64,000 nucleotides of DNA from Tidjanibacter sp. (GTDB lineage: Bacteria; Bacteroidota; Bacteroidia; Bacteroidales; Rikenellaceae): the NCBI GenBank assembly GCA_017466345.1, contig JAFTUI010000017.1, positions 90,735 to 154,734 of the forward strand, in the 5' to 3' direction. The notes below the pieces were generated by a model. The model was not told the DNA's origin. It was given only the letters and a program-made list of their open reading frames with translations, and made no database searches. Each line of letters opens with the position of its first letter. Position 1 is the first letter of the stretch. Below, in pieces: positions 1-64,000 of the stretch. The position numbers and the translations under genes are program-made.

Positions 1-600
1 CAAGGTTATCACGACTTTATGCCTACGGTTAAACAAGAGGGTGTTCACGGCGAGAGGTTTGGCTATCGCACCATAAATACCGATGTACTCGGTTGGATTG
101 TTGAGCGTGTTGGCGGAGCACCTCTTGCTGAGCAACTCCGCGCCCGAGTGTGGAGTCGTATGGGTATGGAGCAAGATGCTTACTATCAGGTAGATGCTAC
201 GGGTACTGCCTTTGCGGGCGGAGGGCTCAATGCTGCATTGCGAGATTTGGCTCGCTTTGGCGAGATGATGCGCCGAGAGGGTAGATGGCACGGCGAGCAG
301 ATAATACCCCGAGAGGTGGTGCGTGATATACGTTTTGGTAGTAACATCGAACCCTTTGCCGCCTCGGACTATGGCAAAAAACTCCCAGGGTGGAGCTATC
401 GCAATATGTGGTGGGTGACCAACAATCCCAATGGTGCCTTTATGGCTCGCGGTGTTCACGGTCAGGCTATCTACATAGACCCGACAGCCGAGATGGTCAT
501 TGTGCGTGCGGCATCTAACCCCATAGCCTCCAACACCCACAACGACCCTATCTCCCTGCCTGCCTACCAAGCCGTTGCGGACTATCTAATGGGAAATTGA
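1..600 (+). CDS. serine hydrolase, beta-lactamase class C-like (3' part)
   Basis: The reading frame is open from base 1, so this is the C-terminal 199 residues of a gene that begins upstream of the window. The Tyr-containing stretch YRTINTDVLGWIVE matches the second active-site region of class C beta-lactamase/penicillin-binding-like esterases (Tyr-x-Asn motif followed by a conserved Leu-Gly). RGVHGQAIYIDP near the end corresponds to the His-Gly-x third motif, as in 6-aminohexanoate-dimer hydrolase-like members. The nucleophile motif SxxK would lie upstream and cannot be seen. The substrate is unknown; such proteins are usually periplasmic esterases or peptidases. It faces rlmH and shares a bidirectional terminator with it. 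Confidence 0.8.
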   Translation, partial: QGYHDFMPTVKQEGVHGERFGYRTINTDVLGWIVERVGGAPLAEQLRARVWSRMGMEQDAYYQVDATGTAFAGGGLNAALRDLARFGEMMRREGRWHGEQIIPREVVRDIRFGSNIEPFAASDYGKKLPGWSYRNMWWVTNNPNGAFMARGVHGQAIYIDPTAEMVIVRAASNPIASNTHNDPISLPAYQAVADYLMGN

Positions 601-637
601 GAGTTCCCCATATCTCTTATTTCCCAATAAACGAACT

Positions 638-685
638 CCCCCCTCATTCTCGGGTATTAAAAAAGATACCCAAGAATGAGGGGGG
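638..685. terminator. bidirectional terminator between convergent genes
   Basis: A 20-bp stem (638-657 with 666-685, one mismatch) closes an A-rich 8-nt loop. It is followed by TGTTTGTTT on the plus strand and lies between convergent genes. Confidence 0.8.
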
Positions 686-694
686 TGTTTGTTT

Positions 695-728
695 ACTGAC
701 TGATAACTGATAACTGATAACTGATAAC
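695..728. repeat. heptamer array (ACTGATA)n
   Basis: Four near-perfect tandem copies of ACTGATA sit directly beyond the 3' end of rlmH. Seven-base periodicity recurs in other intergenic arrays of this window, though with different unit sequences. Confidence 0.85.
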
Positions 729-737
729 CGCTGACCT

Positions 738-1211
738 CTACCTATGATGGTACGGCTCGTTGTTGATTATAGTCAGTGAGCGGTAGAGTTGTTCGGCGAA
801 GATTGCACGGACAATCTGGTGCGAGAAGGTCATCTTCGAGAGGGCGATTTTGCCATTGGCACGAGCGTAGACCTCCTCCGAAAAACCATAAGGTCCGCCT
901 ATGATGAATACAAGCCTCTTGCAACCACTTGCCATACGTTTTTGCATCCAATCGGCAAACTCCTCGCTGGTGAGCTGCACTCCTCGCTCATCAAGAAGTG
1001 TCACATAGTCAGAGGTTTGCAGTAGGCGTAAGATGCTCTCGCCCTCCACCTTTTTCTGCTCTGCCTCGCTCATCGAGCGGGTGTTCTTCACATCGGGAAT
1101 GATGGTTATGCCGAAACGTGTGTAGTGCCCGATACGCCCTTTATATTCCTCCACAAGTGCGCCAACCTCTCGCGAGTCGGTCTTGCCGACAACTATCAGT
1201 TCGATGTTCAT
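738..1211 (-). CDS. rlmH: 23S rRNA (pseudouridine-1915-N3) methyltransferase
   Basis: A 157-residue SPOUT-family methyltransferase that methylates pseudouridine 1915 in helix 69 of 23S rRNA, on assembled 70S ribosomes. Length and sequence match the family throughout. The N-terminal MNIELIVVGKT strand, LLDERGVQLTSEEFA, the glycine-rich FIIGGPYGF that forms the SAM-binding trefoil knot, and the C-terminal LTIINNEPYHH are all present. The start ATG lies 8 nt after the stop of the GH2-like gene, so the two are probably cotranscribed with rlmH second. The 3' end faces the bidirectional terminator at 638-685. Confidence 0.97.
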   Translation of the reverse strand: MNIELIVVGKTDSREVGALVEEYKGRIGHYTRFGITIIPDVKNTRSMSEAEQKKVEGESILRLLQTSDYVTLLDERGVQLTSEEFADWMQKRMASGCKRLVFIIGGPYGFSEEVYARANGKIALSKMTFSHQIVRAIFAEQLYRSLTIINNEPYHHR

Positions 1212-1219
1212 ACCCTTGC

Positions 1220-2563
1220 CTATTGCAGTGCTTCGGGGAGCCTTAGGTCGCTATTCCACTCGCCAGAGCCATATACTACGGGGCGTTCCATCTCGCGCTC
1301 TTTGAGCCACTCGTAGCACTTGTACATATTGTAGCCACCACCCGAGTTGCCGCCCAAACTCCACGCCACAATCGAGGGATGGATGCGCACTCGGTAGTAG
1401 GAGGACTCCACACGCCCCAAAAACTCGTTGAGCCACTGAGGATTGTTGGCAAGTGTGCCTCGGCGTGAGCGGTCGCCCCCTTTGGGGTCGGTGTTTATAT
1501 TTGCCTGCTCCACAACATACATTCCCACTCGGTCGCAAATATCGTAGAACCAATAGGGTTGGGGGTGGGGAGTGTAGAGGGTGTTTATGTTCTGTTTTTT
1601 GAGAGCCTTGATATCTGCCTCGGTGGTCTTGGCACCCGAAGTTGTGGTGTAGTGAGCCGCGCGAATATCAATTGGCTTGCCATTGCGCAAAATCTGCCCA
1701 TCGGCATAGGTGGTAGTTCCGAATCCTACCTTTATATTTATATACTCCGAGATGATGCCGCTGCGTTTGAGGTATAACGTCACATCGTAGAGTTTGGGAC
1801 TCTCGGCACTCCATAGGCGCTCCATAGCCCCATAAATGTTGGTTGAAAAACGCAGTGTGTCGAGCCCCATACCTGCCACACTAACCTCCCTCAGGTCGTA
1901 GTATTTGAGCTCCTTCTCGGGCGAGTAGATGTCGTAGCCTACGGAAATCTGCTCGGTGGTGCGGCGCGAACTGCTCACCACAACATCCATAGTGAGCACT
2001 CCATAGCGTCCCTCTTCGTTGGGCTTGGCACTAACCAAAATATCGTGAATGTGGATGGGAGGTTGCGAGTAGAGGAAGATTTGCTCTTCCAGAGGGTTTT
2101 CGCCCAGCATCTCCGCAGGGCGCAGGTCGCACTCGGCGGGCGAGATGATGGCTATCTGGGTGATTCCGTCCTTGATGTATTTGCTGATGAGAAATTCGCT
2201 TGGTGTGCGGTTGTCCCTGCAACTGCCAACCGTGGAGCCATTGACCTCAATCCTCTTCTCGGCGGCTCCACCCTCGGTGTGGAGGAAAATATCCCTATCG
2301 CGCCATACCAAAGGAATCTCCACCTCATAGAGTGCCACACGCTCCCCCGACTCGTTGGTCAAGGTCTGTGTCTGCTTATATTGGAGGTTGAGGTAGTAAC
2401 GCTCCACTGAACGGTCGCCCTTCTCGGCAGCATTGCGAGTAGAGTAGGAGATAAATTCGGTGCGGCGAGGTGCTATACCCTCGTTGGTGTAACCATTGGA
2501 GCTTTGCGCCATTGCCGAAAGCGTCAGGAGTGACGCAAGGAGTGTAAGGAGCCTCTTTCTCAT
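1220..2563 (-). CDS. GH2-like secreted protein lacking catalytic Glu
   Basis: 447 residues with an N-terminal signal peptide (MRKRLLTLLASLLTLSAMAQ). The order of regions follows glycoside hydrolase family 2 beta-galactosidases: a sugar-binding jelly-roll domain, an immunoglobulin-like domain (about 180-285), then the start of the TIM barrel (LRNGKPIDIRAAHYT, YVVEQANINTDP). The barrel stops soon after WSLGGNSGGGYN. In active family members this site reads SLGNE, with Glu the acid/base; here Glu is replaced, and the part that would carry the nucleophile is missing. Typical members exceed 800 residues. It is therefore probably non-hydrolytic, or a truncated relic still under selection for binding. 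It is followed closely by rlmH. Confidence 0.75.
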   Translation of the reverse strand: MRKRLLTLLASLLTLSAMAQSSNGYTNEGIAPRRTEFISYSTRNAAEKGDRSVERYYLNLQYKQTQTLTNESGERVALYEVEIPLVWRDRDIFLHTEGGAAEKRIEVNGSTVGSCRDNRTPSEFLISKYIKDGITQIAIISPAECDLRPAEMLGENPLEEQIFLYSQPPIHIHDILVSAKPNEEGRYGVLTMDVVVSSSRRTTEQISVGYDIYSPEKELKYYDLREVSVAGMGLDTLRFSTNIYGAMERLWSAESPKLYDVTLYLKRSGIISEYINIKVGFGTTTYADGQILRNGKPIDIRAAHYTTTSGAKTTEADIKALKKQNINTLYTPHPQPYWFYDICDRVGMYVVEQANINTDPKGGDRSRRGTLANNPQWLNEFLGRVESSYYRVRIHPSIVAWSLGGNSGGGYNMYKCYEWLKEREMERPVVYGSGEWNSDLRLPEALQ

Positions 2564-2600
2564 CGTGGTAAAAAGTGAAAAAGTTGGTTGTTGGTTGTTT

Positions 2601-2640
2601 TGAAAAGAGCCTCCGAGAGTACTTGCCCTCGGAGGCTCTT
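2601..2640 (-). terminator. rho-independent terminator of tnaA
   Basis: A 13-bp perfect stem (2605-2617 with 2628-2640) is followed on the minus strand by TTTTC. It lies directly downstream of tnaA. Confidence 0.8.
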
Positions 2641-2671
2641 CGTGTTAGTTATTCTCTAAGAGAGTAGGGAA

Positions 2672-4054
2672 TTACTCCTCAATCTTTTCGAGTTTAACAG
2701 TGAAGTGACGGAGGATAGGAGCCTCCTCAACGATGCGGTAACCGTGGGTAATCTTGTCAGCCCTCGATTTGATGTTCTTCAAAGCGGCTGCAATGACTGC
2801 CATATGGTTGTCGGTGTAAACCCTACGAGCGATAGCCAAACGGGTGAGTTCGAGATCGCTGTAACGGTTCTCGCGAGTAACGGGGTCGCGGTCTGCCAAG
2901 ATGGAGCCAATCTCGCAAGCACGGATACCAGCCTCCAAGTAGAGCTCAACAGCCAAAGTCTGAGCAGCAAACTCCTCTTTGGGTACGTTGGGCAACATCT
3001 TCTTAGCATCTACGAAGATAGCGTGACCACCTGCGGGGCGCTGGTAGGGTACGCCGTAGCGGTCGAGAAGTTTGCCGAGGTATGCTACCTGACGCATACG
3101 AGCGTCAAGCTGCTCGAACTCGGTATTCTCGTCAAGACCTACTGCCAGAGCGTTCATATCGCGACCTGCCAAACCACCATAGGTAACGAAGCCCTCGAAG
3201 GAGATGCAGAAGCGTTTTGCAAGGTCATACTCCTCCTGAGTACGCATAGCGCAGAAACCACCCATATTTACCATACCGTCTTTCTTTGCCGAGATGGTCA
3301 TAAGGTCTGCATAGGAGTAGATCTCCTTGACGATCTGTTTGATAGATTTGTTACCGTAGCCGGGCTCGCGTTTTTTGATGAAGTATGCGTTCTCTGCAAA
3401 ACGAGCCGAGTCGATAAGGAGTTTGACGCCATACTGGTGGCAGAGTTCCGAAGTCTCGCGGATGTTCTTCATCGATACGGGCTGACCACCTGCGGTGTTG
3501 TTGGTGATGGTCAGAACGCAGAAAGGAATCTTCTCCTTAGGATATTTCTCAAATACTGCGCGGAGTTTCTCGATGTCTACCTCGCCTTTGAAGGGAACCT
3601 CCAACTGGGTGTCTTTTGCTGCATCGATGGTGCAGTCGATAGCGGTTGCTTTGCGCGACTCGATGTGACCTTTGGTGGTGTCGAAGTGCGAGTTACCGGG
3701 AACGATGTCGCCCTCTTTTACCAAGCCCGAGAAGAGTACGTTCTCGGCAGCACGACCCTGGTGGGTGGGCAAGAAGTAGTCGAAACCAAAGATGTTCTTA
3801 ACTGCTTTTTTGAGGTTGAAGTAGGAGGTTGCACCTGCATAGCTCTCATCGCCGGTCATCATTGCAGCCCACTGCTTGTCACTCATCGAACCGGTGCCAG
3901 AGTCGGTCAGAAGGTCGATGTAAACCTGCTCTGCGGGGAGGTTGAAGAGGTTGTAGTGTGCCTCTTTGATCCATTTCTCGCGCTGACGGCGAGTCGAAGG
4001 TTTGATAGCTTCTACCGTTTTAATGCGGTAAGGTTCTGCGTAAGGTAATTTCAT
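2672..4054 (-). CDS. tnaA: tryptophanase
   Basis: A PLP-dependent lyase that splits L-tryptophan to indole, pyruvate and ammonia in the cytoplasm. At 460 residues it is full length. LLTDSGTGSMSDKQWAAMM and THQGRAAENVLFSG are family signatures, and SAKKDGMVNMGG holds the Lys that binds PLP. Two regions separate it from tyrosine phenol-lyase: EIGSIL, where phenol-lyases have Met and Arg, and RHFTVKLEKI near the C-terminus, which carries the His of tryptophanases. It stands alone with its own promoter (4130-4160) and terminator (2601-2640). I see no tnaC-like leader peptide or adjacent tryptophan permease. Confidence 0.95.
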   Translation of the reverse strand: MKLPYAEPYRIKTVEAIKPSTRRQREKWIKEAHYNLFNLPAEQVYIDLLTDSGTGSMSDKQWAAMMTGDESYAGATSYFNLKKAVKNIFGFDYFLPTHQGRAAENVLFSGLVKEGDIVPGNSHFDTTKGHIESRKATAIDCTIDAAKDTQLEVPFKGEVDIEKLRAVFEKYPKEKIPFCVLTITNNTAGGQPVSMKNIRETSELCHQYGVKLLIDSARFAENAYFIKKREPGYGNKSIKQIVKEIYSYADLMTISAKKDGMVNMGGFCAMRTQEEYDLAKRFCISFEGFVTYGGLAGRDMNALAVGLDENTEFEQLDARMRQVAYLGKLLDRYGVPYQRPAGGHAIFVDAKKMLPNVPKEEFAAQTLAVELYLEAGIRACEIGSILADRDPVTRENRYSDLELTRLAIARRVYTDNHMAVIAAALKNIKSRADKITHGYRIVEEAPILRHFTVKLEKIEE

Positions 4055-4129
4055 AGTTCTTTTTTTTGTTTTTTAGGGTTAATTATATGATTTTAGCCTT
4101 GTTTTGCTTGTATTTGCTCAAAAATCGCA

Positions 4130-4160
4130 CAAAGTTACATCTTTTTTCCGCAACTCTCAA
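4130..4160 (-). promoter_or_regulatory. tnaA promoter (Bacteroidota type)
   Basis: On the minus strand TTG, 20 bp, then TAACTTTG (4130-4137) fits the TTG...TAnnTTTG consensus. It predicts a leader of about 70 nt. Confidence 0.65.
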
Positions 4161-4170
4161 CTTTCTACCC

Positions 4171-4198
4171 TCAATTTTGAATTTTGAATTTTGAATTT
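4171..4198. repeat. AT-rich heptamer array (TTTTGAA)n
   Basis: About three to four tandem TTTTGAA units lie between the DUF4954 gene and the tnaA promoter. Related arrays occur upstream of rsmE, rpsA, rnz and parC. Confidence 0.8.
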
Positions 4199-4200
4199 CC

Positions 4201-5967
4201 TCAATCTCCTCTTACGGCTCGGAAGTCGGCAAGTCGTTCCTCTTCGCTCAGGCAGTCGATGCCATAGCCCACTTGGGATACGGTTTCAAAATCTTTTTCG
4301 CGGTCTTTGTCGGCAAAGCGTTTAATCTTGGCGGCGTACTCCCTGCCGAGTCTGATGACCTCCTGCAACTCCTCTGCGCTGGGGGTGTGGGAGAGCATAT
4401 CGCCCACAGCTCCCACAGCCCAATCGTAGGCGTAGTCATCGTAGTTGTCCATAATGTGGTCGAAGGCGGCTTTGAGCCCTTCGGGGCTATCAATGTCGCC
4501 AGCTTCGAGCCTGTCGAGAATTTTTGCCATCTCGCTGTGGGGCATAAACTGTCCGCCACAATCTATCCAATGACCTCTGCCCGATATATCCTCCCTTGCA
4601 CCACCTTTGGTAAGCATCTCGGCGAGGTATTTATAGAGTGCTTCCGTATAGAGAGCCTTGCCCTGATAGGCCGCCTTGCGTGAGATTTTCATCCTGCCCC
4701 AGTTGATGATGTCGGGACCCTCTATTTCCTCAGGACCAATGAGTTGTTTGAGTGTAGCAATGGCTTTTGCAAAACGAACTGCAATATATGGGTTGCACTC
4801 CTCGAAGTTGATGTTGTCGCGCTTTGTGCCCCTACGCTTGTCCCTCTTAGCCCACTTCGCCAAGTCGCGCACAGTGCCATAACTCGTCAGGTTGCGTGCG
4901 GGCATAAGGTACGAATCGCCCTCTTTCTCCACCAAGTAGGAGTAGGGGAAGGTGTCGGTGTCGGCGTGGTTGCGATGGCGGCCCAAGACTATCGTGAAGG
5001 CACCATTGCAACAAGGGAGCATTGTGTAGGCATTGCTGCCAAACTTCACACCCCTGAGGTGTATGCCCTGATGTACCGCACCTGTGCGGAAGAGGTGGTT
5101 GGATTGGTTGGTGCCACTGCCCGCATTGAAGAACGAAAAGAGTCCTGCAATCAGCAGCGAAGAGGAGTGGTGCGACACCGTGAAAGGTCCCGCAAAGATG
5201 CTGCACGCCTCGCAGTTCTCCATATGGGAGTTGGCAAAGAGTGCCGAGTCGGTGGCAGTGAGGTTTTCGATTATCACGCTCTGCCCCACAAAGCACCTGC
5301 GCAGGAGTGAGCCATTGTCTATCGAGGAGCCATCCTGCACGATGAAGTCGTACATCTTCACATCCACACCAATCTCGGTGCGCGAGACGGACGAGGAGAG
5401 TATGGTGCCATTTTGGAGTATGGAGGCTCCGAAAATCTCGGCTGCCTCGCCAATCCTCACGTTGCGTATGATTTTGCAGTCGCATACTCTTGCATCGTTG
5501 CCTATGGTGCCGATGGTGGAGCTGACCTCCTTGGCGTGAGCCTCAGCCATAGCGTTGAGCCTCTCCACAACCACCGGGCGGTGGCGATAGAGGGCGCACA
5601 TATAGGCTGCCTGTACGGTAAGGTTGTCGAAGATGCGGATGCTCCTGCCGCCATTTTCGTTTATGACAGCCACCTCGCTACCATTGCCAAAAGAGGTGGT
5701 GCCTTTGGTTTCGAGGATACCTATGTTCACAATCTTCACCCTATCGCCAATCTCGTAGTTGGCAATGAAGGATGTTACATCCTTTATGGTAACTCCTGCG
5801 CCAATCCTCACATCTCCCTTGAAGCGGCAGCGACATACGTTTTCGGGTGTGAAGCCTTCGGTGCTGACCAACACCTTCGACCAGTCGTCAGCCTTGCACC
5901 CGTTAGTCGTCATTATTGCCACCTCTTGGGAGGTGAGTGGGCGATATTTCTTCTCTTCTTTCTGCAT
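4201..5967 (-). CDS. DUF4954 family protein, left-handed beta-helix
   Basis: 588 residues. Residues about 40-330 show hexapeptide-type periodicity (short VRIGAGVTIKDV, VKIVNIGILE, VRIGEAAEIFGASIL, SSIDNGSLLRRCFVG stretches), the pattern of a left-handed beta-helix as in sugar-nucleotide acyltransferases. The C-terminal third is helical and charged. This arrangement is characteristic of the Bacteroidota DUF4954 family, whose function is unknown; a nucleotidyl- or acyltransferase-like role is only a guess. It is monocistronic, divergent from asnS, with TACATTTG about 30 bp upstream as a probable -7 element. Confidence 0.8.
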   Translation of the reverse strand: MQKEEKKYRPLTSQEVAIMTTNGCKADDWSKVLVSTEGFTPENVCRCRFKGDVRIGAGVTIKDVTSFIANYEIGDRVKIVNIGILETKGTTSFGNGSEVAVINENGGRSIRIFDNLTVQAAYMCALYRHRPVVVERLNAMAEAHAKEVSSTIGTIGNDARVCDCKIIRNVRIGEAAEIFGASILQNGTILSSSVSRTEIGVDVKMYDFIVQDGSSIDNGSLLRRCFVGQSVIIENLTATDSALFANSHMENCEACSIFAGPFTVSHHSSSLLIAGLFSFFNAGSGTNQSNHLFRTGAVHQGIHLRGVKFGSNAYTMLPCCNGAFTIVLGRHRNHADTDTFPYSYLVEKEGDSYLMPARNLTSYGTVRDLAKWAKRDKRRGTKRDNINFEECNPYIAVRFAKAIATLKQLIGPEEIEGPDIINWGRMKISRKAAYQGKALYTEALYKYLAEMLTKGGAREDISGRGHWIDCGGQFMPHSEMAKILDRLEAGDIDSPEGLKAAFDHIMDNYDDYAYDWAVGAVGDMLSHTPSAEELQEVIRLGREYAAKIKRFADKDREKDFETVSQVGYGIDCLSEEERLADFRAVRGD

Positions 5968-5997
5968 TGTTCTCGTTGGGAGATAATAATTAACCTA

Positions 5998-6005
5998 CAA
6001 ATGTA
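5998..6005 (-). promoter_or_regulatory. -7 element of the DUF4954 gene within a small palindrome
   Basis: TACATTTG on the minus strand is embedded in CCTACAAATGTAGG (5993-6006), a perfect inverted repeat that might also bind a regulator. No good -33 element is evident. Confidence 0.45.
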
Positions 6006-6080
6006 GGGTTTTTTGTGCAAAATATCCATATTAAATGGGGAAATATACCTTTTTTTAATTCTTTTTTGGAAAAGAATGTG

Positions 6081-6088
6081 TACATTTG
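6081..6088 (+). promoter_or_regulatory. -7 element of asnS
   Basis: TACATTTG fits the TAnnTTTG consensus and predicts a roughly 105-nt leader before asnS. The -33 element is not clear. Confidence 0.5.
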
Positions 6089-6103
6089 TGACCGCAATTT
6101 AGC

Positions 6104-6142
6104 TTGGCAAGAAGTGTACCCACGCGGCGTGATGGGTGCCAA
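6104..6142 (+). promoter_or_regulatory. candidate structured leader of asnS
   Basis: TTGGCA (6104-6109) pairs with TGCCAA (6137-6142). Inside, CACGC/GCGTG forms a tight hairpin with a 3-nt loop, and ACC may pair with GGT. This is a compact imperfect stem in the predicted leader. It does not look like a T-box, and no ligand can be inferred. Confidence 0.4.
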
Positions 6143-6197
6143 ACGACAAAATGCGAACAGTTAAGAATTCAAAAAAACGAAAAATAGTATAGAAATT

Positions 6198-7580
6198 ATG
6201 ACAGTACGAATCATTGATTTGCTCCGTTCCAAACCAGAGGGACAGGAGGTTGTTGTGAAAGGTTGGGTACGCACAAAACGCGGAAACAAAAACGTGGCGT
6301 TCATCGCTCTGAATGACGGTTCGACCATCAACAACATTCAGATTGTTGTCGATATGGCAACTGCCGATGAGGCACTCTTGAAGGAGGTTACAACGGGTGC
6401 TTGCCTCTGTGTTAAGGGCGCACTTGTGGAGTCGGTAGGCTCTGGTCAGCCCGTAGAGGTGCAGGCAAAGGAGATAGAGATTTATGGTAAGGCAGATGGC
6501 GAGTACCCCTTGCAGAAGAAAGGACACTCGATGGAGTTCCTCCGCGACATCGCCTACCTGCGTCCCCGCACCAACACCTTCGGTGCAGTCTTCCGCATCC
6601 GCCACGCTATGGCTTATGCTATCCACAAGTTCTTCAACGACAAGGGCTTCTACTATTGGCACACCCCTCTCATTACCGCTTCGGACTGTGAGGGCGCAGG
6701 TGCAATGTTCAATGTCACCACTTTCGACCTCAATAATGTTCCCAAAGGCGAAGATGGCAAGGTAGACTACTCGCAGGACTTCTTCGCACGTCAGACCTCG
6801 TTGACTGTTTCGGGACAATTGGAGGGCGAACTTGGTGCTCTCTCGCTCGGTCAAATCTACACCTTTGGTCCCACCTTCCGTGCCGAGAACTCCAACACTC
6901 CACGCCACTTGGCAGAGTTTTGGATGATTGAGCCCGAGATGGCATTCTACGACTTGGAGGATAATATGGTGTTGGCAGAGGAGTTCATCAAATACTGCGT
7001 GCAGTACGCTCTGGATAACTGTATGGACGACCTTACGTTCCTCAACAATATGTTCGACAAAGAGCTTATCGAGCGACTCCGTGGTGTTGTGGCTTGCGAC
7101 TTTGTAAGGCTCGACTACACCGAGGGTATCCGCATCCTCTCGGAGAGCGGCAAGAAGTTCGAGTTCCCCTGCACTTGGGGTTGCGACTTGCAGAGCGAGC
7201 ACGAGCGTTATCTTGTTGAGGAGTACTTCAAGAAACCCGTCATCCTCATCAACTATCCTAAGGAGATTAAGTCGTTCTATATGAAACAGAACGAGGACGG
7301 TAAGACTGTTCGCGCAATGGACGTACTCTTCCCCAAGATTGGCGAGATTATTGGCGGTAGCGAGCGCGAGGCAGACTACGCCAAACTCAACGCCATCATC
7401 GAGGAGCGCGGTATGAGCAAGGAGACCCTCTGGTGGTATCTCGACACCCGCCGTTGGGGTTCGGCACCTCACAGTGGCTTCGGTCTTGGCTTTGAGCGTC
7501 TATTGTTGTTTGTGACGGGTATGGCTAACATTCGTGATGTGATTCCGTTCCCCCGCACTCCCAAAAACGCCGAGTATTAA
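6198..7580 (+). CDS. asnS: asparaginyl-tRNA synthetase
   Basis: A class IIb aminoacyl-tRNA synthetase charging tRNA-Asn in the cytoplasm; 460 residues, normal length. The N-terminal OB-fold anticodon-binding domain ([21 protein letters not shown]) is followed by the class II core: motif 2 region [21 protein letters not shown] and motif 3 [15 protein letters not shown]. The sequence PRTPKNAEY ends the protein. Start ATG is preceded by a long AT-rich leader. A 123-bp imperfect palindrome begins one base after the stop. Confidence 0.97.
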
Positions 7581-7703
7581 TGAATGTATCTCGTGGGTGA
7601 TTTTTGCACCAACCATCGCATCGCAAGTTCCTCATTTACGTCCTGTAAACTGCGGACTTGCTCGCTCGGTTGGCACAAAAATCCCTCCACGATATAGCAT
7701 TCA
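7581..7703. repeat. giant palindrome at asnS 3' end (conserved-loop family, copy H1)
   Basis: Outer arms 7581-7596 and 7687-7703 are near-complementary. Middle arms (GATTTTTGCACC with GGCACAAAAATC) and an inner stem (GCAAGT with ACTTGC) follow, closing on the conserved segment TCATTTACG...GTAAACT. The whole 123 bp can fold into one cruciform or RNA hairpin. Related copies lie at 20209, 20341, 38062, 46199 and 53315. Confidence 0.85.
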
Positions 7704-7837
7704 TTGCATCTGCGGCACGATATGCACTCGCGGAGAAATTGGAAATTATGGTGCAGGCTACGCCTGCGAGTATTTTATCCCTCCCCTATTAGGGGAGCAG
7801 AATAGGAAGGACAGGAACATTAAGGTCATTAAAGCCC
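7704..7837. other. intergenic segment without a gene
   Basis: It contains a small inverted repeat (GCAGGC/GCCTGC near 7755) and a CTCCCC/GGGGAG hairpin near 7785-7800. The segment GGAAGGACAGGAAC matches one arm of the snapback nonamer arrays seen elsewhere. No convincing coding sequence. Confidence 0.5.
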
Positions 7838-7901
7838 TTAAACTCCTATAAGCCCTATAAGCCTTAGGACTATTGACGTTAGGCGTTAGACGTTAAACGT
7901 C
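7838..7901 (-). repeat. heptamer/core/nonamer repeat, copy a (degenerate)
   Basis: Read on the minus strand: three divergent GTCTAAC-type heptamers, the core GTCAATAGTCCTAAGG, then CTTATAGGG nonamers. Members of the same family occur at least a dozen times in the window. Confidence 0.85.
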
Positions 7902-7925
7902 AGCCCAAAACATTAATGAATGAAG

Positions 7926-7958
7926 AGACCACCGCACACAATAAAGTGGTCTTTTTTT
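7926..7958 (+). terminator. terminator or attenuator upstream of rpoN
   Basis: AGACCAC pairs with GTGGTCT across a 13-nt loop, followed by seven T. It sits only 25 nt before the rpoN ATG, so it either ends upstream transcription or attenuates rpoN. Confidence 0.7.
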
Positions 7959-7982
7959 CACGTTAAAGTTATAGAATAAGTT

Positions 7983-9407
7983 ATGAGTTCATTTAGTCAA
8001 AAACAGGTATTGGGTCTGAGCCAGAAACTCTCGCCCCAGCAAATCCAGATGATTAAACTCCTCGAACTCCCCTCGGTGTTGCTCGAACAGCGCATCAAGC
8101 AGGAGATTGAGGAGAATCCCGTATTGGAGGAGAGTGTGAGGGAGGAGAATGAGAGTGGCGAGCAGCGCAAGGAGATTTCCGTTGAGGAGTATCTGCGAGA
8201 GGATGACACGCCAGCCTACAAGATGCGCACCAACAACTACTCCAAAGATGACCGACAGCCTACGGTCTACATCTCGGGCGGCAGGTCGTTGCAGGAGTTC
8301 TTGGAGGAGCAGTTGGGCTACAAGGACCTCTCGGTGCGCGACAAGGCTATCGCCAAATACCTCATTGGCAGTCTTGATGATGACGGGTATCTGCGCCGCG
8401 ACCTTGTGTCGGTGTCGGACGACATCGCTTTCAGCATAGGTCTTGACCTCTCGCCCGAGGAGTTGGAGCGAGTGTTGAGGGTTGTGCAAGAGTTGGAGCC
8501 TTCGGGTGTGGGTGCGCGGAATTTGCAGGAGTGTCTGCTGTTGCAGTTGCGCTCTATGGAGCCACTTGGTGAGGCTCAGCAGTTGGCAAAGCGCATCCTT
8601 ACGGACTATTTTGACGATTTCGCAAAGAAACACTACGACCGTCTGCTCTCCCGCTTGGGAGTCGGGCGCGAGGAGTTTGCAGAGGCTATTGAGGAGATAC
8701 GTCACCTCTCACCCAAGCCCGGCAACCTCTATGGCGAGGGCTCGGACGATGCGGCACCCTATGTTGTGCCCGACTTTATTCTTGACTATCACGAGGGCGA
8801 GTTTGACCTTAGGCTCAACTCCTACAATGTGCCCGACTTGAAGGTCAATCGCCGCTATATGGAGATGCTGCGCAACTCTATGGCGGGTGGCACCACTGCC
8901 GAACAGGACAAAGAGGCGGTGCAGTTCGTAAAGAGCAAGATAGACTCCGCAAAGTGGTTTATCTCCGCCATAAAACAGCGTCACGACACCCTCTTGGGCA
9001 CTATGACCGAGATTTTCAACTATCAAAGGGAGTATTTTATAGATGGCGACCCCAAGCGACTCCGACCTATGATTTTGAGGGATATTGCCGACCGTACAGG
9101 GCTGGATGTATCGACCATTTCGAGGGTTGTGAACAGTAAGTATGTCCAGACTCACTTTGGTATCATTCCGCTGAAAAGTCTCTTCTCGGAGGCTATGCAG
9201 ACCGATAGTGGCGAGGAGGTGTCGTCCTACGAGATTAAGCAAATCCTCTCGGACTGCATTGCCGAGGAGGATAAGCAGCACCCTCTGACCGATGAGGCTC
9301 TTATGAACATTCTCAACGATAAGGGCTACCATATCGCCCGCAGAACGGTGGCTAAGTATCGCGAGATGCTCAAAATCCCTGTTGCCCGCCTGCGTAGGCA
9401 GATATAA
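7983..9407 (+). CDS. rpoN: RNA polymerase sigma-54 factor
   Basis: 474 residues, full length. Region I is Gln/Leu rich (QVLGLSQKLSPQQIQMIKLLELP), followed by an acidic linker, the core-binding domain (about 110-300), the helix-turn-helix region, and near the C-terminus the RpoN box ARRTVAKYREMLKIP that reads the -24 element. Sigma-54 needs AAA+ enhancer-binding proteins; none is encoded in this window. The membrane-protein gene begins 12 nt after the stop and is probably cotranscribed. Confidence 0.97.
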   Translation: MSSFSQKQVLGLSQKLSPQQIQMIKLLELPSVLLEQRIKQEIEENPVLEESVREENESGEQRKEISVEEYLREDDTPAYKMRTNNYSKDDRQPTVYISGGRSLQEFLEEQLGYKDLSVRDKAIAKYLIGSLDDDGYLRRDLVSVSDDIAFSIGLDLSPEELERVLRVVQELEPSGVGARNLQECLLLQLRSMEPLGEAQQLAKRILTDYFDDFAKKHYDRLLSRLGVGREEFAEAIEEIRHLSPKPGNLYGEGSDDAAPYVVPDFILDYHEGEFDLRLNSYNVPDLKVNRRYMEMLRNSMAGGTTAEQDKEAVQFVKSKIDSAKWFISAIKQRHDTLLGTMTEIFNYQREYFIDGDPKRLRPMILRDIADRTGLDVSTISRVVNSKYVQTHFGIIPLKSLFSEAMQTDSGEEVSSYEIKQILSDCIAEEDKQHPLTDEALMNILNDKGYHIARRTVAKYREMLKIPVARLRRQI

Positions 9408-9419
9408 TAGCACCCTGCA

Positions 9420-10049
9420 ATGACCACCCACAATCAGTCCATACCCACCTTTTTGGCACGAATACTCTCGCTGCTGCTCCATCCGATGACGATGGTGCTG
9501 TGGATGTCGTTTGTGGCTCTCTTTGGACTCGTAGGAAGGCTCACTTACCCCTCTGCTGTAAGATGGTATGTTGTTGGTACGGTGGCTTTTATGACTATTT
9601 TTATCCCCTGCCTTTTTCTGTGGTTGCTAAGGGTATTCGTGGGCGCAAAGCGTGCGGATACAACGTCACGCCATACACGCCTTATGATGTTGGTGGCTGT
9701 GGCAGTGTGCTACACCTGCTGTGGGTGGGTGTTCGATAGTGTTGTGGTGCTCTACCTTGTGCGCAAGATGCTCTATACTGCTACTGCTGTGGTGGTGCTG
9801 CTTGCCATCTTTGAGTTTTTCTACCCTTTGAGCTACCACACAACAGCACTCGGTGCCCTCTTGGGAATGATGTGGATGTTGCTGTTGGTGGGTAATACAG
9901 CTCTGCTCACACCCTTTATTGTGGGTGTGGTTGCTGTGGGGTTGCTTGCCACCTCTCGCATACACCTTAAAGGCTACTCGTTGGGTAGGGTAGCGTGGGG
10001 CGCACTCTTGGGCTTTGCCCTCGCAGCAGTGATATTGGTAATCATATAG
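9420..10049 (+). CDS. integral membrane protein, possibly PAP2-like
   Basis: 209 residues with about six hydrophobic segments (near 25-50, 50-70, 88-112, 115-135, 140-165, 180-205). The position right after rpoN and the general hydrophobicity fit a PAP2-type phosphatase superfamily protein, but I cannot see the catalytic KxxxxxxRP or SGH motifs. If related, it is a non-catalytic version. The function is unknown. Confidence 0.7.
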   Translation: MTTHNQSIPTFLARILSLLLHPMTMVLWMSFVALFGLVGRLTYPSAVRWYVVGTVAFMTIFIPCLFLWLLRVFVGAKRADTTSRHTRLMMLVAVAVCYTCCGWVFDSVVVLYLVRKMLYTATAVVVLLAIFEFFYPLSYHTTALGALLGMMWMLLLVGNTALLTPFIVGVVAVGLLATSRIHLKGYSLGRVAWGALLGFALAAVILVII

Positions 10050-10078
10050 TATAACACAAGTCGTCCCCAGCCACACCG

Positions 10079-10252
10079 CCTCCCCTACGAAAGGGGAGGT
10101 TGGGAGGGGTGGTCGAAATTGCGCTCGGCGTCCTCGCTGAGCAGGGATGGTGCCCGAAGGGCGGGAGAGGTCTGTTAAAAAGCCTCCCCTACGAAAGGGG
10201 AGGTTTGGAGGGGTGGTCGAAATTGCGCTCGGCGTCCTCGCCGAGCAGGGAT
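10079..10252. repeat. two tandem copies of a 104-bp hairpin-rich repeat
   Basis: Copies begin at 10079 and 10183 with 70 bp nearly identical. Each carries CCTCCCCT-loop-AGGGGAGG, then GCTCGGCG-loop-CGCCGAGC, followed by GGGCGGGAGAGGTCTGTTAAAAAG between the copies. A third copy lies at 53809 and a variant at 60012. A mobile or recombinogenic intergenic element is likely; no gene is inside. Confidence 0.9.
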
Positions 10253-10339
10253 TTAGGGGGTGGGTAACACAGTGAAGTCCACAACCGTGATGGTAGTTAC
10301 TGACTTGCAAAGGCGATTGTCTGGTGGTATTCATACTCC

Positions 10340-10384
10340 GCATCCCTCCTTATTTTTGGCATTGCCAAAAATAAGGAGGGATGC
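10340..10384. terminator. perfect 22-bp inverted repeat with 1-nt centre
   Basis: Arms 10340-10361 and 10363-10384 are exactly complementary. It may terminate transcription in either direction through the AAAAATA/TATTTTT inner part, but no T-run follows, so a cruciform-forming element is equally possible. Confidence 0.55.
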
Positions 10385-10422
10385 CTCACGGCAACCCTCC
10401 TCCAATCAAACTTCTCTAACAC

Positions 10423-10629
10423 CTAATTCACTGCTTTGGCGAAACACTCGCTGAGCAACGTATCCAAAAAGAGCAGTTCGGGCTCTTCGCAAATGACGTG
10501 CTGCATCAGAAGTGCGTAATCTTCGCCATTGGAGCAGTTTTCCTTTTTTGAATAGTCAATCTCTCCCATAGGCAACTTGCGGTTAAATGTTGTGGTTTTT
10601 AGAAAATCTCTTTCACATACATAACGCAC
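10423..10629 (-). CDS. small hypothetical protein, doubtful
   Basis: A 68-residue frame with a GTG start lies 35 nt after the ECF sigma gene on the same strand. The product is soluble and acidic with three Cys, shows no recognised domain, and starts weakly. It could be a real accessory gene of the sigma factor, or a remnant; a stop lies nine codons upstream of the GTG in the same frame. Confidence 0.25.
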   Translation of the reverse strand: MRYVCERDFLKTTTFNRKLPMGEIDYSKKENCSNGEDYALLMQHVICEEPELLFLDTLLSECFAKAVN

Positions 10630-10664
10630 CGCCTTGGGGTTTATTGTGAGAAACTACTTAAAAT

Positions 10665-11255
10665 TTATTCGAGAGCGATATTTTTTTCTTTTATCATCTT
10701 CCTGAGGTTGATAAGGGCATAGCGCATACGCCCAAGGGCGGTGTTGATACCCACCTCGGTCTGCTCGGCAATCTCCTTGAACGATAGACCGCCATAGTAG
10801 CGTAGCCTTACGACCTCCTGCTGCTCTTCGGGCAGTTCGGCAACCAAATTCCTGAGGTCTGCCTCTATCTGCTCGCCCACCATACGGTCCTCTATGGAGC
10901 CTTCTGTGAGTCGTTGTGTGGCGAGGATGTCGTAGCCCGCGCTACTCTCGTTTACACTCGGGTTGTGTTTCTCGGAGCGGAAGTGGTCAATGACCTGATT
11001 GTGGGCTATGCGCATAACCCACGAGAGGAACTTGCCACTCTCCTTGTAGCGTCCGCTGTCGATGACGCGCACTACCTTGATGAATGTCTCTTGGAAAATA
11101 TCATCGGCAAGCTCGGCGTCCTTGACCATCATACGGATATAGTCATAGACGCGCACACGATGACGCTCTATTAGTTGGGAGATAGCCTCTTTGTTGCCTG
11201 CAAGGTAAGCGGAGAGCAACTCGTTGTCGCTCCTACCTTGTGATTGTTGTAACAT
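10665..11255 (-). CDS. ECF-type RNA polymerase sigma factor
   Basis: 196 residues. Region 2 (ADDIFQETFIKVVRVI, then FLSWVMRIAHNQVIDHFR) is the core-binding and -10-reading helix set. Region 4 (LPEEQQEVVRLRYYGGLSFKEIAEQTEVGINTALGRMRYAL) is the helix-turn-helix that contacts the -33/-35 element. No anti-sigma gene lies adjacent, so it may belong to the ECF group without a cognate membrane anti-sigma that is common in Bacteroidota. The target regulon is not visible. Confidence 0.92.
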   Translation of the reverse strand: MLQQSQGRSDNELLSAYLAGNKEAISQLIERHRVRVYDYIRMMVKDAELADDIFQETFIKVVRVIDSGRYKESGKFLSWVMRIAHNQVIDHFRSEKHNPSVNESSAGYDILATQRLTEGSIEDRMVGEQIEADLRNLVAELPEEQQEVVRLRYYGGLSFKEIAEQTEVGINTALGRMRYALINLRKMIKEKNIALE

Positions 11256-11460
11256 ACTCTTTCTTCAAATGTTGGTTTATAAAGAGTAGATGTTTTCGAT
11301 AGGCAAAAAGTGTTTAGTTGTACAAAAAGTCTAATTGAAACTGCGTGCAAGATAGAGATTTTTCCCCTAATTTCCAAATCAAACACGAGTTTTTACCGAT
11401 TTTCTCCACCTCGACACGCAGTTCAACTCCATAGAGAACAAAACTTGTGCCAAATTGGAG
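11256..11460. other. upstream region of the ECF sigma gene
   Basis: An AT-rich intergenic region. I see no perfect TAnnTTTG for the sigma gene and no coding sequence; CAACATTTG 12 nt upstream of its ATG on the minus strand is the nearest match. Confidence 0.4.
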
Positions 11461-11532
11461 GTCTAATGTCTAACGTCTAACGTCAATAGGCCTAAGGCTT
11501 ATGGGAGATATGGGAGATATGAGAGATATGAG
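11461..11532 (+). repeat. heptamer/core/nonamer repeat, copy b
   Basis: Three GTCTAAC-type heptamers, the core (here GTCAATAGGCCTAAGG), then 9-bp units of the ATATGGGAG/ATATGAGAG type. Confidence 0.9.
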
Positions 11533-11629
11533 AAAATTTTCAATTTTCGCAAATGCGAGTAAGCGAGGGCAGAGGGCACTTGTGCACTATGCCGAGCGGG
11601 AGCATTTTAGACAAAACAAAGTTTTGTCA
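11533..11629 (+). repeat. CTTG-hairpin element, copy A
   Basis: A 90-bp dispersed element: CGCA-AA-TGCG, then an imperfect stem (GGCA 11568-11571 with TGCC 11590-11593) capped by GCA-CTTG-TGC, then GAGCGGGAGCATTTTA and a terminal hairpin GACAAAAC-AAA-GTTTTGTC (11610-11628). Copies B (41882) and C (59915) preserve the fold with different stem bases. Confidence 0.85.
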
Positions 11630-11672
11630 ATTCTCAATTCTCAATCCTCAATTCTCAATTCTCAATTCTCAA
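11630..11672. repeat. heptamer array (AATTCTC)n
   Basis: About five tandem copies of AATTCTC run up to, and just into, the 3' end of the downstream half-transporter gene. Confidence 0.85.
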
Positions 11673-12190
11673 TACAGGACTATTCCTGCCACTGCCGAGA
11701 GGATGATGAGCAGAATGGGGTTGACCTTCCTGACGGAGGCAACAAAGCACCCCGCAAAAATCACCCAACTCTTCCAATCTATGAACGTACTCTCGCCAAA
11801 GAGCATCAGTGCCGAGGAGAGTATCAGACCTATCATCATAGGCTGCATACCGCTCATTGCACCCTTGAATTGGCGATTGTCGCGAAGGCGGAAGTAGAAC
11901 TTTGTGGCGAGCATCATCAGCGTCAGCGAGGGCAGGCAGACAGCAACGGTTGCCAGCAGCGAGCCCCACACATTGCCCGTAACGGTGTAGCCCACATAGG
12001 TGGCACAGTTGATGGCGATAGGTCCGGGGGTCATCTGTGATATGGCTGCCACATCGGCAAGTTCGGCTGCTGTGAGCCAGCCATTTTGCACGACCACCTC
12101 GTTATAGATGAGCGAAATCATAGCGTAGCCTCCTCCGAAGCCGAAGAAGCCTATTTTCAGATACGATAGGAAAAGGTTTAAGTATATCAT
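11669..12190 (-). CDS. chromate transporter family protein, half-size (second of pair)
   Basis: 173 residues, one CHR domain. FFGFGGGYAMISLI near the N-terminus and LADVAAISQMTPGPIAINCATYVGY are the family signatures; about five to six membrane spans follow. The start overlaps the stop of the partner gene by 4 bp (ATGA), so the two half-size proteins are translationally coupled and probably form a heterodimer of opposite membrane topology. Chromate export is known for characterised members, but the natural anion of gut homologues is uncertain. Confidence 0.9.
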   Translation of the reverse strand: MIYLNLFLSYLKIGFFGFGGGYAMISLIYNEVVVQNGWLTAAELADVAAISQMTPGPIAINCATYVGYTVTGNVWGSLLATVAVCLPSLTLMMLATKFYFRLRDNRQFKGAMSGMQPMMIGLILSSALMLFGESTFIDWKSWVIFAGCFVASVRKVNPILLIILSAVAGIVLY

Positions 12191-12750
12191 CGTTCGCCCT
12201 CCTTTCTGCCCTCAGTACCAAGTTCGGGGCGGAACGAATAGCAGATACCCACAACAGCACCCGCAAAGATGAACCAGATGGGCGACACACCCAACAGCCA
12301 TATAACCGCCGCCGCACCGAGTGCAAGGGCTATCTTCCACCAATTCATACCCTTAGCCATACTGATGAGGGGTGCAGCAATGAGTGCCACAACGGCTGGG
12401 CGCATACCCTTGAAGGCGGCAGTGACAGTTGGGTTATCCTTAAACTCCGTAAAGACGGTGGCAATGAGCAGGATGATGACAAACGAGGGTATCACTACTC
12501 CCAAGAGTGCCGCAAAGGCTCCCTTCACGCCTCGGGTTTTGTAGCCCACAAATACTGCCGTATTAAGCGCAATGGGTCCGGGGATGCTCTGCGCAATGGT
12601 CAGCTGATTCCAGAACTCCTCGCGCGTGAGCCAGCCGCGTTTTTCAATCATCTCCGCCTCGATGAGGGGTATCATAGCATAGCCACCACCGAAAGTGAAG
12701 GCTCCAATCTTCAAAAACGAAGAGAATATGGTCCAAAGTGATGTATTCAA
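12187..12750 (-). CDS. chromate transporter family protein, half-size (first of pair)
   Basis: 187 residues with the CHR domain: FLKIGAFTFGGGYAMIPLIEAE, then LTIAQSIPGPIALNTAVFVGY. About six hydrophobic segments are present. It forms a two-gene operon with the gene at 11669-12190 (4-bp overlap). The substrate is probably chromate or another oxyanion. The upstream region holds TTGAAAATT-type 7-mer arrays rather than a clear promoter. Confidence 0.9.
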   Translation of the reverse strand: MNTSLWTIFSSFLKIGAFTFGGGYAMIPLIEAEMIEKRGWLTREEFWNQLTIAQSIPGPIALNTAVFVGYKTRGVKGAFAALLGVVIPSFVIILLIATVFTEFKDNPTVTAAFKGMRPAVVALIAAPLISMAKGMNWWKIALALGAAAVIWLLGVSPIWFIFAGAVVGICYSFRPELGTEGRKEGER

Positions 12751-12804
12751 ATTGAAAATTGAAAATTTAAAATTGAAAATTCAGAGTTGAAAGTTGAAAG
12801 TTTT
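12751..12804. repeat. AT-rich heptamer array (AAAATTG / AAGTTGA)n
   Basis: Tandem 7-bp units immediately upstream of the first transporter gene's start codon. Confidence 0.8.
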
Positions 12805-12876
12805 CTCATAACTCCCATAACTCCCATAACTCTCATAAGCCTTAGGACTATTGACGTTAGACGTTAGACGTTAGAC
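12805..12876 (-). repeat. heptamer/core/nonamer repeat, copy c
   Basis: On the minus strand: three GTCTAAC heptamers, the core GTCAATAGTCCTAAGG, then TTATGAGAG/TTATGGGAG nonamers. It lies downstream of rsmE. Confidence 0.9.
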
Positions 12877-12887
12877 AAAAATCCGTA

Positions 12888-13592
12888 TCATCCATTTACG
12901 AAGGCGGTAAACATTGCAGCGGCGAGTGCGGCGGTTTCGGTGCGCAAGCGGCTATTGCCGAGCGTCACCTCCACAAAACCCGCCTTGCGTGCCGCCTCAA
13001 TCTCCTCCCTCGAAAAATCGCCCTCAGGACCTATCAGCACCAATACGTTCTCGCCCCTATGTATCATCTCGCCCATAAAGATGCGCTCCACGTCCTCCTC
13101 GCAGTGGGCGATGAGTTTTACCCCCTCGAAGGGCTCGGCAAGGAGTTGGCGCAATGGAGTCAGAGGGGCTATTTGCGGCAGGTAGGCTTTCAGCGATTGC
13201 TTCATTGCGCTGATGGCTATCCTTTCGAGCCTCTCGCCCTTTAAGACCTTGCGCTCCGAGTGGTCACACAGCACGGGCACAATGCGGTCTATGCCACACT
13301 CGGTGGCTTTCTCCACAAACCACTCTATGCGGTCTATGTTCTTCGTTGGTGCCACTGCAACGGTAAGCCCATAGGGGCGCTTCTCCCACTCGTGGTGCTC
13401 CTCCACAATGCGGATGGTGCAGCGCTTGGGGTGGGGTTCCTCCACCACTGCGTGATAGAGCGTACCTCTGCCATCGGTGATGTGGAGCGAGTCGCCCACA
13501 CCGAGGCGCAGTACCCTCACGCAGTGTCCGCTCTCCTCCTCGGGGAGAGTGTAGAGGGGTGTTGTTATCTCTGGTGCGTAGAATAATTGCAT
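12888..13592 (-). CDS. rsmE: 16S rRNA (uracil-1498-N3) methyltransferase
   Basis: A SPOUT methyltransferase acting on U1498 of 16S rRNA; 234 residues from the ATG at 13592. A longer frame exists upstream but would begin inside AT repeats. An N-terminal PUA-like domain (MQLFYAPEI, HCVRVLRLGVGDSLHITDG) is followed by the knot domain with VLVLIGPEGDFSREEIEAA and LGNSRLRTETAALAA, both diagnostic. TACCTTTG ends only 4 nt before ATG, suggesting a leaderless transcript. Divergent from the YfhO-like gene. Confidence 0.96.
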   Translation of the reverse strand: MQLFYAPEITTPLYTLPEEESGHCVRVLRLGVGDSLHITDGRGTLYHAVVEEPHPKRCTIRIVEEHHEWEKRPYGLTVAVAPTKNIDRIEWFVEKATECGIDRIVPVLCDHSERKVLKGERLERIAISAMKQSLKAYLPQIAPLTPLRQLLAEPFEGVKLIAHCEEDVERIFMGEMIHRGENVLVLIGPEGDFSREEIEAARKAGFVEVTLGNSRLRTETAALAAAMFTAFVNG

Positions 13593-13596
13593 AGCG

Positions 13597-13627
13597 CAAA
13601 GGTATATATTTTCCAGATAATTTTCAA
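13597..13627 (-). promoter_or_regulatory. rsmE promoter, leaderless type
   Basis: Minus strand TTG, 20 bp, TACCTTTG, then CGCT and ATG. The -33 TTG falls in the TTGAAAA repeat array. Only 4 nt separate the -7 element from the start codon. Confidence 0.65.
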
Positions 13628-13658
13628 TTTTCAATTTTCAATGTTCAATTCTAGATTG

Positions 13659-13666
13659 TACCTTTG
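13659..13666 (+). promoter_or_regulatory. -7 element of the YfhO-ftsX operon
   Basis: TACCTTTG fits the consensus and lies 34 nt before the chosen ATG at 13701. No clear TTG is present 19-20 bp upstream. Confidence 0.55.
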
Positions 13667-13700
13667 TGGGTTATATTGGCATAATTTGACTTTGCACAAG

Positions 13701-16118
13701 ATGAAAAACGGGAAAAATATACCCTCGTGGCTACCCTATATGGGGGCTGTGGTGCTATTTTTGGCACTCTCGCTCTTCTATTTTGCGCCCCAGATGGAGG
13801 GCAAAGAACTCTCTATGGGCGATATTACCCAATATGAGGGTATGAGCCGCGACATTAAGCAGATGCAAGCCGAGGGCGAGGACCCTCAATGGACGGGCAA
13901 CGCCTTTGGCGGTATGCCTGCCTATATGATTAATATAGAGTATCCATCGATGCTCATAAAAAATTGGAGCACCGACCTCGCAAACACCTTCGGACGCCCT
14001 GCGGTGCTTATTTTTCTTGCTTTGGTGGGCTTCTGGGTTATGCTCCTGATGTGGGGCGTGAACCCTCTGGTGGCGATAGTCCCCGCCATAGCCTATGGTT
14101 TTTCGACCTATTCGATACTTATTATTGGTGCAGGACACATTACCAAGATGTTCGCCTTTGCCTATGCGCCACTGCTTGTGGGAGGTGTGGTCTATACCCT
14201 CCGAGGTGGGCGATTGGTGCTCGGTGGACTGCTGACGGCTCTCTTTGCGGCATTGCAGATTGGTGCCAACCATCCACAGATTACCTACTACTTCGCCATC
14301 GTCATCCTCGCAGTGTGGATAAACTATTTGGTGGTGGCTGTGAGGACAAAAGCGTTGGCTCATTTTGCAAAGGCTACTGCTGTGCTAGCACTTGCGGCTG
14401 TGTTGGCAGTGGGCGCAAACCTCTCGTCACTCTACTACACCGCTCAGCACCAACCCGACACCACACGCGGAGGCTCCTACCTCGCCTCCGACAATGAGGG
14501 TGGCAAGGAGAATGAAGGACTCGACATCGCCTACGCCACAGCGTGGAGCTACGGACGTACCGAGAGCCTCAATATGTTCATCCCCAACCTTATGGGTGGC
14601 TCTTCGGCAGGCGGCTTTGCTTCCAATGGCGAGGTCGCTGATGCTCTGCGTCCCTATGGTGCTCGCTCCCTTGCAGGTAGCTTGCCCGCCTATTGGGGCG
14701 ACCAACCCGGCACTGCGGGTCCCACCTATGTGGGTGCTGCGGCTATCTTCCTTGCTCTGCTGGCAATGTTCCTCTTGAAGGGTAGGGAAAAGTGGTGGCT
14801 GTTGGTGGTGAGTGTCTTCGCACTACTGCTCTCGTGGGGTAGCAACCTGATGTGGTTTACGGAACTGATGTTCAAATATCTGCCTGCCTACGATAAGTTT
14901 AGGGCAGTGTCGACAGCCCTTGTGGTGGTGCAGTGGAGTGTGCCTCTGCTCGCGGCGCTGGTGCTGTGGCGTATCTGGAAGGGCGAGTATGACAAGCAGA
15001 CCTTAATCAAAGGTATTGCGTGGTCGGCAGGTATTGCCGGAGGTGTGGCTCTTGTGGTGTGGCTTTTGGGCGAAGGTATGTTCTCCTTCTCGGCTCCCTA
15101 TGATGCACAGATGGGCTTGCCCGAAGATGTGGTGCTGGCTATGGAGGCAGAGAGGGCTGCAATGCTCCGCAGTGACGCTCTGCGCTCGCTCGCTATGGTG
15201 GCACTCTCGGCAGGTGTGGTGGCACTCTTTGCGTGGTCGAAGATTAAGCGTGGAGCGATGCTCGTGCTCTTGGGAGCAATAGTAGCTATTGATATGGTGG
15301 GCGTGGATAGTCGCTACCTCTTCTGGGACGACTTTGTGGAGCCAACCAAAACCGAGATTGTGCCCACCGAGGCAAACCTACAAATTATGGAGGATAAGTC
15401 GCTCGGCTATCGTGTGGCTAATTTTGCTGTGAGCACCTTCAACGATGCCACAACCAGCTACTTCCACCGCTCGGTGGGTGGCTATCACGGAGCGAAACTC
15501 TCGCGCTATCAGGATCTCATAGACCGCCAACTGCTGCGCGGCAACCCAGAGGTGTATGATATGCTCAACACCAAATACTTCATTGTGTCAGACGAGCAGA
15601 CGGGTGCTCCTGTGGCGATGCTCAACGAGGGCGCCAATGGCGCAGCGTGGTTTGTGGAGGATGTGGTCTTTGCCTCTTCGGCAGAGGAGGAGATGAGGCT
15701 CCTCGATGCCATTTCCACAAGCCACACAGCAATCCTCGGCGAGGAGTGCAAGGCTCAGTTGGAAGATGTGACGCTTGGCGCAGGCGAAATAGAACTTCTT
15801 AAATACAGACCAAATAACCTCGTTTATCGTTATTCGTCTAAGGAGGGCGGCTTGTGCATCTTCTCGGAGGTCTATTACGACAAGGGTTGGAGTGCCTACA
15901 TAGACGGCAGAGAGGCAGATTATATGCGTGCCGATTGGCTGTTGAGGGCTATGGTGGTGCCCGCAGGTAGCCACACCATAGAGTGGCGTTTCAGGGCTCC
16001 TGCCTTTGACCTTGTGGAGGGTGTGACACTTGCATTCTCGGTGATTATCTTGGGCGGTATTGCCCTGTGGGTAGTGACAGAGGTGCTCAAAAAACGTAAG
16101 AAAATAAAAACACAATAG
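13701..16118 (+). CDS. YfhO family membrane protein
   Basis: 805 residues from ATG 13701, chosen because upstream in-frame codons precede the promoter. A GT-C-like architecture: a first transmembrane helix, an extracytoplasmic loop with DITQYEGMSRDIKQ, about 11 more membrane helices, and a C-terminal extracytoplasmic domain (about 560-770) before a last helix. YfhO homologues are implicated in adding sugars to lipoteichoic acid or other envelope polymers in Firmicutes; the acceptor in Bacteroidota is unknown. It overlaps nothing but ends 2 nt before ftsX. Confidence 0.88.
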   Translation: MKNGKNIPSWLPYMGAVVLFLALSLFYFAPQMEGKELSMGDITQYEGMSRDIKQMQAEGEDPQWTGNAFGGMPAYMINIEYPSMLIKNWSTDLANTFGRPAVLIFLALVGFWVMLLMWGVNPLVAIVPAIAYGFSTYSILIIGAGHITKMFAFAYAPLLVGGVVYTLRGGRLVLGGLLTALFAALQIGANHPQITYYFAIVILAVWINYLVVAVRTKALAHFAKATAVLALAAVLAVGANLSSLYYTAQHQPDTTRGGSYLASDNEGGKENEGLDIAYATAWSYGRTESLNMFIPNLMGGSSAGGFASNGEVADALRPYGARSLAGSLPAYWGDQPGTAGPTYVGAAAIFLALLAMFLLKGREKWWLLVVSVFALLLSWGSNLMWFTELMFKYLPAYDKFRAVSTALVVVQWSVPLLAALVLWRIWKGEYDKQTLIKGIAWSAGIAGGVALVVWLLGEGMFSFSAPYDAQMGLPEDVVLAMEAERAAMLRSDALRSLAMVALSAGVVALFAWSKIKRGAMLVLLGAIVAIDMVGVDSRYLFWDDFVEPTKTEIVPTEANLQIMEDKSLGYRVANFAVSTFNDATTSYFHRSVGGYHGAKLSRYQDLIDRQLLRGNPEVYDMLNTKYFIVSDEQTGAPVAMLNEGANGAAWFVEDVVFASSAEEEMRLLDAISTSHTAILGEECKAQLEDVTLGAGEIELLKYRPNNLVYRYSSKEGGLCIFSEVYYDKGWSAYIDGREADYMRADWLLRAMVVPAGSHTIEWRFRAPAFDLVEGVTLAFSVIILGGIALWVVTEVLKKRKKIKTQ

Positions 16119-16120
16119 TT

Positions 16121-16996
16121 ATGAGTAGTAACAAGCAATTACGCAGAAAAGTGCGGGGCTCCTATGCCATATCTACGGTAAGCGTGGCTATGGTGCTGTT
16201 TCTGTTGGCAAGCGTGGGGTATATCATCTGGAACCTCTCGAAAGCCACCGACAACATCAAGGAGCGTATGACACTCTATGTGATGATGGAGCCTGCGGCT
16301 GCCGACCAAGTGGTAGAGGAGGTGGGCTTTAAGTTGCGCTCTATGGAGGAGATAAGGGAGGTAAAGTTCATCTCTAAGAGCGATGCCGCAGCCGACTTTC
16401 GGAACTTCGCGGGTGGTAACTTCGAGGAGTTCTTGGAGTATAACCCTCTGCCTGCATCCTTCGAGGTGCGCATAGCGGCCAGCGAGAGCCCCAAAGTGTT
16501 GGTGGCAACCATCGAGACACAAGCCCTCACTTGGAAAGGGGTAGATGAGGTCATCTATCAGCAGGGGGTGGTGGAGAGTATGGACTCCAACCTCGGTAAG
16601 TTCAAACTCCTGCTTGTGCTCTTTGGTGCGGTGCTGCTACTCATCTCGCTCATTCTGCTCAAAAACACTATCCGTATGAGTGTCTTCTCGCGCCGCGAGA
16701 TTATAGCCACGATGAAACTCGTTGGAGCAAGCAAAGGCTTTATCCGCCGCCCCTTTATGTGGGATAGCTTCTGGATGGGCTTGGTGGCTGCAACCCTCGC
16801 CTCGCTGATGTTCTGGGGTATGTTGGTGGCTCTCTCGGAGGGTATGCCCTACCTTGCACTCATATCGGGTGGCAAGGTTATGGCTCTGATTTTCGGAGGT
16901 ATCTATGTGGGCGGCGTGGTGCTCTCGATGCTCTTCACTTCGCTCACACTCGGCAAGTTCATAAGGATGAATAGTGCAAAAGTACACATCTATTGA
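16121..16996 (+). CDS. ftsX: cell division protein FtsX-like permease
   Basis: 291 residues. One N-terminal helix (about 20-43), an extracytoplasmic domain, then three C-terminal helices, with the permease signature IIATMKLVGASKGFIRRPFMWDSFWMG. FtsX works with the ATPase FtsE to control peptidoglycan hydrolases during division. FtsE is not adjacent, as is usual in Bacteroidota. Starts 2 nt after the YfhO-like gene and precedes DUF3098 and uppP, a conserved envelope cluster. Confidence 0.92.
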   Translation: MSSNKQLRRKVRGSYAISTVSVAMVLFLLASVGYIIWNLSKATDNIKERMTLYVMMEPAAADQVVEEVGFKLRSMEEIREVKFISKSDAAADFRNFAGGNFEEFLEYNPLPASFEVRIAASESPKVLVATIETQALTWKGVDEVIYQQGVVESMDSNLGKFKLLLVLFGAVLLLISLILLKNTIRMSVFSRREIIATMKLVGASKGFIRRPFMWDSFWMGLVAATLASLMFWGMLVALSEGMPYLALISGGKVMALIFGGIYVGGVVLSMLFTSLTLGKFIRMNSAKVHIY

Positions 16997-17008
16997 TTAG
17001 TGAAAGAT

Positions 17009-17269
17009 ATGGCAAAACAGACTAAAACAAGAGAGAAAAAAGCCACAGAGGAGATGGTCTTTTCGTGGGCTAACTATAAGTGGATGCTCGTGGGTGTGGT
17101 GCTGCTTGTTGTGGGCTTTGTGCTTATGGCGGGTGGCGGCAGTAGCGATCCCAATGTCTTCAATGCCGAAGAGATATTCTCGTGGCGCAGGATAGGCTTG
17201 GCTCCTATTGTGGTGTTGGCAGGATTTGGAGTGGTGGGGTACTCCATTTTCAAAAAAGACAAAAAGTAA
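17009..17269 (+). CDS. DUF3098 family membrane protein
   Basis: 86 residues from ATG 17009; an in-frame GTG at 17000 is a less likely start. A basic N-terminus is followed by two hydrophobic helices (about 24-45 and 65-82) and a lysine tail. The ftsX-DUF3098-uppP order is conserved in Bacteroidota, pointing to a role in envelope or division, but none is proved. Confidence 0.88.
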   Translation: MAKQTKTREKKATEEMVFSWANYKWMLVGVVLLVVGFVLMAGGGSSDPNVFNAEEIFSWRRIGLAPIVVLAGFGVVGYSIFKKDKK

Positions 17270-17288
17270 TTTTTTGTCTTTTTTGAAA

Positions 17289-17391
17289 ATGTCTAACATC
17301 CTAAGGCTTATAGGGCTTATAGGGCATATAGGGCTTATGGGAGTTATGGGAGGACTGAGAGATATGGGAGCCCCATAAGCCTCTCCTAAGC
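17289..17391 (+). repeat. heptamer/core/nonamer repeat, copy d (reduced)
   Basis: One GTCTAAC and a shortened core (ATCCTAAGG), followed by about eight 9-bp units (GGGCTTATA, GGGCATATA, GGGAGTTAT). Confidence 0.85.
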
Positions 17392-17422
17392 AGAGCGGTA
17401 GGTAGTACCACTATTGGTTGGT

Positions 17423-17505
17423 GCACTAAAAGTTTTTGGCAGCACCTTTTTACAAAAAGGTGCGAAAAAGGGCGACTTTTTACAAAAAGTCGCAAAAGAA
17501 AGAGA
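17423..17505 (+). repeat. double-hairpin dispersed element
   Basis: CACTAAAAGTTTTTGG is followed by two hairpins built alike: GCACCTTTTT/AAAAAGGTGC (17442-17463) and GCGACTTTTT/AAAAAGTCGC (17472-17493). A one-hairpin copy in the opposite orientation lies at 31221-31260. Confidence 0.8.
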
Positions 17506-17531
17506 TAATTTTCAATTTTTAATTCGCGTTT

Positions 17532-18326
17532 ATGTCGATTTTTGAAGCTTTTATACTTGGTTTGGTGCAGGGCTTGACGGAGTACCTGCCCGTTAGTAGC
17601 AGTGGTCACTTGCAGATTGCAAAGGAACTGCTTGGTGTACAACTTACCGACAACATCGCCTTCGATGTTATTCTCCACTTGGCAACGGTGCTGAGTACGG
17701 TGGTAGTGTTGTGGGGTAGTGTAAAGAGGCTCTTCACGGGCTTTTTCTCCTTCCGCAAGGGTCCCGATATGACCTACGCACTGAAAATCATCGCCTCGAT
17801 GGTGCCTGTGGGTATTGTGGGCTTTCTGCTGAAAGATACCTTCAACCAGATGCTCGCTTCGGACTATGTGATGGTCGTGGTGGGCGGTATGTTGCTCCTT
17901 ACGGCTCTGCTGCTGACCTTTGCGCAATATGCCAAACCACGCAAGAAGGAGAATATCTCGTGGGGCGATGCGATGATTATCGGCACGGCGCAGGCTGTGG
18001 CTACTATGCCGGGTTTGAGCCGCTCGGGTACCACCATCGCTACGGGCTTAATCTTGGGCAATAAACGCTCGGTGGTTGCCGAGTTCTCGTTCCTGATGGT
18101 CATCTTGCCCATTGTGGGCGAGTCGCTCCTTGATATTGTGGGTGGCGATTTGGCAAACATTGGAGTGGAACTGTTGCCGCTGGCGGTGGGCTTTGTGACC
18201 TCGTTTGTGTCGGGCTGCTTGGCTTGTAAGTTTATGCTCAACATTGTCAATAGGGGCAAACTCATCTGGTTTGCTCTCTACTGCCTTGTTGTGGGTTTGA
18301 TCTCTATTGGTAGCTACATCTTTTAG
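17532..18326 (+). CDS. uppP: undecaprenyl-diphosphatase
   Basis: 264 residues with about eight membrane helices. It dephosphorylates undecaprenyl diphosphate to recycle the lipid carrier for peptidoglycan and glycan synthesis. GLVQGLTEYLPVSSSGHL carries the catalytic Glu-rich motif and MPGLSRSGTTIATGL the Arg-containing phosphate-binding motif of the BacA family. It is followed after 3 nt by truB, suggesting cotranscription. Confidence 0.96.
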   Translation: MSIFEAFILGLVQGLTEYLPVSSSGHLQIAKELLGVQLTDNIAFDVILHLATVLSTVVVLWGSVKRLFTGFFSFRKGPDMTYALKIIASMVPVGIVGFLLKDTFNQMLASDYVMVVVGGMLLLTALLLTFAQYAKPRKKENISWGDAMIIGTAQAVATMPGLSRSGTTIATGLILGNKRSVVAEFSFLMVILPIVGESLLDIVGGDLANIGVELLPLAVGFVTSFVSGCLACKFMLNIVNRGKLIWFALYCLVVGLISIGSYIF

Positions 18327-18329
18327 CCG

Positions 18330-19049
18330 ATGCGTCAGGTAATAACTCCCGATACTGCCTTCCCAGAGGGCGTTGTGGCTGTGGTCGATAAGCCACTCGG
18401 CTGGACCAGCAGCGATGTGGTGCGCAAACTCAAATACCTCTTGCGCAAACTCGGCTACCCAAAGATTAAGATAGGACACGCCGGCACGCTCGATCCGCTG
18501 GCTACGGGTGTGCTGTTGGTATGCATCGGTAAGGCTACAAAGCGAGTTGCCGAATTGCAAGCGGGCGAGAAGGAGTATGTGGCAGATGTCGTTTTGGGTG
18601 CCACAACCCCAAGTGGCGATCTGGAACACCCCATAGATGCCACCTTCCCCACCGGCCATATCACACGCGAGAGTGTTGAGGAGGCTCTACGCTCGCTTAC
18701 GGGCGAAAGGCTCCAAACCCCTCCCGTTTATTCTGCCAAGATGATTGACGGCAAACGTGCCTACGAGTATGCCCGCGAGGGCGAGCAGGTGGAGATGCGT
18801 AGGGCACTTATCAATATCTTCGAGATGGAAATTTTGGAGTTCTCGATGCCCCTCCTGCGCATAAGGGTGCGTTGCAGCAAGGGTACCTATATCCGCTCGC
18901 TTGCCATAGAGATTGGCGAGGCTTTGCAGAGTGGTGCACACCTCTCGGCTCTTAGGCGAACTCGCAGTGGCGACCACCGAGTGGAAGATGCGTGGGCTCT
19001 CGATGAACTCGTGGCGGCTATGACTCGTCCCGAAGTGTCGGAAGAGTAA
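18330..19049 (+). CDS. truB: tRNA pseudouridine-55 synthase
   Basis: 239 residues. It isomerises U55 in the T-loop of tRNAs. The catalytic Asp lies in KIGHAGTLDPLATGVLLV; YEYAREGE and LRIRVRCSKGTYIRSLA are further family motifs. It has the short bacterial form without an obvious C-terminal PUA extension. Between uppP and queA. Confidence 0.96.
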   Translation: MRQVITPDTAFPEGVVAVVDKPLGWTSSDVVRKLKYLLRKLGYPKIKIGHAGTLDPLATGVLLVCIGKATKRVAELQAGEKEYVADVVLGATTPSGDLEHPIDATFPTGHITRESVEEALRSLTGERLQTPPVYSAKMIDGKRAYEYAREGEQVEMRRALINIFEMEILEFSMPLLRIRVRCSKGTYIRSLAIEIGEALQSGAHLSALRRTRSGDHRVEDAWALDELVAAMTRPEVSEE

Positions 19050-19160
19050 AATTTTGACCATTTTGAAACAAAAATCGTTTTCAGACGTATATAATTTGTT
19101 ATGCCCATTCGTGGCGCACTTTTGTTTGAGAATAAGTAATATATAACACAATAAAAGACT

Positions 19161-20210
19161 ATGAAGTTATCGCACTACAACTACAACTTCTCTCCCGAAC
19201 TCCTTGCACACTATCCCGCCGAACATCGTGACGAGTCGCGTATGCTCGTGCTCCACCGCAAAACGGGCGAAATAGAGCACAAACTCTTCAAGGATATTAT
19301 CAACTACTTCGAGGAGGATGATGTATTCATTCTCAACAACACCAAGGTCTTCCCCGCACGCCTCTATGGTAACAAGGAGAAAACCGGTGCCGAGATTGAG
19401 ATTTTCCTGCTCCGAGAGCTCAACAAAGACCTCCGTTTGTGGGATGTGCTGGTTGAGCCCGCACGCAAAATCCGCATCGGCAATAAACTCTACTTCGGTG
19501 AGGATGACGCTCTGGTGGCTGAGGTTATCGACAACACAACCTCTCGTGGTCGCACCCTCCGCTTCCTCTATGACGGCTCCTACGAGGAGTTCCGCGAGGT
19601 GCTTGCCCAAATGGGCGAAACACCACTGCCTCGCTGGGTGAGAGAAAAAGTTGAAGAGTTGGACGAAGAGCGATACCAAACCATCTACGCAAAGGTGGAG
19701 GGCGCAGTGGCTGCTCCTACGGCAGGTCTGCACTTCTCGAAACACCTCCTAAAACGTATGGAAATCAAGGGTATAGACACTGCCGAAATTACCCTCCACG
19801 TTGGCTTGGGTAACTTCCGCACCGTAGATGTTGAGGACCTTACGAAACATAAGATGGACTCCGAGCAGATTTTCATTCCTGCGGCTACTGCCGAGCGTGT
19901 AAATCGTGCTAAGCAGAGCGGTCATCGTGTATGCGCCATCGGTACCACCGTACAGCGCACCATTGAGTCCTCCGTATCGACTAACGGTATGCTCAAACCC
20001 TATGAGGGTTGGACAAATAAGTTCATCTTCGCGCCCTACGAGTTCAGTGTTGCCGACTCTATGGTCAGCAACTTCCACCTCCCCGGCTCCACACAGCTGA
20101 TGATGGTTGCAGCTTTTGGCGGTTACGACAATGTTATGAACGCCTACAAGGTTGCCATTGAAGAGGGGTATAGGTTCGGGACTTACGGTGACGCTATGCT
20201 GATATTATAA
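19161..20210 (+). CDS. queA: tRNA preQ1-34 S-adenosylmethionine ribosyltransferase-isomerase
   Basis: 349 residues, full length. It transfers and isomerises the ribosyl part of SAM to preQ1 at tRNA position 34, making epoxyqueuosine. Conserved segments include [45 protein letters not shown] and the C-terminal [28 protein letters not shown]. Last gene of the YfhO-queA run; the stop codon borders a large palindrome. Confidence 0.97.
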
Positions 20211-20333
20211 AAAACGCATATAAGCGGCGTCTTTGGCGTTGCACCGCGATAAACCTCTGCCTCATTTACGCTTAGTAAACTCGGCAGAGGTTTTCTTGTG
20301 CGCCTAAAATACGCTCGCTTCTCTGCGTTTTTT
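20209..20333. repeat. giant palindrome at queA 3' end (copy H2)
   Basis: Outer arms AAAAAACGCAT...AAGCG and CGCTT...GCGTTTTTT, inner stem AACCTCTGCC/GGCAGAGGTT, and conserved loop TCATTTACG-CTTA-GTAAACT. It starts at the queA stop codon; the same outer arms occur at topA (53315). Confidence 0.88.
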
Positions 20334-20340
20334 GAAAAAA

Positions 20341-20461
20341 CACATCTAACGGGTGCTTTTTGCACCAAAATTCAGAGAGCGGACTCCTCATTTGCGCAAA
20401 GCAAACTTCGGAGCCCGCTCCTTCTTTTGGCACAAAAATCCCTCCGTTATCTGCATTTTTT
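20341..20461. repeat. giant palindrome, second tandem copy (H3)
   Basis: Middle arms TTTTTGCACCAAAA/TTTTGGCACAAAAA, inner stem GAGCGGACTCC/GGAGCCCGCTC, and loop TCATTTGCG...GCAAACT. Confidence 0.85.
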
Positions 20462-20462
20462 A

Positions 20463-20549
20463 GGTCTAACGTCTAACGTCTAACGTCTAACGTCTAACGT
20501 CAATAGTCCTAAGGCTTATGGGGCTTATAGGGCTTATAGGGCTTATAGT
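20463..20549 (+). repeat. heptamer/core/nonamer repeat, copy e
   Basis: Five perfect GTCTAAC heptamers, core GTCAATAGTCCTAAGG, then GGGCTTATA nonamers that run directly into a truncated coding fragment. Confidence 0.92.
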
Positions 20550-20711
20550 GTTGCGAGCAATGGCGACACGATGACCCTTATTACGACGGCAGAGGGCGAA
20601 TCTACCACTTCTACCATTGCGCAACTTGATGATACCACTCTTGTGATTGTTCAGGATATTGTGGAAGATGGTATGACAGTGTCTTCGCGAATGACATTGA
20701 CCAGAGTGTAG
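20550..20711 (+). pseudogene. 3' remnant of a secreted lipocalin-like protein gene
   Basis: The frame reads VASNGDTMTLITTAEGESTT...SSRMTLTRV and a stop: alternating polar/hydrophobic strands as at the C-terminus of lipocalin-like lipoproteins in Bacteroidota. There is no start; the nonamer repeat abuts residue 1. The rest of the gene seems lost at this junction. A hairpin terminator follows at 20736-20758. Confidence 0.55.
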
Positions 20712-20730
20712 CGTGGGGTTACGCTCCAAA

Positions 20731-20768
20731 AGAAAGGACCGACTTTTTCAGTCGGTCCTCTCTTTTTT
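20731..20768. terminator. bidirectional terminator
   Basis: GGACCGACT/AGTCGGTCC (20736-20744 with 20750-20758), with TCTCTTTTTT on the plus side and TTTCTTTT on the minus side. It serves the remnant and the ABC exporter gene. Confidence 0.8.
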
Positions 20769-20769
20769 G

Positions 20770-22608
20770 TTAATTAACCTGTTGCAGGGCAACGAGTTTG
20801 GCGTAGATGCCGCCGCGTTCTATCAGTTCGTTGTGTGTGCCCTCCTCTGCGATGCGTCCCTGGTCAATGACGATAATCTTGTCGGCATTCTTGATGGTAC
20901 TCAGTCGGTGGGCAATGATGACCGAGGTACGACCTGCAAGCAGTTTATCCAGAGCCGCCTGAACGAGTTTCTCGCTCTCGGTGTCTAAGGCGCTTGTCGC
21001 CTCATCGAGGATGAGGATGTCGGGGTTTTTGAGTACTGCACGGGCGATGCTCAGTCGCTGTCGCTGACCACCCGAGAGTTTCGTACCCCTATCGCCCACA
21101 TTGGTCTGGTAGCCTTCGGGGCTCTCCACGATGAAGTCGTGAGCATTTGCCACACGGGCAGCCCTCTCAATCTCCTCCATTGTGGCGGAGTCGTTGCCGA
21201 GTCGAATGTTGTTCTCTATGGTGTCGTTGAAGAGGATGGTCTCCTGCGATACGATACCCATCGCTTTGCGTAGCGAGGGTAGGTTGTACTCCTTGATGTT
21301 GGTGCCGTCAATCAGTATCTCGCCCGAGGTCACATCGTAGAAGCGTGGGATGAGGTCGGAAGTGGTCGATTTGCCGCCGCCCGAAGGACCAACAAGTGCC
21401 ACCGTCTCGCCCTTACGGACTGTGAAGTTAATGCCCCCCAGCACCTCCCTATCGCCCTCGTAGCAGAACCTCACGTTGCGGAATTCGATGCTGTCGGAGA
21501 ACTGAGTGAGCTCTTTGCCACCATCTTTGGGCGAGGTTATATTACTCTTAGTATCAAGCAGTTCGAGCACCCTGCCACCCGCAGCAATACCCTGATTGAT
21601 ATTAGCAAAGGCATCCATAAACGAGCGCATAGGGCGGGTAATCTGTGTGAAGATAGCGATGTAGGCAATAAAGCCGCTACCGTCCAAACCGCCGTTTCCA
21701 CTGAGCACCAACGTACCGCCAAAAATAAGCAGACCTGCGGCAGCAGCAATGCCCAAAAATTCGCTCATAGGCGAAGCCATCTGCTGTCGGTACATCATAC
21801 GGCGAGAGATGTCGGAGTACTTGCGGTTGATGCTCTTGAAGCGGTTGCGGAAGAAGCCCTCGGCACCGTAGGCTTTGATGACCTTCACACCCGTGAGCGA
21901 CTCATCGAGCACGGAGGTCAGTTCGCCAAAATTTTCTTGTGCTTTCAGCGCAGGGTGGCGCAATTTCTTCACAACCCTGCCGATGATCAGAGCAATAAGG
22001 GGTAGGTAGATAATCGAAAAGAGCGAGAGCTTCCACGAGATGGAGACCATCGCCACGATGTAGCCAATGATGAGGAACGGCTCACGAAAGACCACCTGCA
22101 AAGTATTTACTATACAGAACCTTACGGTCTGCACATCGGAGGTTATGCGCGACATCATATCGCCCTTGCGTGCCGAAGAGAAGTAGGAGAGGTTGAGCCC
22201 CATTACGTTGTCGAACACTGCGTTGCGTATGCTCTGCAAAGAATTTATCCTAAGGTTTTCTATGGTGCGCTGTCCGAGGTAGCGGAAGACGTTGCTCAGC
22301 AGTGCCGAGCAGGTCACAAAGGCGGCAAGGAACACAAGGATGTTCATCGTGTTGTACTCCGAGCCATAGAGGCAGTAGAGCCAATAGTTCAGCAGTTCGG
22401 TAAGATAGTCCACACTCAACTCAAATGGGGGTGGGGTGGTGACCACTTCGAGCATTGCCCCCTGGTCGAAGAGGGTGCGCAACAGAGGGATAATCAACAC
22501 AAAGTTGCAGGTGTTGAAAAGCGCATAGAAGAGCGTGTAGAAAAAGTAGGGTATGGCATATTTCCCCAGTGGTCGTGCAAACGACAGTAATCTCCAATAT
22601 ATCTTCAT
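20770..22608 (-). CDS. MsbA-like ABC exporter (permease-ATPase fusion)
   Basis: 612 residues from ATG 22608; an earlier frame start at 22737 would lie upstream of the likely promoter region. Six membrane helices (about 1-300) precede the nucleotide-binding domain: Walker A GPSGGGKST, signature LSGGQRQRLSIARA, Walker B ILILDEATSALD, and the switch His in IAHRL. This type IV exporter homodimer resembles the lipid A-core flippase MsbA; lipid or drug export is likely but the substrate is unproven. Divergent from trpS. Confidence 0.92.
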   Translation of the reverse strand: MKIYWRLLSFARPLGKYAIPYFFYTLFYALFNTCNFVLIIPLLRTLFDQGAMLEVVTTPPPFELSVDYLTELLNYWLYCLYGSEYNTMNILVFLAAFVTCSALLSNVFRYLGQRTIENLRINSLQSIRNAVFDNVMGLNLSYFSSARKGDMMSRITSDVQTVRFCIVNTLQVVFREPFLIIGYIVAMVSISWKLSLFSIIYLPLIALIIGRVVKKLRHPALKAQENFGELTSVLDESLTGVKVIKAYGAEGFFRNRFKSINRKYSDISRRMMYRQQMASPMSEFLGIAAAAGLLIFGGTLVLSGNGGLDGSGFIAYIAIFTQITRPMRSFMDAFANINQGIAAGGRVLELLDTKSNITSPKDGGKELTQFSDSIEFRNVRFCYEGDREVLGGINFTVRKGETVALVGPSGGGKSTTSDLIPRFYDVTSGEILIDGTNIKEYNLPSLRKAMGIVSQETILFNDTIENNIRLGNDSATMEEIERAARVANAHDFIVESPEGYQTNVGDRGTKLSGGQRQRLSIARAVLKNPDILILDEATSALDTESEKLVQAALDKLLAGRTSVIIAHRLSTIKNADKIIVIDQGRIAEEGTHNELIERGGIYAKLVALQQVN

Positions 22609-22682
22609 ACTTAAATTCGTGGTATTTGTATTCTCGCTTAGCGCATTTTGCACTAAAAATGTACGCAAAAGTACATAAATAA

Positions 22683-22714
22683 TTGTGTTTATTGGCAAAG
22701 AAAGTGTATTTTTG
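22683..22714 (+). promoter_or_regulatory. trpS promoter
   Basis: TTG, 21 bp, TATTTTTG (22707-22714), giving a leader of about 37 nt before trpS. Confidence 0.55.
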
Positions 22715-22757
22715 TGGATTAGAACCCAGAAAAACAAATAGAAACAAGTAGATATAT

Positions 22758-23753
22758 ATGAAAAAACGTGTACTCAGTGGTATCCGCTCAACCGGTCAGT
22801 TGCACCTTGGTAACTATTTTGGTGCATTGCGTAACTTCGTAAGACTCCAAGACGAGGCAGAGTGTTTCTTCTTCATTGCCGACTACCACTCGCTAACTAC
22901 CCACCCCGATCCAACAGTTCTCCACTGCAACGTCCGTAATATCCTCTCGGAGTATCTCGCAGCAGGTATCGACCCCGAAAAGGCAACCATATATGTGCAA
23001 AGTGACGTGCCCGAGGTGGCAGAACTCTCGCTGTTGCTGGGTATGCACGCCTATGTGGGCGAACTCTCGAAGACCGCATCATTCAAAGACAAGGTGCGTA
23101 AGAACCCCAACAACGTGAATATCGGTCTGCTGAACTACCCCGTGCTGATGGCATCCGACATTCTGCTCCATAGGGCAGACTACGTTCCCGTAGGTAAGGA
23201 CCAAGAGCAGCACTTGGAGATGACACGCCACTTGGCGCACCGTTTCAACCAAATCTACAAGACCGACTTCTTCAACGAGAAGGTCGCCCCCTTCAACTTT
23301 GGCAAAGACCTTGTGAAGATTCCCGGTTTGGATGGCTCGGGCAAGATGGGCAAGAGCGAGGGCAATGGTATCTACCTCTCCGACCCCGACAACGTAATTC
23401 GCAAGAAGGTTATGAAGGCAGTGACCGACAGCGGTCCTACGGAGCCTAATTCGCCCATTTCGGAGCCTATACAGAACATTTTTACCATTATGGAGGCGGT
23501 GTCTGCGCCCGACACTATCGAGTACTTCAAGGAGAAATACGCCTCGTGCGAAATCCGCTATGGCGACCTGAAAAAGCAGTTGGCAGAGGATATTATCGCT
23601 ACCGTAGCCCCCATTCGTGAGCGCATAGAGGATATTCGTGCCAACGAGAAATACCTCCACGAAGTGACAGAGATGGGTGCCGAGAAGGCTCGCCGCAGTG
23701 CTCGCGCAACCATCGAAGAGGTGCGCCGCATAATGGGTATCTATAAATTCTAA
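22758..23753 (+). CDS. trpS: tryptophanyl-tRNA synthetase
   Basis: 331 residues, class Ic synthetase. RSTGQLHLGNYFGAL contains the HIGH-equivalent HLGN, and DGSGKMGKSEGN is the KMSKS loop. The dimer charges tRNA-Trp in the cytoplasm. It is followed by a GC-rich hairpin (23773-23790) and then the ClC gene on the same strand. Confidence 0.97.
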   Translation: MKKRVLSGIRSTGQLHLGNYFGALRNFVRLQDEAECFFFIADYHSLTTHPDPTVLHCNVRNILSEYLAAGIDPEKATIYVQSDVPEVAELSLLLGMHAYVGELSKTASFKDKVRKNPNNVNIGLLNYPVLMASDILLHRADYVPVGKDQEQHLEMTRHLAHRFNQIYKTDFFNEKVAPFNFGKDLVKIPGLDGSGKMGKSEGNGIYLSDPDNVIRKKVMKAVTDSGPTEPNSPISEPIQNIFTIMEAVSAPDTIEYFKEKYASCEIRYGDLKKQLAEDIIATVAPIRERIEDIRANEKYLHEVTEMGAEKARRSARATIEEVRRIMGIYKF

Positions 23754-23819
23754 AAGAGACGCACAAATATCGCCCCGCCCGAGCGCGGGGCTTGAACAAT
23801 CATAAGAGAGAGAAGAGTG

Positions 23820-25622
23820 ATGACGGGAAGTAATACGGAGCGTATGGGACAAGTGGAGCGATTGCTCCTGTGGCTCAACGTGCAGACCAGACGCATCAGT
23901 GGCAGACAACTGACCTTTGTGCTGGCGATTGTTGTCGGCTTGGTGTCGGGAGGCGTGACTTGCATCTTCGAGTGGTTGCTGGGGCTCATTAAGGACGGAC
24001 TGACGAGCTGGTTTCCAAAGGAGAATGTGGGTTGGCTCTACCTCTTGTACCCTATGGTGGGTATCATCTTGGCGAGTCTTTTTGTGAGGTTTATCGTGAA
24101 GGACGACATCTCGGAGGGTGTGACGAAGGTTTTGAAGGCTATGAGTACCTCCTCCTCGCAGATTAAACCCCACAACTGCTACTCTTCGGTGGTGGGTGGT
24201 GCGCTGACCATCGGCTTTGGTGGTTCGGTAGGTCCCGAGGCTCCTATTGTCCTGACGGGTGCAGCCATTGGCTCCAATATAGGCAGGCTTATGAGGCTCA
24301 ACTACCGCAATATGACGCTTATGCTGGCGTGCGGTGTTGCGGCAGCACTCTCGGCAATCTTCAAGGCTCCCATCACGGGTGTGATATTCGTTATGGAGAT
24401 ACTGCTGCTCGATATGAGTATGACTGCCATTATCCCGCTCATTATATCCTCTGTTACGGCTGTGACGCTTACCTTCTTCGTAAGAGGTTTTGAGCCTATG
24501 CTCTCGGCAAGTACGGTTGGCGACCTCTCGTTCTCGCATATCCCCATCTACACACTCCTTGCGGTGCTCTGTGGTCTTATGTGCTACTACTTTATGAGGG
24601 TAAACTTCCGCGTGAAGGGAGTCATCGACCGCCTCGGCAAGCAATGGAAAAAGTGGATTGTGGGTGGTTTGGCTCTGGGTGTGATGATTATGCTCTTCCC
24701 CCCGCTCTATGGCGAGGGCTATGGCATCTTCCACCACTTTATGAAGGGCGATGTGCAGGCAGTCTTCGACAACTCGGGCTTCTACGATTTTAGGGAGAAC
24801 CATTGGGTGGTCTTGGGATACCTGCTCGCCATTATGTTCGTGAAGGCTATCGCTATGGCTGTCACGAACGCTTCGGGAGGTGTGGGCGGTACTTTCGCAC
24901 CCTCACTCTTTGTGGGTGCCTTTATGGGTGCTATTGTGGCATACGTTGGCAACACCTTCTTCGATGCCGACCTCTCGATTGCCGCCTTCTCGTTAGTTGG
25001 TATGGCGGGCTTGATGTCGGGCGTTATGAAGGCTCCGCTTACGGCAGTCTTCCTCATTGCCGAGATTTCGAGTGCCTACCAACTCTTTGTTCCTCTGATG
25101 CTTGTGTCGTGCGTGTCGTATGTCATCAACCGCTACTTGGAGCCCGACAGCATCTATACCAAAACACTCCGACAAAAGGGACAACTCCTCACACACGACA
25201 AGGACCAAGCCGTTAGTGTTGTGCTCTCCATTCGCTCTCTAATAGAGACCAACATCCTCAGCATAGGCGAGTACGACACGCTGGGAGATATGGTCGTAAG
25301 GGTTATTCCGCATACTACGCGAAACATCTTCCCCGTTCTTAACTCGGAGGGCAAATTGCTGGGCGTGGTAGAGTTTGATAAGTTGCGCAAGGATATGTTT
25401 GACCAAACGAAGTACCCCAACTCTGTGCAGCGTTATATGATTACCCCTCCCGATGTTATTATTGACAATGAGTCGGCATCGAGCGTTTTGGAGAAGTTTG
25501 AGAATACGGGCGCGTGGAACCTGCCCGTAACCGATAAGGAGGGACGCTATGTGGGTTTTGTGAGTAAGTCGCGCATCCTTACCGCCTACCGCGAGAAACT
25601 CAAAGAGATGACACAAGAGTAA
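23820..25622 (+). CDS. ClC family chloride channel/antiporter with CBS domains
   Basis: 600 residues from ATG 23820. About ten membrane helices carry the ion-path motif GFGGSVGPEAPIVL, retaining the gating Glu of CLC antiporters, and GMAGLMSGVMKAPLTAVFLIAEIS. Two cytoplasmic CBS domains follow (about 465-595), likely binding adenine nucleotides. The transport mode (Cl-/H+ exchange or fluoride) cannot be decided from sequence here. The stop runs straight into the AATTGAG array. Confidence 0.93.
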   Translation: MTGSNTERMGQVERLLLWLNVQTRRISGRQLTFVLAIVVGLVSGGVTCIFEWLLGLIKDGLTSWFPKENVGWLYLLYPMVGIILASLFVRFIVKDDISEGVTKVLKAMSTSSSQIKPHNCYSSVVGGALTIGFGGSVGPEAPIVLTGAAIGSNIGRLMRLNYRNMTLMLACGVAAALSAIFKAPITGVIFVMEILLLDMSMTAIIPLIISSVTAVTLTFFVRGFEPMLSASTVGDLSFSHIPIYTLLAVLCGLMCYYFMRVNFRVKGVIDRLGKQWKKWIVGGLALGVMIMLFPPLYGEGYGIFHHFMKGDVQAVFDNSGFYDFRENHWVVLGYLLAIMFVKAIAMAVTNASGGVGGTFAPSLFVGAFMGAIVAYVGNTFFDADLSIAAFSLVGMAGLMSGVMKAPLTAVFLIAEISSAYQLFVPLMLVSCVSYVINRYLEPDSIYTKTLRQKGQLLTHDKDQAVSVVLSIRSLIETNILSIGEYDTLGDMVVRVIPHTTRNIFPVLNSEGKLLGVVEFDKLRKDMFDQTKYPNSVQRYMITPPDVIIDNESASSVLEKFENTGAWNLPVTDKEGRYVGFVSKSRILTAYREKLKEMTQE

Positions 25623-25682
25623 ATTGAGAATTGAGAATTGAGAATTGAGAATTGATAATTGAGAATTGAGAATTGAGAATTG
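25621..25682. repeat. heptamer array (AATTGAG)n
   Basis: About eight tandem copies of AATTGAG, one interrupted (AATTGATAATTGAG), fill the whole gap between the ClC stop and the next ATG. Confidence 0.95.
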
Positions 25683-26045
25683 ATGCAAGGAAAAAACGTC
25701 ATACAGGAGAAAAGTAAGCGGTTTGCAATACGCATAGTGCGTTTTTCGCAGTATTTACAGAATGATAAAAAGGAGTATGTTTTATCTAAGCAGATATTGC
25801 GTTGCGGCACAAGTATAGGTGCAAATATTTTTGAGAGTAGAAATGCACAAAGTAAAGATGATTTTATACACAAGCTTTCAATTGCATTAAAAGAAGCAGA
25901 TGAAACAAACTATTGGCTTGAAGTTTTACTTGGGGCTGATATTATTAATAGCAGCGAATACGATTCATTATATACTGATTTGGACGAATTAATATCGTTA
26001 TTGGTGTCAATCATTAAGAGCTTGAAAAATAACAAAGAGAAGTAG
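25683..26045 (+). CDS. four helix bundle protein (S23/IVS-type)
   Basis: 120 residues from ATG 25683. The pattern FAIRIVRFSQYL, ILRCGTSIGANIFESRNAQSKDDFIHKLSIALKEADETNYWLEVL matches the small four-helix proteins first found in 23S rRNA intervening sequences; free-standing versions are widespread and of unknown function, sometimes near mobile DNA. Base composition is clearly more AT rich than neighbours, with TTA and AAA codons common, suggesting transfer. 7-mer arrays flank it on both sides. Confidence 0.9.
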   Translation: MQGKNVIQEKSKRFAIRIVRFSQYLQNDKKEYVLSKQILRCGTSIGANIFESRNAQSKDDFIHKLSIALKEADETNYWLEVLLGADIINSSEYDSLYTDLDELISLLVSIIKSLKNNKEK

Positions 26046-26052
26046 AGATTAT

Positions 26053-26087
26053 AATTCTCAATTCTCAATTCTCAACTCTCAATTCAA
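26053..26087. repeat. heptamer array (AATTCTC)n at a start codon
   Basis: About five units of CAATTCT/CAACTCT end immediately before the ATG of the GT4 gene. It is the reverse complement of the array on the other side of the four-helix gene. Confidence 0.92.
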
Positions 26088-27224
26088 ATGAAAATTTCAT
26101 TCATTGGTCCTGCGTACCCGTATAGGGGTGGGCTGGCGACAATCATAGAACGCCTTGCGAGGGTGTTTCAGCAGAGGGGTGCGGAGGTTACGATAAAGAC
26201 CTTCTCGCTCCAATATCCTCGTTTGCTCTTCCCCGGTAAGAGTCAATACCGCACAGGAGAGGCTCCCGAAGGACTTGTCATAACTCGCGAGGTTAGCACC
26301 ATAAACCCCATCTCGTGGTGGCGTGTGGGAAGAGGGTTGCGCAGAGAGGCTCCCGATATGCTCATCTTGAAGTATTGGACCCCCCTGATGGCTCCCGCAT
26401 TTGGCACCATCTGCCGCTTGGCACGCAAAAATGGCAAAACAAAAGTCATTGTTCATCTCGACAACATCACTCCCCACGAGCCACACTTCTACGACCGCCC
26501 GCTGAACCGCTACTTCCTTCGCTCGGTGGATGGCTTTATCTATATGTCGGAGGCTGTAAATGACGACCTGCGCACCTACCTGCCCAATGCTAAGGCACTC
26601 TTTTCGCCCCATCCGCTCTTCGACAACTATGGTAAAAAACTGCCCCGCGAGGAGGCGTGTGGTAGGTTGGGCTTGGACTCTTCGCTCGGCTATGTGATGT
26701 TCTTTGGCTATGTGAGGGACTACAAGGGCTTGGATATACTGCTCGATGCGTGGGCAAGGCTCAAAGCCGAGGGTAAGACCGAGCGAAAACGCCTGCTTGT
26801 GGTGGGCGAGGTCTATGGTGCGGATGATAAGTACCACGCTCAAATAGAACGACTTGGATTGTGTGAGGATGTGGTATTCCACAATCGCTTTGTGCCAGAT
26901 GAGGAGGTTGCCGAGTGGTTCTCGGTGGCTGATATGGTGGCACTTCCTTATAAGTCTGCCACTCAGAGTGGTGTTACGCAGGTGGCATACGCATTCGAAG
27001 TGCCTATGGTCGTAACCCGTGTGGGCGGCTTGGCTGAAATGGTGCCCGATGATGTGGTGGGCGTGCTCTCGGAGGTCAGCGCAGAGAGTGTTGCCGCAGC
27101 CATCGCGAAAGTCTACGAGGGGAACAATCTGGAACGCTATCGCGAAGGTGTCCGTAACGAGAAGCACCGCTTCTCGTGGGAGGCTACGGCAGACAAAATT
27201 GAAGAACTGTACGAAAAATTGTAG
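26088..27224 (+). CDS. glycosyltransferase family 4
   Basis: 378 residues, GT-B fold. The N-terminal FIGPAYPYRGGLATIIERLARVFQQRGAEV is the acceptor-side Rossmann domain. In the C-terminal domain, VMFFGYVRDYKGLDILLDAWARL and ADMVALPYKSATQSGVTQVAYAFEVPMVVTRVGGLAEMV form the nucleotide-sugar site. It probably adds a sugar to an envelope glycan or glycolipid; donor and acceptor are unknown. No glycan cluster surrounds it. Confidence 0.92.
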   Translation: MKISFIGPAYPYRGGLATIIERLARVFQQRGAEVTIKTFSLQYPRLLFPGKSQYRTGEAPEGLVITREVSTINPISWWRVGRGLRREAPDMLILKYWTPLMAPAFGTICRLARKNGKTKVIVHLDNITPHEPHFYDRPLNRYFLRSVDGFIYMSEAVNDDLRTYLPNAKALFSPHPLFDNYGKKLPREEACGRLGLDSSLGYVMFFGYVRDYKGLDILLDAWARLKAEGKTERKRLLVVGEVYGADDKYHAQIERLGLCEDVVFHNRFVPDEEVAEWFSVADMVALPYKSATQSGVTQVAYAFEVPMVVTRVGGLAEMVPDDVVGVLSEVSAESVAAAIAKVYEGNNLERYREGVRNEKHRFSWEATADKIEELYEKL

Positions 27225-27253
27225 GCTATTGCCATATTAACTATAAGGTAAGA

Positions 27254-27288
27254 AGTGGGCGCGAATTTTTCGTGCCCACTCCTTTTTT
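27254..27288 (+). terminator. terminator of the GT4 gene
   Basis: AGTGGGC...GCCCACT stem (27254-27260 with 27274-27280), extended inward by CGAA/TTCG, then six T. Confidence 0.85.
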
Positions 27289-27312
27289 AACCTATAATTA
27301 ATGCCAAAAATT

Positions 27313-27342
27313 TTGGAAGTTATTAGAATTATATTAATTTTG
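27313..27342 (+). promoter_or_regulatory. promoter of the FN3-like lipoprotein gene
   Basis: TTTTG, 19 bp, TAATTTTG: an exact fit to the Bacteroidota consensus, 40 nt before ATG. Confidence 0.75.
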
Positions 27343-27382
27343 TAGTAAATAAAAATTACAGTAATACTTAATTGCTAAAACA

Positions 27383-28675
27383 ATGAAGAGAAATTTTTTA
27401 CTTATTGCGTTTGTGATGCTCCTTTCGATGTCGTTTGTGGCGTGTGAGACGCCCGACAGCGGAGGTGGCGATGAGATTGAGAATGGCGGCGAGAACGGAA
27501 AAGAGGATGAAGAGACTCCCGCACCCGAGCCCCCTGCGCTCACTTTCGACATTGCGCTGGAAGATATTGGTGTTAATTCGGTAACTATGAGTGTAACACC
27601 CTCCGACAATGAAGCGGTATATCTCTACGATATTCTGCAAGTAGAAATTTTGGAACAGTATCACGAGGGTAGCGTTAAGACCTATGTCCAAAACCTTGTG
27701 GCAAGTGCCCTCGAAGAGATGGACCTTGAAGCGGTCTATTATCGCATAGGAACGATGGGTGCAGACTCCTATACCTATCAATCTCTCGCGCCAGACACTG
27801 AGTATATCGCCTTTGCGGTGGCTATCAACGTGAACTGCGAGGCGATAGGCGAGGTGGCATCCGAACTCTTCTCCACACAGCCACTTCCCACAACATTCTC
27901 GTGGGATGTTACTTTCGATGAGATATTCTACGGGGGTGTATCCTTCACGATTACTCCTTCGGACGAGAGCGTACCATACTACTTTACGGTGCGTCCTTAT
28001 GTCTCCCACGGTAGAGTGATGAACGATGAGGAGTTGTTGGAAACAATTATTGCGGAGGACTATATGATGATTCCATTCTATGCGTCCAAAGGAACTCAGA
28101 CTTCGGTTTATGACGAGAGTGCCGACTTCAACGACTTCATTCTCTGCTCCGATACGGGCTACGAACTCTTGATATTCGCATTTGCCGATGGCGCACCTCT
28201 CTCGGAGATACAGCGCTTCCCCTTCCGTACCCTCAAACCCGATGTGGAGAGTTTTAGTTTCGACATCACCGTAACGCCCGGTGTGAATAATGCTGAGGTG
28301 GCTGTTGCACCCTCCGACAAGCACACAATGTATCTGTGGGAAGTGGTGTCCAAGAACAATTTAGTATCGAACTACAATGGCGATATGGCAAAATATGTAA
28401 AAGCCTACATCGACAATATGATTGGGTCTCAGGGACTCTATGAACTTGATTTTGCGCGTATTATGGGCGATGACTCCTACAACTTCCCAATGTCGTTTGA
28501 GCCTTCTACGGATTATATAGTTTGGGCTGCTCAGGTGGACGAGTATGGTAAGGTTGTGGGCGATATAGCCTTAAAGCCATTCAAAACCCTTGCCGAAGAC
28601 ACCCCTGCTGAGGCTCCCCAGAAGAGCCACGCAGCCCCCTCTGTCAAGAGTCGCAAAGTGGCTATTAGACAATAG
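27383..28675 (+). CDS. lipoprotein with three FN3-like repeats
   Basis: 430 residues with a lipoprotein signal ending ...LSMSFVAC (Cys at about 21), then an acidic linker (GGDEIENGGENGKEDEE) typical of surface-exported Bacteroidota lipoproteins. Three tandem domains of about 125 residues each begin with an SVTMSVTPSDNEAVY-type strand (SFTITPSDESVPY, AEVAVAPSDKHTMY) and end with PDTEYIAFAVA-type strands and an FxT motif. The function is unknown; a cell-surface binding role is plausible. It has its own promoter and terminator. Confidence 0.8.
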   Translation: MKRNFLLIAFVMLLSMSFVACETPDSGGGDEIENGGENGKEDEETPAPEPPALTFDIALEDIGVNSVTMSVTPSDNEAVYLYDILQVEILEQYHEGSVKTYVQNLVASALEEMDLEAVYYRIGTMGADSYTYQSLAPDTEYIAFAVAINVNCEAIGEVASELFSTQPLPTTFSWDVTFDEIFYGGVSFTITPSDESVPYYFTVRPYVSHGRVMNDEELLETIIAEDYMMIPFYASKGTQTSVYDESADFNDFILCSDTGYELLIFAFADGAPLSEIQRFPFRTLKPDVESFSFDITVTPGVNNAEVAVAPSDKHTMYLWEVVSKNNLVSNYNGDMAKYVKAYIDNMIGSQGLYELDFARIMGDDSYNFPMSFEPSTDYIVWAAQVDEYGKVVGDIALKPFKTLAEDTPAEAPQKSHAAPSVKSRKVAIRQ

Positions 28676-28699
28676 AGTGTAGCCTTAAAGGTAAAAATG

Positions 28700-28733
28700 A
28701 AAGTGCGCTCCCGAAAGCGAGGGGCGCACTTTT
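28700..28733 (+). terminator. terminator of the FN3-like lipoprotein gene
   Basis: AAAGTGCGC pairs with GCGCACTTT; T-run within and after the 3' arm. Confidence 0.85.
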
Positions 28734-28897
28734 TCGGCGGTGAATTTTATTTCATCGCCTATTTTGTTGATATACATTGCATTAGGTTGTTGCGTTGTGA
28801 AACGACTTTTTGTGCAAAAATGGTTTAAGCGTTGATTTTACCCTTTTGCGTGTAGTCTTCTATGTAGTATAAATTAAGTATAATTAAGATAAAAATC

Positions 28898-28928
28898 ACT
28901 TTTTGTGATACATCGTATCACAAAAAGT
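28898..28928. promoter_or_regulatory. perfect 14-bp dyad with 3-nt spacer
   Basis: ACTTTTTGTGATAC and GTATCACAAAAAGT flank ATC. No T-run follows, and TACCTTTA lies 4 bp downstream as an imperfect -7 element. An operator is as likely as an RNA hairpin. Confidence 0.5.
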
Positions 28929-28964
28929 ATTACCTTTACACATTGAAATTGAGTGACTTGGGCT

Positions 28965-29069
28965 ATGAATAACTTGTTGGCGACATACCGCAATGCTGTG
29001 AACTGCACCTATTGTGCAGTCGTTGCATCGTGTGCCACAAATACCCCCCCCCATTGCTCAATGTTCTAA
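28965..29069 (+). CDS. 34-residue Cys-rich micro-ORF, speculative
   Basis: The frame from ATG 28965 to TAA 29069 encodes a short peptide with Cys at 14, 17, 23 and 31 (including CTYC), and contains a run of nine C (29044-29052) that could slip. It lies between the dyad/-7-like site and a strong terminator at 29108, so a transcript of about 200 nt may be made here, either coding or a small RNA. There is no homology evidence. Confidence 0.25.
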   Translation: MNNLLATYRNAVNCTYCAVVASCATNTPPHCSMF

Positions 29070-29107
29070 TAATCAAATAGTTAGAGGATATACACCATTT
29101 TATAGTT

Positions 29108-29145
29108 GGCGTTATGGCTTATCGTGAGCCGTAACGCCATTTTTG
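29108..29145 (+). terminator. strong terminator upstream of the lipocalin-like lipoprotein gene
   Basis: A 12-bp stem (29108-29119 with 29127-29138, one G-T pair), then ATTTTTG. It must end a transcript made within the preceding 400 bp, since no annotated gene ends here. Confidence 0.8.
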
Positions 29146-29188
29146 TGCTTACATATCAATAAACATAACAATAAAAAAAAGAGTAATT

Positions 29189-30100
29189 ATGAAGACATTT
29201 AGAATGATTGGAATGGCCCTCGTGGCTGTGGTGCTCGGCTTTGCGATGAGCAGTTGTGAAAATGACGATGATGTGGACCCATATAAGGACTATCCGCAGC
29301 TGATTGTGGGTAAGTGGTTTAACTTTACGCCGGAGGCGAGTATGTTCTTGAATTATCAAGCAGATAATACCTATAATATGGTAGGTTGGGATAAAGAATT
29401 TGGTTGGTTGGAAATGTCCGGCACCTATCGTTTGGAAGGTAATAAACTTACAGAATCATATACCTGGACTGATGGTTCACAACTTCAAACGCCTCAACTA
29501 ATTGAAATAAAAGATGATAGGCTGGTATTTCTATCTAATTTAGATATGCCTGAAGTTGGTGAAAAAATCAACTACCGCGTACAAGAATCTTTTGATATCA
29601 AGGGCAATTACACCTATCTTAACTCAGCGGTAAAAGTAGAACCTATCGAAGGCAAGACCGCTCTTCAACTTCCCGAAGGTGTTCTCTTCCAGGGTCAGAA
29701 CTATATCCCGGTAGATGCAATGCACGGTGACCGCATTATCGATGTGATGAAGAAGTTCTTTGCAGATGCTACTTTCGCTGCTGATGGAAAACTTAACCAC
29801 ACACTCGATGGTGAGGCAAAGGTAAAGAACTACACCCTGAATGGCAACAACCTTGTATTCAACCTCTACGAAGGCAGCGATACTTATAAGGTAAATGCTA
29901 CCTCATTCCCCGACGAGGATGGCGACCGCCTCTTCATCATCATTCCTAAGCAGACCGCTTGGCTCGGTGGTATGGTGGACCTTGTAGAGAAAGAGAACGA
30001 AGGTTTGAGGCTCGATGCAGCGCAGATTGCAGCATTGGGAAAGGAGTTTATGGATACCTTCGAATCCTTCACTGTGATTCTGAGTTTGAGCAAGAAGTAA
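29189..30100 (+). CDS. lipoprotein with lipocalin-like domain, mosaic base composition
   Basis: 303 residues. The lipoprotein signal MKTFRMIGMALVAVVLGFAMSSC is followed by acidic ENDDDVD. Residues about 30-130 resemble lipocalin-like domains (LIVGKWFNFTPE, MSGTYRLEGNKLTESYTW). Residues 135-300 form a second, less recognisable domain, perhaps DUF4923-like. The DNA for about residues 50-135 (29345-29600) is much richer in AT than both ends, as if that segment were acquired separately. The function is unknown. Confidence 0.72.
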   Translation: MKTFRMIGMALVAVVLGFAMSSCENDDDVDPYKDYPQLIVGKWFNFTPEASMFLNYQADNTYNMVGWDKEFGWLEMSGTYRLEGNKLTESYTWTDGSQLQTPQLIEIKDDRLVFLSNLDMPEVGEKINYRVQESFDIKGNYTYLNSAVKVEPIEGKTALQLPEGVLFQGQNYIPVDAMHGDRIIDVMKKFFADATFAADGKLNHTLDGEAKVKNYTLNGNNLVFNLYEGSDTYKVNATSFPDEDGDRLFIIIPKQTAWLGGMVDLVEKENEGLRLDAAQIAALGKEFMDTFESFTVILSLSKK

Positions 30101-30117
30101 GAGAATAGTCTATACAC

Positions 30118-30172
30118 AAAAATTGGTGCGTGTAGGGAATGATGTAGTCCCGTCACGCACCAATTTATTTTA
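30118..30172 (+). terminator. terminator of the lipocalin-like lipoprotein gene
   Basis: AAATTGGTGCGTG pairs with CACGCACCAATTT; ATTTTAT follows. Confidence 0.8.
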
Positions 30173-30261
30173 TTCATACCGCATCAGCGGAAAATGTTTG
30201 CGTTCAGCATTTTGCAGTTTTTGCAAAAACTAACACTGAAAATCAATCAGTTAAAAATTAA

Positions 30262-30307
30262 AAGACCTCTCCCAAAAGGGCGCACTTTTTGTTGGTTGCA
30301 GAGAGGC
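30262..30307 (-). terminator. terminator of era
   Basis: On the minus strand CCTCTC pairs with GAGAGG across a long loop and is followed by TCTTTT. The stem is short. Confidence 0.5.
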
Positions 30308-30312
30308 GTTTG

Positions 30313-31212
30313 CTACTCCATATAACCATATTTGCGTAGTCCGCGGCTGCTGTTGCGCCAATTCTCGTCTACCTTGACGTGCAGTTGCAGGAATATCTTC
30401 TTGCCCACAAACTTTTCGAGTTCCAGGCGTGCTGCCGTGCCAACCTTTTTGAGCATCTCGCCCTTGCGACCTATGATGATACCCTTCTGCGAGTCGCGGG
30501 CGACATATATGACGGCACTGATACGGTCGATGGTGGGCTCCTCCTTATACTCCTCAATGACAATCTCCACCGAGTAGGGTATCTCCTTGTCGTAGTTGAG
30601 AAAGACCTTCTCGCGTATTATCTCGCTCGCAAAAAACCTCATTGGTCGGTCGGTGAGAGTGCCCTCCTCGTAGTAGGGTGCACCCTCGGGCAGAAGAGTC
30701 ATAATGTTGTCGAAAACACCGCTGATGTTGAACCCTTCAAGTGCCGAAACAGGGATGATACGAGCCTCGGGGAGCCTCTGGTGCCACAACTCCACAAGAG
30801 CCTCCAAGCCCTGTTGATTTGAGAGGTCAATTTTGTTGATAACCACAATGGTGGGTATGGCGCTGAGTTTTATCTTCTCGACAATCTCCTCACTCGCCTC
30901 ATCGCCCTTCTCCACAGTGTCCGTAACATAGAGTATCACATCGGCATCTTTAAGGGCACCCCTCACGAAGCCCATCATACTCTCTTGCAACTTATACGAA
31001 GGGCGCAGAATACCCGGGGTGTCGGAGTAGACAATCTGGAAGTCCTCGCCTCCAACGATACCCATAATCCTGTGGCGCGTGGTCTGCGCCTTGGCAGTGA
31101 TGATGGCGAGCCTTTCGCCCACCAGAGCATTCATCAGCGTAGATTTACCCACATTGGGGTTGCCAATGATATTCACAAAACCGCTCTTAAACTTTTTCTC
31201 TTTATTTTCCAT
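30313..31212 (-). CDS. era: GTPase Era
   Basis: 299 residues. G1 GNPNVGKST, G3 DTPG, and G4 NKID define the GTPase domain; the C-terminal KH domain carries IIGRKGEMLKKVGTAARLELEKFVGKKIFLQLHVKV. Era binds the 3' end of 16S rRNA and aids 30S maturation. It is last in a minus-strand run (GH3-like, dNK, rsmF-like, MATE, era), but separated from MATE by 125 bp with repeats. Confidence 0.97.
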   Translation of the reverse strand: MENKEKKFKSGFVNIIGNPNVGKSTLMNALVGERLAIITAKAQTTRHRIMGIVGGEDFQIVYSDTPGILRPSYKLQESMMGFVRGALKDADVILYVTDTVEKGDEASEEIVEKIKLSAIPTIVVINKIDLSNQQGLEALVELWHQRLPEARIIPVSALEGFNISGVFDNIMTLLPEGAPYYEEGTLTDRPMRFFASEIIREKVFLNYDKEIPYSVEIVIEEYKEEPTIDRISAVIYVARDSQKGIIIGRKGEMLKKVGTAARLELEKFVGKKIFLQLHVKVDENWRNSSRGLRKYGYME

Positions 31213-31220
31213 TTTTCTTC

Positions 31221-31260
31221 TTGCGACTTTTTATAAAAAGTCGCCCAAAAATTTTTAGTG
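31221..31260 (-). repeat. single-hairpin copy of the GCGACTTTTT element
   Basis: A perfect 22-bp palindrome (31223-31244; GCGACTTTTT and its inverse around TA) followed on the plus strand by CCAAAAATTTTTAGTG. It is the inverted counterpart of the element at 17423. Confidence 0.8.
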
Positions 31261-31337
31261 TAGCCTATGCTCAACCCTAATGGGAGATATGAGAATTATG
31301 AGAAAACTTTAATTTCTCAATGCTCAATTCTCGCTTC

Positions 31338-32648
31338 TCAATTCTCAATTCTCATCAGTAGTTCCGTATTCATACCCTTTGTTGCTACCAGCATAAGCAC
31401 AAACCTGACCACAATGAAGCCTATGAAGGCCACCCATAAGCCCCTATTGCCGAGCACTCCACGCAGGGCGAAGTAGAGCACAAAGAACGCCACAAGTGCC
31501 CAGAAGGTTGTGTTGCGCATAATGCGTGTCTTGGTGGCGCCGATTAGTATGCCGTCAATGAGGAAGGGGATGAAACCCACCAAGGGCACCATAATTATCC
31601 ACCATATATACTCCCCAGCACACGCCATAATCGTGGGGCTCGAAGTGAAGAGACTGAGGATGGGCTCCCACCAGAAGATATAGGCGACAATGTAAATCGC
31701 TGCTACCACCGCGCACCACACCAGCAGCAGCCTCACGCACCTGCGGAACGCCTCGCGGTTCCTCTCGCCTATGAACCTACCTGTCAGCGACTCGGCAGCG
31801 TAGCAGAAACCATCGAGCATATAGCTAAACAGCATAAAGAGGTTCATCAGCAGTTCGTTGGTGGCAAGTATGGTGTCGCCGAAGCGTGCCGAGAATGCCG
31901 TAAAGCAGGTGTAGACAGTGCATACACACAGCGTGCGCAAGAAAGCGTCCGAGTTGATGCGGAAGAATCTTACCAGGGGTTCCATATTGAGGCACTCGCG
32001 GAGCGACATCTCCCTAAGGTAGGCTTTGTAGCGCACGGAGATGAAAATCAGCGTTATGAGCAGTGCTGCATACTGCGCCACCACCGTTCCGAGGGCTATG
32101 CCCGCAACACCCATATCCATACCAAAGACAAACCACAGCGAAGCTCCTACGTTTATCAGGTTGTTCAGTATGGAAACCACCATAGGCGTTGTAGCGTCCT
32201 GCATACCCGTCAGCCAGCCGTGCAACGAGAAGATGCCTATGGCTGCGGGGGCTGCCCAGATGCGCACAAAGAAGTACTCCGCCGCCAAGGTCATAACACC
32301 CTCCGATCCCTCCATAATTTTCATCGCCAAAGTCCCTATGGGGCGGTTGAAGAGGAGCAACAGCAGGGCAATGCCGAAGGCGACAAGCATAGAGCGCCCC
32401 AGAATGCTTGCGCACTCGCGTTTGTCGTCAGCACCGTAAGCCTGTGCCGCCAAGCCACTCGTGCCCATCCTGAGGAAGGCGAAGTTCCAATATATGAAGT
32501 TGAAAATTGCGGTGCCGATAGCCAACGCACCGATAGTTGCATCATCGCCAATCCTGCCCGCAATGGCAATGTCAATCATACCCAGCAGAGGGATAGTAAC
32601 ATTGCTCACTATATTTGGCACCGCAAGGCGCAGGATGGCTTTATTCAT
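31338..32648 (-). CDS. MATE family efflux transporter
   Basis: 436 residues with 12 hydrophobic helices in two six-helix halves. N-terminal LRLAVPNIVSNVTIPLLGMIDIAIAGRIGD is characteristic of the DinF/NorM-like MATE exporters, which use Na+ or H+ gradients to expel cationic compounds. The start lies 17 nt after the rRNA methyltransferase gene. AATTCTC repeats lie just beyond the 3' end. Confidence 0.94.
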   Translation of the reverse strand: MNKAILRLAVPNIVSNVTIPLLGMIDIAIAGRIGDDATIGALAIGTAIFNFIYWNFAFLRMGTSGLAAQAYGADDKRECASILGRSMLVAFGIALLLLLFNRPIGTLAMKIMEGSEGVMTLAAEYFFVRIWAAPAAIGIFSLHGWLTGMQDATTPMVVSILNNLINVGASLWFVFGMDMGVAGIALGTVVAQYAALLITLIFISVRYKAYLREMSLRECLNMEPLVRFFRINSDAFLRTLCVCTVYTCFTAFSARFGDTILATNELLMNLFMLFSYMLDGFCYAAESLTGRFIGERNREAFRRCVRLLLVWCAVVAAIYIVAYIFWWEPILSLFTSSPTIMACAGEYIWWIIMVPLVGFIPFLIDGILIGATKTRIMRNTTFWALVAFFVLYFALRGVLGNRGLWVAFIGFIVVRFVLMLVATKGMNTELLMRIEN

Positions 32649-32665
32649 AATGTTTCTATCTGCTC

Positions 32666-34045
32666 TTAGAAATTTTGACTTAGTATGCGCAACTCTTTGG
32701 GCAACAAAGAGTTTGTGCGTGAACCGATACGCTTAGTGAAGCCTATGGGCTGACCCTCGAAGAGTAGGAGGTTGAGTCCCTCGCCGAGTGCCGACACGCA
32801 CGAGAGTTCCTCCCTGCGGAAGTAGCGCAGCATATCCTCCTCTGTGAGTTCAACTCTCTGGAAAGCCTCCATATTGAGGTGTGCCGAGAGTGCTAGCGAG
32901 TGGTCGGGGCGGAACTTTTTGCCAAACATCTCGCCCACCTTCACGCCCGAAAAGAGGACACTCATCTGCTCTGCAACGGTGCGTATATCCTCCCACAGCG
33001 GGGCAGGATAGGCGTAGATACTCTCGCCAATGGTCGCGAGGTGGAGTGGGGTGGAGTCTTGTAGGTAGCCTGCAATCTCCTTTGCCACCCTCTTATCGAC
33101 CTCCCCGAAGGGATTTTTGCGGGCCTTCTTGGGGGCTTTGCGGCGCGATGTACTCTCACCACCTTTGCGCACAATGGCAGCAAACAATCCCTCGCCTTCG
33201 GTGCGGTGGGGATAGAAGTGAAAACACTCTGCAACACCTGCCTCGGTGCGGGCTATATTCCACTCCTCGGGACAGATAATCTCTATCCTCTCGCAGTCAA
33301 ACTCTCCGCACAGCCACTCCATATTCTCCTCATTCTCAGCCCTGTTGAATGTGCAAGTGGAGTAGATGAATATGCCGCCCTCGCGGAGCGAAGCCCAAGC
33401 ATCTGCCATAATGCGTCTTTGGCGTGTGGCACAGAGCCTTACGTTGTCGAGGCTCCAATTCTCGCGCGCCTCCTCGCTCTTGCGGAACATACCCTCGCCC
33501 GAGCAGGGCGCATCCACAGCCACCACATCGAACCACCCCTCCAAAGAGCCTGCAAAGTGAGAAGGGTCGTTGGAGGTGACAACCGTATTGCCCACGCCCC
33601 AGCGCATAATGTTGTCGGCAAGCGTCAGAGCCCTCGCGCGTATGACCTCATTGGCAACCACAAGTCCTCGCTCGCCCACAATGGAGCTATAAAGTGTAGA
33701 TTTACCCCCTGGTGCGGCGCACATATCCAAGAGGCGCAACCCCTCTGTTTTCTCGCCTCCCAAAGCCTGCTCCAAAAGGTGGCCCACAAACATCGATGAT
33801 GCCTCCTGCACATAGTAGCCTCCTGCCTGAAAGTGTCCATCACGAGTAAAAGAGGGACGCTCGGCAAGGTAGCGACCCCAACGACACCAACCAACCTCCC
33901 TGCCCTCAGGAGCGGGGTAGGGCTTGTGGGGATTGAGCCTTATGGAGGTGGGCTGTGGCGCACTCTGCAAAGCCTCAATGAGCCTCTGCACCTCCTCTTC
34001 GGGCATCTGCTCCCTCAGGAGTGTTATGAAGTCGGTGTTGGTCAA
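32666..34045 (-). CDS. RsmF/NOL1-type rRNA m5C methyltransferase
   Basis: 459 residues. The SAM-binding motif LLDMCAAPGGKST, the DAPCSGEGMFRK motif, and the catalytic Cys in STCTFN are all typical of RNA cytosine-5 methyltransferases. The C-terminal 130 residues resemble the PUA-like RsmF tail (GLNLLLFEGQPIGFTKRIG). The target is probably 16S rRNA C1407 or a nearby base. Stop and start with neighbours are 5-17 nt apart, so it belongs to an operon with dNK and MATE. Confidence 0.93.
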   Translation of the reverse strand: MTNTDFITLLREQMPEEEVQRLIEALQSAPQPTSIRLNPHKPYPAPEGREVGWCRWGRYLAERPSFTRDGHFQAGGYYVQEASSMFVGHLLEQALGGEKTEGLRLLDMCAAPGGKSTLYSSIVGERGLVVANEVIRARALTLADNIMRWGVGNTVVTSNDPSHFAGSLEGWFDVVAVDAPCSGEGMFRKSEEARENWSLDNVRLCATRQRRIMADAWASLREGGIFIYSTCTFNRAENEENMEWLCGEFDCERIEIICPEEWNIARTEAGVAECFHFYPHRTEGEGLFAAIVRKGGESTSRRKAPKKARKNPFGEVDKRVAKEIAGYLQDSTPLHLATIGESIYAYPAPLWEDIRTVAEQMSVLFSGVKVGEMFGKKFRPDHSLALSAHLNMEAFQRVELTEEDMLRYFRREELSCVSALGEGLNLLLFEGQPIGFTKRIGSRTNSLLPKELRILSQNF

Positions 34046-34050
34046 TTTTC

Positions 34051-34686
34051 CTAAAACCCAATGGTTCGTACCTCTTTGCCCTCGGCTTGGTTGAGCTCTT
34101 CGAGGTTGCGGATGATGGTGTCTATAATCTCGGGTTTGCCCACAAAGTCTATCTCGTCAATGTTGATAGTAAGCAACTTACCTTTATAAGAGGCAATCCA
34201 CTCGTTATAGCGGTTGTTAAGCCTTTCGAGATATTCGAGGTCGATATTCTTCTCGTACTCTCTGCCTCGTTTGAGAATTTGGCGTACGAGGGTAGGAACG
34301 CTCGCTTTGAGATAGATGAGAATGTCGGGCGAGGGCACAAGGTCCGTAGCCAGAGTAAAAATCTTCATATAGGTGCCATAGTCCCTGCTGCTCATAAGTC
34401 CCATTTGGTGGAGGTTGCCCGCGAAGATGTGTGCATCCTCGTGGATGGTTCTGTCCTGCACCACGTTGCCCGTACTCTCGGCGAGCATTTGGAGTGTCTG
34501 GTTGATGCGGCTGCCGAGGAAGAACATCTGGAAGTTGAACGACCAACGGTTCATATCCTCATAGAAGTCGGCGATGTAGGGATTGTCAATATCCTCGTAG
34601 TATGCCTTTGCTCCGTAGTGGGCGGAGAGTATTTCGGTCAGCGAGGTCTTGCCGCTACCGATGTTGCCTGCAATTGCTATATACAT
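34051..34686 (-). CDS. deoxynucleoside kinase
   Basis: 211 residues. P-loop GNIGSGKTS, the DRTIHEDAHIF motif that binds substrate and catalyses, and RGREYEKNIDLEYLERLNNRYNEWI lid region match the dCK/dGK family. It phosphorylates deoxynucleosides for salvage; purine specificity is likely in Bacteroidota but not shown. tdk at 43547 supplies the separate thymidine route. Confidence 0.92.
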   Translation of the reverse strand: MYIAIAGNIGSGKTSLTEILSAHYGAKAYYEDIDNPYIADFYEDMNRWSFNFQMFFLGSRINQTLQMLAESTGNVVQDRTIHEDAHIFAGNLHQMGLMSSRDYGTYMKIFTLATDLVPSPDILIYLKASVPTLVRQILKRGREYEKNIDLEYLERLNNRYNEWIASYKGKLLTINIDEIDFVGKPEIIDTIIRNLEELNQAEGKEVRTIGF

Positions 34687-34712
34687 AATAAGTTTAGGTG
34701 TTGTATGTGTTG

Positions 34713-36260
34713 TTAGTCTTGTTTATTACTGTTTATCCTCGCATTGTGGAACTCTTTGAGCCTTTCGACATAGTCCCTTGTGCCATTCAGGCGGGGAATT
34801 TTGATTTGTCCGCCGAGCCTGCCATCCAAGCGCAACAGCTCCTCGAAGGTGTCTTCCGCAACTACGGTAACTATGGGGCGTAGGAGCGTAAAGTTATTCT
34901 TGCGTTTGGCGGCGTAGTCGCTATTCTGTTCCTGCATAGCTCTGTCGAGCGCATCGGTAAAGTGTTCCAACGAGTCGGGTTGCTTGTAGAAAGTTACAAC
35001 CCACTCGTGCGAGCCCTTAGCCATTTCGCCCTCAATCTCGCCCATAAAAACGGGTGCCATCGTATACTCCTTAATCTCCGCTCCACATTCGTGACACGCC
35101 TGCTCCATAGCCCTCTCGGCATTGTCGATGATTATCTCCTCGCCAAAGGCGTTCACAAAGAGTTTTGTCCTGCCCGTGAAGCGGAACTTGTAGGGCGAGG
35201 TTTGTGTGAAGCGTATCGTGTCGCCAATCATATACCTCCACAAACCATTGCTCGAAGTGATAAGTAGTGCGTAGTTCTTGCCGACCTCCACGCCCTCCAA
35301 GGGGACAATTTTAGACTTGTCGCCCATCGCATCGGTGGGCATAAACTCATAGAAGCAGTTGTAGTCGAGCATCAGGAGCATCTCGTCAGTGTAGGGCTCC
35401 TCGGCAATGCCAAAGAAGCCTTCGCTGGCGTTGTAGGTCTCAATATACTTCATATTCGCCGAGGGGATAAGCTTCTCGAACTGGCGTTTGTAGGGTTTGA
35501 AGCTCATACCACCGTGAACGAAGAGTTCCAGATTGGGCCATACCTCCAACAGGTTATCCTTACCCGTATGTTTGAGTATGCGCTCTATCATCACGAGGTT
35601 CCAACTCGGCACACCCGCCAAACTCCTCACATCCTTTTTGGTGCACCTCTCACAGATGAGCCTTACCTTCTTGTCGAAGTCCGCCAACAATGCAATACTT
35701 TTGTGTGGCTCGCGGATGGGTGCTCCGATGGTGGGAGTGTTGTCGATGAGGATGCTCGAAAGGTCGCCACTCGGTATCGTATCGCCTTTCTTCTCCAACT
35801 TCTTGCTGCCGCCAAGGATTAGCGTCTTGCCCAAGTAGGCTCCGCCATTGGGGTAGAGATGGGTGTAGATGGCGGTCACGTCCAGAGGTCCTCGCATATG
35901 AGAGTCCCTGAGTCCTTGTTTGGTCAGCGGGATATATTTCGAGGCTCCTTCGGTAGTGCCCGAAGATTTGCAAAACCAACCTACGGGACTATTCCAAGTG
36001 ACGTTTTTCTCGCCCTTTTGCATACGCTCCACCCAGGGCAGAATATCCTTATACTCCATTACGGGTACCCTCTTGCGGAACTCTGAGTAGGGCATACCAC
36101 GATAAATGCCATACTCCCTACCAAAGATGGTCTGCTCGCCAGCCTTCACAAGTTGGGCATATTGCTCCTGCTGTACCTCGTGTGGGTGTTGTTTGAAGTG
36201 CTCAATCTTCCTAAGGCGTGGGGCAAAATAGAGTTGTAGGAGTCTGTTTACAAGTTTCAT
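34713..36260 (-). CDS. GH3 auxin-responsive promoter family protein
   Basis: 515 residues. An acyl-adenylate-forming enzyme of the plant GH3 fold: CKSSGTTEGASKYIPLT is the ATP-binding motif, and YNASEGFFGIA and LLITSSNGLWRYMIGDTIRF match later motifs. Plant members join amino acids to jasmonate or auxin; bacterial substrates are unknown. First gene of the minus run leading to MATE. Confidence 0.92.
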   Translation of the reverse strand: MKLVNRLLQLYFAPRLRKIEHFKQHPHEVQQEQYAQLVKAGEQTIFGREYGIYRGMPYSEFRKRVPVMEYKDILPWVERMQKGEKNVTWNSPVGWFCKSSGTTEGASKYIPLTKQGLRDSHMRGPLDVTAIYTHLYPNGGAYLGKTLILGGSKKLEKKGDTIPSGDLSSILIDNTPTIGAPIREPHKSIALLADFDKKVRLICERCTKKDVRSLAGVPSWNLVMIERILKHTGKDNLLEVWPNLELFVHGGMSFKPYKRQFEKLIPSANMKYIETYNASEGFFGIAEEPYTDEMLLMLDYNCFYEFMPTDAMGDKSKIVPLEGVEVGKNYALLITSSNGLWRYMIGDTIRFTQTSPYKFRFTGRTKLFVNAFGEEIIIDNAERAMEQACHECGAEIKEYTMAPVFMGEIEGEMAKGSHEWVVTFYKQPDSLEHFTDALDRAMQEQNSDYAAKRKNNFTLLRPIVTVVAEDTFEELLRLDGRLGGQIKIPRLNGTRDYVERLKEFHNARINSNKQD

Positions 36261-36350
36261 CTTCTTCTTTTTGTCTGTTTTCTTCTTTCTTGGTTATTCA
36301 GTTTATTGGTTGGTGTCTGAGAGAAGTGTGTTTGGGTGAGTGTTTGGGTG

Positions 36351-37691
36351 TTAGTTGAAGAACTTGCCGATTTTGCCTATCGCACCGGGCAGCGAGAAGA
36401 CCACCACTCGGTCGTAGGCGTTGATTTGGGTAGAGCCACCAACGAGGAATACGTTGTCTGCCCTTACTACGCCACCAATGGTGGCGTCTGCGGGGAAGCC
36501 AAGCTCCGACACGGGAACCTTCGTAGCGGGAGAGTTGGGCTTGACGATAAACTCCAAAACCTCCGCCTGAGAGCCCGTAAGGCAGCGTATAGCCTGCACA
36601 TCGGTGTTCATTGTAAAGCGGAAGATGTTGCTCGCAGTGACCATCTTCTTGTTGATGATGGTGTCGATGCCGATACTCTCGGCAATGTTGATGTAGTTGA
36701 GGTTTTCGACCTCGGCAATGACCTTCTTCACGCCCATCTTCTTGGCAATCATTGCTGTGAGGATGTTGGTCTCGCTCCTGCCCGTGACTGCCACAAAGGC
36801 GTCCATACTCTGCAATCCCTCCTCCAACATAGCCTCAATGTCGCGTCCGTCCTCGTTGATGATGAGCGTGCTGTCGAGAATTTCTGCCAGCCTATACGCC
36901 TTCTCAGCATTGTACTCCACGAGTTTTACGCCCAGCTTATCCTGCAACTCCAAGGCAATGCGCACGCCGACCTTGCTGCCGCCCAATATCATAACATTCT
37001 CAATCGAGATGTCGGTCATACCGCTATACTCCACAAGGCGCGAGGTATCGACCACGTTGGTCAGCACATAAAGCGTGTCGCCCTGGTGGTAGATGTCTGC
37101 TCCGTGGGGTATGATGGTCTGCTCATCGCGTTCGAGGGCTACGGTGCGGAAGGGTACGCCCACAACTTGCTCGTTCATCTCCGCAACTGAGTGGTCGATA
37201 AAGGGCGAGCCAGCCTCCAACTTGAAGACCGACAGCGCAAGTTTGCCACCCGAAAAATCGACATACTCCGTAGATGAAGAGTGTCCCAAGAGGTTTACAA
37301 CCTCCAAGGCAGCAATCTTCTCGGGGTAGAAGAGGTAGTCGATACCCATATTGATGAATACCTCGTTGTTGGTAGGTTCGAGGTACTCGTTGTTGTCGAT
37401 GCGTGCGATGGTCTTTTTGGCACCCAGCTGTTTGGCAAGCATCGCCGAGATGATGTTGGGGCTCTCCTCGCGATTTACCGCAATGAAGAGGTCGGCTTTG
37501 CGCACCGAAGCCTTTTTGAGTGTCGCAAAGGTAGTGCAGTCGCCATTGACCGTCACCACATCCGCCACTCCCGTAACATCTTCGAGCAACTTGGCATCGT
37601 CATCTATGACCGTAATGTCGTGGGCACTCTCGCCCAACATCTTCGCCAGGTGGCTACCAACCTCGCCAGCACCTGCAATAACTATTCGCAT
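36351..37691 (-). CDS. trkA: Trk system potassium uptake protein TrkA
   Basis: 446 residues from ATG 37691, giving an N-terminus that begins at the Rossmann fold; a longer frame upstream would cross the promoter. Two RCK-N/RCK-C repeats are visible: MRIVIAGAGEVGSHLAKML and VMILGGSKVGVRIALELQ are the two NAD-binding motifs. It gates a TrkH/KtrB channel, which is not adjacent. Its promoter overlaps that of the divergent gene at 37810. Confidence 0.95.
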   Translation of the reverse strand: MRIVIAGAGEVGSHLAKMLGESAHDITVIDDDAKLLEDVTGVADVVTVNGDCTTFATLKKASVRKADLFIAVNREESPNIISAMLAKQLGAKKTIARIDNNEYLEPTNNEVFINMGIDYLFYPEKIAALEVVNLLGHSSSTEYVDFSGGKLALSVFKLEAGSPFIDHSVAEMNEQVVGVPFRTVALERDEQTIIPHGADIYHQGDTLYVLTNVVDTSRLVEYSGMTDISIENVMILGGSKVGVRIALELQDKLGVKLVEYNAEKAYRLAEILDSTLIINEDGRDIEAMLEEGLQSMDAFVAVTGRSETNILTAMIAKKMGVKKVIAEVENLNYINIAESIGIDTIINKKMVTASNIFRFTMNTDVQAIRCLTGSQAEVLEFIVKPNSPATKVPVSELGFPADATIGGVVRADNVFLVGGSTQINAYDRVVVFSLPGAIGKIGKFFN

Positions 37692-37762
37692 ACGCTTGTC
37701 ACTTTTTTGGGGTTTGTCTAAACTCTCTAAACTTTTTACTCGCACTTTGGGTGCAATATCAC

Positions 37763-37781
37763 GCAAAAATACTATTTTTGC
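37763..37781. promoter_or_regulatory. overlapping divergent -7 elements in one palindrome
   Basis: GCAAAAATACTATTTTTGC is a perfect palindrome around one base. It holds TATTTTTG for the plus gene (37773-37780) and TATTTTTG for trkA on the minus strand (37764-37771). The two -7 boxes are separated by a single base, so RNA polymerase cannot occupy both. Confidence 0.65.
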
Positions 37782-37809
37782 ACGAAAGAAAATAATTTTT
37801 TATAAGGAA

Positions 37810-38082
37810 ATGTCGGCAACTTTTATAGTAATTCTCATAAGTATCGGTGTGGTGGGCTTTTTTGTGCTCGCCCTCTCGCTCACACAAATGATCAAAGGGC
37901 ACCCCATACAGTCCGAAATATCCACCAATCCCAATATGAAAGCCCTCGGCATAAAGTGCGCTATGCAGCAAGAACGCGAGGCACAAATGGAGGCTATGGG
38001 CTTGGAGTCGTGCGATACCAATCCCGATTGTAATGGCGAGTGTGGTGCCTGTGCAGCGGTAAATAATCAATATCACGGGTAA
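37810..38082 (+). CDS. small membrane protein with C-terminal Cys cluster
   Basis: 90 residues. One N-terminal helix (TFIVILISIGVVGFFVLALSL), a linker with ALGIKCAMQQ, and the tail SCDTNPDCNGECGACAA. The five closely spaced Cys of the tail suggest metal or Fe-S binding. Layout recalls NqrM-type maturation factors, but spacing differs and I do not assign it. The final codons form the 5' arm of the following hairpin. Divergent from trkA. Confidence 0.75.
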   Translation: MSATFIVILISIGVVGFFVLALSLTQMIKGHPIQSEISTNPNMKALGIKCAMQQEREAQMEAMGLESCDTNPDCNGECGACAAVNNQYHG

Positions 38083-38185
38083 ATTTTGCACCGCACTGCG
38101 ATAGGCGAGTTCCTCATTTGCGCTAAGCAAACTGCGGACTCGCCTTCTTGTTTGGTACAAAATTTCCTCCGTGATATTGATTATT
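38062..38185. repeat. giant palindrome spanning a stop codon (copy H4)
   Basis: Outer arms 38062-38078 and 38169-38185 are perfectly complementary over 17 bp; the 5' arm is coding sequence and the stop TAA follows inside the hairpin. Inner stem GGCGAGT/ACTCGCC and loop TCATTTGCG-CTAA-GCAAACT. Confidence 0.9.
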
Positions 38186-38198
38186 TTTATAGTCTGAT

Positions 38199-38250
38199 GT
38201 CTAACGTCTAACGTCAATAGTCCTAAGGCTAATAGGGCATATAGGGCATA
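38199..38250 (+). repeat. heptamer/core/nonamer repeat, copy f
   Basis: Two GTCTAAC heptamers, core GTCAATAGTCCTAAGG, then AATAGGGCATATAGGGCATA. Confidence 0.9.
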
Positions 38251-38252
38251 AC

Positions 38253-38286
38253 AAAAAAAGAGGAGAACTCGTGTTCTCCTCTCTCT
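38253..38286 (-). terminator. terminator of the tRNA-Glu/rpsT/tRNA-His unit
   Basis: GAGGAGAAC/GTTCTCCTC stem (38260-38268 region with 38273-38281), then seven T on the minus strand. Confidence 0.85.
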
Positions 38287-38288
38287 TT

Positions 38289-38365
38289 TGGGGTGACTGA
38301 TGGGGCTCGAACCCACGACATTTGGAACCACAATCCAACGCTCTGCCAACTGAGCTACAGTCACC
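38289..38365 (-). tRNA. tRNA-His (GTG)
   Basis: Cloverleaf on the minus strand: an 8-bp acceptor GGTGACTG/CAGTCACC including the G-1:C73 pair specific to tRNA-His; anticodon loop TTGTGGT with GTG; T-arm GTGGGTTCGAGCCCCAT; encoded CCA end. Confidence 0.97.
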
Positions 38366-38370
38366 ATCTG

Positions 38371-38401
38371 AGGTCTTCCCTCTACCTTGTAGCGAAGACC
38401 T
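38371..38401 (-). other. hairpin between rpsT and tRNA-His
   Basis: AGGTCTTC pairs with GAAGACCT across a 15-nt loop; no T-run follows, so it is probably a processing or 3'-protecting hairpin. Confidence 0.4.
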
Positions 38402-38412
38402 GTGACGGACTA

Positions 38413-38664
38413 CTACAAACCGTTAACGTGAACCTGCAAGCCACTTTTCAGGTTGGCTGCTTTGTTCTTGTGAATGATGTTCTTCTTTGCGAGTTTGTCC
38501 AACATTGCAGCTACTTTGGGAAGAAGTGCCTCAGCAGCAGCTTTGTCGGTGGTACCACGCAATGCCTTCACAGCGTTACGAGTTGTTCTGTGGTAGTACT
38601 TATTCGCAACCCTGTGTGTCTCGGTTTGGCGAATACGTTTCTTAGATGACTTGTGATTTGCCAT
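38413..38664 (-). CDS. rpsT: 30S ribosomal protein S20
   Basis: 83 residues, very basic. [33 protein letters not shown] is the usual S20 N-terminus binding 16S rRNA. It sits between tRNA-Glu and tRNA-His on the same strand and is likely transcribed with both from the promoter at 38806-38835. Confidence 0.96.
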
Positions 38665-38699
38665 AGTTATATACTTTTTTAATTTTTTTTTAATTCTTG

Positions 38700-38771
38700 C
38701 AGCCCATAGCAGAGTCGAACTGCTCTTTCAAGAATGAAAATCTTGCGTCCTAACCGATAGACGAATGGGCC
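38700..38771 (-). tRNA. tRNA-Glu (TTC)
   Basis: Minus-strand cloverleaf: acceptor GGCCCAT with ATGGGCT (G1-U72 wobble), anticodon stem CAAGA/TCTTG with loop TTTTCAT (anticodon TTC), T-arm GAGCAGTTCGACTCTGCT, discriminator G. CCA is not encoded, unlike the His and Met tRNAs nearby. Confidence 0.95.
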
Positions 38772-38805
38772 CCGCCTACAATAAGTAGGTTGCTTTTTAG
38801 CGGTG

Positions 38806-38835
38806 CAAAGGTAACTAAAAAATGGTAATTTCCAA
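38806..38835 (-). promoter_or_regulatory. promoter of the tRNA-Glu/rpsT/tRNA-His operon
   Basis: Minus strand TTTGG, 19 bp, TACCTTTG (38806-38813): exact consensus spacing. Confidence 0.75.
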
Positions 38836-38852
38836 ACTAATTTTCAAAAATT

Positions 38853-39635
38853 TCATTTTTTTAGTCGCACGTTACCCCTCTCGCGGTCGAATTCAATTTG
38901 CGTGCTATTGAAAATGCGTTGCATAACCCCCTCTTCCATAAGCATTTCCGCTGTGCCATAGTGGAACTTGCCGCCCTCTATCACCGCAATCGTATCGCAA
39001 ATCTCGATGGCAATCGACAGGTCGTGCGTAGAAAAGAGTATACATTTACCCTCCTTATGCGCCAACCTTTTGAGCAGCAGGCAAATCTCGTACTTATTCG
39101 GCAGGTCGAGGAATGCTGTGGGCTCATCCAAGAGGATTATGGGCGTATCTTGTGCCAATGCGCGGGCAATCATCACTCGTTGTCGTTCGCCATCGCTAAG
39201 GCTATCCATCGAGGCGTCCGCAAAGTGCTCCATACCCACCAGCCTGAGCGACTCGCGCACCTTGGTCTTATCCTCTTCGGTGAGTCTGCCCACCCAATTC
39301 GTGTAGGGTGCCCTGCCGAGCGACACCACATCCCAGACGTGCAAATTCTGTACCCTCACATCCTCTGTCGACACGAAGGCTATGCGGCTGGCGACCTCCC
39401 TCATCGTGAGTTCCGAAGCGTCCATACCGCCAATGGTTATATGTCCCTTTTGGGGTTTGGCAAGGGCGGCAATGGTGCGCAGCAAGGTGCTCTTACCCGT
39501 GCCGTTGCGACCAATCAGTGCCGTCAGTTCGCCCCAGCCGAAGCCCACGCTCGCATCAGCCATCAGCACTCTCTCCCCGTAGCCGAGTGTCACATCGTGC
39601 AGCTCGATTGTATATATGCGTTCCATATCTGCCAT
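38853..39635 (-). CDS. FecE/BtuD-type ABC transporter ATPase
   Basis: 260 residues. Walker A GRNGTGKST, signature LSDGERQRVMIARALAQ, Walker B IILLDEPTAFLD and switch His in LFSTHDLSIAIE define an ABC ATPase of the iron-siderophore/haem/cobalamin importer class. It is the last gene of an SBP-permease-ATPase operon, 6 nt after the permease stop. An alternative start (MERIYT) lies nine bases downstream. Confidence 0.93.
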   Translation of the reverse strand: MADMERIYTIELHDVTLGYGERVLMADASVGFGWGELTALIGRNGTGKSTLLRTIAALAKPQKGHITIGGMDASELTMREVASRIAFVSTEDVRVQNLHVWDVVSLGRAPYTNWVGRLTEEDKTKVRESLRLVGMEHFADASMDSLSDGERQRVMIARALAQDTPIILLDEPTAFLDLPNKYEICLLLKRLAHKEGKCILFSTHDLSIAIEICDTIAVIEGGKFHYGTAEMLMEEGVMQRIFNSTQIEFDRERGNVRLKK

Positions 39636-39641
39636 AGTGCT

Positions 39642-40667
39642 CTACATCATCATTTTACGGTTGCGGAATATGACGATAATAACAATGGGAATACCCACAA
39701 GTGCCGACACGGTATTGATGGGCAGAGAGAGGTCGCTGGCGGGTAGCGAGGAGGCAATATCGCACAGTAGCATAATGGTCGTGCCACACAGCATTGTGGC
39801 GGGCACCAGCACCCTATGGTCTGCCTCGCGGAATAGCATACGGGCAACGTGTGGCACCGCCAAGCCCACAAAGCCGATGGGACCGCAGTATGCCGTAACC
39901 GTACCCGCAAGGAGCACCGTAGTGAGTGTAACCATCAATCGTGTGCGCCTAATGTTGAGTCCCATTGTGCGGGCGTAGTTCTCGCCCAAAAGGAGTATGT
40001 TGAGCGGTTTTATGAGCAGCACCGAGAGCACCAATCCCACAACGATAACGGGCACTACCACACGCAGTTGCGAAAGTGTAACACCACCAAGCGAGCCCAT
40101 AGTCCATACCACATACGACTTCAAGGCTCCCTCGGGCGAGAGGTACTGCATAATCTCCACTAACGCCGAGGCAGCCGAGCCGAACATCATACCGAGAATG
40201 AGTACCGTCATAATGTTTTTGATGCGAGCCGTAACTGCCATAACGACCATCATAATGGCCGCCGAGCCTATCCACGCTGCGCCCGCAACGCCCACATTCT
40301 GAACTACGGGGTTGGCGGTCGAAATACCCAGCAGGGGCAGTCCCAATAGCATTATCGACACACCCAAACTCGCGCCCGAACTGACACCCAACACATAAGG
40401 TCCCGCCAAGGGGTTGCGGAAGAGGGTTTGCATCTGCAAGCCCACCGTAGAGAGTGCTGCGCCCGCAAGCAGTGCCATAACAGCCTTGGGCAGTCGGAAG
40501 TTGCGGATAATTAGGCTTGTAGCATCGCCATCTGCGCCCGAGCCCCACAGCCCACGCCACACCTCGTCAAGGGGTATGGCGACCGAGCCCACAGCCAAAT
40601 CCACCACAAAGAGCAGTAGAGTAGCCACAGCAAGAGCGGAGAAAAGTATGGTGTTGCGTTTTGTCAT
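39642..40667 (-). CDS. FecCD-family iron/cobalamin ABC permease
   Basis: 341 residues and about ten membrane helices. FRLPKAVMALLAGAALSTVGLQMQTLFRNPLAGPYVLGVSSGASLG is highly characteristic of BtuC/FecCD permeases, and GPIGFVGLAVPHVARML is the coupling-helix region. It overlaps the binding-protein gene by 4 bp (ATGA). No TonB receptor is adjacent to reveal the ligand. Confidence 0.95.
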   Translation of the reverse strand: MTKRNTILFSALAVATLLLFVVDLAVGSVAIPLDEVWRGLWGSGADGDATSLIIRNFRLPKAVMALLAGAALSTVGLQMQTLFRNPLAGPYVLGVSSGASLGVSIMLLGLPLLGISTANPVVQNVGVAGAAWIGSAAIMMVVMAVTARIKNIMTVLILGMMFGSAASALVEIMQYLSPEGALKSYVVWTMGSLGGVTLSQLRVVVPVIVVGLVLSVLLIKPLNILLLGENYARTMGLNIRRTRLMVTLTTVLLAGTVTAYCGPIGFVGLAVPHVARMLFREADHRVLVPATMLCGTTIMLLCDIASSLPASDLSLPINTVSALVGIPIVIIVIFRNRKMMM

Positions 40668-41806
40668 CTGAGTTGTTCGTAGTAGTAAAGTGTATGTCCC
40701 TCAGCCACTTCGGGGTGCAGGATGGCTATGAGGTCTGCCAAGACCACGTCTGCCCTGAGGGCGCCGCTCTCCCAAAAGTCGCTACCTCCCGCCGAGGTGC
40801 TACGGGCGGTGCAGTTGTATACATTCCCGCTTTTGACCACATCGGTGTTGGCGAACTTGGGGTTGGTGGCAACGAGTTGAGAGATGGTGTGGGCTTCGTT
40901 GGGGTTGAGCCAAAAGTCCGCCTCGGAGAGGAATATGTAGGCACTCTCGCCACTAATGGGGCGCGAGGTTGTGCTCCTGCCATCGCTACACAGCCACTCG
41001 CCACCTGCATCCTCAATGAGTCTTACGATATAGCTCCTGTCGGCGGGCACAAACCACACGTCTTTATAGGGCGAGTTGAGCATCACCTTCGGGCGACTTG
41101 CTATGTCCAACATCCTGAGCCTTAGGCTCTCGTAGCGTTCGGCAATAGTGCCAAAGAGCTCCTCAGCATCGCCCCTTAGGTCGAAAATCTCGCCCAATGC
41201 GACCACCCATTCGCTCTTGCCCAAGGGGGAGGTCTCGGCGTGGTCGGCAATATAAACATAGGGTATTTTCAGTTCCGAGAGTTTGGCGGTCATCGCGCTA
41301 TTCTCGCCCGAAGTACCATATATAAATACTACATCGGGGCGTAGTGATGCCAGCACCTCGTAGTTGATATTGCTATCGTAGCCCACCTCGTGCACCTTGC
41401 CCTCGGCAATGCCCTCGGCAATGTGGCTGTTGGAGATATACTCCGCACCACTCACACCATAGATTCTCTCCACAGCCCCCAGCGCATCCACAAAGGCTAT
41501 GTGGCTCGATGACATACAAACCACCCTCTCGGGGGCTGCCTCAATCACCATACCTCCGAAGCCTTCGGGAGCCTGCTCGCCATTGCGGCTGATGAAAACC
41601 TCCTTTACGACACCTTCGGCACCCTGCCAGGGCGAGAGCACGCGCAGAACGGTGGAGGCACCCTCGGTGGCAAGAATCTCGAAACCCTCTGCCTCCTGAG
41701 GAGCATAGACCGCCTCGCCCCACTCGCACTTTGCGGTGCCCTCAGGGCAGCCCCACAAGCCTACGAGCGCGACAAAAGCCACCATATATCCCAAAACTCT
41801 CTGCAT
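40664..41806 (-). CDS. substrate-binding lipoprotein of iron/cobalamin ABC importer
   Basis: 380 residues from ATG 41806. The lipobox LVGLWGC follows a short helix. Two lobes joined by a long helix are typical of class III binding proteins: RVVCMSSSHIAFVDALG, LRPDVVFIYG, LKIPYVYIADHAE. An additional N-terminal stretch of about 80 residues precedes the first lobe. Ligand could be a ferric siderophore, haem or B12. TATCTTTG ends 6 nt before ATG, so the operon mRNA may be almost leaderless. Confidence 0.9.
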   Translation of the reverse strand: MQRVLGYMVAFVALVGLWGCPEGTAKCEWGEAVYAPQEAEGFEILATEGASTVLRVLSPWQGAEGVVKEVFISRNGEQAPEGFGGMVIEAAPERVVCMSSSHIAFVDALGAVERIYGVSGAEYISNSHIAEGIAEGKVHEVGYDSNINYEVLASLRPDVVFIYGTSGENSAMTAKLSELKIPYVYIADHAETSPLGKSEWVVALGEIFDLRGDAEELFGTIAERYESLRLRMLDIASRPKVMLNSPYKDVWFVPADRSYIVRLIEDAGGEWLCSDGRSTTSRPISGESAYIFLSEADFWLNPNEAHTISQLVATNPKFANTDVVKSGNVYNCTARSTSAGGSDFWESGALRADVVLADLIAILHPEVAEGHTLYYYEQLR

Positions 41807-41812
41807 AGACCA

Positions 41813-41820
41813 CAAAGATA
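41813..41820 (-). promoter_or_regulatory. -7 element of the ABC importer operon, near-leaderless
   Basis: TATCTTTG on the minus strand, then 6 nt to ATG. The upstream (TTCAACT)n array supplies CTTTC at about -33 instead of TTG. Confidence 0.5.
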
Positions 41821-41850
41821 GAGTTAAAAGTTGAAAGTTGAAAGTTGGGA
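41821..41850. repeat. heptamer array (AAAGTTG)n
   Basis: About three units of AAAGTTG directly upstream of the importer operon promoter. Confidence 0.8.
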
Positions 41851-41881
41851 AATAAAAAAAATCCCCCTCAAACTGAGAAGG

Positions 41882-41976
41882 AAATTTTCAATTTTCGCAA
41901 ATGCGATTAAGCGAGGGCAGAGGCTGCTTGCAGACTATGCCGAGCGGGAGCATTTTAGACAAAACTTTGTTTTGTC
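41882..41976 (+). repeat. CTTG-hairpin element, copy B
   Basis: As copy A, but the apical stem is CTG-CTTG-CAG instead of GCA-CTTG-TGC, and the terminal hairpin (41958-41976) is GACAAAAC-TTT-GTTTTGTC, the exact inverse of copy A's. Confidence 0.85.
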
Positions 41977-41982
41977 AATTCT

Positions 41983-42357
41983 CTACAACTCGGTCTTCCA
42001 CAAGCCGTGGAGGTTGCAGTATTCGTAAACCGCAACGGGTTTCCTGCCACATACGCACACCTCGGCTACGGGTTTGTCCGTAAGGTCGATGCGTGTGCCA
42101 CCGTCCTCAAATTCCACATACACAAAGGCGATGTGGTGATCGGGGAGCATTGGGTGCTCGGTGCTGCCTACCTTGATGCGCAACTTGCAGTCGTCAACCT
42201 TCTCCACCACGGGGAGGTGTTTCTCTACGCTTGCCTCAACGGTGCCGGGGATGAGTTCGGTCATCTTCTCGCCACAGCAAAAAGGAGTTACTTTGCCATC
42301 TACTGCCTTGATAATCACGTTACCACAGTGATTACACTTATAAAACTTGGTTGCCAT
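41983..42357 (-). CDS. desulfoferrodoxin / superoxide reductase
   Basis: 124 residues. N-terminal desulforedoxin domain with YKCNHCG and PFCCGEKM supplies four Cys for centre I. The catalytic centre II ligands are seen in VEKHLP, STEHPMLPDHHIAF and CNLHGLWK (His4-Cys). It reduces superoxide to hydrogen peroxide without making oxygen, suiting an anaerobe. Own promoter at 42408-42438. Confidence 0.96.
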   Translation of the reverse strand: MATKFYKCNHCGNVIIKAVDGKVTPFCCGEKMTELIPGTVEASVEKHLPVVEKVDDCKLRIKVGSTEHPMLPDHHIAFVYVEFEDGGTRIDLTDKPVAEVCVCGRKPVAVYEYCNLHGLWKTEL

Positions 42358-42407
42358 ATTTTCAGTTGTTTTTATTTGTTAAACTTGTTATTCGTCTTTC
42401 TTTGTTA

Positions 42408-42438
42408 CAAAGATAATACCACCGATTCAAAAAAACAA
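42408..42438 (-). promoter_or_regulatory. superoxide reductase promoter
   Basis: Minus strand TTG, 20 bp, TATCTTTG (42408-42415). Confidence 0.65.
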
Positions 42439-42500
42439 ATCGGAAATTTTTATGATGCGATTAGTTATTCTTATGGGGAGTGTGGAGGTCGGGAGGAAAA

Positions 42501-42532
42501 CAAAACGAGGACTGCAATTTTGCAGTCCTCGT
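42501..42532 (-). terminator. terminator of tRNA-Met
   Basis: ACGAGGACTGCA/TGCAGTCCTCGT stem (42505-42516 with 42520-42531), then TTTTGTTTT on the minus strand. Confidence 0.88.
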
Positions 42533-42535
42533 TGT

Positions 42536-42612
42536 TGGTAGCGAGACCCAGGATTGAACTGGGGACCTCATGATTATGAATCATGCGCTCTAACCAGCTG
42601 AGCTATCTCGCC
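42536..42612 (-). tRNA. tRNA-Met (CAT), elongator type
   Basis: Minus-strand cloverleaf: acceptor GGCGAGA/TCTCGCT (G1-U72 wobble), anticodon stem CATGA/TCATG with loop TTCATAA, T-arm CCCAGTTCAATCCTGGG, discriminator A and encoded CCA. It lacks the initiator's three GC pairs in the anticodon stem, so elongator Met is favoured. Confidence 0.93.
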
Positions 42613-42631
42613 GTTTGCTCGAAAAGCGGTG

Positions 42632-42661
42632 CAAAGATAACGCTTTATTTTTCCCCCGCAA
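42632..42661 (-). promoter_or_regulatory. tRNA-Met promoter
   Basis: Minus strand TTG, 19 bp, TATCTTTG (42632-42639), about 20 nt before the tRNA. Confidence 0.75.
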
Positions 42662-42711
42662 ATTTTTTTGAGGTATTTTTTTTGCATAGTGGTCTAAAAA
42701 ACATTTTTGCT

Positions 42712-43386
42712 ATGAAAAAAGATCCAACTGTAAGCCTCGCACGACTGCTCGATGGTATGGCTATCTTCGCAAGTCTGCTGTTACTCCTCTCGCTCTCGAT
42801 AGATATCATCGAGCGCAAAACCTACATTCTCTCGGCAGGCGTTGAGGAGTTACAACTCTTCGTTTGTATGATATTTATTATCGACTATGTGGTGCAGACG
42901 ATGATGGCGCGTAATCCCAACCGCTACTTCCGCCGCAACATCCTGCTGCTACTCGTTTCAATACCCTATTTGAATATGTTGGAGTGGGGTGGGGCGGAAC
43001 TACCCAAGGGGCTCTACATAGTGCTCAAATGTCTGCCTATGGTACGCGGTGCAGTGGGAGTCTATGGGCTTATAAGGCATATCACGCCTTCGAGAGTGAG
43101 TGCCATAATGTGGAGCTACATTGCACTCATAGTACTCGTTACATACCTCTCTTCCCTCGTCTTCTACTCCTACGAGGAGGTCGTAAATCGCTCGGTAGAT
43201 AACTTTGGTACTGCCCTCTGGTGGGCGGGACTCAACGTCACGACAGTCGGCGCACCGCTTTTTGCCGTTACGCCCGTTGGAAAGGTACTTACGGTACTTC
43301 TCCCGGGGCTCGGAATGATACTCTTCCCCCTGATGACGGTCTATGTTACCCACCTTGTGCAGAGAAGTCTAACGTCTAACGTCTAA
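42712..43386 (+). CDS. potassium-channel-like ion transport protein
   Basis: 224 residues with about six membrane segments and a pore-like loop before the last helix: FGTALWWAGLNVTTVGAPLFAVTP. The filter position reads TTVGAP rather than TVGYG/TVGFG, and the S4-like helix has few Arg, so potassium selectivity and voltage sensing are doubtful. The last six residues (SLTSNV) and stop are encoded by the GTCTAAC heptamer array, implying that the repeat has replaced the original C-terminus. ATG 42712 was chosen because the upstream frame crosses the tRNA-Met gene. Confidence 0.8.
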   Translation: MKKDPTVSLARLLDGMAIFASLLLLLSLSIDIIERKTYILSAGVEELQLFVCMIFIIDYVVQTMMARNPNRYFRRNILLLLVSIPYLNMLEWGGAELPKGLYIVLKCLPMVRGAVGVYGLIRHITPSRVSAIMWSYIALIVLVTYLSSLVFYSYEEVVNRSVDNFGTALWWAGLNVTTVGAPLFAVTPVGKVLTVLLPGLGMILFPLMTVYVTHLVQRSLTSNV

Positions 43387-43475
43387 CGTCAATAGTCCTA
43401 AGGCTTATAGGGCATATAGGGCATATAGGAGTAACAGGAGTGACAGGGTTTTCCTGTCCTTCCTGTTCTTCCTGC
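43369..43475 (+). repeat. heptamer/core/nonamer repeat with snapback arm, copy g
   Basis: Three GTCTAAC heptamers (overlapping the preceding CDS), the core, GGGCATATA nonamers, then AGGAGTAAC/AGGAGTGAC units facing TCCTTCCTG/TTCTTCCTG units across GGGTTTTCC; the two sides are partly complementary. Confidence 0.9.
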
Positions 43476-43477
43476 CC

Positions 43478-43546
43478 TTAAAAGCATCGGGCTCGGCAAT
43501 TTTGCCGAGCCCGCTCTCTGAATTTTGGTGCAAAAAGCATCCGTTA
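43478..43546 (-). terminator. terminator hairpin of tdk
   Basis: On the minus strand CTTTTTGCACCAAAATTCAG (the 5' arm of the giant-palindrome family) leads into a perfect stem GGGCTCGGC-AAAATT-GCCGAGCCC, then ATGCTTTT. It seems a shortened member of the family. Confidence 0.7.
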
Positions 43547-44110
43547 TTATTCGTTTTGAAGTTTATTGAAGCAGTGGCGACAAATAGGCTCATAAGTGTC
43601 CTTCTCGCCCAATACCACAAGTTTGTCGTTCTGTGTCAAGCGGTGCGAGTGGTGGGCGATGTTGCCGCAGCGAACACAGATGGCGTGCACTTTGTCCACC
43701 AACTCGGCCTTCGCCATAAGCATAGGCATAGGACCAAAGGGCTTACCGAGGTAGTCCATATCCAAACCCGCCACGATAACCCTCACGCCCCTGTTGGCGA
43801 GCTGCATACACACATCCACAATACCCTCATCGAAGAACTGAGCCTCGTCAATGCCCACAACATCCACATCGGTAGCCATCAGCAGGATTTGCGAAGAGGA
43901 CTCTACGGGTGTGGACTGTATGGCGTTGGAGTTGTGCGACACGACCTCGTCCACCGAGTAGCGCACGTCTATTTGGGGTTTGAAAATCTCAACTCGCTGA
44001 TTGGCAAATACTGCGCGGCGCATGCGCCTGATGAGTTCTTCGGTCTTGCCCGAGAACATCGAGCCACAAATTACCTCTATCCAACCGGGTTTGCTTGCTT
44101 CTAAGAACAT
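43547..44110 (-). CDS. tdk: thymidine kinase
   Basis: 187 residues from ATG 44110; an upstream in-frame ATG lies beyond the promoter. Type II thymidine kinase: P-loop [31 protein letters not shown], the lasso loop [14 protein letters not shown], and a zinc site from CVRCGN and CRHC. It phosphorylates thymidine for salvage. Confidence 0.96.
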
Positions 44111-44153
44111 AATGGGTGTAGTGTTATAGTTTGTTGTTATTAGTTTCTGCCGA

Positions 44154-44182
44154 CAAAAGTAGCGAATAAATTCAAAATTCAA
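44154..44182 (-). promoter_or_regulatory. tdk promoter
   Basis: Minus strand TTG, 18 bp, TACTTTTG (44154-44161). Confidence 0.6.
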
Positions 44183-44202
44183 AATTGAGGGTTGAGGATC
44201 TT

Positions 44203-44238
44203 CCCATAACTCCTATAAGCCCTATAAGCCTTACCCTC
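44203..44238 (-). repeat. nonamer part of the dispersed repeat, no heptamers (copy h)
   Basis: Minus strand: AAGGCTTATAGGGCTTATAGG then AGTTATGGG; the heptamer array and core are absent. Confidence 0.75.
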
Positions 44239-44287
44239 CCTATCCTCTCTGCTCGCCACCCATAAAACCCTAAAAATCAAAAAATTT

Positions 44288-44329
44288 TGCATTTTGAATT
44301 TTGCATTTTGAATTTTATTTGTATCTTTG
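44288..44329 (+). promoter_or_regulatory. rpsA promoter built on a TTTTGAATTTTGCA repeat
   Basis: TTG (44301-44303), 18 bp, TATCTTTG (44322-44329). The -33 element lies inside tandem TTTTGCA/TTTTGAA units, and similar units precede the rnz promoter. Confidence 0.7.
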
Positions 44330-44337
44330 CGCGCTTT

Positions 44338-44365
44338 CTTTCCCGCGTATGCGTACGAGGGGAAG
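44338..44365 (+). promoter_or_regulatory. leader hairpin upstream of rpsA
   Basis: CTTTCCC pairs with GGGGAAG and, inside, CGTA with TACG closing a TGCG tetraloop. It lies near the 5' end of a predicted 75-nt leader, a reasonable place for S1 autoregulation or mRNA protection. Confidence 0.5.
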
Positions 44366-44410
44366 TCTACAAATAAAGTCTAACTTTTTAATTATTAAAA
44401 ACTTAACACA

Positions 44411-46204
44411 ATGGAAAACAACAAAAAAGTAGCCAACGAGAACTTCGATTGGACCGCTTATGAGACCGATGCCGAACTCTATGGTGAGCTTACCAAAGAG
44501 CAAGTTGCTGCACAGTACGATGAGACCGTACAGAAAGTACACGCAGGCGAGGTAGTAGAGGGTGTCGTTACCTCTATCAACAAACGCGAGGTAGTAGTAA
44601 ACATTGGCTACAAGTCGGACGCTATCATTCCCGTAACCGAGTTCCGTTACAACCCTGAGCTCGCTATCGGTGAGAAAGTAGAGGTTTATGTAGATAGCAC
44701 CGAGGACAAAAAAGGACAGCTCGTTCTTTCGCACAAGAAGGCTCGTCAGCTCAAAAGCTGGGACCGCGTTAATCAGGCTTTGGAGAATGATGAGATCATC
44801 AAGGGCTTCATCAAATGCCGCACTAAGGGCGGTATGATCGTAGACGTATTCGGCATCGAGGCGTTCTTGCCCGGTAGCCAGATTGACGTTAAGCCCATCC
44901 GCGACTACGATATTTACGTTGAGAAGACTATGGAGTTCAAGGTTGTTAAGATCAACCAGGAGTTCCGCAATGTTGTTGTTTCGCACAAGGCTCTCATCGA
45001 GGCAGAGCTCGAACAGCAGAGGCAGGAGATTATGTCGCGCTTGGAGAAAGGTCAGATTCTCGAAGGTACCGTTAAGAACATCACTTCCTACGGTGTATTC
45101 GTTGACCTTGGTGGCGTAGACGGTCTTATCCACATCACCGACCTCAGCTGGGGCCGCGTAAACCGTCCTGAGGAGATTGTTGCTCTCGACCAGAAGATCA
45201 ACGTTGTTATCCTCGACTTCGATGACCAGAAGAAGCGCATCGCTCTTGGTCTGAAACAGCTCACCGCTCATCCTTGGGAGGCTCTGGATGCTAACCTCAA
45301 AGTTGGCGACAAGATTAGCGGTAAGGTAGTTATGATGTACGACTACGGTGCATTCGTAGAGGTAGCACCCGGTGTTGAGGGTCTTATCCACGTTTCGGAG
45401 ATGTCGTGGAACCAGCACCTCCGCTCGGCTCAGGAGTTTATGAAGGTGGGCGATGAGATCGAGGCAGTTATCCTCACTCTCGACCGCGAGGAGCGTAAGA
45501 TGTCGCTCGGCATCAAACAGCTCACCGCTGATCCTTGGGAGGCTATCGAGGAGCGTTACCCCATCGGTTCGCGCCACACTGCAAAAGTTCGCAACTTCAC
45601 CAACTTCGGTATCTTCGTAGAGATTTCGGAGGGTATTGACGGTCTTGTTCACATCAGCGACCTCAGCTGGACCAAGAAGATCAAACACCCCGCAGAGCTC
45701 ACTCAGCTCGGTGCAGACCTTGACGTTATCGTTCTTGGCATCGACAAGGAGAACCGCCGCCTCAGCCTTGGCCACAAGCAGTTGGAGGAGAACCCCTGGA
45801 ACGAGTTCGAGGCTCAGTTTGCTGTTGACTCCGTACACGAGGGTAAGGTAACCGAGGTTAATGACAAGGGTGCTGTTGTTGCTCTTGGCGAGAATGTAGA
45901 GGGCTTTGCTCCTGCAAAACAGATCGTTAAAGAGGACGGTACCACCGCTAAGGTAGGCGATGTACTTCCCTTCAAGGTTACCGAGTTCTCGAAAGTAACC
46001 AAACATATCAGCTTGTCGCACACCCGCGTATTCGAGGAGGCAAAACGTGCCGAGGAGAATGCTGCAAAGGCTGAGCGCCGCGCTGCTGCTGAGGCTACCA
46101 AGTCGACCGTTAAGAAGATCAACGCTCAGGTTGAGAAGACCACCCTTGGTGATTTGACTGACCTTGCAGAGTTGAAGGCTAAGCTCGAAGCAGAGCAGAA
46201 ATAG
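44411..46204 (+). CDS. rpsA: 30S ribosomal protein S1
   Basis: 597 residues with six S1/OB-fold RNA-binding repeats: typical hits include VVEGVVTSINKREVVVNIGYKSDAIIP, ILEGTVKNITSYGVFVDLGGVDGLIHITDLSWGR, KISGKVVMMYDYGAFVEVAPGVEGLIHVSEMSW and HTAKVRNFTNFGIFVEISEGIDGLVHISDLSW. S1 recruits mRNAs, important in a phylum that lacks Shine-Dalgarno sequences. The C-terminal tail is Ala/Glu/Lys rich. The stop codon lies in the 5' arm of a large palindrome. Confidence 0.97.
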   Translation: MENNKKVANENFDWTAYETDAELYGELTKEQVAAQYDETVQKVHAGEVVEGVVTSINKREVVVNIGYKSDAIIPVTEFRYNPELAIGEKVEVYVDSTEDKKGQLVLSHKKARQLKSWDRVNQALENDEIIKGFIKCRTKGGMIVDVFGIEAFLPGSQIDVKPIRDYDIYVEKTMEFKVVKINQEFRNVVVSHKALIEAELEQQRQEIMSRLEKGQILEGTVKNITSYGVFVDLGGVDGLIHITDLSWGRVNRPEEIVALDQKINVVILDFDDQKKRIALGLKQLTAHPWEALDANLKVGDKISGKVVMMYDYGAFVEVAPGVEGLIHVSEMSWNQHLRSAQEFMKVGDEIEAVILTLDREERKMSLGIKQLTADPWEAIEERYPIGSRHTAKVRNFTNFGIFVEISEGIDGLVHISDLSWTKKIKHPAELTQLGADLDVIVLGIDKENRRLSLGHKQLEENPWNEFEAQFAVDSVHEGKVTEVNDKGAVVALGENVEGFAPAKQIVKEDGTTAKVGDVLPFKVTEFSKVTKHISLSHTRVFEEAKRAEENAAKAERRAAAEATKSTVKKINAQVEKTTLGDLTDLAELKAKLEAEQK

Positions 46205-46326
46205 TGCATCTTGCAGGTGCTTTTAGCACCAAAATTCAGAGAACGGACTCCTCATTTACGCTTAGTAAACTGCGGAGTCCGCTCCTTTTTTTGGCACTAA
46301 AAGTCCTCTGCAATATGCACTATTTT
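46199..46326. repeat. giant palindrome spanning the rpsA stop codon (copy H5)
   Basis: Outer arms AATAGTGCATCTTGCAGG (containing the TAG stop) and its near inverse at 46305-46324; middle arms CTTTTAGCACCAAAA/TTGGCACTAAAAG; inner stem GGACTCC/GGAGTCC; loop TCATTTACG-CTTA-GTAAACT. Confidence 0.9.
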
Positions 46327-46354
46327 ACATTTCCTCCGCTCTCTGCGTTTTTGC

Positions 46355-46525
46355 GTCTAATGTCTAACGTCTAACGTCAATAGTCCTAAGAGTTCCAGGG
46401 ATAACAGGGATAACAGGGGTTGCAGGGGGAATTCTTCCTTGTTATCCTTGTTATCCTTGTTATCCTTGTTATCCTTGTAACCCCTGCATCCCCTGCATCC
46501 CCTGCATCCCCTGCATCCCTCCCCT
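46355..46525 (+). repeat. heptamer/core repeat with long snapback nonamers, copy i
   Basis: Three GTCTAAC-type heptamers and core GTCAATAGTCCTAAG, then CAGGGATAA x2, GGGGTTGCAGGGGGAATTC, then TTGTTATCC x4 and CCTGCATCC x4. The left and right nonamers are reverse complements, so the array folds back on itself. Confidence 0.9.
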
Positions 46526-46528
46526 AAG

Positions 46529-46567
46529 TTAGGGGAGCATTTTAGACAAAACAAAGTTTTGTCAATT
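46529..46567 (+). repeat. partial CTTG-hairpin element (copy D)
   Basis: Only the 3' part remains: GGGAGCATTTTA and GACAAAAC-AAA-GTTTTGTC (46545-46563), fused to CCCCTAA-GTTAGGGG. Confidence 0.8.
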
Positions 46568-46581
46568 CTCAATTTTGAATT

Positions 46582-46611
46582 TTGCATTTTGAATTTTGCA
46601 TTGTATTTTTG
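46582..46611 (+). promoter_or_regulatory. rnz promoter, leaderless type
   Basis: TTTG, 19 bp, TATTTTTG (46604-46611), then TACT and ATG. The -33 element is part of the TTTTGAATTTTGCA repeat. Confidence 0.7.
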
Positions 46612-46615
46612 TACT

Positions 46616-47551
46616 ATGACATTCAAAGTGACCATACTTGGTGCGGCGAGTGCTAAGCCTTCGGCCACGCGCCATCAGACCTCCCAGCTCGTCAATCACG
46701 CCGAGCAGTACTTCCTTGTCGATGCAGGCGAGGGGGTGCAGAGTCGTATGATGAGGGCGGGAGTGAATCCTATGAGGCTCTCGGCGGTCTTCATTTCGCA
46801 CCTGCACGGCGACCACGTTTTTGGCTTGTTCCCGATGATTTCGAGCCTTGGGCTTATGGGGCGCAAGGTGCCGTTGCATATCTACGCACCACGACCTTTT
46901 GACGAGATTTTGGAGTACCACACCCGCTACTTCGACACCGCGTTGCCCTACGAGGTGGTGTGGCACGAGGTGGATACCACCAAACACGCACTGCTCTACG
47001 AGAATAGTGTGTTGGAGGTGTGGAGCGTGCCCCTAAGACACCGAGTACCCACAGCGGGCTTTCTCTTCAAGGAGAAACCCGCAGGGCTCAATGTCGACAA
47101 AGGGGCAATAGAACGCTATGGGCTCGGTGTGGCGCAGATTACAGCAGCCAAGTGGGGCGAGGATGTGGTGTTGGCGGATGGTAGGGTAGTGCCCAATGGT
47201 GAGCTGACCTACACTCCTTGGGAGCCTCGCAGCTATGCCTACCTTAGCGACACGAACTATTCGGGTAAGGCTGTGAGCCTTGTGCGGGGCGTGGATTTGC
47301 TCTACCACGAGGCAACCTATATGGACGATATGCACTCGGAGGCCAAAAAGCGTGGCCACTCCACCACGCTCGATGCGGCTCGTGCGGCTGTGGAGAGCGG
47401 CGCAAGACGACTCCTTATTGGTCACTTATCCTCGCGCTATAAGGACGAGGGGGCACTTGTTGAGGAGTGCCGCACTCGCTTCCCCGAAACCTACCTTGCC
47501 GAGGAGTATAAAACCTTCGAGATAGAACAGAAAAAACTCGCTATAAAATGA
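46616..47551 (+). CDS. rnz: ribonuclease Z
   Basis: 311 residues from ATG 46616. Metallo-beta-lactamase fold: SHLHGDHVFGLFPMISSLGLMGR is the zinc-binding HxHxDH motif, and YLSDTNYSGKAV, LYHEATYMDD and KKRGHSTTLDAA hold the later Asp/His ligands. It matures tRNA 3' ends, needed here because some tRNAs lack encoded CCA. The start of the next gene overlaps its stop by 4 bp. Confidence 0.95.
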   Translation: MTFKVTILGAASAKPSATRHQTSQLVNHAEQYFLVDAGEGVQSRMMRAGVNPMRLSAVFISHLHGDHVFGLFPMISSLGLMGRKVPLHIYAPRPFDEILEYHTRYFDTALPYEVVWHEVDTTKHALLYENSVLEVWSVPLRHRVPTAGFLFKEKPAGLNVDKGAIERYGLGVAQITAAKWGEDVVLADGRVVPNGELTYTPWEPRSYAYLSDTNYSGKAVSLVRGVDLLYHEATYMDDMHSEAKKRGHSTTLDAARAAVESGARRLLIGHLSSRYKDEGALVEECRTRFPETYLAEEYKTFEIEQKKLAIK

Positions 47552-48213
47552 GACGATACCTTATATTAATAATAACACTGCTCGCTGTTGTGCCCCTCGT
47601 GGCTCAACGCACCACCTCGCGCGATGCTCTGCGCTATGGCCAGATGAACGAACAAGGCGTGTGGAGTGTGGGCGTGAGTATGGCACCTGTTGTGGGTGTG
47701 CTCCACCCTCTGGACGATGCTCTGGGTGGCGGCAGCGTGACCTCTACGGGTATTATGGGCTTTGGCATCGAGGGTGGCTACTTTGTGGCTGATAACCTTA
47801 GGGTGTCGGCATCGTTTGAGATGGTAGATGCCTCGTGGCAGGGGCTGATGCGCTCCAACCCCTACGATGGCTATGCGGCACTCTCGCAACTCCGCCTCAG
47901 AGTAGGAGGACATTGGCATATGGCTCGCTGGGATGTGGGCGGCGGCGTGACGATAGGCACCACAACCCTCAACTATGTAGCAGCAGACACCGCCAATGGG
48001 GGAGTGAATGACGACCGCTTCGGGAGTGCCGACCTTCGGGATAGACACTCCACGCTGGGACTCTTCTGCGAGACGGGCGTTATGGTGTCGCCATTTCTGC
48101 GCTTGGGCGCATTTTGGAGCCCCTCCATAGCCTTTGGTGGCGGTTATAGCCACTCGGTGGGCGCAAAACTTACCATCTACCTGCCCTTTGTCAATTCGGT
48201 GGTCTGCAAGTAG
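47548..48213 (+). CDS. outer membrane beta-barrel protein
   Basis: 221 residues with signal peptide MRRYLILIITLLAVVPLVAQ. The mature part alternates short amphipathic strands and turns (GFGIEGGYFVADNLRVSASFEM, LRLRVGGHWHMARWDVGGGVTIG), as in small OmpA/OmpW-like barrels. C-terminal Lys rather than aromatic. The function is unknown. Its ATGA overlap with rnz indicates cotranslation. Confidence 0.8.
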   Translation: MRRYLILIITLLAVVPLVAQRTTSRDALRYGQMNEQGVWSVGVSMAPVVGVLHPLDDALGGGSVTSTGIMGFGIEGGYFVADNLRVSASFEMVDASWQGLMRSNPYDGYAALSQLRLRVGGHWHMARWDVGGGVTIGTTTLNYVAADTANGGVNDDRFGSADLRDRHSTLGLFCETGVMVSPFLRLGAFWSPSIAFGGGYSHSVGAKLTIYLPFVNSVVCK

Positions 48214-48215
48214 GG

Positions 48216-48432
48216 TCTAACGTCTAACGTCTAACGTCAATAGTCCTAAGGCTTATAGGAGTGACAGGAGTGACAGGAGTAACAGGAGTAACAGGGCTTT
48301 CCTGTTTTTCCTATTCCTCCTGTCCTTCCTGTCCTTCCTGTTCTTCCTGTTCTTCCTGTTCTTCCTGTTCTTCCTGTTCTTCCTGTTCTTCCTGTTCTTC
48401 CTGTTCTTCCTGTTCTTCCTGTCCTTCCTGTC
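48216..48432 (+). repeat. heptamer/core repeat with expanded TTCTTCCTG array, copy j
   Basis: Three GTCTAAC heptamers, the core, AGGAGTGAC/AGGAGTAAC units x4, GGGCTTTCC, then TCCTTCCTG variants and nine perfect TTCTTCCTG units (48341-48421). It is the longest pure array in the window and so the likeliest to vary between strains. Confidence 0.95.
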
Positions 48433-48594
48433 GAGAGCGCCGCATAATTTTCTTCTGCCGAGTGTTGCACGAAATGAAAAAAATTTTTATTATCTTTGCA
48501 ATGTATTATCGGCTTTTTGCAAAGCGGGCTGTGTGAGTGTGCCGAAAACACGTTTTTGGGGTTTGCTTTGCGGTAATTAAAACAAGAGAATAAA

Positions 48595-49407
48595 GTGGCA
48601 GGAGCAAAAATACTATGCGTTTGTCAGGAGATATTCCCCTATCTGCCTGAGAGCCCCATTGCGACCACTTGTCGTACACTTTCGCAGGCTATGCAGGAGC
48701 GAGGCTTCGAGATTAGGACCTTTATGCCCCGCTTTGGCTGCATCAACGAACGCCGCAACCAGTTGCACGAGGTTATCCGCTTGTCGGGTATGAACCTCAT
48801 CATCAACGATAACGACCACCAGCTCATCATCAAGGTAGCGTCTATTCCCGCAGCGAGGGTGCAGATTTATTTCATCGACAACGATGAGTACTTCGCTCCT
48901 CGCAAGGCAACATTCCGCAATGCCGAGGGCGAGGAGTTTGAGGATAACGACCAGAGGGCAATCTTCTTTGCTCGTGGCGTGCTCGAAACCGTCAAGAAAC
49001 TGCGCTGGAAGCCCGATGTGGTACATTGCCACTCGTGGTTTGCGGCTGCTGTGCCCCTCTACCTGAGGAACTGCTACACTGACGAGCCCCTCTTCTCGGA
49101 GGCTAAGGTGGTGTTTAGCATCTATGACGATATGTTCGAGGGTGTGTGGGGCGAGGCGTTCCGTGCGACAATGATGGGCGAGGGTGTGCCTGCCGATAAG
49201 TTGGGCGAGGAGCAGCTCACATACCAAAATCTCATAAAACTCGTTATTGATAACGCAGATGGCATTGTTGTTGAGGCTGAGCACCTGCCCGCCGAAGTTG
49301 AGGAGTACCTCGCTGCGAGTGGCAAGAGGGTGTTGCGTCCTACGGGCGACATTGCCGAGGAAGAGAAACTCACGCAGTATAAAGAATTCTATGACTCAAT
49401 TCTCTAA
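48595..49407 (+). CDS. GT5 glycogen/starch synthase N-terminal-domain protein
   Basis: 270 residues with a GTG start. KILCVCQEIFPYLPESPIATTCRTLSQAMQERGFEIRTFMPRFGCINERRNQLHEVIRLSG and DVVHCHSWFAAAVPLYLR match the acceptor half of GT5 synthases. The donor-binding C-terminal half is missing, although the protein ends naturally. In Bacteroidota this short form is found next to DUF4270 genes; it may be regulatory or a partner subunit. Its last 17 bp overlap the next gene. Confidence 0.85.
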   Translation: MAGAKILCVCQEIFPYLPESPIATTCRTLSQAMQERGFEIRTFMPRFGCINERRNQLHEVIRLSGMNLIINDNDHQLIIKVASIPAARVQIYFIDNDEYFAPRKATFRNAEGEEFEDNDQRAIFFARGVLETVKKLRWKPDVVHCHSWFAAAVPLYLRNCYTDEPLFSEAKVVFSIYDDMFEGVWGEAFRATMMGEGVPADKLGEEQLTYQNLIKLVIDNADGIVVEAEHLPAEVEEYLAASGKRVLRPTGDIAEEEKLTQYKEFYDSIL

Positions 49408-50842
49408 GGAAATAGCCTCCAAAGGTGTCGGCAAACTTCTCTTGTCGGCACTTATGCTTTTGTGCGCAGCTTCGTGTACGGAGGTTGATGATAGTTTGGG
49501 TACCAATATAGTCCCTTCGGGACAGAAGTTCGAGGTGAAGTTTGCAACGCTCAGCGAGGGTATCGAGAGCTACCTCACCTACACCGACTCCATCTCTACG
49601 GGTAGCTTGGACTACGCCTACTTTGGCAAGATGACCGACCGCGAGTATGGCTCGAAGGTTACCTCTTCGGCTTTGGTGCAGTTTGCCTACTCTATGCGCA
49701 CCGACACCATCGACTACGAGGGGTACGAGAGCAAGTTCGACTCTCTCTCCATTGTGCTGGGTATGAAGACCGTAGGCGGCGACACGCTCAAAGAGCAGAC
49801 CTTTGATATATATCGCGTGCGTAAGATGCTCGAAAGGGATAGCACCTACTACAATGGCACCAACATCGGGGAGTATATCGACTCGGAGCCTATGTTCTCC
49901 TGCACGTTCAGGGGCAGGCCCAATGGCGCCACCGAGTTTGACACTCTGCGCCTTAGCGTCAAGAACCAACTGCTGGCAGAGGAGTTTATTGAGCAGTTGT
50001 GGGGCGATACGACTCTCTACTCCAACGACACGCTCTTCCTCAAAGAGTTCAATGGCTTGTGCATCACCCCTTCGGGCGAGTCGCCCGATGATGCGGCTAT
50101 CTATGGTATGAATCTCCAATGGAGCGTAGAGGAGGGCCCTATGAGCTACCTTATACTCTACGGTCACGAGGAGCCCACGAGCACTGCCTCCTCGCAGGTG
50201 GAGGACGAGATTATGAGGGCTTTTGCCATCACTAATAACACCTCGTATAGCTACCAGAAGGCTGTTACAGCTGTGGAGTACGACTTCTCGGCTATGGAGG
50301 GTGGTGCGGCCATCAACTACGATGCCACGCGCGAGGAGCCTCTTACAAATCCTGTGGAGAAAGGCTACGTTCAGGGCTTTATGGGTGTTGCGACCACGCT
50401 CGAACTGAGCGAGGAGTTTGTCAGCTCGCTGAGGGCACTGCGCCCAGAGGGGGGCTCCATCCTCATCAATAAGGCCACACTCTATGTGGACTTGGAGGGC
50501 GATGACTATACACTCTACGACATTGCTCCCGAACGTCTGGGCACCTATGCCAACTACTCCACGCTCTATGCTGTGCCCGACTATGCCTACCTCTACGAGG
50601 AGAACTACGAGACGGAGATTGTCTATGGCGGCTATCTCAACCGCACCTTTGGCTACTACACGATGGACCTGTCGCTCTACTTGCAGTCACTGCTGGGTGA
50701 CGAGAACGATGAGGTTACTCGTAGGATAACACTCGGTATGGGTGCCTACGATTTGTTGGACGATGCCATCGTAAGGCTCGATATGAACAACGAAAATCAA
50801 CCCGTAAGATTTGAGATAACCTATACAATTATTGGCAAATAG
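49391..50842 (+). CDS. DUF4270 family lipoprotein
   Basis: 483 residues from ATG 49391, which overlaps the end of the GT5-like gene in another frame. Signal MTQFSKEIASKGVGKLLLSALMLLCAASC gives a lipidated Cys at about 29. DSLGTNIVPSGQKFEVKFATLSE and the extended beta-rich body are typical of DUF4270, an all-beta cell-surface family of unknown function. Overlap suggests coupled translation with the GT5-like protein. Confidence 0.88.
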   Translation: MTQFSKEIASKGVGKLLLSALMLLCAASCTEVDDSLGTNIVPSGQKFEVKFATLSEGIESYLTYTDSISTGSLDYAYFGKMTDREYGSKVTSSALVQFAYSMRTDTIDYEGYESKFDSLSIVLGMKTVGGDTLKEQTFDIYRVRKMLERDSTYYNGTNIGEYIDSEPMFSCTFRGRPNGATEFDTLRLSVKNQLLAEEFIEQLWGDTTLYSNDTLFLKEFNGLCITPSGESPDDAAIYGMNLQWSVEEGPMSYLILYGHEEPTSTASSQVEDEIMRAFAITNNTSYSYQKAVTAVEYDFSAMEGGAAINYDATREEPLTNPVEKGYVQGFMGVATTLELSEEFVSSLRALRPEGGSILINKATLYVDLEGDDYTLYDIAPERLGTYANYSTLYAVPDYAYLYEENYETEIVYGGYLNRTFGYYTMDLSLYLQSLLGDENDEVTRRITLGMGAYDLLDDAIVRLDMNNENQPVRFEITYTIIGK

Positions 50843-50869
50843 CCTCTGTTGGAGGTTAAGATAGGTCAA

Positions 50870-50900
50870 GGGCATCGAAAAAAACGATGCCCTTTGTTTT
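50870..50900 (+). terminator. terminator of the DUF4270 gene, overlapping the topA promoter
   Basis: GGGCATCG-(A)7-CGATGCCC (50870-50877 with 50885-50892), then TTTGTTTT. The T-run also provides the -33 TTG of topA. Confidence 0.85.
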
Positions 50901-50928
50901 GAAATCTTCTGCAAGTGGATTATCTTTG
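50899..50928 (+). promoter_or_regulatory. topA promoter
   Basis: TTTTG, 19 bp, TATCTTTG (50921-50928), an exact consensus match. Confidence 0.75.
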
Positions 50929-51034
50929 CGACCTATAAATATAGGTATGGCGCATTTTTTGCGATGATGTGAGCTTCCAATGCGACTGATTAGAAAGTGA
51001 GTAGTAAGAGAATAATTATCTGATATAGAAAACA

Positions 51035-53317
51035 ATGCAGCAGAAAAATCTGGTAATCGTTGAGTCCCCCGCAAAGGCTAAAACAATCGAGAAGTTTTTG
51101 GGTAAGGAGTATAAGGTTTGCTCCTCCTATGGTCATATCCGCGACATCGCCAAGAAGGGTATAGGCATAGACGTAGAGAATGGCTTTGTGCCCGACTACG
51201 AAATATCTCCCGAAAAGACCAAGACCGTTGCCGAACTGAGAAGACTCGCTTCGGAGGCTGAGTGTGTGTGGCTTGCTTCCGATGAGGACCGCGAGGGAGA
51301 GGCTATTGCTTGGCACCTCACGGAGGTGCTGGGGTTGCCCATCGAGCAGACCAAACGTATTGTTTTCCACGAGATTACCAAGAACGCCATCCTCGAAGCC
51401 ATCGCTTCGCCCCGCAGGGTGGATATGAACCTTGTGAATGCCCAGCAGGCACGCAGGGTTTTGGATAGGCTTGTGGGCTTTGAGCTCTCGCCTGTGCTGT
51501 GGAAGAAGGTCAAACCCGCTCTTTCGGCAGGCAGGGTGCAGAGTGTTGCCGTAAGACTGATTGTGGAGCGCGAGAGGGAGATCATCGACTTCAAGGCTAC
51601 CGAGTTCTATAAAATTTCGGCTCGCTTTGTGGCGGCCGATGGCAAGGTCTTCAAGGCCGACCTCGATAGGAAGTTCGACACTCGCAAGGCGGCTGTTGCC
51701 TTCCTCGAAACGCTTGCAGGCGTGGAGTTTAGGGCTGTGGGCGTGGAGTCCAAGCCTGCCGAGAAATTCCCCGCACCCCCATTTACCACCTCCACACTCC
51801 AACAGGAGGCAAGCCGCAAACTCTCGATGAGTGTGGCTCAGACTATGAGTGTGGCTCAGAAACTCTACGAGAGCGGTTTCATTACCTATATGCGTACCGA
51901 CTCTGTGAACCTCTCCAAACAGGCAATGTTTGCCGCCAAGGAGGAGGTCGTAAGGCTCTTTGGCGAGGTGTACCACTCGTGGAGGGCTTATAAGACCAAG
52001 AGCAAGGGTGCACAGGAGGCTCACGAGGCTATCCGCCCCTCGTATATCAATCGCGACACTATTGAGGGTACGACAGCCGAGAAACGACTCTACGAGCTCA
52101 TCTGGAAACGCACCCTCGCATCGCAGATGGCCTCAGCACAGATTGATAGGACGATTGTTACTATTGAGGTGGGAGGTCACGCCGAACGCTTTGTGGCTAC
52201 GGGCGAGAGCCTGCGCTTCGATGGCTTTATGAGGCTCTACTCGGAGTCTACGGAGGACGAGGGCGAAAGGGAGAACGCAGTATTGCCCACTATCGCTATG
52301 GGCGAGATGCTCACTTTGAAGGATGCCACCGCAACGCAGAAGTTCACACAGCAACCCTACCGTTATAGCGAGGCACTGCTCGTCAAGAGACTCGAAGAGC
52401 TGGGTATTGGTCGTCCTTCGACCTACGCACCCACCATCTCCACCATCATCACTCGTGGCTATGTTATCAAACAGAATAAAGAGGGCGTAAAACGCACCTA
52501 CGACCAGATAACCCTCTCGAAGGGCAAACTCTCCGAGAAGACTCATAGCGAGGTTGTGGGCAAGGAGAAGGGCAAACTTGCGCCTACGGATATTGGTATG
52601 CTTGTGAACGACTATTTGGAGAGCCAGTTCCCACAAATTCTCGACTACAACTTCACCGCCACCGTAGAGAAAGAGTTTGACGCCATTGCTGAGGGTAAGG
52701 AGGCTTGGAGTGAGATGATTGCCGACTTCTATGGCGACTTCCACCAGACTGTCGAGAGTGCGCTGGAAAGCCAAATCAAACAGAATAGCTCGGTGCGCCA
52801 GCTGGGTGTGGATCCTGTGAGCGGTCTGCCCGTGTCGGCACGCATTGGTCGCTATGGCCCTATGGTGCAGATTGGCGGCGAGAATGGCGATAAGGCACGC
52901 TTCGCATCGCTCAAAAAGGAACAACTCATTGCCACAATTACTCTCGAAGAGGCTCTTGCGCTCTTCGCACTGCCCCGCACGCTGGGCGAGATGGAGGGCA
53001 AGGAGATTGTTGTTGGTGTGGGTAAGTTTGGACCCTATGTGCGCCACGATGGTAAGTTCGTATCGCTCGCCAAGAGTGACGACCCCTATACCATTGGCTA
53101 CGAGCGTGCTGTGGAACTTATCGAGCAGAAGAGGGCACAAGAGAAGAGTGCTAAGACTCCCATCAAGACCTTCGATGGCGAGCCCGACATTGTCATCCTC
53201 ACGGGTATGTATGGTCCCTACATCCACTCTGGTGGCAAGAACTACCGCATCCCCAAGACCAAAGATCCCCTGGCGATGACGTTGGAGGATTGTAAGGCGA
53301 TTATCAACAAAAAATAA
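51035..53317 (+). CDS. topA: DNA topoisomerase I
   Basis: 760 residues, type IA topoisomerase relaxing negative supercoils. TOPRIM domain at VIVESPAKAKTIEKFLGKEYKV and ASDEDREGEAIAWHL (acidic metal triad). The catalytic Tyr lies in SGFITYMRTDSV. The C-terminus lacks zinc fingers and instead has three GxYGPY-type repeats (GRYGPMVQIG, GKFGPYVRHDG, GMYGPYIHSGGKNYRIP), the usual Bacteroidota form. Confidence 0.97.
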   Translation: MQQKNLVIVESPAKAKTIEKFLGKEYKVCSSYGHIRDIAKKGIGIDVENGFVPDYEISPEKTKTVAELRRLASEAECVWLASDEDREGEAIAWHLTEVLGLPIEQTKRIVFHEITKNAILEAIASPRRVDMNLVNAQQARRVLDRLVGFELSPVLWKKVKPALSAGRVQSVAVRLIVEREREIIDFKATEFYKISARFVAADGKVFKADLDRKFDTRKAAVAFLETLAGVEFRAVGVESKPAEKFPAPPFTTSTLQQEASRKLSMSVAQTMSVAQKLYESGFITYMRTDSVNLSKQAMFAAKEEVVRLFGEVYHSWRAYKTKSKGAQEAHEAIRPSYINRDTIEGTTAEKRLYELIWKRTLASQMASAQIDRTIVTIEVGGHAERFVATGESLRFDGFMRLYSESTEDEGERENAVLPTIAMGEMLTLKDATATQKFTQQPYRYSEALLVKRLEELGIGRPSTYAPTISTIITRGYVIKQNKEGVKRTYDQITLSKGKLSEKTHSEVVGKEKGKLAPTDIGMLVNDYLESQFPQILDYNFTATVEKEFDAIAEGKEAWSEMIADFYGDFHQTVESALESQIKQNSSVRQLGVDPVSGLPVSARIGRYGPMVQIGGENGDKARFASLKKEQLIATITLEEALALFALPRTLGEMEGKEIVVGVGKFGPYVRHDGKFVSLAKSDDPYTIGYERAVELIEQKRAQEKSAKTPIKTFDGEPDIVILTGMYGPYIHSGGKNYRIPKTKDPLAMTLEDCKAIINKK

Positions 53318-53444
53318 AAAAACGCATCTAAGCGGCGTCTTTGGCGTTGCATTGCGATAAACCACCTTCTCATTTACGAAGAGTAAACTGCGAAGGTGGT
53401 TTTCTTGTGCGCCTAAAATCCGCTCGCTTATATGCGTTTTTTTT
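53315..53444. repeat. giant palindrome at topA 3' end (copy H6)
   Basis: Outer arms AAAAAACGCATCTAAGCG and CGCTTATATGCGTTTTTT start at the topA stop codon; inner stem ACCACCTTC/GAAGGTGGT; loop TCATTTACG-AAGA-GTAAACT. Outer arms match those at queA. Confidence 0.9.
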
Positions 53445-53610
53445 GGGTGGGGAGTACTACCCTCACAAAAGCATCGTTCCGATGCCTCGCCTTCTTGTTT
53501 GGCACAAAATTTCCTCCGCTCTCTGCGTTTTTGCGTTGCAAAGAAATCCCAGCACAAAAGCGTCACTCTGACGCCGCCTAAAATACGCTCGCTTATATGC
53601 GTTTTTTTGG
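53445..53610. repeat. right-arm fragments of the giant-palindrome family
   Basis: Two orphan 3' arms: CTTCTTGTTTGGCACAAAAT...CTCTGCGTTTTTGCG and GCCTAAAATACGCTCGCTTATATGCG. Small inverted repeats (GCATCG/CGATGC, GGCGTC-type) interrupt them. No gene. Confidence 0.7.
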
Positions 53611-53757
53611 TCTAATGTCTAACGTCTAACGTCAATAGTCCTAAGAGTTCCAGGGATTCCAGGGATAACAGGGGTTGCAGGGGGAATTCTTCCTTGTTAT
53701 CCTTGTTATCCTTGTTATCCTTGTAACCCTTGTAACCCCTGTAACCCCTGCCTCCCT
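53611..53757 (+). repeat. heptamer/core repeat with snapback nonamers, copy k
   Basis: Three heptamers and core GTCAATAGTCCTAAG, then CAGGGATTC/CAGGGATAA, the same GGGGTTGCAGGGGGAATTC centre as copy i, TTGTTATCC x3 and TTGTAACCC-type units. Same centre as copy i but different unit numbers. Confidence 0.9.
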
Positions 53758-53808
53758 CCCCTAAGTTAGGGGAGGGTGCCGAAGGCGGGAGAGGTCTGTA
53801 AAAAAGTT

Positions 53809-53895
53809 CCTCCCCTACGACAGGGGAGGATAGGAGGGGTGGTCGAAATTGCGCTCGGCGTCCTCGCCGAGCAGCAGCGGGAGAGGTCTGTCTCT
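53809..53895. repeat. third copy of the 104-bp GGGGAGG repeat
   Basis: CCTCCCCT-ACGA-CAGGGGAGG, GGTCGAAATTGCGCTCGGCG and CGCCGAGC as in 10079-10252, flanked on both sides by GGGAGAGGTCTGT. It ends just before the M3 peptidase stop. Confidence 0.88.
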
Positions 53896-53908
53896 CCTTG
53901 CGTAAAGC

Positions 53909-56038
53909 TTATTTGTTGTCGCTATTCTCGGAGATGAAACCACGCGAGATCATCAGGGGTTCGCGGCTGGGCTCGGCGCCTCGGAAGTTGCGGTAGAGCT
54001 CCATACCATCTTTGGTGCCACCTGCGGCAAGCAGTGTGCGGAAGCGTGCTGCGGTAGCCCTATCGAAGAGGTCGCCACTCTCCACAAATGCCTGATAGGC
54101 GTCTTTGTCCAACACCTCAGCCCAGATGTAGCTGTAATAGCCCGAAGAGTAGCCGCCATCGAAGATGTGCGAGAAGTAGGGATAGCGGTAGCGGGGAGCA
54201 ATCTGGCTGATGAGTCCGCGCTTTTCGGTAAGTGCCTTCTGCTCAAAGGCGTTCACATCGAACTCCTCATCCACGCTTGTGAGGGTGTGAATATCAAGGT
54301 CGCTCAGCGATGCGGCAATAAGCTCGGTGGTCATAAAGCCCTGATTGAACTTACCACTGCGCTCGATGCGTGTTATCAGGTGGTCGGGAATGACCGCCCC
54401 CGTCTGATGATGTATGGCGTAGGTTTTGAGCATTGCTGGCTCCATAGCCCAATTCTCCATAATCTGACTGGGAAGCTCCACGAAGTCCCTCTCAACGCCT
54501 GCCAAACCCTTGTAGGGCACCTCGGCGAAGAGGTTGTGGAGTGCGTGACCGAACTCGTGGAAGAAGGTCTCGGTCTCGTCAATCGTAAGGAGCGAGGGTG
54601 TGCTGCCTGTGGGGCGTGAGAAGTTGCAAACCACCGTCACAACGGGCGTAACCCTCTTTCCGTCCTTCATACTCATCGACACAAACTCGCCACACCAAGC
54701 ACCGCCACTCTTACCTGCGCGGGGGAAGAAGTCAAAGATGACAACGCCCAAGAGGGTGCCATCTGCATCCTCCACCTTGTAGGTCGAGCACTCATCGTTG
54801 TAGCCCTCCACGCTCACGGGCGAGAAGGTAATGCCATAGAGACGGTTGCTGAGTCCGAAGATACCCTGACGTACATTGTCGAGCGAGAAGTAGGGGCGTA
54901 GAGCCTGCTCATCGAGGTTGTAGCGCTGTTTGCGCAGACGCTCGGCATAGAACCACCAATCCCAAGCCGCGAAATCGTCCTTTACCTTGTCGCGTTTGCT
55001 GAGCATCTTCATATCTTCGAGTTCCTCTTTGGCAGCACTCAGTGCGGGCTCCCAAAGCTCGTCCAAGAGTGCATAGACAGCCTCTGGGGTTTTTGCCATC
55101 ACATCGTCCAAGACGTAGTGAGCGTGCGATTTGTGCCCCAAGAGCTGAGCCCTACGAGCACGCAGACTCACAATGTCGCGGATAACCTCCGTGTTGTCCC
55201 ACTTGCCACCGTTGCAACGGTTGATGTAGGCGGTGTAAATCTCCTCGCGCAACTCCCTCTCCTTGGAGTAGGTGAGGAAGGGGATTATGCTGGGACTACT
55301 CAGCGTAAAGAGGTACTTGCCGTTGTGACCTGCCTCTTTGGCAGCATCGCGAGCCGCATTCTGCACCGAGAGGGGCAGTCCGCCGAGCTGTTTGCTGTCG
55401 AGCACGAGTTCATATTCGGCATTGGCTGCCAGCAGGTTCTGGGCATATTGTACGGTAGCCTCCGAGAGCTGACGGTTAATCTCTGCAAGCTCTGCTTGCT
55501 GTTCCGAGGAGAGGTTCGCACCGTTGCGCTCGAACTCCTTGTAGGTCTGCTCCGTAAGGCGCAACTGCATAGCATCCAAACCCGCTTTTTTGCGACCAAG
55601 ATAGACTTTTTTAACCCTCTGGAAGAGCTCCGTATTCATCATTATTGCATCGGAGTGAGCCGCCAGCAGAGGGCTAACCTCCATCTCCACCTTCTGCATC
55701 TTCTCGTTGGTGTCGGCTGCCGAGATGAGGAAGAAGGTGTTTGCTACATCGTTCAGCTTGGCTCCTGCATTGTCGAGTGCGAGGACGGTGTTCTCGAAAG
55801 TAGGCTCTGCGGGGTTGCTCACGATAGCCTCAATCTCCTCTTTGTGTATCTGCATTGCTGCCTCGAAGGCGGGCATATAGTCTTCCACCTCAATCTCGCC
55901 AAAGGGAGGTATGCCATAGGGGGTGTTCCACTCCGCCAAGAGTGGGTTTTCGCGCTCGGCAGAGGAGGTGTTGTTACAAGCGGTGCTAATCATAGTTAGT
56001 GCCATTACGGGAAGTAAAAAATGTGCGTACTTCTTCAT
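53909..56038 (-). CDS. M3 family peptidyl-dipeptidase lipoprotein (Dcp-like)
   Basis: 709 residues. Lipoprotein signal MKKYAHFLLPVMALTMISTAC. FFHEFGHALHNLFAEV is the HExxH zinc site, and the downstream FVELPSQIMENW supplies the third ligand Glu. Long helical N-terminal half as in Dcp/thimet oligopeptidases. It releases dipeptides from the C-terminus of peptides in the periplasm. Begins 12 nt after the fabD stop, so probably cotranscribed. Confidence 0.94.
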   Translation of the reverse strand: MKKYAHFLLPVMALTMISTACNNTSSAERENPLLAEWNTPYGIPPFGEIEVEDYMPAFEAAMQIHKEEIEAIVSNPAEPTFENTVLALDNAGAKLNDVANTFFLISAADTNEKMQKVEMEVSPLLAAHSDAIMMNTELFQRVKKVYLGRKKAGLDAMQLRLTEQTYKEFERNGANLSSEQQAELAEINRQLSEATVQYAQNLLAANAEYELVLDSKQLGGLPLSVQNAARDAAKEAGHNGKYLFTLSSPSIIPFLTYSKERELREEIYTAYINRCNGGKWDNTEVIRDIVSLRARRAQLLGHKSHAHYVLDDVMAKTPEAVYALLDELWEPALSAAKEELEDMKMLSKRDKVKDDFAAWDWWFYAERLRKQRYNLDEQALRPYFSLDNVRQGIFGLSNRLYGITFSPVSVEGYNDECSTYKVEDADGTLLGVVIFDFFPRAGKSGGAWCGEFVSMSMKDGKRVTPVVTVVCNFSRPTGSTPSLLTIDETETFFHEFGHALHNLFAEVPYKGLAGVERDFVELPSQIMENWAMEPAMLKTYAIHHQTGAVIPDHLITRIERSGKFNQGFMTTELIAASLSDLDIHTLTSVDEEFDVNAFEQKALTEKRGLISQIAPRYRYPYFSHIFDGGYSSGYYSYIWAEVLDKDAYQAFVESGDLFDRATAARFRTLLAAGGTKDGMELYRNFRGAEPSREPLMISRGFISENSDNK

Positions 56039-56050
56039 ATTCTTAGGGTA

Positions 56051-56911
56051 TTAGTTTTGTGCTTTGATTTTGGCAATCAGACCTTGCAGAACAGTGCCCG
56101 GTCCGCACTCCACGAACTCTTCGGCTCCGTCTGCCAACATTGCCCTCACGCTCTGTGTCCACCTTACGGGCGAGGTTAGCTGGGCTATGAGGTTTTGCTT
56201 TATCTCTTCGGGCGAGGTGTGGGGCTTGGCATCCACATTCTGATAGATGGGACAGCGTGGGGTGTGGAACTCGGTTTGTGCTATCGCCTCAGCGAGCTCC
56301 TCGCGTGCCGAAGCCATACAGGGCGAGTGGAAACCGCCACCCACCGCCAGCGGTAAGGCACGTTTTGCTCCTGCCTCTTTGAGCTTTACGCAAGCCTCCG
56401 CAACAGCCTCGCGGGTGCCCGAAATGACCACCTGACCGGGGCAGTTGTAGTTGGCAGCCACAACACCCTCTATGGTGTTGCAAACCTCCTCCACCTTTTC
56501 GTCCGGAAGGGCAATCACAGCAGCCATTGTGGAGGGAACCTCCTCGCACGCCTTCTGCATAGCCAGAGCGCGGGCATAAACAAGCCTCAGTGCGCTCTCA
56601 AAAGAGAGAGCACCCGAAGCCGCAAGTGCGCTAAATTCGCCCAAGGAGTGTCCTGCAACCATCGAGGGGCAGAACTCCTCGCCAAGCGACAACGCCGCCG
56701 CTACGGAGTGGATAAATACCGCAGGCTGAGTGACTTTGGTCTGCCTGAGTTCCTCGTCACTACCCTCAAACATAATTTTGGAAATCTCGAAACCGAGAAT
56801 CTCGTTTGCCTTATCAAATAACTCGCGAGCTATGGGCGAAGAGTCGTAGAGCTCCTTGCCCATACCACTAAATTGACTTCCCTGACCAGGGAAAACGTAA
56901 GCTTTTTTCAT
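56051..56911 (-). CDS. fabD: malonyl-CoA:ACP transacylase
   Basis: 286 residues from ATG 56911. YVFPGQGSQFSGMGKELYDSS begins the protein; the catalytic Ser is in VAGHSLGEFSALAASGAL, and the His in GGGFHSPCM. It loads malonyl groups on acyl carrier protein for fatty acid synthesis. First gene of a fabD-dcp unit with promoter at 56936-56965. Confidence 0.96.
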   Translation of the reverse strand: MKKAYVFPGQGSQFSGMGKELYDSSPIARELFDKANEILGFEISKIMFEGSDEELRQTKVTQPAVFIHSVAAALSLGEEFCPSMVAGHSLGEFSALAASGALSFESALRLVYARALAMQKACEEVPSTMAAVIALPDEKVEEVCNTIEGVVAANYNCPGQVVISGTREAVAEACVKLKEAGAKRALPLAVGGGFHSPCMASAREELAEAIAQTEFHTPRCPIYQNVDAKPHTSPEEIKQNLIAQLTSPVRWTQSVRAMLADGAEEFVECGPGTVLQGLIAKIKAQN

Positions 56912-56935
56912 TGCCTTATTGTTTTGTTGAAAAGA

Positions 56936-56968
56936 CAAATATAAGAAAAAGAATTGAAAGTTCAATTC
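56936..56968 (-). promoter_or_regulatory. fabD promoter with palindrome around -33
   Basis: Minus strand TTG, 19 bp, TATATTTG (56936-56943). The TTG lies in GAATTGAAAGTTCAATTC (56951-56968), a perfect inverted repeat that could be an operator. Confidence 0.7.
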
Positions 56969-56975
56969 TTTTTAG

Positions 56976-57093
56976 TGTCTAACGTCTAACGTCTAACGTC
57001 TAACGTCTAACGTCTAACGTCTAACGTCAATAGTCCTAAGGCTTATGGGAGATATGGGAGATATGGGAGATATGGGAGATATGGGAGGACTCT
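56976..57093 (+). repeat. heptamer/core/nonamer repeat, copy l (seven heptamers)
   Basis: Seven perfect GTCTAAC units, the most in the window, then core GTCAATAGTCCTAAGG and five GGGAGATAT units. It lies upstream of plsC and divergent fabD. Confidence 0.95.
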
Positions 57094-57204
57094 CATATCT
57101 CAATTCTAAAAAATTGTTAATAAAATCTGGGGCAAAAGTTCTCTTTGTCCCGAAAATTATTCGTAAAATTGCACCTTAATAATAAATTAAGGTATAAACT
57201 CGCT

Positions 57205-57939
57205 ATGCGCATTGTACTTTTGGTCATATATGTCCTTTTGGTGGTAGTTTGGGCGGCCTTGTCGCTTGTAGTGATGGGTGTGGCTACACTTCTGTCGCTC
57301 CCCTTTGACAGCGAGCGTAAGATGGTGCTTGCCATCTCGCGAGTTGTGGGACGTGGCGTCTACTGCCTCTCGCCCGTATGGAGAGTGAAGGTGGAGGGTG
57401 TAGAGAATGTAGACCCCTCGAAACACTATGTCATAACCTGCAACCACCAATCCTTCTTCGACATCCCTTTGATGTTCTTCCTGCCGCTGTGGAAGTTCAA
57501 GTTTGTGTCGAAGATTGAGGTCAGGAAGATACCTGCTGTGGGATGGATGCTCGGTATGAGGGGCGATATTGTCATTCGGCGAGGCACAACGAGCGCAGCC
57601 ACAACCCTCAAAGAGGAGGGCGCGGAGCACTTGCAGGCAGGCACGAGCGTGGCAATTTTCCCCGAAGGTACGCGCACAAAGGATGGCCAGGTGCACCACT
57701 TCAAGGAGGGAGCCTTTCGCTTGGCACAAGAGAATGGCGTGGGTATCTTGCCCTGCGTGATGAACGACACCAAAGGCTTACTCTCTCCAAAAGGCTTACA
57801 TTCGCGCCGACTGATATTGCGAGTGTTACCCCCGATTAGTGCCGAGCAGGTCGCCAAGACAACGCCCAAAGAGATGGCAAAGAGGGTGGAGGAGATGACT
57901 CGCGAGGCTCTTATAGAAGTTAGAGCGGAGGGAAGGTAG
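57205..57939 (+). CDS. plsC: 1-acyl-sn-glycerol-3-phosphate acyltransferase
   Basis: 244 residues from ATG 57205. One N-terminal hydrophobic helix. Catalytic ITCNHQSFFDIPLMF is the NHxxxxD motif, and VAIFPEGTRTKDG is the phosphate-binding FPEGTR motif. It makes phosphatidic acid at the inner membrane face. parE follows after 52 nt on the same strand. Confidence 0.94.
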   Translation: MRIVLLVIYVLLVVVWAALSLVVMGVATLLSLPFDSERKMVLAISRVVGRGVYCLSPVWRVKVEGVENVDPSKHYVITCNHQSFFDIPLMFFLPLWKFKFVSKIEVRKIPAVGWMLGMRGDIVIRRGTTSAATTLKEEGAEHLQAGTSVAIFPEGTRTKDGQVHHFKEGAFRLAQENGVGILPCVMNDTKGLLSPKGLHSRRLILRVLPPISAEQVAKTTPKEMAKRVEEMTREALIEVRAEGR

Positions 57940-57991
57940 CTGCTCCCCCAAAACAAACCGAGAATAAACGAAGAAAAAGACGATATACAAA

Positions 57992-59866
57992 GTGGCAAAC
58001 GAACTAAAAAAACAGGTGGCGCAATACACTGACGAGGACATCAAGAAACTACCCCCTCGTGAGCAGGTGCGTCTGCGCCCCGGTATGTGGATTGGCAAAC
58101 TTGGCGATGGTACTCTTGCCGAGGATGGTATCTATACCCTCATCAAAGAGGTGGTGGATAACTCGGTGGACGAGTTCACGATGGGCTATGGCTCGCAGAT
58201 TGACATCACCATCGAGGATAAATGGGTAACCATCCGTGACTATGGTCGCGGTATTCCTCTGAATATGCTCGATGCTTGCGTGGGCGAGATGAACGTGAGT
58301 GGTAAGTACAATGGCTCTGGCTATAAGAAGACCGTAGGTCTGAATGGCGTAGGTCTGAAAGCAGTGAACTACCTCTCCACCCACTTCGAGGCACGCAGTG
58401 TCCGCGATGGTATGGCCCGCACCGTAACCTTCGAGCAGGGCATCTTGAAGAACGATGTGCGCGAGGAGAATGTTACCGAGAAGTCGGGTACATCGGTGCG
58501 CTACTTGGTTGATGAGGAGATTTTCGGCATCTACGACTACAATATGGAGTATGTAGAGCAGAAGGTCAAGAACTATACCTACCTCAATACGGGCTTGGCG
58601 TTCAAACTCAATGGCAAGAAGTATGAGTCCAAGAAGGGCTTGCTCGACTTGCTGAACGAGAACCTCGGCGAGGAGCCTCTCTACCCGCCCGTACATCTGA
58701 AAGGCAAAGATATAGAGATTGCCTTCACTCACGGTACCAGCTATGGCGAGACCTACTTCTCGTTCGTAAACTCGCAGCACACCACGCAGGGCGGTACCCA
58801 CCAAGCAGCCTTCAAGGAGGCGGTGGCTAAGACCATCAAGGAGTTCTTCAAGAAGGACTACGACCCCTCGGATGTGCGTGGGTCTATTATTGCAGCTGTG
58901 AGTGTGAGTGTCGAGGAGCCTGAGTTCGAGAGCCAGACGAAGATTAAACTCTCCTCGAAGAATATGGGACCCGGACTCTTGTCGGTGCGCCAGTTCATTG
59001 GCGACTTTGTGAAGCAGGAGCTGGACGACTACCTGCATATGCACTCCGAGACAGCCACCATCCTCAATAAGAAGATTGTCGATAACGAGAAGGAGCGTAA
59101 GGCTATCACTACCGTGCAGAAGAAGGCTCGCGAGATTGCCAAGAAGGTTAGCCTTAATAACCGCAAACTCCGCGACTGCAAAATTCACTATTGCGATGAC
59201 AAAAACCCCCGCAAGGAGGAGTCAATGATATTCATCACTGAGGGTCTTTCGGCAAGTGGTTCGATTACCGCTTCGAGGGATGTGCAGACTCAGGCTGTCT
59301 TCTCGTTGCGTGGTAAGCCCAAGAACTGCTATGGCGAGAGCAAGACCTTCGTGTATAAGAACGAGGAGTTCAACCTGCTGCAAGCGGCTTTGGATATTGA
59401 GGAGAGCATCGACAATTTGCGCTACAATAAGATTATCATCGCAACCGATGCCGATGTGGATGGTATGCACATCAGGCTCTTGATGATGACCTTCTTCTTG
59501 CAGTTCTTTCCCGAGGTTATCCGCCAAAACCACCTCTTTGTGTTGCAGACACCTCTGTTCCGTGTGCAGAACAAACAACAGACCAAGGTTATCTACTGCT
59601 ACAACGAGGAGGAGAAACAGAGGGCTATGGAGGAGATTGGTCCCAACTACGAGGTCACACGATTCAAAGGTCTTGGCGAGATCTCCTCGCAGGAGTTCAA
59701 GGAGTTCATCGGTCCCAAGATGCGCTTGGAACCCGTGAAGATTTCGAGCGAGGAGCCTATCCACACAATGTTGGAGTTCTATATGGGCACCAACACCCCC
59801 GAACGTCAGGGTTTCATTGTGGATAATCTGCGTATAGAGGCGGACTACGTTGACGATTTATTTTAG
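57992..59866 (+). CDS. parE: DNA topoisomerase IV subunit B
   Basis: 624 residues, GTG start. GHKL ATPase domain: EVVDNSVDEF, IRDYGRGIPL, VGLNGVGLKAVNYLS. TOPRIM domain: MIFITEGLSASGSITASRD, where most gyrases and ParE have EGDSA; the second acidic site IIATDADVDGMHIRLLMM is normal. With parC it decatenates daughter chromosomes. The final codons and the stop form one arm of an 18-bp perfect hairpin. Confidence 0.95.
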   Translation: MANELKKQVAQYTDEDIKKLPPREQVRLRPGMWIGKLGDGTLAEDGIYTLIKEVVDNSVDEFTMGYGSQIDITIEDKWVTIRDYGRGIPLNMLDACVGEMNVSGKYNGSGYKKTVGLNGVGLKAVNYLSTHFEARSVRDGMARTVTFEQGILKNDVREENVTEKSGTSVRYLVDEEIFGIYDYNMEYVEQKVKNYTYLNTGLAFKLNGKKYESKKGLLDLLNENLGEEPLYPPVHLKGKDIEIAFTHGTSYGETYFSFVNSQHTTQGGTHQAAFKEAVAKTIKEFFKKDYDPSDVRGSIIAAVSVSVEEPEFESQTKIKLSSKNMGPGLLSVRQFIGDFVKQELDDYLHMHSETATILNKKIVDNEKERKAITTVQKKAREIAKKVSLNNRKLRDCKIHYCDDKNPRKEESMIFITEGLSASGSITASRDVQTQAVFSLRGKPKNCYGESKTFVYKNEEFNLLQAALDIEESIDNLRYNKIIIATDADVDGMHIRLLMMTFFLQFFPEVIRQNHLFVLQTPLFRVQNKQQTKVIYCYNEEEKQRAMEEIGPNYEVTRFKGLGEISSQEFKEFIGPKMRLEPVKISSEEPIHTMLEFYMGTNTPERQGFIVDNLRIEADYVDDLF

Positions 59867-59898
59867 AAACACGAAAAGTGTTTCTAAAATAAATCATC
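59852..59898. terminator. stop-codon-spanning hairpin at the parE end
   Basis: GATTTATTTTAGAAACAC (59855-59872, includes the TAG stop) pairs perfectly with 59878-59895 over a GAAAA loop, and one more mismatch-tolerant triplet extends it. The 3' arm is an inverted copy of the gene end. No separate T-run. Confidence 0.8.
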
Positions 59899-59914
59899 TA
59901 CAATTGAGAATTGA

Positions 59915-59993
59915 GGCAAATGCGAGTAAGCGAGGGCAGAGGGCACTTGTGCACTATGCCGAGCGGGAGCATTTTAGAGCAGCCGAAGGCTGG
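59915..59993 (+). repeat. CTTG-hairpin element, copy C
   Basis: Same apical GCA-CTTG-TGC as copy A, but the terminal hairpin is replaced by CAGCC-GAA-GGCTG (59980-59992) followed by the same TCAATT. Confidence 0.85.
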
Positions 59994-60011
59994 TCAATTG
60001 AAAATTAATAC

Positions 60012-60058
60012 TCCCCTAAGGCAAGGGGAGCTGTCGCAACGCGACTGAGGGGTCTGTT
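60012..60058. repeat. variant of the GGGGAGG repeat
   Basis: CTCCCCT-AAGGC-AAGGGGAG, then GTCGC-AAC-GCGAC, GAGGGGTCTGTTAA. Same layout as the 104-bp repeat with different second stem. Confidence 0.75.
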
Positions 60059-60090
60059 AATTTTGAATTTTGCATTTTGAATTTTGCATT
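60059..60090. repeat. TTTTGAATTTTGCA array upstream of parC
   Basis: Alternating TTTTGAA and TTTTGCA heptamers, the same units as at rpsA and rnz. TAATTTTG (60058-60065) overlaps it and might act as a -7 element. Confidence 0.8.
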
Positions 60091-60102
60091 CCAAAAAAGA
60101 GT

Positions 60103-63051
60103 ATGGAAGAGAATAAAAATATAGAGAACGAGATTGAGGCGATGGATGCTTCGGAGGTGGTTGAGGCTGCTTCTGCCGAGGAGGTAGAGGAGGTTGTGGC
60201 TGCCAAGGAGGTCGATTCGCGCAAACTCTCGGACAAGTATGTGAAACTGATGGGCGAGGGCGGCAAGGCTCGCACAAAGCTGACGGGACTCTATCGCGAT
60301 TGGTTCCTCGACTACGCTTCGTATGTTATCTTGGAGCGTGCGGTGCCCTACATTGACGATGGTCTCAAACCCGTCCAGAGGCGTATCCTGCACTCTATGC
60401 GTAGGATGTATGACGGTAGCCGTATTAAAGTGGCAAACATTGTGGGACACACTATGCAGTTCCACCCCCACGGCGATGCTTCGATTGGCGATGCGCTGGT
60501 GCAGCTCGGCCAGAAGAACCTCTTGATAGATACTCAGGGTAACTGGGGTAACATCCTCACGGGCGATGGTGCTGCGGCTCCTCGTTATATCGAGGCAAGG
60601 CTCTCGAAGTTCGCTTTGGAGGTGGTTTTCAGCCCCAAGATTACCGAGTGGATGCTCTCCTACGATGGTAGGAATAAAGAGCCCGTGACGCTGCCCGTTA
60701 AGTTCCCTCTGCTGCTGGCTCAGGGTGTTGAGGGTATTGCTGTGGGCTTGGCATCGAAGATTTTGCCCCACAACTTCAACGAACTCTTGGATGGCTGTGT
60801 GGCTCATCTGAGGGGCGAAGATTTCGAGCTCTACCCCGACTTCCCCACGGGCGGTCTTATGGACGTGAACCGCTATAACGATGGTCTGAGGGGTGGCTCG
60901 GTAAAAATCCGTGCCCGCATCAACAAGATAGACAAACGCACCATCGCCATCACCGAAATTCCCTTTACGACCACTTCGGAGAGTGTCAAGGAGTCTATTG
61001 TGAAGGCTTCCGAGGCGGGTAAGATAAAAATCCGTAGCGTGGATGACAATACCGCCTCTACGGTGGAATTGTTGGTGCACGTTGCCGCAGGCGAGAGTAT
61101 CGACAAGACCATAGACGCTCTGTATGCCTTTACGGATTGCGAGGTCTCCATCTCACCCAACTCGTGCGTAATCAAGGATGGTAAGCCCTGCTTCCTCGGC
61201 GTGAAGGATATTTTGCGCCACAATGCCGAGCACACCCGCGACCTGCTGGGGCAGGAGTTGCAGGTAAGACTCAGCGAACTTGCCGAGGAGTGGCATATGG
61301 CATCGTTGGAGAGGATTTTCATCCAGAACAAGATATATCAAGTACTCGAAAAGTGCAAGTCGCCAGAGGAAGCATACGAGGCTGTCGATAAGGCTTTGGA
61401 GCCCTTCAAGAAACTGCTCAAAAGGGAGGTTACGAGGGACGATGTCGTGAGGCTTACCGAACTGAAATTCATCCGCATCACTCGCTACGACCTCGACAAG
61501 GCGGATAACCATATCAAGGCTATCGAGAAAGAGACCAAGCAGGTTAAGCACGATTTGGCACACCTTACGGAGTTTGCCATCAACTACTTCGAGGACATCA
61601 AAGCCCGCTATGGTAAAGGACGCGATAGGAAGACCGAAATACGCTCCTTCGACAGCATCGCTCAGGCAAAGGTGGCTGTCGTGAACTCGAAACTCTATGT
61701 CGATAGGGAGGGTGGCTTCTTTGGTATTGGTGCCCAGATGAAGCAGGCGGAGTATGTCTGCGACTGCTCCGATTTGGACGATGTGATTGTCTTCTTGGAG
61801 GATGGTCGCTATGTCATCCGCAAGGTTGTGGATAAGGACTTCTATGCCCCCGGTATTGTATATATAGGTGTCTTCCGCAGGGGCGATGAGAGGACCATCT
61901 ACAATGTTCTCTACCGCGATGGCGACAAGGGCGCAAATATGATGAAGCGTTGCGCCATCAGTGCCATCACTCGCGACAAGGAGTATAACATCACTAAGGG
62001 AAACCCCAAGAGCCGCATACTCTATATGAGCGTGAACCCCAATGGCGAGGCAGAGATACTGAAAATCATCTTCCGCCAGAGGGCAAAACTCAAAAAGGCT
62101 ATTGTGGATTTGGATTTCAGCCAGCTGGCCATCAAAGGTCGCGCCTCGCAGGGTAACATCTTCTCGCGTAACCCCATACACAAGATTCTCTTGAAGGCTA
62201 AGGGTGCCTCGACACTCGCCGGACAGCAGATTTGGTATGACGAGGATATTAAACGCCTCAACGATAGCGGTCACGGTAGGCTGCTGGGCGAGTTCAAGGG
62301 GGACGACAAGATTATTGTCTTCACTGCCAAAGACCAATACTACACCACGGGCTACGATGTGGGACACCACTTCCCCGAGGATACCGTGAGGGTGGAGAAA
62401 TACGACTCCTCGAAGATTTATAGCGTGGCTTATTGGGACGAGGGGGCACAGTTCTACTACCTGAAACGCTTTATGGCAGAGGATACCGATAGGATGCTCT
62501 CGTTTGTGGACGAGGAGAACGCCAAGTCGAAGAGCGTGGGTATCTCGGACGAGCCACAACCCGCTTTGGAGGTTATCTATGGCGGTGCTCACGCCACCAA
62601 ACCTGCCGATGTTATCAATGTGGCAGAGTTTATTGGTGTTAAAGGCTATAAGGCTAAGGGTAAGAGGGTTACAACCTATATTGTGGAGAAATTGAGGTTT
62701 ATACCTCAGCACTTTGCACCCACTCCCGAACCCGAAGAGCCTGCCGAGGAGCAAATGACCGATGCGGAGGTGGCGGAACAGCCAACGGATAATGTGGCAA
62801 CCATCGCCGCCGAGCCTGTGAAGAGTGCCGAGCCTAAGGTCGCTGAGGAGCCTACGGTGGCGACTGTTGAGGAGCCCCAGAAGGTTGCCGAGCCTGAACT
62901 TGTGGTGTCTGCCGAGCCCGTTGAGCCCCAAGAAGAGGTTGTGACACCTGCGGTGGAGGATGAAGATGATATAGAGATGGAGATTATAATCCCCAAAGAT
63001 GAGGATGAGGTCGAATCCCGCCCCGACTCACAGCAACTCAACCTCTTTTAG
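60103..63051 (+). CDS. parC: DNA topoisomerase IV subunit A
   Basis: 982 residues from ATG 60103. An acidic N-terminal extension (about 1-40) precedes the winged-helix core: VGHTMQFHPHGDASIGDALVQ is the quinolone-resistance-type region, and AAAPRYIEARLSK carries the catalytic Tyr. The C-terminal beta-pinwheel ends about residue 880; then a repetitive tail rich in Glu, Pro and Val (about 885-980). It pairs with parE immediately upstream. The stop lies in a perfect hairpin. Confidence 0.94.
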   Translation: MEENKNIENEIEAMDASEVVEAASAEEVEEVVAAKEVDSRKLSDKYVKLMGEGGKARTKLTGLYRDWFLDYASYVILERAVPYIDDGLKPVQRRILHSMRRMYDGSRIKVANIVGHTMQFHPHGDASIGDALVQLGQKNLLIDTQGNWGNILTGDGAAAPRYIEARLSKFALEVVFSPKITEWMLSYDGRNKEPVTLPVKFPLLLAQGVEGIAVGLASKILPHNFNELLDGCVAHLRGEDFELYPDFPTGGLMDVNRYNDGLRGGSVKIRARINKIDKRTIAITEIPFTTTSESVKESIVKASEAGKIKIRSVDDNTASTVELLVHVAAGESIDKTIDALYAFTDCEVSISPNSCVIKDGKPCFLGVKDILRHNAEHTRDLLGQELQVRLSELAEEWHMASLERIFIQNKIYQVLEKCKSPEEAYEAVDKALEPFKKLLKREVTRDDVVRLTELKFIRITRYDLDKADNHIKAIEKETKQVKHDLAHLTEFAINYFEDIKARYGKGRDRKTEIRSFDSIAQAKVAVVNSKLYVDREGGFFGIGAQMKQAEYVCDCSDLDDVIVFLEDGRYVIRKVVDKDFYAPGIVYIGVFRRGDERTIYNVLYRDGDKGANMMKRCAISAITRDKEYNITKGNPKSRILYMSVNPNGEAEILKIIFRQRAKLKKAIVDLDFSQLAIKGRASQGNIFSRNPIHKILLKAKGASTLAGQQIWYDEDIKRLNDSGHGRLLGEFKGDDKIIVFTAKDQYYTTGYDVGHHFPEDTVRVEKYDSSKIYSVAYWDEGAQFYYLKRFMAEDTDRMLSFVDEENAKSKSVGISDEPQPALEVIYGGAHATKPADVINVAEFIGVKGYKAKGKRVTTYIVEKLRFIPQHFAPTPEPEEPAEEQMTDAEVAEQPTDNVATIAAEPVKSAEPKVAEEPTVATVEEPQKVAEPELVVSAEPVEPQEEVVTPAVEDEDDIEMEIIIPKDEDEVESRPDSQQLNLF

Positions 63052-63070
63052 GTCGCCGACCTAAAAGAGG
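63044..63070. terminator. stop-codon-spanning hairpin at the parC end
   Basis: CTCTTTTAGGTC (including the TAG stop) and GACCTAAAAGAG form a perfect 12-bp stem with a GCC loop. The heptamer array starts one base later. Confidence 0.8.
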
Positions 63071-63184
63071 GTCTAACGTCTAACGTCTAACGTCTAACGT
63101 CTAACGTCAATAGTCCTAAGTCTTATAGGGCTTATAAGGCTTATAGGGCTTATAGGGCTTATAGGGCTTATAAGGCATATAGGA
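63071..63184 (+). repeat. heptamer/core/nonamer repeat, copy m
   Basis: Five GTCTAAC heptamers, core GTCAATAGTCCTAAG, then about seven GGGCTTATA-type nonamers. Confidence 0.95.
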
Positions 63185-63187
63185 AAA

Positions 63188-63223
63188 ACTCTCAACTCTC
63201 AATTCTCAATTCTCAATTCTCAA
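63188..63223. repeat. heptamer array (AATTCTC)n at the aroK start codon
   Basis: About five units of CAACTCT/CAATTCT end one base before the aroK ATG, exactly as at the GT4 gene (26053-26087). Confidence 0.92.
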
Positions 63224-63745
63224 ATGGTTATCTTCCTTGTAGGTTTTATGGGGTGCGGTAAGAGCACCGTTGCGCGAGGGCTGGCGGAAATCGCCGGTTG
63301 GGACTTCGTGGACCTCGATAGGGTGGTGTGCCAAAGGGCAGGTGCCGAGGATGTGGCGGAAATTTTTGCTCGTTCGGGCGAGGAGGAGTTCCGTAGGTTG
63401 GAGAGGGAGGTTATAGAGAGCCTTGCCTTTGCCGAGAACGCTGTGGTGGCTACGGGAGGCGGTGCGCCTTGCGTGGGCGATAATATGGAAAGATTGATGG
63501 CTTTGGGCACTACGGTCTATCTGAAAATGTCGCCCCTTGCACTGAGGGATAGATTGCTGCACGTCAGGGTTGTACGCCCCAAAATTGTGGGCAAGAACCC
63601 CGAAGAGTTGCTCGATTATGTAACCTCGCTGCTTGCCGAAAGGGAGCCCTACTACTCGCAAGCAAGAGTGGTGGTCGATTGTGACGGTATTCCAAGCAGG
63701 GTTGTCATCTCGCGACTACGCTACCTTGTGGGGCGCAGAGGATAA
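63224..63745 (+). CDS. aroK: shikimate kinase
   Basis: 173 residues. P-loop FLVGFMGCGKSTVARGLA; DLDRVV holds the shikimate-binding Asp; FRRLEREVIESL and VVATGGGAPC match the substrate site; lid Arg in LLHVRVVRPKIVG. It phosphorylates shikimate in aromatic amino acid synthesis. Other aro genes are not nearby. Its translation start lies directly behind a heptamer array. Confidence 0.95.
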   Translation: MVIFLVGFMGCGKSTVARGLAEIAGWDFVDLDRVVCQRAGAEDVAEIFARSGEEEFRRLEREVIESLAFAENAVVATGGGAPCVGDNMERLMALGTTVYLKMSPLALRDRLLHVRVVRPKIVGKNPEELLDYVTSLLAEREPYYSQARVVVDCDGIPSRVVISRLRYLVGRRG

Positions 63746-63779
63746 AGGGAGAATTTTGCGAAGTTCTTGCGCTGTGTTT

Positions 63780-63809
63780 TTGGTTATTTGAAATTTTTTA
63801 ATACTTTTG
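63780..63809 (+). promoter_or_regulatory. promoter of the CAT-anticodon tRNA
   Basis: TTTTTG, 19 bp, TACTTTTG (63802-63809), 18 nt before the tRNA. Confidence 0.75.
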
Positions 63810-63827
63810 TGGGCTGAAAAGCAAGAT

Positions 63828-63901
63828 GGACCCATAGCTCAGTTGGTCAGAGCAGCGGACTCATAATCCGAAGGTCGTGGGATCATGCCCCTCTGGGTCC
63901 A
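63828..63901 (+). tRNA. tRNA with CAT anticodon (Ile2 or Met)
   Basis: Acceptor GGACCCA/TGGGTCC, anticodon stem GCGGA/TCCG with loop CTCATAA, discriminator A, no encoded CCA. C4-G69 and C5-G68 in the acceptor are features used by TilS to recognise tRNA-Ile2, favouring Ile2 over Met. The T-loop is ATCATGC instead of the usual TTCRANY, with T54 and A58 exchanged, and one T-stem pair is T-T. Confidence 0.88.
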
Positions 63902-63907
63902 CAAGAA

Positions 63908-63943
63908 AAGGCGGTAGCAAAATTTTTGCTAACGCCTTTTTTT
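63908..63943 (+). terminator. terminator of the CAT tRNA
   Basis: GGCG-TAGCAAAA pairs with TTTTTGCTA-CGCC (one unpaired base each side), then seven T. Confidence 0.85.
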
Positions 63944-63944
63944 G

Positions 63945-63976
63945 ACTAACGTCTAACCTCTTATAGGGCATATAGA
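63945..63976 (+). repeat. degenerate heptamer/nonamer repeat, copy n
   Basis: GACTAAC, GTCTAAC, CTCTTATAGGGCATATAG: reduced form without the core, at the window edge. Confidence 0.7.
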
Positions 63977-64000
63977 GCCATAAATCGCTAAAACTCAAAA

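What the first reader, a model, noticed from the sequence alone, without database searches (positions are those of the whole stretch)
7838..63976. Modular intergenic repeat family: variable GTCTAAC heptamers + invariant core + nonamer arrays
At least twelve copies share a fixed order: 2-7 tandem GTCTAAC heptamers, the core GTCAATAGTCCTAAG, then 9-bp tandem units whose sequence differs between copies. Heptamer number differs by copy (two at 38199, three at 43369 and 48216, five at 20463 and 63071, seven at 56976). Both orientations occur (minus at 7838 and 12805). Order conservation with unit-number change suggests a defined element rather than random low complexity, and a contingency or structural role.
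Basis: partly seen in the sequence, partly recalled or inferred. Interest (0 to 1): 0.7.

Follow-up and report, generated by a model that had tools for sequence, protein, structure and literature searches.

The report
Dispersed seven-and-nine-letter intergenic repeats
A gut bacterium's gaps between genes hold dozens of copies of a non-coding repeat built from stacked 7- and 9-letter units in a fixed order; it looks more like a spreading genomic passenger than a gene switch, and how it is made is unknown.

Summary
The window holds 10 exact cores and one with a mismatch, each after 3-7 GTCTAAC-type heptamers and before 9-bp arrays; two more copies lack a full core. The genome has 88 exact cores. 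None was found in 60 relatives, but the same order (GTC-type heptamers, a GACCTAAG-type hinge, nonamers) recurs in four congeners with other units. The "core" is a degenerate heptamer plus the hinge, about as conserved as the heptamers.

Of 130 sampled intergenic arrays, 70 have period 7, 53 period 9, none 8. Copies start at T-tracts (56 of 85; background 5.6%), read mostly along the inferred leading strand (31 of 39), are commoner between convergent than divergent genes (26 against 5), and sit beside mostly housekeeping genes. Composites alike over 200-400 bp recur at unrelated sites, with halves exchanged near the arrays. Orthologous gaps in congeners are often nearly empty or hold other arrays.

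Best reading: a dispersed non-coding composite repeat, spreading between intergenic sites and varying by slippage and recombination. A contingency role is not supported. An RNA-hairpin role is possible but weakly supported. Intergenic heptamers and small dispersed repeats are known kinds; this ordered 7-to-9 composite is a new variant. The mover is unidentified.

The parts
7832..7905 (-). copy 1: four heptamers, three of them degenerate (7878-7905), core 7863-7877, nonamers about 7832-7862
11461..11530 (+). copy 2: three heptamers, core with one mismatch 11482-11496, TATGGGAGA nonamers; a (TCAATTC)n heptamer array lies further on at 11627-11673
12807..12876 (-). copy 3: three heptamers (12856-12876), core 12841-12855, nonamers 12807-12838
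17291..17370 (+). variant without a full core: GTCTAAC, ATCCTAAG, then GGCTTATAG and TTATGGGAG nonamers
20464..20548 (+). copy 4: five heptamers, core 20499-20513, nonamers
38192..38250 (+). copy 5: two exact and one degenerate heptamer, core 38213-38227, nonamers
43367..43479 (+). copy 6: three heptamers (an ORF ending at 43386 takes its stop codon from the last of them), core 43388-43402, two opposed nonamer arrays
46355..46519 (+). copy 7: three heptamers, core 46376-46390, long two-armed nonamer array
48215..48431 (+). copy 8: three heptamers, core 48236-48250, AGGAGTAAC array then 14.8 copies of TTCCTGTTC (opposed arms)
53610..53750 (+). copy 9: three heptamers, core 53631-53645, two-armed nonamers of the same type as copy 7
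56977..57087 (+). copy 10: seven heptamers, core 57026-57040, TATGGGAGA nonamers; missing at the orthologous gap of G005 and G019
63071..63223 (+). copy 11: five heptamers, core 63106-63120, nonamers to 63183, then (TCTCAAT)n heptamers up to the start codon of the shikimate kinase gene
63944..63976 (+). variant without core: GACTAAC GTCTAAC then CTTATAGGGCATATAG

Best explanation
It is a dispersed, non-coding composite repeat of the genus. A typical copy reads: T-tract, a few GTC-type heptamers, a hinge (GTCCTAAG here, GACCTAAG in congeners), nonamers (often two opposed arrays), then often CAATTCT-type heptamers. Shown: copy number, order, T-tract boundary and orientation bias in this genome, similar composites at unrelated sites, and absence from or replacement at orthologous sites. 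Inferred: copies were seeded by insertion of whole composites at T-tracts, probably in single-stranded lagging-strand template, which would give the orientation bias. Unit numbers then drift by slippage, and recombination across the arrays shuffles left and right modules. Copies survive where harmless (3' ends, gaps outside promoters). No copy need have a function of its own. The agent that moves them is not identified.
For: 88 exact cores genome-wide; 86 distinct by context, two lying in stretches duplicated between contigs. Among the 40 longest aligned pairs, composites are alike over 205-404 nt at 78-96% identity; some share only the right half (60/62: 96%, 15 nt left of the core, 192 right), others mainly the left (61/65: 95%, 164 left, 29 right). 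The aroK gap is 11-23 bp (stop codon included) in seven congeners, carries only hairpin plus TCAATTC heptamers in G022, and other arrays elsewhere. T-tract at the left boundary in 56 of 85 against 5.6% of intergenic positions; 50 of 75 distinct flanks. Leading-strand orientation 31 of 39, p=0.0003; same orientation in 50 of 69 neighbouring pairs, p=5e-5. Convergent gaps 26, divergent 5. Mostly housekeeping neighbours. Intergenic arrays of period 7 or 9 in 123 of 130 (control).
Against: No mobilising enzyme found: Y1 transposase in 1 of 24 genus genomes and not this one; reverse transcriptase in 4 of 24, not tracking the heptamers. No target-site duplication could be defined. No second genome of the species was available, so neither movement nor unit-number change was seen. 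T-tract boundary weaker in congeners: 9 of 29. 8 of 39 copies run against the inferred leading strand, and gene direction was not removed as a covariate. One-sided folding and G.T excess suggest some RNA- or ssDNA-level constraint that a purely passive repeat does not predict. The heptamer array at the 43387 site is shared with G014 but not with several others, which needs coincidence, loss or site preference.
Confidence: 0.6

Rival explanations
1. The element is an RNA-level structure: transcribed in the core orientation, its opposed nonamer arms form a hairpin that ends or protects transcripts at 3' ends and between convergent genes.
For: Plus-strand fold stronger in 74 of 87; mean z -2.75 against -2.05 for the minus strand and -1.56 for 60 intergenic controls without 7- or 9-bp arrays. 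In 61 elements with at least 14 paired positions the arm mismatches include G.T 90 and A.C 29, with 67 and 56 expected from composition. Left neighbour reads into the element in 58 of 82.
Against: Among codirectional gaps only 26 with against 17 opposite. [quoted passage not shown] 72 of 87 copies fall in three related clusters, so mismatch counts are not independent. No Rfam match other than 4 tRNAs in the window.
Confidence: 0.2
2. A DNA-level site for chromosome organisation or replication, which would explain the orientation bias.
For: Orientation along the inferred leading strand 31 of 39; clustering of orientation along contigs.
Against: The exact core is absent from 60 relatives and the hinge differs between congeners and was found in few of them; spacing is irregular and 8 of 39 copies face the other way.
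Confidence: 0.08
3. Contingency (phase-variation) repeats whose unit number switches neighbouring genes.
For: Heptamer number varies between copies, 0-7.
Against: Mostly housekeeping neighbours, copies scarce between divergent genes and 85 of 87 outside gene calls. Variation between loci is not variation at a locus.
Confidence: 0.04
4. Purely local slippage creating similar arrays independently, without dispersal.
For: Tandem units vary in number and are fairly homogeneous within arrays.
Against: A shared 15-mer in 88 places and composites alike over hundreds of bases at unrelated loci.
Confidence: 0.05

Closest known systems
TAACTGA heptamer direct repeats (MacGregor 2015, PMC4679880; abstract, outline and section 10 read)
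   Same: Tandem intergenic heptamers, 169 sets in one genome, also in five Bacteroidetes, mixed there with other heptamers; some close relatives have shorter gaps without repeats. The same unit, in another rotation, occurs in this window at 699-728.
   Different: Different unit here; that paper's main case lies just upstream of start codons; the parts read describe no hinge, nonamers or fixed 7-to-9 order.
G-rich heptamer repeats of Xanthomonas and Nostoc (Rehm 2015, PMC4692102; passages read)
   Same: Over-represented intergenic heptamers varying in length and sequence between close relatives; polymerase slippage cited as a possible origin.
   Different: G-quadruplex-type units; no composite with nonamers in the passages read.
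Four-heptamer elements of Geobacter metallireducens (PMC2700814; passages read)
   Same: A family of 49 elements with four tandem heptamers.
   Different: Other unit, inside genes as well as between them, read there as regulatory RNA; no nonamers in the passages read.
Small dispersed repeats of Nostoc, often inside heptamer tandem repeats (Elhai 2008; recalled, paper not held; two searches found only papers with its terms or title phrase)
   Same: Short dispersed sequence embedded in tandem heptamers, thought mobile.
   Different: Cyanobacterial sequences of 21-27 nt; no nonamer zone recalled.
REP/REPIN and CGTC-tagged palindromes (PMC3116915, PMC3733652; passages read)
   Same: Short, extragenic, dispersed; CGTC families lack a known transposase and are reported from Bacteroidetes too.
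   Different: Those are palindromes (CGTC type: 8-9 bp stems, 4-5 nt loops) or pairs of them, not tandem arrays.

Membership tests
TAACTGA-type intergenic heptamer repeats | tandem direct heptamers, intergenic | tested here: met
TAACTGA-type intergenic heptamer repeats | the unit TAACTGA | tested here: not met
   unit is GTCTAAC; a TAACTGA rotation occurs separately at 699-728
TAACTGA-type intergenic heptamer repeats | placement mostly just upstream of start codons | tested here: not met
   a start faces the left end in 24 of 82 (first quartile 16.5 nt, median 97.5) and the right side in 33 of 77 (median 263 nt)
REP / REPIN | short palindrome as the repeated unit | tested here: inconclusive
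   one example folds to a 7-bp stem with a 7-nt loop across the hinge, and core plus 24 nt averages -8.9 kcal/mol; not the 8-9 bp stem and 4-5 nt loop of CGTC REPs
REP / REPIN | RAYT (Y1) transposase in the genome | tested here: not met
   PF01797 not found in this 95.6% complete genome; CGTC REPs lack one too
Classical insertion sequence or MITE | terminal inverted repeats and target-site duplication | tested here: inconclusive
   inverted heptamers at both ends seen at L055 and within L182 only; outer inverted repeats never on both sides; no duplication definable
Contingency simple sequence repeats | unit number varies within a population at one locus | not testable with these tools
   no second genome or reads of the species
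Contingency simple sequence repeats | association with surface or restriction genes | tested here: not met
   19 window neighbours scanned; not tested genome-wide
Known RNA families (Rfam 15) | covariance-model match | tested here: not met
   only 4 tRNAs in the window at gathering threshold

The most novel reading that the evidence does not exclude
An unidentified replication-coupled process, acting at single-stranded T-tracts, builds and spreads arrays of exactly 7- and 9-nt units joined by a 7-to-9 hinge. It is shared by several species of the genus while each uses its own units.
Probability: 0.18. Interest if true: 0.8.

Novelty: new variant of a known kind. Interest (0 to 1): 0.5.

Why it matters
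Intergenic heptamer repeats have been noticed in several phyla; slippage has been suggested, but I know of no settled origin. Here array-rich species of one genus show two favoured periods, 7 and 9 with no 8 in the stretches sampled, in one ordered composite that recurs between genes and, in this genome, starts at T-tracts and is biased to one replication strand. That turns a vague question (why heptamers?) into testable ones: what sets the period, what moves the composite, and on which strand. It also warns that such arrays probably break assemblies and should not be read as gene switches by default.

Tried and rejected
But in 395 Bacteroidia only 2 besides this genome carry GTCTAACx3, against 6 that carry the backward-read control (my count from the rows). 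So the unit is not special outside the genus.

The 7/9 rule as universal: not so. In the 80 loci, picked for heptamers, period 7 has 128 arrays, 9 has 18, 14 has 16, 6 has 9 and 8 has 6.

Transposase or reverse transcriptase as the mover: distribution does not fit, though many congener genomes are incomplete. The one RT here resembles PADLOC defence RT models.

Viral origin: no viral contig has the heptamer-core exactly. Outer inverted repeats (ACAAAACCCACTCGC): on the left in 15 of 87, on the right in 2, never both, so they belong to a neighbouring repeat. Six-frame stop arrays: true of GTCTAAC, not of the six other heptamers tested. A first G.T count looked stronger until corrected for composition. 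My hinge pattern was one base out of phase for this genome's usual nonamer, so its count of 1 for G000 is not meaningful. Literature searches for heptamer or 7-plus-9 composites gave no description of such a composite in what I saw (listings, and passages of the papers cited). For the genus name only a listing of 10 of 36 papers was seen. The library holds open-licence papers only.
Full report
Observation. The window holds 10 exact copies of GTCAATAGTCCTAAG and one with a single mismatch, each preceded by 3-7 GTCTAAC-type heptamers (degenerate ones counted) and followed by 9-bp tandem units. Chance is excluded: 15 near matches against 1.23 expected and 31 heptamer pairs against 0.24. Two further window copies lack a full core (17291, 63944). 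The genome (1.82 Mb, 30 contigs, 95.6% complete) holds 88 exact cores. In the loci I fetched there are 89 matches to the core or its T-to-G variant, 87 of them distinct by context; the other two lie in stretches identical between contigs for 2 kb or more, perhaps assembly redundancy. The context counts below use these 87 (86 exact, 1 variant).

Anatomy. The core is not separate from the heptamers: it is one more degenerate heptamer (GTCAATA) plus GTCCTAAG. In 455 kb (the window plus 20 stretches chosen on copy-bearing contigs, so not a random sample) cores directly after a heptamer numbered 38 exact, 5 with one mismatch, 2 with two, 2 with three and 1 with four. 196 of 252 heptamers are exact GTCTAAC, units with more than two mismatches not being counted. 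Per base the two are similar. Heptamers before the core: 3 in 36 copies, 2 in 25, 4 in 10, 5 in 7, 1 in 6, and 0, 6 and 7 once each. After the core 52 of 87 go on with GCTTAT; others with AGTT (9), GCATAT (7) or TCTTAT (6). Many carry a second, opposed nonamer array and then CAATTCT-type heptamers.

Two periods. Tandem Repeats Finder on the 455 kb gave 130 intergenic arrays of at least 2.8 copies: 70 of period 7, 53 of period 9, 3 of 11, 2 of 14, 2 of 18, none of 8; 11 arrays overlapped called genes, none of period 8. Of the 73 period-7 arrays, genic ones included, 28 are GTCTAAC. Three Markov resamples of the same 455 kb gave 0, 1 and 0 arrays. Congener G005, in 90 kb, gave 18 of period 7, 27 of 9 and none of 8 among 50; G022 5 and 2 of 10 in 99 kb; G020 3 and 4 of 7 in 24 kb; G019 and G021 one array each (periods 9 and 6) in 64 and 41 kb. 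So the rule is shared by array-rich species, but not every species has many arrays. It is not universal: in the 80 loci of other taxa and congeners, selected for heptamers, 6 arrays have period 8 beside 128 of 7 and 18 of 9.

Relatives. The exact core is in 0 of 60 relatives, 23 of them congeners. GTCTAACGTCTAACGTC occurs in 8 of 24 genus genomes including this one. A hinge-plus-nonamer pattern occurs in 5 of 24: G020 21, G017 18, G005 17, G023 6, and 1 here (out of phase, see tried), with no backward controls. I read 29 distinct congener hinge loci from the 30 loci fetched of 63 matches: 28 have at least one and 23 at least two heptamers directly before the hinge, by a lax G[TA][CT] rule. The units differ by species (GTCTAAA/GTCTAAG in G023, GTCTACC in some G020 copies). 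Named GTDB records carrying GTCTAACx3 include several Tidjanibacter MAGs and a Rikenellaceae MAG.

Orthologous sites. Before aroK (63224) the gap between aligned coding ends is 11-23 bp in seven congeners (G003, G004, G006, G008, G011, G012, G019), hairpin plus TCAATTC heptamers in G022, nonamers plus CTCAACT heptamers in G023, and an inverted heptamer array in G017. At 57025, G005 and G019 lack the stretch, while G020 has GTCTACC heptamers, GACCTAAG and nonamers there. At 43387, G014 has GTCTAAC and GTCGACC heptamers at the same gene end while G005, G009, G013, G018, G020, G021 and G022 do not. Part's printout was cut, so I rest on the rows shown. AroK is only 41-78% identical between these species (best matches), so no exact insertion point or target duplication can be read.

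Dispersal and mosaicism. All-against-all comparison joins 72 of 87 copies into three clusters (60, 10 and 2) at 90 nt and 82% or more. Single linkage over repetitive sequence inflates the largest. The 40 longest pairs align over 205-404 nt at 78-96% identity; some share only the right half, others mainly the left, with the break at or near the heptamer-core-nonamer tract. I read this as copying of whole composites with exchange of halves.

Boundary, orientation and context. A run of at least four T ends within 3 nt of the first heptamer in 56 of 85 copies (two rows dropped because the left flank at a contig end was too short) against 5.6% of intergenic positions; 50 of 75 with distinct flanks. 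In congener hinge loci 9 of 29, and in the arrays 19 of 77. Neighbouring copies share orientation in 50 of 69 pairs (p=5e-5 against coin flips). With leading strand inferred from fourfold-site skews, 31 of 39 copies read along it (p=0.0003), or 21 of 26 in regions with a clear skew (p=0.0025) (raw skews). I did not remove the part explained by gene direction. Gene arrangement around the 87: same direction as the element 26, convergent 26, opposite direction 17, divergent 5, contig edge 11, inside a very short ORF. Among intergenic gaps of at least 60 bp in the sampled regions, convergent gaps hold a core more often than divergent ones (10 of 39 against 3 of 41, Fisher p=0.035); convergent against codirectional (p=0.17) and codirectional against divergent (p=0.20) are not significant. 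Genes were called with my own scorer, not a standard gene finder.

Neighbours. 19 of 22 window neighbours were scanned. Names include asparagine-tRNA ligase, sigma-54, an ECF-type sigma factor, a chromate-transporter-like protein, RsmE, QueA, an MsbA-like exporter, thymidine kinase, ribosomal protein S1, RNase Z, a glycogen-synthase-like protein, topoisomerase I, a Dcp-like peptidase, FabD, an acyltransferase, a type II topoisomerase A subunit and shikimate kinase; several are below the curated cut-off, one has no family and one only a weak channel match. This does not look like a contingency set.

Structure. Core plus 120 nt folds better as the plus strand in 74 of 87; mean z is -2.75 plus, -2.05 minus and -1.56 in 60 intergenic controls without 7- or 9-bp arrays; 65 of 87 have the lower z on the plus strand. 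In the best inverted pairing of the 61 elements with at least 14 paired positions, mismatches include G.T 90 and A.C 29 where composition predicts 67 and 56. This favours plus-strand pairing, but copies are related and ssDNA would also tolerate G.T. The window has no Rfam match except 4 tRNAs.

Mechanism and standing. Dispersal of composites is well supported; array drift by slippage is inferred from the varying unit numbers; insertion at single-stranded T-tracts is an inference from boundary and orientation; the mover is unknown. Known kinds that it works like: intergenic heptamer repeats and small dispersed repeats. I do not file it as a REP or REPIN: no Y1 transposase was found and the palindrome test is inconclusive. 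Searches for a described 7-plus-9 composite found none, in an open-licence library only.

Noticed in passing
window 699-728: (ACTGATA)4.3 is a rotation of the TAACTGA heptamer described in Beggiatoaceae, between convergent genes.
   Followed up: partly
window 4173-4198, 11627-11673, 25622-25683, 26053-26085, 44283-44316, 46571-46602, 60059-60090, 63190-63223: Second heptamer families (CAATTCT, CAATTTT, GAATTTT types) often abut start or stop codons. Of 15 CAATTCT arrays in 455 kb, the 5 within 40 nt upstream of a start are all sense and the 6 within 40 nt after a stop all antisense.
   Followed up: partly
L042, L045, L053, L067 (left of the heptamers): A larger dispersed hairpin repeat (right end CACTCGC) ends 9-11 nt before the heptamers in 14 of 87 copies.
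   Followed up: partly
L203 679-2268 (-): A 529-aa reverse transcriptase resembling PADLOC RT-Protease_XI / RT-TIR_XII defence models.
   Followed up: partly
G000 contig ends: 14 of 88 cores lie within 1 kb of a contig end, where about 3 are expected; the repeats probably break the assembly.
   Followed up: partly
L041/L065 and L061/L066: Stretches of 2-4 kb identical between contigs: assembly redundancy or recent duplication.
   Followed up: no
G020 aroK upstream (L323): A different heptamer-like array (units such as TGTAAAC and TGACAAC) fills the same gap.
   Followed up: no
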